Positions 1 to 14,203 of a stretch of DNA of 14,203 nucleotides are shown piece after piece. The translations under genes were made by a program, and so were the position numbers. Numbering within the stretch: the stretch's first letter is position 1; each line of letters begins with the position of its first letter. Location of the stretch: the NCBI GenBank assembly GCA_009778015.1, contig WRKS01000005.1:1-14203 (forward strand), given 5' to 3'. The notes under the pieces were generated by a model that did no database searches, was not told the DNA's origin, and worked only from the letters and a program-made list of their open reading frames with translations. Source of the DNA: Candidatus Saccharimonadota bacterium. GTDB lineage: Bacteria > Patescibacteriota > Saccharimonadia > Saccharimonadales > Saccharimonadaceae.

Positions 1-115
1 TGTATCAAACACAGCTTCATTGTTCGGGGCTGGTGTTTTTGCGTCTGGCGCTACTTCAACTGCAGGTGGAGCGAACGGTGGTGTCTCCCACCGCACCATA
101 CTATTAGGCTACTAA
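1..115 (+). CDS. C-terminal end of a surface-protein-like gene (copy 1, partial)
   Basis: This is the 3' end of a gene that begins before the window. Reading from position 2, 37 codons are open to a TAA at 113-115. The sequence is rich in Gly, Ala, Ser and Thr, contains AGVF, and ends HRTILLGY. Two other gene ends in the window (11699-11985 and 13962-14203, both minus strand) share the AG[IV]F motif and the identical last eight residues, while the sequence between is different. The composition suggests a beta-rich surface or fibre protein, but I do not recognise the family and cannot see an N-terminus. The gene converges on tsaD, whose stop codon lies only 18 bases downstream. I am confident that it is coding because of the three-way match, and not confident of the function. 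Confidence 0.7.
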   Translation, partial: VSNTASLFGAGVFASGATSTAGGANGGVSHRTILLGY

Positions 116-136
116 ATGTATGTGGGGTGAGGTTAG
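85..136 (+). repeat. Palindromic gene-end element, copy 1
   Basis: These 52 bases match positions 11676-11729 in inverted orientation, apart from a 2-base difference in a G run (4 versus 6). The inner 40 or so bases also match 13948-13989. The core at 97-122 is an imperfect palindrome with arms CATACTATTAG and CTAAATGTATG around GCTA, pairing at 9 of 11 positions. The element covers the last codons and stop of the upstream gene and continues past it. Its outer end contains the stop codon of tsaD on the other strand (133-135). Confidence 0.9.
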
Positions 137-1194
137 TTGGGCGTGACTTTTAAGTCTCTTGGGGCAGTCTTGGGTAAGCCCATAGCAAGGGCGGCGCGGG
201 CAATCATCACGGCGTTGTCGGTAGAGAGGGCGCGCTCAGGAAGCAGCAGCTTGGATGCTCCGCTATCTGCTCCGCAGGCGCCGAAGACCTCGTGGGCTTT
301 GTCGCGGAGGCGGGAGTTGGCGGCGACGCCGCCGGAGATAATGATTTGTTCGGGGCGATAAACTTTGGCGGCTTTTTCTAGGGCGTTTAAGAGGATCCGC
401 ACAGCAGATTCTTGGAAGACAAAGGCGAGTTCGTTTTTTTGCTCGTCGGCTAATTTGTCCGCCACTTCATCGCTAGACATGCGGAAGTTGCCGCCGGCCA
501 TTTCTTGGGCGCGGCGCAAGAAGGCGGTTTTAAGGCCGGAAAACGAGAACTCATAAGGATTGTCTAATTTTGGCGCTGGCAATAACTGCTCTTTGCCGGT
601 TGCCTTATAAGCGTCCGCGGCTTGGCTGATGCTCGGACCGCCCGGATAGGGGAGCCCGAGAATCTTAGCGGCTTTGTCAAAGGCTTCGCCGACGGCGTCG
701 TCGCGTGTCTCGCCCAAGATTTGATAGTTAGTAGGCGACTCTAAGAGGTAAATAGTGGAGTGGCCGCCCGAGACAACTAGGGCAAGGAGTGGAAAACGCA
801 TTTCGGCCGGCTCTACGCCGTAGATATGGGCATAAACATGGTCAACCGCGACGAGAGGCAAACCTAACACCTCGGCAAGGGTGCGAGCGGTCATAGCGCC
901 AATCATCAGACCGCCAATGAGGCCGGGACGATTAGCGACGGCGATGGCATCAATGGTTTTGTTATCGCGCAATTCTGCTAAACTCTCTTTAATACAACCC
1001 GCCTCTTTTAGGGCGAGCTTGATGGTTGGCAAGATGACGCGCAAGTGCTCGCGGGCGGCGATTTCGGGGAAGACACCGCCAAACTCCTTATGGATATCAA
1101 TTTGCGAAGCGACGATGTTGCTTAAAACGCGGCCGTCGCTAACCACCGCCGCAGCGGTCTCGTCGCAGGTGCTTTCAATCCCCAATACTTTCAC
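133..1194 (-). CDS. tsaD: tRNA N6-adenosine threonylcarbamoyltransferase TsaD
   Basis: TsaD transfers the threonylcarbamoyl group from TC-AMP to A37 of tRNAs that read ANN codons, working with TsaB and TsaE in bacteria. Visible family signatures include GIESTCDETAAA at the N-terminus, the metal-binding HVYAH (His119 and His123), VSGGHST, DDAVGEAFDKAAK with PYPGGP, FSFSGLKTA, ISGGVAANS and a C-terminal STDNAVMIA. I chose the GTG at 1194, giving 353 residues, near the family's usual 340. The frame stays open to a TTG at 1224, but those extra codons overlap the preceding gene and include the TATAAT box. There is no Shine-Dalgarno before the GTG, and TATAAT ends six bases upstream, which suggests a leaderless message. 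The stop lies inside the gene-end repeat at 85-136. Confidence 0.95.
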   Translation of the reverse strand: MKVLGIESTCDETAAAVVSDGRVLSNIVASQIDIHKEFGGVFPEIAAREHLRVILPTIKLALKEAGCIKESLAELRDNKTIDAIAVANRPGLIGGLMIGAMTARTLAEVLGLPLVAVDHVYAHIYGVEPAEMRFPLLALVVSGGHSTIYLLESPTNYQILGETRDDAVGEAFDKAAKILGLPYPGGPSISQAADAYKATGKEQLLPAPKLDNPYEFSFSGLKTAFLRRAQEMAGGNFRMSSDEVADKLADEQKNELAFVFQESAVRILLNALEKAAKVYRPEQIIISGGVAANSRLRDKAHEVFGACGADSGASKLLLPERALSTDNAVMIARAALAMGLPKTAPRDLKVTPN

Positions 1195-1200
1195 GTCTAT

Positions 1201-1209
1201 ATTATAACA
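1201..1209 (-). promoter_or_regulatory. Extended -10 promoter of tsaD, leaderless layout
   Basis: Read on the minus strand, TGT precedes TATAAT (1201-1206), a TGn extended -10. I see no good -35. Six bases separate the box from the GTG start, so transcription should begin at or next to the start codon. Confidence 0.6.
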
Positions 1210-1214
1210 TATTT

Positions 1215-1448
1215 TCAGCCCCAAGACGACTTTTTGGCGCGATCTTTATAGTCTTGGAAGCTACTGACACTCTTGACAGCCTCGCCGCGGCGCCGGTCTA
1301 AGGACTGCGGCTTGGTTTCGGTAAACTCAAATTCTGGCTCTGGGCCATTCATCTGCTTGAGTTCGTCCTCGGTTAAGAACTCCTCGTGGTCGCCATAGGA
1401 TTGCGCCACGACCTCGCCAGCGTCGTTTTTATGAATCTGCTTTTCCAT
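1215..1448 (-). CDS. Small acidic protein of unknown function, 77 residues
   Basis: I do not recognise this protein. It starts MEKQIHKNDAGEVV, is highly charged and hydrophilic, and has an acidic middle rich in Glu (residues about 20-45), a basic stretch (DRRRGEAVK) and ends KKSSWG. It has no membrane segment, signal peptide or cysteines and may be largely disordered. It lies between the tuf terminator and tsaD and has its own -10 box, so it is probably a separate unit that may read through into tsaD. Its stop (TGA, 1215-1217) is 20 bases before the tsaD start. There is no Shine-Dalgarno before the ATG; a TATAAT ends six bases upstream, the same layout as tsaD. The strong promoter box placed exactly at the start supports a real gene. 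Confidence 0.7.
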   Translation of the reverse strand: MEKQIHKNDAGEVVAQSYGDHEEFLTEDELKQMNGPEPEFEFTETKPQSLDRRRGEAVKSVSSFQDYKDRAKKSSWG

Positions 1449-1454
1449 GGCTCT

Positions 1455-1482
1455 ATTATAGCATACAGTCGGACAAGGGCAA
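1455..1482 (-). promoter_or_regulatory. Promoter of the 77-residue gene, leaderless layout
   Basis: On the minus strand a TTGCCC (1477-1482) is followed, after 16 bases, by TATAAT (1455-1460) with a TGC extended element. The ATG begins six bases after the box. Confidence 0.6.
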
Positions 1483-1484
1483 CG

Positions 1485-1510
1485 AAAAACGCGCCCGAGA
1501 GCGCGTTTTT
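1485..1510. terminator. Intrinsic terminator after tuf
   Basis: AAAAACGCGC and GCGCGTTTTT form a perfect 10-base-pair stem around a CCGAGA loop. It lies 16 bases past the tuf stop and has a T run on either strand, so it could act in both directions. It separates tuf from the next gene. Confidence 0.9.
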
Positions 1511-1525
1511 CTGTCAGCGGATTGT

Positions 1526-2713
1526 TTATTTGACAATCTTGGTGATAACACCGGCGCCAACTGTGCGGCCGCCTTCGCGGATTGCAAAGTTGTCGTTGCT
1601 GTTCATGGCGATTGGAGCAAGCAACTTAACCTTAAAGGTTACAGTGTCGCCTGGCATGACAATCTCTTTGTCTGATGGGAGCTCAACCTCACCAGTAACA
1701 TCGGTAGTGCGGAAGTAGAATTGTGGCTTGTAGCCCTTGCTAAATGGGGTGTGGCGGCCGCCTTCTTCCTTCTTCAAGATGTAAACCTCGGCCTCAAACT
1801 CGGTGTGTGGCTCAATGGTGCCGGGTTTAGCGATAACTTGACCGCGCTCAATTTGCTCGCGCTCAATACCACGAAGCAAGATGCCGGCGTTGTCGCCTGC
1901 GCGGCCTTCGTCCAAAATCTTCTTAAAGGCCTCAATACCGGTAACAACCGATTTTTGGGTTGGGCGGATACCGATAATCTCAACTTCGTCGTTAATTTTA
2001 ACGATACCTTGCTCAATACGACCGGTGGCAACGGTGCCACGGCCCTTGATAGAAAAGACGTCCTCAATTGGCATCAAGAATGGCTTGTCAACCTCGCGCT
2101 TTGGCTCCTCAACGTAGCTGTCTAGAGCAGCGACCAATTCCATGATTGCGTCCTCGGCTGCAGCGTCGCCTTCAAGCGCTTTGGCAGCAGAGCCCTTGAT
2201 GATTGGGGCGTTTTCGCCATCGTAACCGTTCTTGGTTAGTAGTTCGCGGATGTCCATCTCAACAAGCTCAACCAACTCTGGGTCAGCGAGGTCCATTTTA
2301 TTCAAGAAAACAACGATTTTTGGAACGTTAACTTGGCGCGCCAAGAGAACGTGCTCGCGGGTCTGCGGCAACGGACCGTCGTTGGCCGCAACGACCAAGA
2401 TAGCGCCGTCAATCTGCGCCGCACCGGTAATCATGTTCTTGACGTAGTCGGCGTGGCCAGGCATGTCCACGTGCGCGTAGTGTCGGTTTGCGCTCTCATA
2501 CTCTTGGTGCGAGGTCGCGATAGTGATACCACGAGCCCTTTCTTCTGGGGCGTTGTCAATCGCCGCGTAGTCAACCGCTTTGTTTACTGCACCTGGTAGC
2601 TTCTTGGCTAGCACGTGAGTAATAGCTGCTGTAGTGGTGGTTTTACCGTGGTCAACGTGACCCATGGTACCAACGTTAACATGAGGCTTGCTCCTGTCAA
2701 AATTTTCTGCCAT
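1526..2713 (-). CDS. tuf: Translation elongation factor Tu
   Basis: EF-Tu is the GTPase that brings aminoacyl-tRNA to the ribosome. At 395 residues it has normal length. The GTPase motifs are clear: G1 GHVDHGKT at 18-25, RGITI at 61-65 in switch I, DMPGH at 83-87, NKMD at 138-141 and GSAAKAL for G5. Domains 2 and 3 follow, ending [20 protein letters not shown]. In the G3 motif the usual DCPGH cysteine (Cys81 in E. coli) is replaced by methionine. The ATG has a good Shine-Dalgarno (AAGGAG, then GTAAAAA as spacer), unlike its leaderless neighbours. The gene is monocistronic, with its own promoter and a strong terminator. No str-operon partners (rpsL, rpsG, fusA) are adjacent. Confidence 0.98.
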
Positions 2714-2763
2714 TTTTTACTCCTTTTTGTCGGGCACTAATAATAACCAGCCCAATTTACCAT

Positions 2764-2792
2764 ATTGTAAAGCATAACACCATAAAAAGCAA
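2764..2792 (-). promoter_or_regulatory. Promoter of tuf
   Basis: On the minus strand TTGCTT (2787-2792) is separated by 17 bases from TACAAT (2764-2769). About 50 bases of leader follow before the ATG. Confidence 0.7.
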
Positions 2793-2824
2793 GTGTTTTA
2801 TGCGATTTCACACGCAAAAAACGC

Positions 2825-4270
2825 CTAAATTGTGCGGATCTGGATCGTGTCTGTGCCACCGACGACGCCCTGCTGGCGGCCGGACAAGACCACGACTACG
2901 GCGTCTTCGTCCCCAACTCCTAGTTTTCTCTCGGCGTGGAGGCGCTCGGCGACTAATAAACCGTAATTGTGCTCAAGTTCGGCGACATAACTATCAACGC
3001 CGTAGCACATAACAAGTTGGTTGGCGATATGCGGGTCGCTGGTGACGCTGACGATGCGGATGCTTGGGCGGTTGGCGCTGGCAAGCCAGGTAGTAAAGCC
3101 GGTTTTGGTCTCGGTGACGATAGCGTCGGCATCAATGCTTTCGGCGAGCTTAACACCTTGGCGGCAAACTCGCTCAACCGGCAGCTCGCTCTCGGGCTTG
3201 AGATATTCTAGTTCGTTGTTCTCCTGCGTATACTCAATAACTTCGCGCAAGGCGTTAATCGCCTCAAGCGGGAATTTGCCGGCGGCAGTTTCTTCAGACA
3301 ACATAATCGCGTCGGCGCCCATAATCACGGCGCTTGCCACGTTGTCGGCCTCGGCGCGAGTGGGAATTGGGCTGTCATACATGGTGCCCATGGTCTGGGT
3401 CGCGACAATTACTTGGGTGCCGTATTTGCGGCAGAAGTGGACCAGTTTACGCTGGATGGTCGGGACGGCCTGCATGCCGACCTCGTAGGCCATGTCGCCG
3501 CGCGCCACCATCACCACATCGGCCTCGCGGGCAATCGCGTCCATCGCCGCGTCGCTGGCGACGGCTTGTTTGGTCTCAATCTTGGCGATAATCTTGATAG
3601 AATCAGGGTAGCCGGCCTCTTTGAGCAGGCGGCGGCCCTCAACGATGTTGTCGGCGTCTTGGATAAACGAGAGCGCGACAAAATCAAAGTCTTTGTCGGC
3701 GCCAAAACGCATATCTTCTAGGTCCTTCTCGGGGAATACATCGTCGCCGAAGTCGGTGTCAGGGAGGTTAATGCCTTTTTTGCGTTTGACTTCGCCGTCG
3801 TTTTCTACACGGACCTTAATCGCGGTGTCGCTAAGAACCTCGGTAACAGTAGTTTTGACCTTGCCGTCGTAGATCCAGGCGATTTCGCCCGGTTTGACCT
3901 TTGGGGCTAGGTTGTATTGGACGGGCAGGATGTGCGAGCCGTCGTGTTCGGCGTCGCGGAGAGTGTAGTCCAGGACGAGCTCGTCGCCGACCTTGACAAA
4001 TAGGCTGTCGTCTTTGATGTCGCCGAGGCGGATTTTGGGCCCCTGTAAGTCTTGGACAATCGCCACGCGGCGGCCGAGCCGTTCGGCGGCCATGCGAATG
4101 TCTTTAATTTGCTGCTCCTTTTCAGGGTAGGAGCCGTGCGAGAAGTTGAGTCGGCAAACATCGGCGCCAGCGGCTATTACTTTTTCAATCTCTTTGTCAC
4201 CCTCGGTCTCTGACCAAGTAGATGGCCCGATGGTGGCCATTATCTTTGTTCTTTTAAAAAATTTACTCAT
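2825..4270 (-). CDS. pyk: Pyruvate kinase
   Basis: Pyruvate kinase converts phosphoenolpyruvate and ADP to pyruvate and ATP, the last step of glycolysis and a major source of ATP in a fermentative reduced genome. The 481-residue protein has the barrel-domain motifs RTKIMATIGP, CRLNFSHG (Arg40, Asn42, Ser44, His45), QDLQGPKIRLG, IAKIE (Lys230, Glu232), MVARGDMAYEVG (253-265) and TRAEADNVASAV, followed by the C-terminal domain from about residue 360. Two conserved spots differ from the common form: ARGDMAYE replaces ARGDLGVE, and MLSEETAAGK replaces MLSGETAAGK. The ATG has no Shine-Dalgarno and a TAATAT box with a TG element lies seven bases upstream, so it may be leaderless. It sits 88 bases after radA and 33 bases before the tuf -35 element. 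Confidence 0.96.
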   Translation of the reverse strand: MSKFFKRTKIMATIGPSTWSETEGDKEIEKVIAAGADVCRLNFSHGSYPEKEQQIKDIRMAAERLGRRVAIVQDLQGPKIRLGDIKDDSLFVKVGDELVLDYTLRDAEHDGSHILPVQYNLAPKVKPGEIAWIYDGKVKTTVTEVLSDTAIKVRVENDGEVKRKKGINLPDTDFGDDVFPEKDLEDMRFGADKDFDFVALSFIQDADNIVEGRRLLKEAGYPDSIKIIAKIETKQAVASDAAMDAIAREADVVMVARGDMAYEVGMQAVPTIQRKLVHFCRKYGTQVIVATQTMGTMYDSPIPTRAEADNVASAVIMGADAIMLSEETAAGKFPLEAINALREVIEYTQENNELEYLKPESELPVERVCRQGVKLAESIDADAIVTETKTGFTTWLASANRPSIRIVSVTSDPHIANQLVMCYGVDSYVAELEHNYGLLVAERLHAERKLGVGDEDAVVVVLSGRQQGVVGGTDTIQIRTI

Positions 4271-4277
4271 ATAACCT

Positions 4278-4286
4278 ATATTACCA
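4278..4286 (-). promoter_or_regulatory. Possible extended -10 of pyk
   Basis: On the minus strand TGG then TAATAT (4278-4283) lies seven bases before the pyk ATG. It matches the -10 consensus at 4 of 6 positions, so it is weaker evidence than at tsaD. Confidence 0.4.
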
Positions 4287-4358
4287 CAAAAATAACAGAT
4301 TGCAAAGCAAGCCGCCGGCCCGCGCGCTTATCTCTAGCCGCATAGTGCGACGACGAGG

Positions 4359-5729
4359 TTAACGCAGATAAACATTGAGGACGGCGGTCAGGTCGCGGGC
4401 TGGCTTGATAAAGGGATTCTTGATGGTGCGGGGGGCGATGGCGGCGGTAAAGCCGAGTTTCTTGGCCTCGCCGATGCGCTTTTCGGCGGCGTGGACAGAG
4501 CGGATCTCGCCGCCTAGGCCAACCTCGCCAAAGACGACTAGGTCGTCTGATAATTTGCGGCCGGCGGCGGCGCTGGCGATAGCCATACAGACCGCGAGAT
4601 CGGCCGCGGCGTCCGAGACACGGATGCCGCCAACCACGTTGATAAAAATATCTTTGTCGGACAGCATCAATTTGGTGCGCTGCTCTAAAACAGCAATTAG
4701 CAGGTTAAGGCGGTTCAAGTCAAAGCCCGAGGCGGTCCGTTTAGGGTAGCCAAAAGTGGTGCGATTGACCAGGGCCTGAATTTCTACCAAGAGCGGCCGC
4801 ACACCGTCAATAGCCGAAAAAATAATAGAGCCGTCCACATTTTGCCGTTCGGCGAGTAATGCCGCAGAGGGGTTAACAACTTCCTCTAACCCGCGCTCGT
4901 TCATCTCAAAAATAGCGAGTTCCGAGGTGGCGCCAAAGCGGTTCTTGGCGGCGCGGATGGTCTTGAAGCCGCCGTAGCGGTCGCCTTCAAAGTTAAGGAC
5001 GACATCAACCATATGCTCTAGGGTCTTAGGCCCGGCGAGAGCGCCGTCTTTGGTAACATGGCCGACTAGCATCATGGCGGTGTCGGTGGCTTTGGCGGCG
5101 CGAATCAAGATGTTGCCAGAATTAGAGATTTGCGAAACGCCACCGGGGGCGCTGGCAATTTCGGCAACCGCAAGAGTTTGGATTGAGTCAATGATGACAA
5201 ACTTGTATTTGCCGTTTAAGATAGTTTGGGCGATGTCGTTAGTAGAGTTGCTGCTCGCAAAATCCAAAGCCAGAGCGTTACGCTTGGTTATGCGGCTAGC
5301 CAAGCGAATGGCACGAGCGCGGACTTGCGGTGCCGACTCCTCGCCGGAGACGTAGAGGACAGGGACGGTCTTAGAAATCTCGTTGGCGATTTGCAAGAGC
5401 AGAGTGGATTTGCCGATGCCGGGCTGACCGGTAAGGAGAGTAACGCTGCCGGGCAACACACCGCCGCCCAGCACCAAATCTAGGTCGGGGAAGCCGCTGT
5501 GCAAGCGCTCGTTTTCCTTTTCGTCGGCCGACTCAGTAGCATAAACATTTTCTACGGTTAGGATGCTGCCAGTTTTTGACGCCTTAGTGAGGGTGTTTTT
5601 GACCTCGGGGGCGTTGGCCTGCTCCAAGAGAGTTTCCCATTCGCCACAACTGGTGCACTGCCCCATCCACTTGGGGTAGCTGGCCCCGCAATTAGAGCAG
5701 ACAAAAAGCCGGCGTTGTCTGGCGCTCAT
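4359..5729 (-). CDS. radA: DNA repair protein RadA
   Basis: RadA is a RecA-related ATPase that helps process branched recombination intermediates by driving branch migration. The 456-residue protein shows the full family architecture. An N-terminal zinc finger has cysteines at 11, 14, 25 and 28. The RecA-like core has Walker A GQPGIGKST (101-109), a Walker B strand KFVIIDS, and the RadA-specific KNRFG at 262-266. A Lon-protease-like C-terminal domain follows from about residue 290. The ATG overlaps the thyA stop by one base (TAATG), so the two are translationally coupled. It is the last gene of the overlapping six-gene set. Confidence 0.97.
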   Translation of the reverse strand: MSARQRRLFVCSNCGASYPKWMGQCTSCGEWETLLEQANAPEVKNTLTKASKTGSILTVENVYATESADEKENERLHSGFPDLDLVLGGGVLPGSVTLLTGQPGIGKSTLLLQIANEISKTVPVLYVSGEESAPQVRARAIRLASRITKRNALALDFASSNSTNDIAQTILNGKYKFVIIDSIQTLAVAEIASAPGGVSQISNSGNILIRAAKATDTAMMLVGHVTKDGALAGPKTLEHMVDVVLNFEGDRYGGFKTIRAAKNRFGATSELAIFEMNERGLEEVVNPSAALLAERQNVDGSIIFSAIDGVRPLLVEIQALVNRTTFGYPKRTASGFDLNRLNLLIAVLEQRTKLMLSDKDIFINVVGGIRVSDAAADLAVCMAIASAAAGRKLSDDLVVFGEVGLGGEIRSVHAAEKRIGEAKKLGFTAAIAPRTIKNPFIKPARDLTAVLNVYLR

Positions 5730-6640
5730 TAGATAATCACCGTTGGGACCTTAATCTGGTCGTATGATTTGTAGTCTTGGAGGTCAAAATCACCGATGGC
5801 AAAATCGTCAATCGTTTTTTGCTTGCCGTTAATCACGAGTTTAGGGAAGGCAAGGGGCTTACGTTGCACCTGCTCGCGGGCGGCGTCAAGCTGGTTGTCG
5901 TAAAGATGGGCGTCGGAGATAGAGATGACGAGTTCGCGTGCCTCTAAGCCGGTAATCTTGGCGACCATCATCAGGAGCGCCGCATATTGGCAGATATTGA
6001 ACGGCAGACCCAAAAAGACATCGCTGGCGCGCTGGAAGAGGTGGAGATAGAGCTTGCCCTTGATAACCACAAACTGATAGAGAGTGTGGCAAGGTGGCAA
6101 ACGCATCTCGCCGAGCTCGCCGGCGTTCCAACCATTGACGATAATCGCTTTGCTGTCGGGGTGGTTTTTAATCTCGTCAATCGCCCATTGCAGCTGGTCC
6201 ACTTCGTGGTCGCCAGCGCAAGCGCATTCGGTGTCGCTGCCCCAGCAGGGTTTGCGCCAGTGGCGCCACTGGACGCCGTAGATGCGGCCTAGGGTGCCTT
6301 CTTTGACCGAATTCGGGTCCTCAAAACCGTCCCAAATGTTGACTTTATGCTCTTGGAGGTATTTTGGCGTGGTGCAGTCGCCGGAGATAAACCAGAGCAT
6401 CTCATGAATCGGCCACTTAAAAGGGGTCTTTTTGGTGGTGAGGAGCGGGAAGCCGTAGCGGAGGTCAAACGAAAGCTGAGCACCAAAAACGCTCTTCATA
6501 TTGACGATGCCGCGGGATTTTTTGCTTTTGCCCTCTTTGAGGATGCGAGCGAGGAGCTGCAGATACTGATACTCGGGGTGCGGGTACTTGGCGGCTGACG
6601 CCGAGTCGGACTTCGTCCGATTGGGTTTATTATCTTTCAT
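5729..6640 (-). CDS. thyA: Thymidylate synthase
   Basis: ThyA methylates dUMP to dTMP using methylene-tetrahydrofolate. At 303 residues it has the nucleophile in LPPCHTLYQF (Cys184), QRASDVFLGLPFN with the pyrimidine-reading Asn, and SISDAHLYDNQ. An extra Cys-rich segment (CWGSDTECACAGDH, about 132-145) lies in the small domain. The first 25 or so residues are a polar extension before the usual start of the fold. Phosphate-site residues are unusual: the paired arginines of the usual DSRR motif read DSKA, and the serine of QRS is Ala. A GGAGGAG lies just upstream and the start overlaps the dCMP deaminase stop (ATGA). The deaminase upstream would supply its dUMP. Confidence 0.95.
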   Translation of the reverse strand: MKDNKPNRTKSDSASAAKYPHPEYQYLQLLARILKEGKSKKSRGIVNMKSVFGAQLSFDLRYGFPLLTTKKTPFKWPIHEMLWFISGDCTTPKYLQEHKVNIWDGFEDPNSVKEGTLGRIYGVQWRHWRKPCWGSDTECACAGDHEVDQLQWAIDEIKNHPDSKAIIVNGWNAGELGEMRLPPCHTLYQFVVIKGKLYLHLFQRASDVFLGLPFNICQYAALLMMVAKITGLEARELVISISDAHLYDNQLDAAREQVQRKPLAFPKLVINGKQKTIDDFAIGDFDLQDYKSYDQIKVPTVII

Positions 6641-7083
6641 CGCTCCTCCTCAAGCTTTACTACCTTTATACCACACCCCTCTAACAAATCAATACTTGCT
6701 TTATCCCACCATTCATACAAGTAATATAATTCTTTGATTCCGGTCTTTTTTATCTCTTGGGCGCACTTGATGCAAGGCGACATGGTAACAAAGAGGGCGG
6801 AGCCAGTGAGGTCAACCTGATTTTTGGCCGCCGCCTCAATAGCCGAGAGCTCGGCATGGATGACACCGGGGTGGGCGATAAGCTCGGGCGCGCTGTCTTC
6901 GGCTCCGTGAGCTGCTGCGCTGGCATCTAATTCAATCTCCATCGGGCCGCCGGTCGGGTTATAGTTGATACCGCTAGAGATAATCGCGCCGTTTTTGACA
7001 AAAAAACAAGCCACGCCGCCGAGCTTGGCCTTAGAGGTCCTTGCCATACGCTTGAGAGGCTTGATGTAATCTCTAATCTGCAT
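6637..7083 (-). CDS. Deoxycytidylate (dCMP) deaminase
   Basis: This zinc enzyme deaminates dCMP to dUMP, feeding the thymidylate synthase encoded next. The zinc and catalytic signature is complete: HAE at 76-78 (His ligand and proton-shuttling Glu) and SPCIKC with Cys104 and Cys107. A long linker holds NYNPTGGP, close to the family's nucleotide-binding GYN segment. I chose the ATG at 7083, giving 148 residues, because GAGGG lies just upstream and it overlaps the HIT gene by only 11 bases. The frame is open to a TTG at 7122, but that start is non-ATG and would overlap by 50 bases. The stop overlaps the thyA start (ATGA). A related cytidine or tRNA-type deaminase is less likely given the neighbour. 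Confidence 0.9.
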   Translation of the reverse strand: MQIRDYIKPLKRMARTSKAKLGGVACFFVKNGAIISSGINYNPTGGPMEIELDASAAAHGAEDSAPELIAHPGVIHAELSAIEAAAKNQVDLTGSALFVTMSPCIKCAQEIKKTGIKELYYLYEWWDKASIDLLEGCGIKVVKLEEER

Positions 7084-7627
7084 CTTGGCCCTCGCTGTAT
7101 TTTTTTTCAAAGCGTTTGGCAAGTTTAGCGAGCTTGCGGCCGAGAGCTTGGTATTTTTGAGCGTTTTGCAAGGGGGTGAGCTTCATTTGGCGGTAATTCC
7201 AGACCGAGAGGTCGGGCGCGTCAAAGGGGATGCAATGGTAGTGGATGTGCTCGTTGACCGAGCTCTGAGCGGTAGAGCCAACCTTTTGAATAAACTGCAC
7301 GCCCTTGATGCCCCAGACTTGGCGGATGATTTTTTGGGCAATATACATTAGCTCGCGGATGGCCTCCCACTCTTGGGGGGTGAGTTCTTTGACACCGCGG
7401 ACATGGCGGCGGGGGACAATCATCATGTGGCCGTCAATATAGGCAAACAACGAGATAGTGAGGACGACGCCGGCGGTTTCGTAGATGACGTATTTTTCGC
7501 GCAAGTCGCAAAAACAACACTTGCCGACGGTTTGCCAAATTTGGTCATATTCGCCGGTAACACGAGCGTCCCGATAGGCAATTTGCTTTTTTGACAAAGG
7601 GTCGTCCTGTGGGGTTCTCTCGGGCAT
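7073..7627 (-). CDS. HIT-family nucleotide-binding protein
   Basis: Histidine-triad proteins are nucleotide hydrolases or transferases acting on compounds such as AMP-amidates, Ap4A or nucleotidylated sugars. The 184-residue protein carries the HxHxH triad as HIHYH (127-131), preceded by QSSVNE, and the conserved strand DGHMMIVPRRHV. A CCFC at 37-40 at the domain entry suggests a bound zinc, as in many HIT proteins. The C-terminal 40 residues are a basic helix (LGRKLAKLAKRFEKKYSE). AAGGAG ends five bases before the ATG, inside the last codons of the preceding gene, whose stop is one base upstream. The precise substrate cannot be read from sequence; Ap4A phosphorylase or hydrolase activity is the closest guess. 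Confidence 0.88.
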   Translation of the reverse strand: MPERTPQDDPLSKKQIAYRDARVTGEYDQIWQTVGKCCFCDLREKYVIYETAGVVLTISLFAYIDGHMMIVPRRHVRGVKELTPQEWEAIRELMYIAQKIIRQVWGIKGVQFIQKVGSTAQSSVNEHIHYHCIPFDAPDLSVWNYRQMKLTPLQNAQKYQALGRKLAKLAKRFEKKYSEGQDAD

Positions 7628-7628
7628 A

Positions 7629-8198
7629 CTACTCCTTAAGCGGGTCTTTGCGATACTGCATAAAGTCTTTCAGAACATCGGACAGGCCGCCGCCGATGGC
7701 GCGGGCGAGAATTTTAGAGGTAGAGATGTTGGTGCTTTGGCGGTCCACGACAACCGTCTTGCCGCCGGATTTTTCAACGATGCGGTTTTCTTTGGAGTTC
7801 TGCCAGTCGGCGGCCCAATCCTCTTTGACCGTGAAATAGACATCCGGTTTGAGCAGCCCGAGGCTGGGAGCGCAAGATGGCTCAGGCACGATGGTAACGA
7901 AGTCAACACAGCGGAGAGCTGAGACGACTTCGGCGCGGACCTTTTCGCCCAAAATCGGCTTGTTGGGGCCTTTGGCTTTTGCGATAGCGCGGTCGGAAAC
8001 CACGCCGACGACTAGGATGTCGCCGAGCTTGCTGCCTTCTTCTAGGTAGCGGGTTTGGCCGACATGCATAAGATCCCACGAACCAGCGGTAAAGACGATT
8101 TTTTTACCGTTTTCGCGTAGCTTCTCGCCCAACTCCAGCAGATCGCTCTGTGAGATCAAACGCTTCTTGAAACTGCTAGGCATTGCTGCAGCGCTCAT
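7629..8198 (-). CDS. Cytidylyltransferase-like nucleotidyltransferase (RfaE/HldE-C type)
   Basis: The fold is that of the HxGH nucleotidyltransferases, which join CTP or ATP to a phosphorylated sugar or alcohol. The protein (189 residues) has KIVFTAGSWDLMHVG at 33-47, VVGVVSDR, a KP(I/L)LGEKVRAE segment and ISTSKI at 158-163, matching the ISTT/S end motif of heptose-1-phosphate adenylyltransferases and glycerol-3-phosphate cytidylyltransferases. The HxGH motif reads HVGQ, with Gln replacing the second histidine that normally contacts the nucleotide phosphates. Its start overlaps the upstream kinase stop (ATGA), with GGAGGAATT before it. Kinase and nucleotidyltransferase side by side suggest a pathway that phosphorylates and then activates a small molecule for an envelope polymer; that is an inference. 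Confidence 0.85.
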   Translation of the reverse strand: MSAAAMPSSFKKRLISQSDLLELGEKLRENGKKIVFTAGSWDLMHVGQTRYLEEGSKLGDILVVGVVSDRAIAKAKGPNKPILGEKVRAEVVSALRCVDFVTIVPEPSCAPSLGLLKPDVYFTVKEDWAADWQNSKENRIVEKSGGKTVVVDRQSTNISTSKILARAIGGGLSDVLKDFMQYRKDPLKE

Positions 8199-9247
8199 AA
8201 TTCCTCCAATATGTTTCTAACTAGGAGTATATCACGAGTGCGGCAAAAGTGATAATTATTTTCTAGATCCTCGTAAGGATTGTGGCTCAAGAACTTGTAG
8301 AAATCAAAGAGGAGAAAGAAATTTGTCATATTATAAAATATTTTGGGTGGTATGAGAAGTTGACTTTTGCCGTATTTTATGTAGCCGCTATGGAGGAAGT
8401 ATTTGGCGATTTTAGGCTCGGACTTAGGGCAGTCAACCAGTAAAAAAGCGTAGGTGCGGGCCAGGTCAATCAGAGGCGAGCCGGCGGCAGTTTTTTCAAA
8501 GTCAATAATGCCGGAAATGGTCGGGTTAAGCAGGCTCTTGGGGGTGGCCCAGAGGATGTTGCCGCGGACAAAATCTAGGTGCAAGGGCTGGCGGGCAAGG
8601 CCTTGGAGAGGTTGGGCGCCCAGAAACCGGGCAATTTTGTCGTAGTTGATGCGGGTTTTGAGGTTAAGCTTGGCGGTTAGCGCCTTTTGGACCTCGCTTT
8701 TGGCAAAATAAGCTTGCATGGTGTCGTTGTAATCGGTGAGCTCGGTTAGGGCGTCGGGCAGGGGTAGGTCGGTGTTGGCGAGCGAGGCGTGGAGCTCGGC
8801 AAGAGTCTTGCCCAGTTCTCGCAGGTGCTTGCGAGTATAGGCCTCCCAAGGGATGGTGGAGCCCTCCAGCCAGTAGTAGAGGCGGGCCAAGCGATACCCT
8901 TTGTCCGTGGCAGCCTTGAGGGTGCGCGGATCGGCAAGCAACCGGGCAGGCAAGCCGGCGGCGGCCACGATTTGGGACACCAGATCGGCGTTTTGCATGC
9001 GTTCTAGCGCTGTCGGTTCGTTTTTAAGCAACATTAGATTATACTTTTTGCCCTCGGCAAGGATGCCAAAACTATGATTGCGATAACCGTGGTTATAGGT
9101 AAAAATCTCGGGGTTCTTAAGACCAAAAGCGCGCGCCAATCTAAGGACATTAGCGTCAGAAATCGGCGGCTGCTTGACGCTGGCCAAGCTGTAACCCTCA
9201 CGCCAAAGCCCGCTCTTGCGGCGGGTAACTAGGTTTTGATCCTCCAT
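8195..9247 (-). CDS. Aminoglycoside/choline-kinase-like phosphotransferase
   Basis: The 350-residue protein has the catalytic core of the APH family of small-molecule kinases: HLDFVRGNILW at 223-233 (catalytic Asp225, metal-binding Asn230) and GIIDFEKTAAGSPLIDLA from 246, with Asp249 in the DFG-like position. The N-terminal lobe has a Lys in YNLMLLKNE. The C-terminal 90 residues are rich in Phe and Tyr and predicted helical. The family includes choline, homoserine and methylthioribose kinases as well as antibiotic kinases; with a nucleotidyltransferase next door, choline or amino-alcohol phosphorylation is more likely than resistance. It is the first gene of the six-gene overlapping set. There is no clear Shine-Dalgarno before the ATG, and AT-rich sequence with weak -10 candidates (9252-9265) lies directly upstream. 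Confidence 0.85.
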   Translation of the reverse strand: MEDQNLVTRRKSGLWREGYSLASVKQPPISDANVLRLARAFGLKNPEIFTYNHGYRNHSFGILAEGKKYNLMLLKNEPTALERMQNADLVSQIVAAAGLPARLLADPRTLKAATDKGYRLARLYYWLEGSTIPWEAYTRKHLRELGKTLAELHASLANTDLPLPDALTELTDYNDTMQAYFAKSEVQKALTAKLNLKTRINYDKIARFLGAQPLQGLARQPLHLDFVRGNILWATPKSLLNPTISGIIDFEKTAAGSPLIDLARTYAFLLVDCPKSEPKIAKYFLHSGYIKYGKSQLLIPPKIFYNMTNFFLLFDFYKFLSHNPYEDLENNYHFCRTRDILLVRNILEEL

Positions 9248-9290
9248 ATACTTTATATGTTAGCATGGTTCCTAAATTATAGAAAACGCT

Positions 9291-9321
9291 TAAGCCCCAT
9301 ACCGTGATGGCATGGGGCTTA
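9291..9321 (-). terminator. Terminator between the split helical gene and the kinase operon
   Basis: TAAGCCCCAT and ATGGGGCTTA form a perfect 10-base-pair stem with an 11-base loop. On the minus strand it is followed by AGCGTTTTCT, a modest T run. It closes the unit ending at 9383. Confidence 0.75.
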
Positions 9322-9382
9322 TGGTTAAATAGAAGGAAAGATTGTGATGACGCAGAGCCGGTGTTTCAGCACGACCACGACG

Positions 9383-9997
9383 CTAATCTTGGACAACTAC
9401 CAACTTGCCGCCGACCTTTTTCACGATCGGGGCTTTGATAATCTTGCCGGGGGTAGGCGGGGGGTTGTAGTAAGCTGGCGCAGGTGTTTGGGCGGAACCG
9501 GGAGTCTGGTAAATGGTGGGCTGCGGTGGATCCCCGAAGGTTCGCGACGTGGGCGGCATTGGTGCCTGGGTTGTCGCTGTAAATGACATCTGTCGGTCAG
9601 CCTGAGCAAGCACTTCATCCAATGAGGCGCTGTTTAATAGGTCCTGCAAGTTATCCTTCTTGGTGAAGAAGCCGCGCTTTTTGGTTGTCGCGCCGTTGGG
9701 CTCGGACATCTTGATGGCTTGCTGCAGGTTGATTTGCGCGTCTTGGACCGCGGTTTTTGCGGTGCCTATGTGACTTCGGGCGCTGGCAACTTCAAACTTC
9801 CTCTCCCTGGCTGACTCTTGGTTACGCTCAATGACGAGTTCAAGGGCTGATACAATAACATCGTCGCCAGAGGTGTCCTCGGCCAGAGCGATCCTGCTCT
9901 GGGCCAGGTCATAGACAGCCTCCCAATAACGGATCCGCAGATTGACCAGCTGGAGCTCCGCGCGGCGGCAGTCCAAGACTTTTTTTAGCCAGGTCAA
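9383..9997 (-). CDS. C-terminal part of a frameshifted helical protein
   Basis: This open frame of 204 codons overlaps the end of the preceding one by 89 bases in another frame. It is probably the second part of the same gene. It begins at a TTG without a Shine-Dalgarno. From residue 7 it is a long charged helix (VLDCRRAELQLVNLRIRYWEAVYDL and on to about residue 105), which continues the heptad-like character of the upstream frame. The last 70 residues are Pro/Thr/Gln-rich with PPTP and PPQP, ending in a short basic and hydrophobic piece (KKVGGKLVVVQD). I do not recognise the family. If the two frames are joined at the seven-A run, the product is about 504 residues: N-terminal globular domain, coiled coil, proline-rich tail. 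Confidence 0.7.
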   Translation of the reverse strand: MTWLKKVLDCRRAELQLVNLRIRYWEAVYDLAQSRIALAEDTSGDDVIVSALELVIERNQESARERKFEVASARSHIGTAKTAVQDAQINLQQAIKMSEPNGATTKKRGFFTKKDNLQDLLNSASLDEVLAQADRQMSFTATTQAPMPPTSRTFGDPPQPTIYQTPGSAQTPAPAYYNPPPTPGKIIKAPIVKKVGGKLVVVQD

Positions 9998-10898
9998 ATG
10001 CCAGCCTGGTGGTCAGGTCGCCTGAGTCTCGGTCGTAACGGGCCTGGTAGTGTTCAAAACGATCCGCGGCTGCTTCGGCTTCCTCTTTAAGTCTTTCGGC
10101 TTGCTCGTCCAGCTCAGTGAATTGGGCGTTGCAATCCTGCAAAATGGGGTCGCATTCGCTGTAAACAGCCTGCTTGGCGGCCTCATTGTACTCATGAACC
10201 ATGTCGCCGAATTTTGCCTCCCAGTCTTGGTTGGCATCTTGCAGTTGCCTGATGAGGGCGAGGTTGTCGTTGTTCGCTTGTTCTAATGCTTGGTATTCTG
10301 GGGTGTCTTTGACGTCCGGAACTTGGCGATTGGGGTCGCGATAGTGCTTTAGGTGGTTCATACCAATATGGCCGTAAATCTTGGGGTCCATACTGGTGCT
10401 CCCGGTCAAGCCGCTACTCCGATGCGCCAGCTCGTAAGCGGCGGGGTGGAGCAGAAGAGCCATTTGCATACTGACTTTATCGGTGTTGTAGGCGCCATCC
10501 TCGCCCAGAAAAGCATTGGAGATGGAGCGAAACAGCACTTCGCTTAGGCCAGCCAGCTCGTCGGCGGACATATCGCGCAGGAACAGCTGCATCGCCGCAT
10601 AGTTGACGCGATCAAAGCCTTCGGGGTTAACGCTTGCGAACTCGGGCATTTCGCGCCCGATTAAGAGAGTCGTCAGAGTGGCGAGGTTCTCTTTGGTGAT
10701 GTCGCGCGAGGTCATGGTCCTTCGCATCTGCGCCAAGACACGACCACTGTTGTCGTGGACGCGAACGCTTGGCAGCAACTCGTGGACGGCGTCGCAATAC
10801 TCTTTGGCCAGGGTGGCCGTGTGCGATTCAGCCCCCGCGAGGGCTGCGATTTTACCGATGAGCTCGTTGATAAACTGCTCATTGTGAATAGTTCTCAT
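9909..10898 (-). CDS. N-terminal part of an unknown helical protein, frameshifted near its end
   Basis: The ATG has GGAGG nine bases upstream and a strong promoter, so this end is real. Of 329 residues the first 306 look native: a helical domain to about residue 195 (with EFASVNPEGFDRVNYAAMQLF and MQMALLLHPAAYELAH), then a long coiled coil rich in Glu, Gln and Ala (about 205-306). The last 23 residues are Gly/Pro-rich and unlike a helix; the other frame reads as continued helix instead, so they probably represent out-of-frame translation. The junction is a run of seven A's (9980-9986 on the minus strand). No catalytic or membrane motif is visible; a structural or cytoskeletal-type role is possible but unproven. 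It diverges from khpA. Confidence 0.8.
   Translation of the reverse strand: MRTIHNEQFINELIGKIAALAGAESHTATLAKEYCDAVHELLPSVRVHDNSGRVLAQMRRTMTSRDITKENLATLTTLLIGREMPEFASVNPEGFDRVNYAAMQLFLRDMSADELAGLSEVLFRSISNAFLGEDGAYNTDKVSMQMALLLHPAAYELAHRSSGLTGSTSMDPKIYGHIGMNHLKHYRDPNRQVPDVKDTPEYQALEQANNDNLALIRQLQDANQDWEAKFGDMVHEYNEAAKQAVYSECDPILQDCNAQFTELDEQAERLKEEAEAAADRFEHYQARYDRDSGDLTTRLAFDLAKKSLGLPPRGAPAGQSADPLLGGCL
9980..9986 (-). other. Seven-A run at the frameshift
   Basis: Upstream frame reads GCT AAA AAA AGT; the downstream frame reads CTA AAA AAA GTC. Removing one A (or a +1 slip) joins residue 306 of the first frame to residue 7 of the second, giving continuous helix. Confidence 0.75.
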
Positions 10899-10940
10899 AA
10901 ACTTATCCTCCTATTTGTTAAAGTTTTCATACCTGTGCTT

Positions 10941-10978
10941 GGGACCTTAAGCGGCCCGGGGGCAGGTGCATAGGTCCC
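10941..10978 (-). promoter_or_regulatory. Structured leader of the split helical gene
   Basis: GGGACCT (10941-10947) and AGGTCCC (10972-10978) can form a 7-base-pair stem in the roughly 85-base leader. A competing pairing, ACCTG (10931-10935) with CAGGT (10963-10967), crosses it, so the two are either alternatives or a pseudoknot. The function is unknown. Confidence 0.45.
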
Positions 10979-10988
10979 CTTTACCCTC

Positions 10989-11017
10989 ATTATATCACAC
11001 TTGTGCTTAAAAGTCAA
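10989..11017 (-). promoter_or_regulatory. Promoter of the split helical gene
   Basis: TTGACT (11012-11017), 17 bases, TATAAT (10989-10994), with a TGA extended element, on the minus strand. The spacer resembles those of the promoters at 11972 and 12933. Confidence 0.88.
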
Positions 11018-11049
11018 TACTAAGACGGGTAAGCGGCAGAAAATCAAGG

Positions 11050-11079
11050 TTGGCATTTTTGCAGAGAGTGTGATATAAT
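11050..11079 (+). promoter_or_regulatory. Promoter of khpA
   Basis: TTGGCA (11050-11055), 18 bases, TATAAT (11074-11079) with a TGA extended element. The leader is about 20 bases and carries AGGAGG before the ATG. It is divergent from the promoter at 10989-11017. Confidence 0.82.
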
Positions 11080-11101
11080 AGGGGTACAAAAGAGGAGGAT
11101 T

Positions 11102-11557
11102 ATGGCATTGACCATTGACCAGCAGTTCATAGAGTACATCGTAAAGACACTAGTAAACAAACCAGAGGCCGTGAAGATTGAGCGCACCACCGACGATCGT
11201 GGTGTGTTGTTGTCGCTATCGGTGGACCCAGAGGATTTGGGCCGTGTAATTGGCCGCGAGGGCCGCACTGCGCAAGCTTTGCGCTCACTACTACGGGCAC
11301 TAGGCATGAAGAACGACGCCCGCTACAACCTAAAAATTGTCAGCGACGATGAGGGCGGCGAGCGCGAGCCAAGCCGAGAGCGAGCCCCACGCGGAGAGGA
11401 GGCAGCAGCACCAGAGGCAACCGAAACTACGGAAACGCCTGTGGAGGAAGTGGCCGAGGTTGAGGTAGAAGAGCCTGTGGAAAACTCAACTGAAAACTCT
11501 GAATTAGCAGAGAAAACCCGCCAAGAACTTGCAGACCTTGACGACCTTGATATATAA
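11102..11557 (+). CDS. khpA: KH-domain RNA-binding protein (KhpA-like) with acidic tail
   Basis: The first 80 residues are a single type II KH domain of the KhpA/YlqC family, small RNA-binding proteins that in Gram-positives pair with KhpB and bind many mRNAs and small RNAs. The motif is DLGRVIGREGRTAQALRSLL, with the RNA-binding loop GREG at 51-54. A 70-residue tail follows (from about 82), dominated by Glu, with Thr, Pro and Ala, and ending DLDDLDI. KhpA proteins are normally only about 75-85 residues, so the acidic tail is an addition. AGGAGG lies four bases before the ATG. The gene is alone on the plus strand with its own promoter and terminator, not in the usual rpsP-rimM-trmD setting. 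Family assignment is firm; the tail's role is unknown. Confidence 0.92.
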   Translation: MALTIDQQFIEYIVKTLVNKPEAVKIERTTDDRGVLLSLSVDPEDLGRVIGREGRTAQALRSLLRALGMKNDARYNLKIVSDDEGGEREPSRERAPRGEEAAAPEATETTETPVEEVAEVEVEEPVENSTENSELAEKTRQELADLDDLDI

Positions 11558-11579
11558 TAATATCAGGTTGCGAGAGAGA

Positions 11580-11597
11580 AGTAGCCTAATGTAAGGT
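11580..11597 (+). repeat. Degenerate partial copy of the gene-end element
   Basis: AGTAGCCTAAT (11580-11590) matches the centre of the repeat exactly, followed by GTAAGGT, similar to GTATGGT in the full copies after a one-base gap. It has the same orientation as the copies at 11676 and 13948. The left arm is absent. Confidence 0.4.
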
Positions 11598-11614
11598 TGA
11601 GAGCTTTATATTCG

Positions 11615-11644
11615 CAAAGAGAGCCATTGTTGTGGCTCTCTTTG
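11615..11644 (+). terminator. Terminator of khpA
   Basis: CAAAGAGAGCCA and TGGCTCTCTTTG form a perfect 12-base-pair stem around TTGTTG. No long T run follows, but the stem's own distal strand supplies TTT. Confidence 0.8.
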
Positions 11645-11675
11645 GTTGCTATGTAGGCGACTTAACACAAGATAC

Positions 11676-11729
11676 CTAACCTCACCCCCCACATACATTT
11701 AGTAGCCTAATAGTATGGTGCGGTGGGAG
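11676..11729 (-). repeat. Palindromic gene-end element, copy 2
   Basis: Its palindromic core lies at 11692-11717. The 42 bases at 11685-11726 are identical to 13948-13989 (copy 3, direct orientation). The whole matches 85-136 in inverted orientation. The stop codon of the flanking gene end is at 11699-11701. Confidence 0.92.
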
Positions 11730-11985
11730 GTCCGCCAATTGGGGTTGCCGCTCGTATAACTGTAGGTAAATATCCCAGCACCGACTTCCATCTCAGTAGT
11801 GCCGCCAAGAATCGCCCACGGGCCGCCCGTAGAGACAGTAATTGCTCGTCCGCTATTCCATGCGCCTTGCTGCATGGCAGTGCTAGTGATTTCCGTATTT
11901 GACGCTCCAAAGAATAAGGCGTTGTTGGCCAGTGCACCATTTATTATGGCGTTGATATTATTCACGCCGAGTTGACTTTTTACCA
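11699..11985 (-). pseudogene. Truncated surface-protein gene end (copy 2)
   Basis: About 95 codons in frame with the HRTILLGY end resemble the gene end at 13962-14203: NALFFG against NTYFFG, then a Gly-Trp/Ala-Trp-Asn step, LGG, AGIF and the identical last eight residues. The open frame extends further (to 12073), but beyond 11985 it runs through the plus-strand promoter at 11972-12000 and its leader, so that part is unlikely to be native. There is no Shine-Dalgarno before the ATG at 11985 and no upstream N-terminal region. It is best read as a 5'-truncated or silent copy of a larger gene, cut off where the accessory module's first promoter begins. Confidence 0.65.
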
Positions 11986-12000
11986 TAAGTATGATATAAT
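11972..12000 (+). promoter_or_regulatory. Module promoter A
   Basis: TTGACT (11972-11977), 17 bases, TATAAT (11995-12000) with a TGA extended element. The last 13 bases of spacer (CATAAGTATGA) match promoter B at 12933 almost exactly. Confidence 0.9.
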
Positions 12001-12010
12001 AAGGCGGGTA

Positions 12011-12133
12011 GAGATTACCTACACCCTTTACGCTGATTATAGCGTGGAACCTTAATAGCTTACTTTCGGCCACAGAGCAGAGCGGTAGATTTACCCACCA
12101 CTCCGCCCTGTGGCTGAGTTATGCACCCACAGG
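12011..12133 (+). promoter_or_regulatory. Structured leader A with alternative hairpins
   Basis: After promoter A comes GAGATTAC (12011-12018), a small hairpin ACGC/GCGT (12030-12045), and GAACCTTAATA (12047-12057). The same order occurs in leader B. Further on, GCCACAG (12069-12075) can pair with CTGTGGC (12108-12114), while the overlapping CCTGTGG (12107-12113) can instead pair with CCACAGG (12127-12133), which is followed by AATAATTTTATT. The two pairings exclude each other, as in an attenuator or riboregulator. Confidence 0.55.
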
Positions 12134-12165
12134 AATAATTTTATTCTTGAAAGGGGCTAACGAAT

Positions 12166-12837
12166 ATGCCAAAACCATTGAAGGGCAATTACACGCCTAC
12201 ACAGAAGCTGTACTATGCGTTGTTTGACAAACTGCCAAAGCGTGATATCACAGAGGATGAAATGCCCGAATTGTTCCGTGTGCTGGAAACCCTGACAGAC
12301 CAAGAAGCGGCAATTATAAAGATGCATTTTGGCCTTGGATGCGAAGCAATGACGTTAAGGGCCATAGGTAGAAATCTTGAGGTACACGACAGCCAAATTG
12401 GGCGAATTGAAATCAGAGCAATTCGCAAACTCAGGCATCCAAGCCGCTCCAGACGCATACAGCCTTTGTTTTATACATATGCAGAGCTACAGGCGCAAAT
12501 TGCGAAATGTAATGAACAAGTTTCCTGTGTAAATGATCATTTGCAATCTGTTATTGCAGAGAACGCAAGTTTACACAAGAAACTGTGGGTACTGCGGTTG
12601 CCCCTCTCGGCTATGGACTTAGAGATAAAGGATATGAATTTTTCAGACTCTAAATACAATTCCCTGAGACGCGCCGGACTTGACACCGCTGGTGATATTG
12701 CATTATTATACCAAAAGGCAGGGCTTGGCGGGCTCTTAAAAATCCGCCAGATAGGCCCAAAATCCGCCCAAGCGATACTGGCAAAACTGCAAGAGCTAGG
12801 TGTGATGCCGTCTCAAGCAGAAGAAACACAGCAATAA
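12166..12837 (+). CDS. Sigma-70 region 4-like / RNA polymerase alpha-CTD-like fusion protein
   Basis: The 223-residue protein joins two domains that normally belong to different RNA polymerase subunits. Residues about 38-92 resemble sigma-70 region 4, the helix-turn-helix that reads the -35 box: LTDQEAAIIKMHFGLG, then LRAIGRNLEV, then IGRIEIRAIRKLRHPSR. Residues about 105-143 look like a coiled coil. Residues 145-213 resemble the alpha C-terminal domain, with LRRAGLDTAGDI and LLKIRQIGPKSAQAILAKLQELGV, which binds UP-element DNA and activators. There is no region 2, so it cannot be a complete sigma factor; a transcription regulator or anti-initiation factor is more plausible. GAAAGGGG lies nine bases before the ATG. 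It has its own promoter, a long leader and a terminator. Confidence 0.85.
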   Translation: MPKPLKGNYTPTQKLYYALFDKLPKRDITEDEMPELFRVLETLTDQEAAIIKMHFGLGCEAMTLRAIGRNLEVHDSQIGRIEIRAIRKLRHPSRSRRIQPLFYTYAELQAQIAKCNEQVSCVNDHLQSVIAENASLHKKLWVLRLPLSAMDLEIKDMNFSDSKYNSLRRAGLDTAGDIALLYQKAGLGGLLKIRQIGPKSAQAILAKLQELGVMPSQAEETQQ

Positions 12838-12848
12838 GTAAGCAATTG

Positions 12849-12878
12849 ACCGCCTTGGCGTAAGCTAGGGCGGTTTTT
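12849..12878 (+). terminator. Terminator of the sigma-4/alpha-CTD gene
   Basis: ACCGCCTTGGC and GCTAGGGCGGT form an 11-base-pair stem (two G-T pairs) with a GTAA loop, followed by TTTTT. Confidence 0.93.
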
Positions 12879-12932
12879 CAGTTTTGCGGCAATCTCAATC
12901 GTAGCTGTGATTAACATTAAATGACGTAATCA

Positions 12933-12961
12933 TTGACTTTTAAGCATAAGTATGATATAAT
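12933..12961 (+). promoter_or_regulatory. Module promoter B
   Basis: TTGACT (12933-12938), 17 bases, TATAAT (12956-12961) with a TGA extended element. It is nearly the same as promoter A throughout. Confidence 0.9.
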
Positions 12962-12973
12962 GGAGGCAATCTG

Positions 12974-13082
12974 GAGATTACTACTAAGCAGTAACTCTTC
13001 GGAGTGAAGCTTAATAATATAAATGCTAAATACCACGTTCTACCCTAAGAGGGGCAAAATTAATTGCCCCGTAACTCGGGGC
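12974..13082 (+). promoter_or_regulatory. Structured leader B with alternative hairpins
   Basis: GAGATTAC (12974-12981), hairpin ACTC-TTCG-GAGT (12994-13005) and GAAGCTTAATA (13006-13016) repeat the order seen in leader A, with different but still complementary stem bases. Then GGGGCAA (13051-13057) can pair with TTGCCCC (13064-13070), or the overlapping GCCCCG (13066-13071) can pair with CGGGGC (13077-13082), next to the ribosome binding site GGAAAGAGG. Confidence 0.55.
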
Positions 13083-13097
13083 GGAAAGAGGTATGTT

Positions 13098-13793
13098 ATG
13101 GGAAACGATAAGAAGACTTGGGGCGAAAAACTCCGCAAACTAAAACTATTTGCAATTGTCGCGGTCGTGATTACGGCGCTCATCCTTATCTTTGATGTAG
13201 GAGAGCTACCTACGCGTACAGCACTCGTAACGGACGTACAATCAGTTACTGTGCTACATCTTCTGGGTGGAGCAACACCCTCATATGATGTTTACTTAAA
13301 GGGAGATGGTTGGTTTTCCGGCAAAAGGACTATTCCTCAGCAAGGACACTCCGAAGTAAGTGGATGGGCTGGATCGTATTTGATAGTGCAAGAGCGGGGT
13401 ATAGCTGCTTTTGGCAGACACCTACTTGTTTTTGACGGCGCATACACTATTAGCGGAGAAAGAGCCACGGCGTTGCTGCCACCATCAGACAGTGCGCCGA
13501 AAGGCGAAGTTATCTGGCTTACAGAAACCGGCAGCGAAATTATGCGGAACAGTCAGACGATTGCTTCCGGTCAAGGAATCAATATGTGGACTATTGACCT
13601 ACGGGAACAACAAGGATTGAATCTCGTATCTTGGGCAACGTCCACCGGCGGTTCCGGTTCACTCAAGGGTATGGATGGCGATCCGTTTTTTATTCCTGCC
13701 GACTATCTCAGTGAGGGTGTAAAGATTTTCATTTACTACGAAACCGACCCGGATTGGATAGACCTGCCACCGACACAAAACCATGACGGATGA
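13098..13793 (+). CDS. Single-pass membrane protein of unknown function
   Basis: I do not recognise this 231-residue protein. The N-terminus is basic (MGNDKKTWGEKLRKLKL), followed by one membrane segment at about 17-35 (FAIVAVVITALILIF), with no visible cleavage site, so it is probably anchored with the C-terminus outside. The outer part is about 195 residues, rich in Gly, Thr and Ser with regular hydrophobic strands (YDVYLKGDGW, HLLVFDGAY, VKIFIYYET), which suggests a beta domain. It has no cysteine. I chose the ATG at 13098 for its GGAAAGAGG site; the frame is open from an ATG at 13023, but that would place the leader hairpins inside the gene. It has its own promoter, leader and terminator. 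Confidence 0.75.
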   Translation: MGNDKKTWGEKLRKLKLFAIVAVVITALILIFDVGELPTRTALVTDVQSVTVLHLLGGATPSYDVYLKGDGWFSGKRTIPQQGHSEVSGWAGSYLIVQERGIAAFGRHLLVFDGAYTISGERATALLPPSDSAPKGEVIWLTETGSEIMRNSQTIASGQGINMWTIDLREQQGLNLVSWATSTGGSGSLKGMDGDPFFIPADYLSEGVKIFIYYETDPDWIDLPPTQNHDG

Positions 13794-13832
13794 CGGCTTT
13801 TAGCGCAATAATTAGCATTTCAAACTTGATTA

Positions 13833-13856
13833 AGTCGGACTTCGGTCCGGCTTTTT
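13833..13856 (+). terminator. Terminator of the membrane protein gene
   Basis: AGTCGGAC and GTCCGGCT form an 8-base-pair stem (one G-T) with a TTCG loop, followed by TTTTT. Confidence 0.92.
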
Positions 13857-13947
13857 CTATTCAAATCTGCGGGGCAGCAGAAAGTCAACGCTGAGGTTAG
13901 TGCAAGCAAACAGGCTATGACTGCACTGGGAGAGGCTGTCTCGTTAA

Positions 13948-13989
13948 CCCCCCACATACATTTAGTAGCCTAATAGTATGGTGCGGTGG
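13948..13989 (-). repeat. Palindromic gene-end element, copy 3
   Basis: 42 bases identical to 11685-11726 and in the same orientation; the palindromic core is at 13955-13980. The six-C run agrees with copy 2, whereas copy 1 has four. Outside the 42 bases the flanks differ on both sides. Confidence 0.92.
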
Positions 13990-14203
13990 CCAATTATCTC
14001 GCTGGCGATAGCACCGGCAGTGCTTTGTCCGAAGGAGAATATGCCTGCCGCGGAAGCGTTAAAAGAGCGACCGCCAAGCGAAGGAAAGGCGACACCATTA
14101 GAGTAGGCGGCAGCGCTATCCGTATTCCACCCGCCAAAATTGATTGCGCTTGATAAGGTTTCCGACGGAACGCAACCGAAAAAATAAGTATTAGCATTAA
14201 GCC
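13962..14203 (-). CDS. C-terminal end of a surface-protein-like gene (copy 3, partial)
   Basis: The frame is open from the right edge of the window to a TAA at 13962-13964, about 80 codons. It is rich in Gly, Ala, Ser and Asn with aromatic residues, contains YFFG, GGWNTDSAAA, SLGGRSFN and AGIFSFGQS, and ends HRTILLGY. It aligns over about 75 residues with the truncated copy at 11699-11985, sharing FFG, W-N, LGG, AGIF and the end, but the identity is otherwise low. It is likely the end of a long secreted or surface beta-structured protein that continues outside the window. The family is unrecognised. Confidence 0.7.
   Translation of the reverse strand, partial: LNANTYFFGCVPSETLSSAINFGGWNTDSAAAYSNGVAFPSLGGRSFNASAAGIFSFGQSTAGAIASEIIGHRTILLGY

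What the first reader, a model, noticed from the sequence alone, without database searches (positions are those of the whole stretch)
85..13989. A palindromic DNA element in three copies, fixed across a stop codon
Seen: 42-54 bases are shared at 85-136 (one orientation) and at 11676-11729 and 13948-13989 (opposite). The core is an 11-4-11 imperfect palindrome, with arms CATACATTTAG and CTAATAGTATG around TAGC and 9 of 11 positions paired. All codon third positions of the HRTILLGY ends are identical, and identity runs 15 or more bases past the stop, while the protein sequence just upstream differs. That argues for conservation of DNA, not only of a protein tail. Inference: it is a recombination or attachment site (arm lengths resemble tyrosine-recombinase sites) that preserves the host gene's last codons, as tRNA-end attachment sites do.
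Basis: partly seen in the sequence, partly recalled or inferred. Interest (0 to 1): 0.85.

Follow-up and report, generated by a model that had tools for sequence, protein, structure and literature searches.

The report
Silent cassette library for surface protein
The repeated DNA is the fixed tail of about sixty start-less gene pieces scattered through a small bacterial genome, which look like a store of spare binding ends for one surface protein that could be swapped in to change what the cell recognises or displays.

Summary
The repeat is real. The window's three copies belong to 59 exact copies of the 30-base core (plus 2 with 1-2 mismatches) in a 542-kb draft genome; two of its three closest named tsaD relatives are Candidatus Saccharibacteria. 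Copies are 3' ends of start-less coding cassettes of about 91 codons (QLGV...SHRTILLGY-stop). In the 50 full cassettes both ends are fixed as DNA while the interior evolves as protein (pS 0.75, pN 0.46). One full-length gene with an ATG start (contig C25) runs in frame into the same 5' block, then its contig ends. Another genus, G112, has a second library with different fixed ends and a complete expression gene carrying both. The domain is homologous to DGR variable regions of relatives. Best reading: silent donor cassettes feeding an expression gene by recombination at the fixed ends, comparable to vls or msp2/p44, apparently descended from DGR targets. Switching itself is inferred. The attachment-site reading fails in detail, but its core (DNA conserved for recombination, alternative flanks) is partly supported.

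The parts
1..115 (+). 3' part of a cassette (cut by the contig start), reading ...GVSHRTILLGY-stop
   Evidence: bases 1-127 identical to the cassette end at C11:2790-3071 and its 3' block
85..136 (+). 3' block (fixed end over the stop, with imperfect palindrome) and its outer flank, which runs into the stop of tsaD
11699..11974 (-). complete cassette, 91 codons plus stop, QLGV...SHRTILLGY, no start codon of its own in the conserved unit apart from the conserved GTG of QLGV
11963..11974 (-). 5' block CAACTCGGCGTG
11676..11729 (-). 3' block with a long outer flank (GGTGAGGTTAGGTATCTTGTGTTAA, reaching to about 11662), shared with C74 and C55
13962..14203 (-). third cassette, 5' part cut by the contig end
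13948..13989 (-). 3' block of the third cassette
133..1224 (-). tsaD neighbour; in relatives L167 and L168 its stop lies 2 bases from, or overlaps, the end of rpoD; here a cassette stands at this junction

Best explanation
The repeat is the 3' boundary of silent variable-domain cassettes. The genome keeps about 60 dispersed start-less copies (full or partial) of the C-terminal variable domain of a long surface-type protein, plus a gene that has a start codon, an N-terminal hydrophobic segment and the same 5' junction. A cassette becomes expressed when its interior is copied (segmental gene conversion) into the expression gene, with the short fixed blocks at both ends as the homology or recognition sequence. 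Shown: the copies, the fixed ends, selection on the interior as protein, the lack of starts, the full-length gene with nearly the same 5' junction, a second library with a complete expression gene, and cassettes beside two different flanks. Inferred: that copying into the expression gene occurs, its direction, the enzymes, and the purpose (varying a binding or displayed surface).
For: 59 exact core copies, control 0; 63 profile matches, of which 62 are full or partial cassettes and one a distant gene on C13; same-genus G001 and G003 (98 and 97% complete) have 0, G002 6. Of 59 exact copies, 50 reach QLGV with no stop, 7 are cut by a contig or fetch edge (one of these, on C20, is full), 2 are one pair truncated at its shared centre. 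Ends: the HRTILLGY codons differ in 0 of 50; CAACTCGGCGTG is exact in 47 of 50; interior pS 0.747, pN 0.463; conserved glycines use all four codons. Fifteen head-to-head pairs have their 5' blocks 2-3 bp apart, leaving no room for a promoter or start between them. Gene on C25: ATG, 728 codons to the contig end...VYSLTQLGANDRPSIANGALA; of 28 unpaired 5' blocks, 7 share 8-10 bases of its upstream coding sequence beyond the block, 9 share none. G112: 22 copies of the 3' block in 13 sampled stretches, 21 with the 5' block (the other is at a contig start), 21 of 21 open; its gene L161 (810-codon frame, 801 from the first ATG) ends in a segment with both blocks (5' one mismatch) and then VVVIRP-stop. 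Same cassette in two contexts: C5/C11, C9/C2, C49/C74, C27/C79 (127, 121, 116 and 61 identical bases, then different flanks or a contig end; only about 17 of the 61 are cassette-specific) and C9/C39 (133 bases, 2 mismatches).
Against: No switching was seen: no reads or second isolate were available. C25 ends 50 bases after the start of the 5' block, so its 3' block is not seen, and its junction reads CAACTCGGCGCT where the library reads CAACTCGGCGTG; its present segment (NDRPSIANGALA) equals none of the 50. Every case of one cassette in two contexts has a copy at a contig end, so recent duplication, strain mixture or misassembly is possible. Blocks of 12-30 bp are short for RecA-type recombination (general knowledge). 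The draft is 72% complete in 87 contigs, and I fetched only about a third of it.
Confidence: 0.66

Rival explanations
1. Ectopic DGR products: a DGR reverse transcriptase copies the template or variable region and its cDNA enters intergenic sites; the cassettes are such copies, either by-products or extra templates, not a recall library.
For: The domain is the DGR variable-region domain of relatives (hhalign probability 98.3). An RT fragment with IGNLTSQ lies at C38:3-449; its nearest relative among those compared (62%) sits beside a repeat pair with all 21 mismatches at A. In G112 the A-rich copy L130 differs from the others at A 0.55 against 0.23-0.30 at C, G, T (codon positions 1+2). Cassette outer ends have graded lengths. 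In G002 one dispersed copy differs from three others mostly at A: 15 of 42, 24 of 45 and 27 of 44 mismatches.
Against: In G000 the A bias is weak (0.56 against 0.39 for the best template-like copy; median ratio 1.17) and synonymous sites are saturated, so the diversity was not written recently from one template; the 50 full cassettes are open; no burst of near-identical copies among the fetched contigs; no RT match in G112 (64% complete).
Confidence: 0.2
2. Site-specific mobile cassettes moved by a tyrosine recombinase at the palindrome (integron-, shufflon- or Xer-type).
For: Palindrome with 11-base arms; inverted pairs; a Xer-like gene starts 44 bp from one cassette on C3 and passes the cut-off of a model named site-specific tyrosine recombinase/integron integrase; alternative outer flanks.
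Against: The 5' boundary has no such palindrome unless two cassettes are joined; G112's 3' block has none; mixed orientations and no single array; that protein is the only PF00589 match and is far below the specific integron-integrase and invertase cut-offs. Serine recombinases were not searched for.
Confidence: 0.07
3. A MITE- or REP-like repeat that happens to contain coding sequence.
For: High copy number, intergenic sites, inverted-repeat-like outer flanks.
Against: Apart from the few shared copies, interior stretches in the blast table reach only about 82% identity, yet the frames are open and under protein selection; repeats that spread recently look alike inside.
Confidence: 0.04
4. Ordinary paralogous small genes starting at the conserved GTG.
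For: GTG of QLGV is kept in 48 of 50.
Against: Two copies have GTA and the C25 gene GCT; in fifteen head-to-head pairs only 2-3 bp separate the 5' blocks; DNA identity of the 3' end is unexplained.
Confidence: 0.03

Closest known systems
msp2/p44 functional pseudogenes of Anaplasma (PMC2789410, passages read)
   [quoted passage not shown] small genome
   Different: Unrelated protein family (pfam01617); those donors cluster mainly in one run near the expression site; no DGR link mentioned in the passages; transfer is documented there, not here
vls system of Lyme Borrelia (PMC11499132, passages and abstract start; PMC3585125, abstract start)
   Same: Promoterless cassettes kept open; a separate expression gene; inverted repeats at the junction; 17-bp repeats at cassette ends in some strains
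   Different: A contiguous plasmid array (15 cassettes in B31) with about 90% identity; here dispersed on 23 contigs, mixed orientation, highly divergent interiors
Diversity-generating retroelements (PMC3240598 and PMC8144416, passages read)
   Same: Same C-terminal variable domain and long target proteins; relatives G006, G017, G079 carry classical pairs with 16/16, 23/24 and 18/19 mismatches at template A
   Different: Here dozens of old, start-less copies with saturated synonymous sites and fixed ends instead of one template and few targets
Shufflons and integron cassettes (recalled, not read)
   Same: Alternative 3' coding segments, inverted pairs
   Different: No single array, no matching specific recombinase found, fixed block at both ends

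Membership tests
Silent-cassette / expression-site variation (vls, msp2 kind) | Many donors without start or promoter, holding only the variable segment | tested here: met
   promoters were not scanned for, their absence is argued from the 2-3 bp spacing of 15 pairs
Silent-cassette / expression-site variation (vls, msp2 kind) | Full-length expression gene with the same segment and the same ends | tested here: inconclusive
   G000: 5' junction seen with a GTG to GCT difference, 3' end off the contig; G112: both ends seen, 5' one mismatch
Silent-cassette / expression-site variation (vls, msp2 kind) | Donor reading frames maintained | tested here: met
   of 59 exact copies 50 are open over the full length, 7 cut by an edge, 2 broken at a shared centre; pN below pS
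Silent-cassette / expression-site variation (vls, msp2 kind) | Observed transfer of donor sequence into the expression gene | not testable with these tools
   no reads or isolates
DGR | Reverse transcriptase of the DGR kind | tested here: inconclusive
   only the C-terminal 148 codons at the start of C38; nearest relative is beside an A-biased repeat pair
DGR | Template/variable pair differing almost only at template A | tested here: not met
   weak bias among G000 cassettes; beside C38 only a 51-base repeat pair with 4 mismatches, not A-biased; parts of the genome are missing
DGR | GC-rich 7-10 bp hairpin with 4-nt GRNA loop after the variable region (PMC3240598, phage DGRs) | tested here: not met
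   11-base AT-rich stem with two mismatches, loop GCTA, overlapping the stop
Integron cassette | Integron integrase and same-orientation array | tested here: not met
   32 and 29 copies on the two strands; the C3 protein scores 136 bits against a cut-off of 265 for TIGR02249, though 233.8 against 220 for the broad NF040815
Shufflon | Compact invertible array with its DNA invertase | tested here: not met
   dispersed over 23 contigs; invertase models far below cut-off
tRNA-type attachment site | Site lies in a host gene end shared with an element's recombinase site | tested here: not met
   no tRNA in the window; the tail belongs to the cassette itself

The most novel reading that the evidence does not exclude
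A write, store and recall system: a DGR (or its remnant RT) diversifies the surface protein's tail, variants are written as cDNA-like copies with graded ends into intergenic sites all over the chromosome, and stored variants are recalled into the expression gene through the fixed end blocks. Two genera of one bacterial family would have built such archives, apparently independently, from DGR targets.
Probability: 0.2. Interest if true: 0.95.

Novelty: new variant of a known kind. Interest (0 to 1): 0.8.

Why it matters
Silent-cassette variation is known to me mainly from pathogens that face immune systems. Here about 3% of a small genome would be a donor library (62 full or partial matches of up to about 280 b in 542 kb), in a lineage whose cultivated kin grow as epibionts on Actinobacteria (abstract start of PMC10633639); that would point to variation in host attachment or phage avoidance. 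It also suggests a route from point-mutating retroelements to a heritable archive of variants and makes clear predictions for long reads. In the listings of the searches made (open-licence PMC texts only) I saw no description of such a library in Patescibacteria; one paper (PMC11809585, passage) raises antigenic variation in Patescibacterium as something that 'remains to be seen'.

Tried and rejected
Rfam and tRNA scans of the window: nothing. Pfam on the two window cassettes and eight others: nothing. PHROGs on the two window cassettes: only weak matches, E 0.016 or worse. AlphaFold models of the cassette (pLDDT 46) and of the 410-residue C-terminal domain (pLDDT 33) are of low confidence, so no fold search was made; the C-type-lectin/FGE-like fold rests on sub-threshold FGE-sulfatase matches (E 2e-4 to 2e-3) and on homology to DGR regions. 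Solved structures: one weak hit at E 0.11 to sulfatase modifying factor 2, none with the profile. The 30-mer is absent from viral contigs. The cassette alignment found nothing in GTDB contigs (which used one peptide pattern and may leave out the own genome). The idea that contig ends are constant k-mer overlaps was dropped because overlaps vary from 61 to 127 bases.

Rejected readings: host-gene attachment site, integron, shufflon, phage-type DGR hairpin, independent small genes (see membership test and rivals).
Full report
What was checked. The three window copies are real and are a small part of a family: the 30-base core occurs 59 times exactly and twice with 1-2 mismatches on 542,425 bases in 87 contigs, spread over 23 contigs; the same pattern read backwards occurs 0 times. 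The window is the whole contig C5 and has a cassette at each end and one inside.

What each copy is. Read back from the stop in the core, 50 of 59 copies give an open frame down to the peptide QLGV about 91 codons upstream; 7 are cut by a contig end or by the limits of the stretch I fetched (one, on C20, is complete); 2 are a head-to-head pair on C2 truncated at its centre. Aligned, the interiors are diverse (35-53% identity to the window's complete cassette) with conserved G, W, N and F positions. Synonymous differences are saturated (pS 0.747) and exceed nonsynonymous ones (pN 0.463), whereas the eight codons HRTILLGY show no difference in 50 sequences and the 12 bases CAACTCGGCGTG are exact in 47 of 50. 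So the DNA of both ends is held constant while the middle evolves as a protein.

Arrangement. Cassettes lie between genes: of 42 blocks examined, 38 are not overlapped by more than 60 bases by another frame of 70 codons or more; the four overlapping frames are antisense to the cassette (two of them are the partner cassette's own frame at a contig edge) (simple ORF calling, no gene finder; frames lying mostly inside a block were left out). Fifteen pairs stand head to head with their 5' blocks 2-3 bp apart, making the palindrome CACGCCGAGTTG-GC-CAACTCGGCGTG. Four 5' blocks stand alone: three at 34-bp spacing on C63 and one between ribosomal-protein genes on C57. Outside the blocks the shared flank fades gradually: 0 to 10 bases on the 5' side of 28 unpaired blocks (against C25) and 0 to 25 after the G run on the 3' side of 58 (against the longest flanks).

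The expression gene. A same-genus genome (G002) has an intact 771-codon protein whose end is homologous to the cassettes. Its N-terminal part finds, in the own genome, an ATG-started frame of 728 codons on C25 (62% identity over 490 residues) that runs into ...TACTCCCTCACCCAACTCGGCG..., that is YSLTQLG, and leaves the contig 50 bases after the start of the 5' block. Of 28 unpaired 5' blocks 7 carry 8-10 bases of this upstream coding sequence, 5 carry 3-7, 7 one base and 9 none; the 33 paired ones carry 0-2. One discrepancy must be stated: the gene reads GCT where the library reads GTG, and its present segment is none of the 50. A second, N-terminal piece of such a gene ends at the edge of C67.

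A second library. Among 394 genomes of the family, the own one included, 18 match the cassette profile (at most 13 candidates scored per genome). G112, of another genus, gave 84 first-look candidates; 13 were scored and all 13 match, mostly in short frames, so its total is not known. In 13 stretches fetched around these, the 13-mer GGTTTTCGTGGGG occurs 22 times; 21 have the 5' block (mostly TCCTCTGGGTGGTCGGGGGC, some with changes) and all 21 are open between them, with pS 0.645 and pN 0.445. Its full-length gene on C1 ends with such a segment, both blocks present, then VVVIRP-stop; three further fragments (C2, C23, C53) carry longer pieces of the same upstream gene. The blocks differ from those of G000, so the fixed-end design, not the particular sequence or palindrome, recurs. 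Other genomes with many matches (such as G014) have them mainly in long frames.

Link to DGRs. The cassette profile aligns with the C-terminal variable regions of long target proteins of relatives (hhalign 98.3%, E 1.5e-14). Relatives carry classical DGR pairs: mismatches at template A / elsewhere are 16/0 (G006), 23/1 (G017), 18/1 (G079). In G014 the bias is present but looser (A 41-56% changed, other bases about 11-33%), in G002 likewise among dispersed copies, and G002's target gene L064 aligned over only 57 bases without a clear bias. Of 20 RT loci of relatives, 9 have nearby a repeat pair with over 80% of mismatches at A (or T on the other strand). G000 has the C-terminal part of an RT at the very start of C38, 62% identical to one beside a 21-of-21 A-biased pair. 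Within G112 the A footprint is clear, within G000 weak. This fits descent of the libraries from DGR targets, with G000's library older; it does not show that the RT writes cassettes.

Alternative junctions. Four cassettes at contig ends are identical over 61-127 bases to cassettes elsewhere and then the flanks differ; a fifth pair shares 133 bases with 2 mismatches. The clearest: in named relatives L167 and L168 tsaD is followed directly by the convergent rpoD; in L169 it is not. In G000, C11 has rpoD next to cassette Y, head to head with X, whose outer side meets a DUF3800-like gene (name recalled); C5, the window, has tsaD next to an identical X end. Either X is duplicated, or the outer junction of X was exchanged, or the assembly misjoined. 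Reads are needed.

Mechanism. Most likely, segmental gene conversion into the expression gene using the end blocks. The same process in reverse, or cDNA copying, could have made the library. Purpose is inferred: the proteins are surface-type (N-terminal hydrophobic segment by eye; weak FGE-sulfatase similarity), so variable binding to host cells or escape from phages is plausible.

Taxonomy. No name is given for the own genome. The three closest tsaD relatives are two Candidatus Saccharibacteria bins and one labelled Nomurabacteria (76, 70 and 71% identity). WRLC01000002.1 has the same length (117,713) as G002:C2, so G002 is probably isolate Th196P3bin140.

Literature seen: passages of PMC8144416, PMC3240598, PMC11809585, PMC11499132 and PMC2789410; all other papers only as search listings with abstract starts.

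Noticed in passing
window 12166-12837 (+): A 223-residue protein combining sigma-70 region 4 and an RNA polymerase alpha C-terminal domain (Pfam E 1e-8 and 8e-8).
   Followed up: no
window 11970-12010 and 12930-12965: Two very similar promoter-like stretches (TTGACTTTT...CATAAGTATGATATAAT); in the first, the end of the cassette's 5' block supplies the TTG of the -35-like box (by eye).
   Followed up: no
L096 (C63) 1114-1193; L097 (C57) near 1682: Solo 5' blocks without a cassette, three at 34-bp spacing and one between ribosomal-protein genes: scars or landing sites.
   Followed up: partly
L093 (C13): A second long target-type gene whose frame stops at a TGA within the variable domain.
   Followed up: no
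L131, L138, L142 (G112): Some G112 cassettes stand tail to tail or end beside a shared palindrome ATGTTATATAACAT.
   Followed up: no
L071, L076, L080, L084 (G002): Four dispersed start-less copies with A-biased differences and homologous flanks (about 300-440 bp aligned), perhaps an early stage of a library.
   Followed up: partly
L032 (C2) 2036-3175: An IS3-type transposase gene (named by eye) between cassette blocks.
   Followed up: no
L055 (C38) 410-977: Small genes that look like a toxin-antitoxin pair just after the RT fragment (by eye).
   Followed up: no
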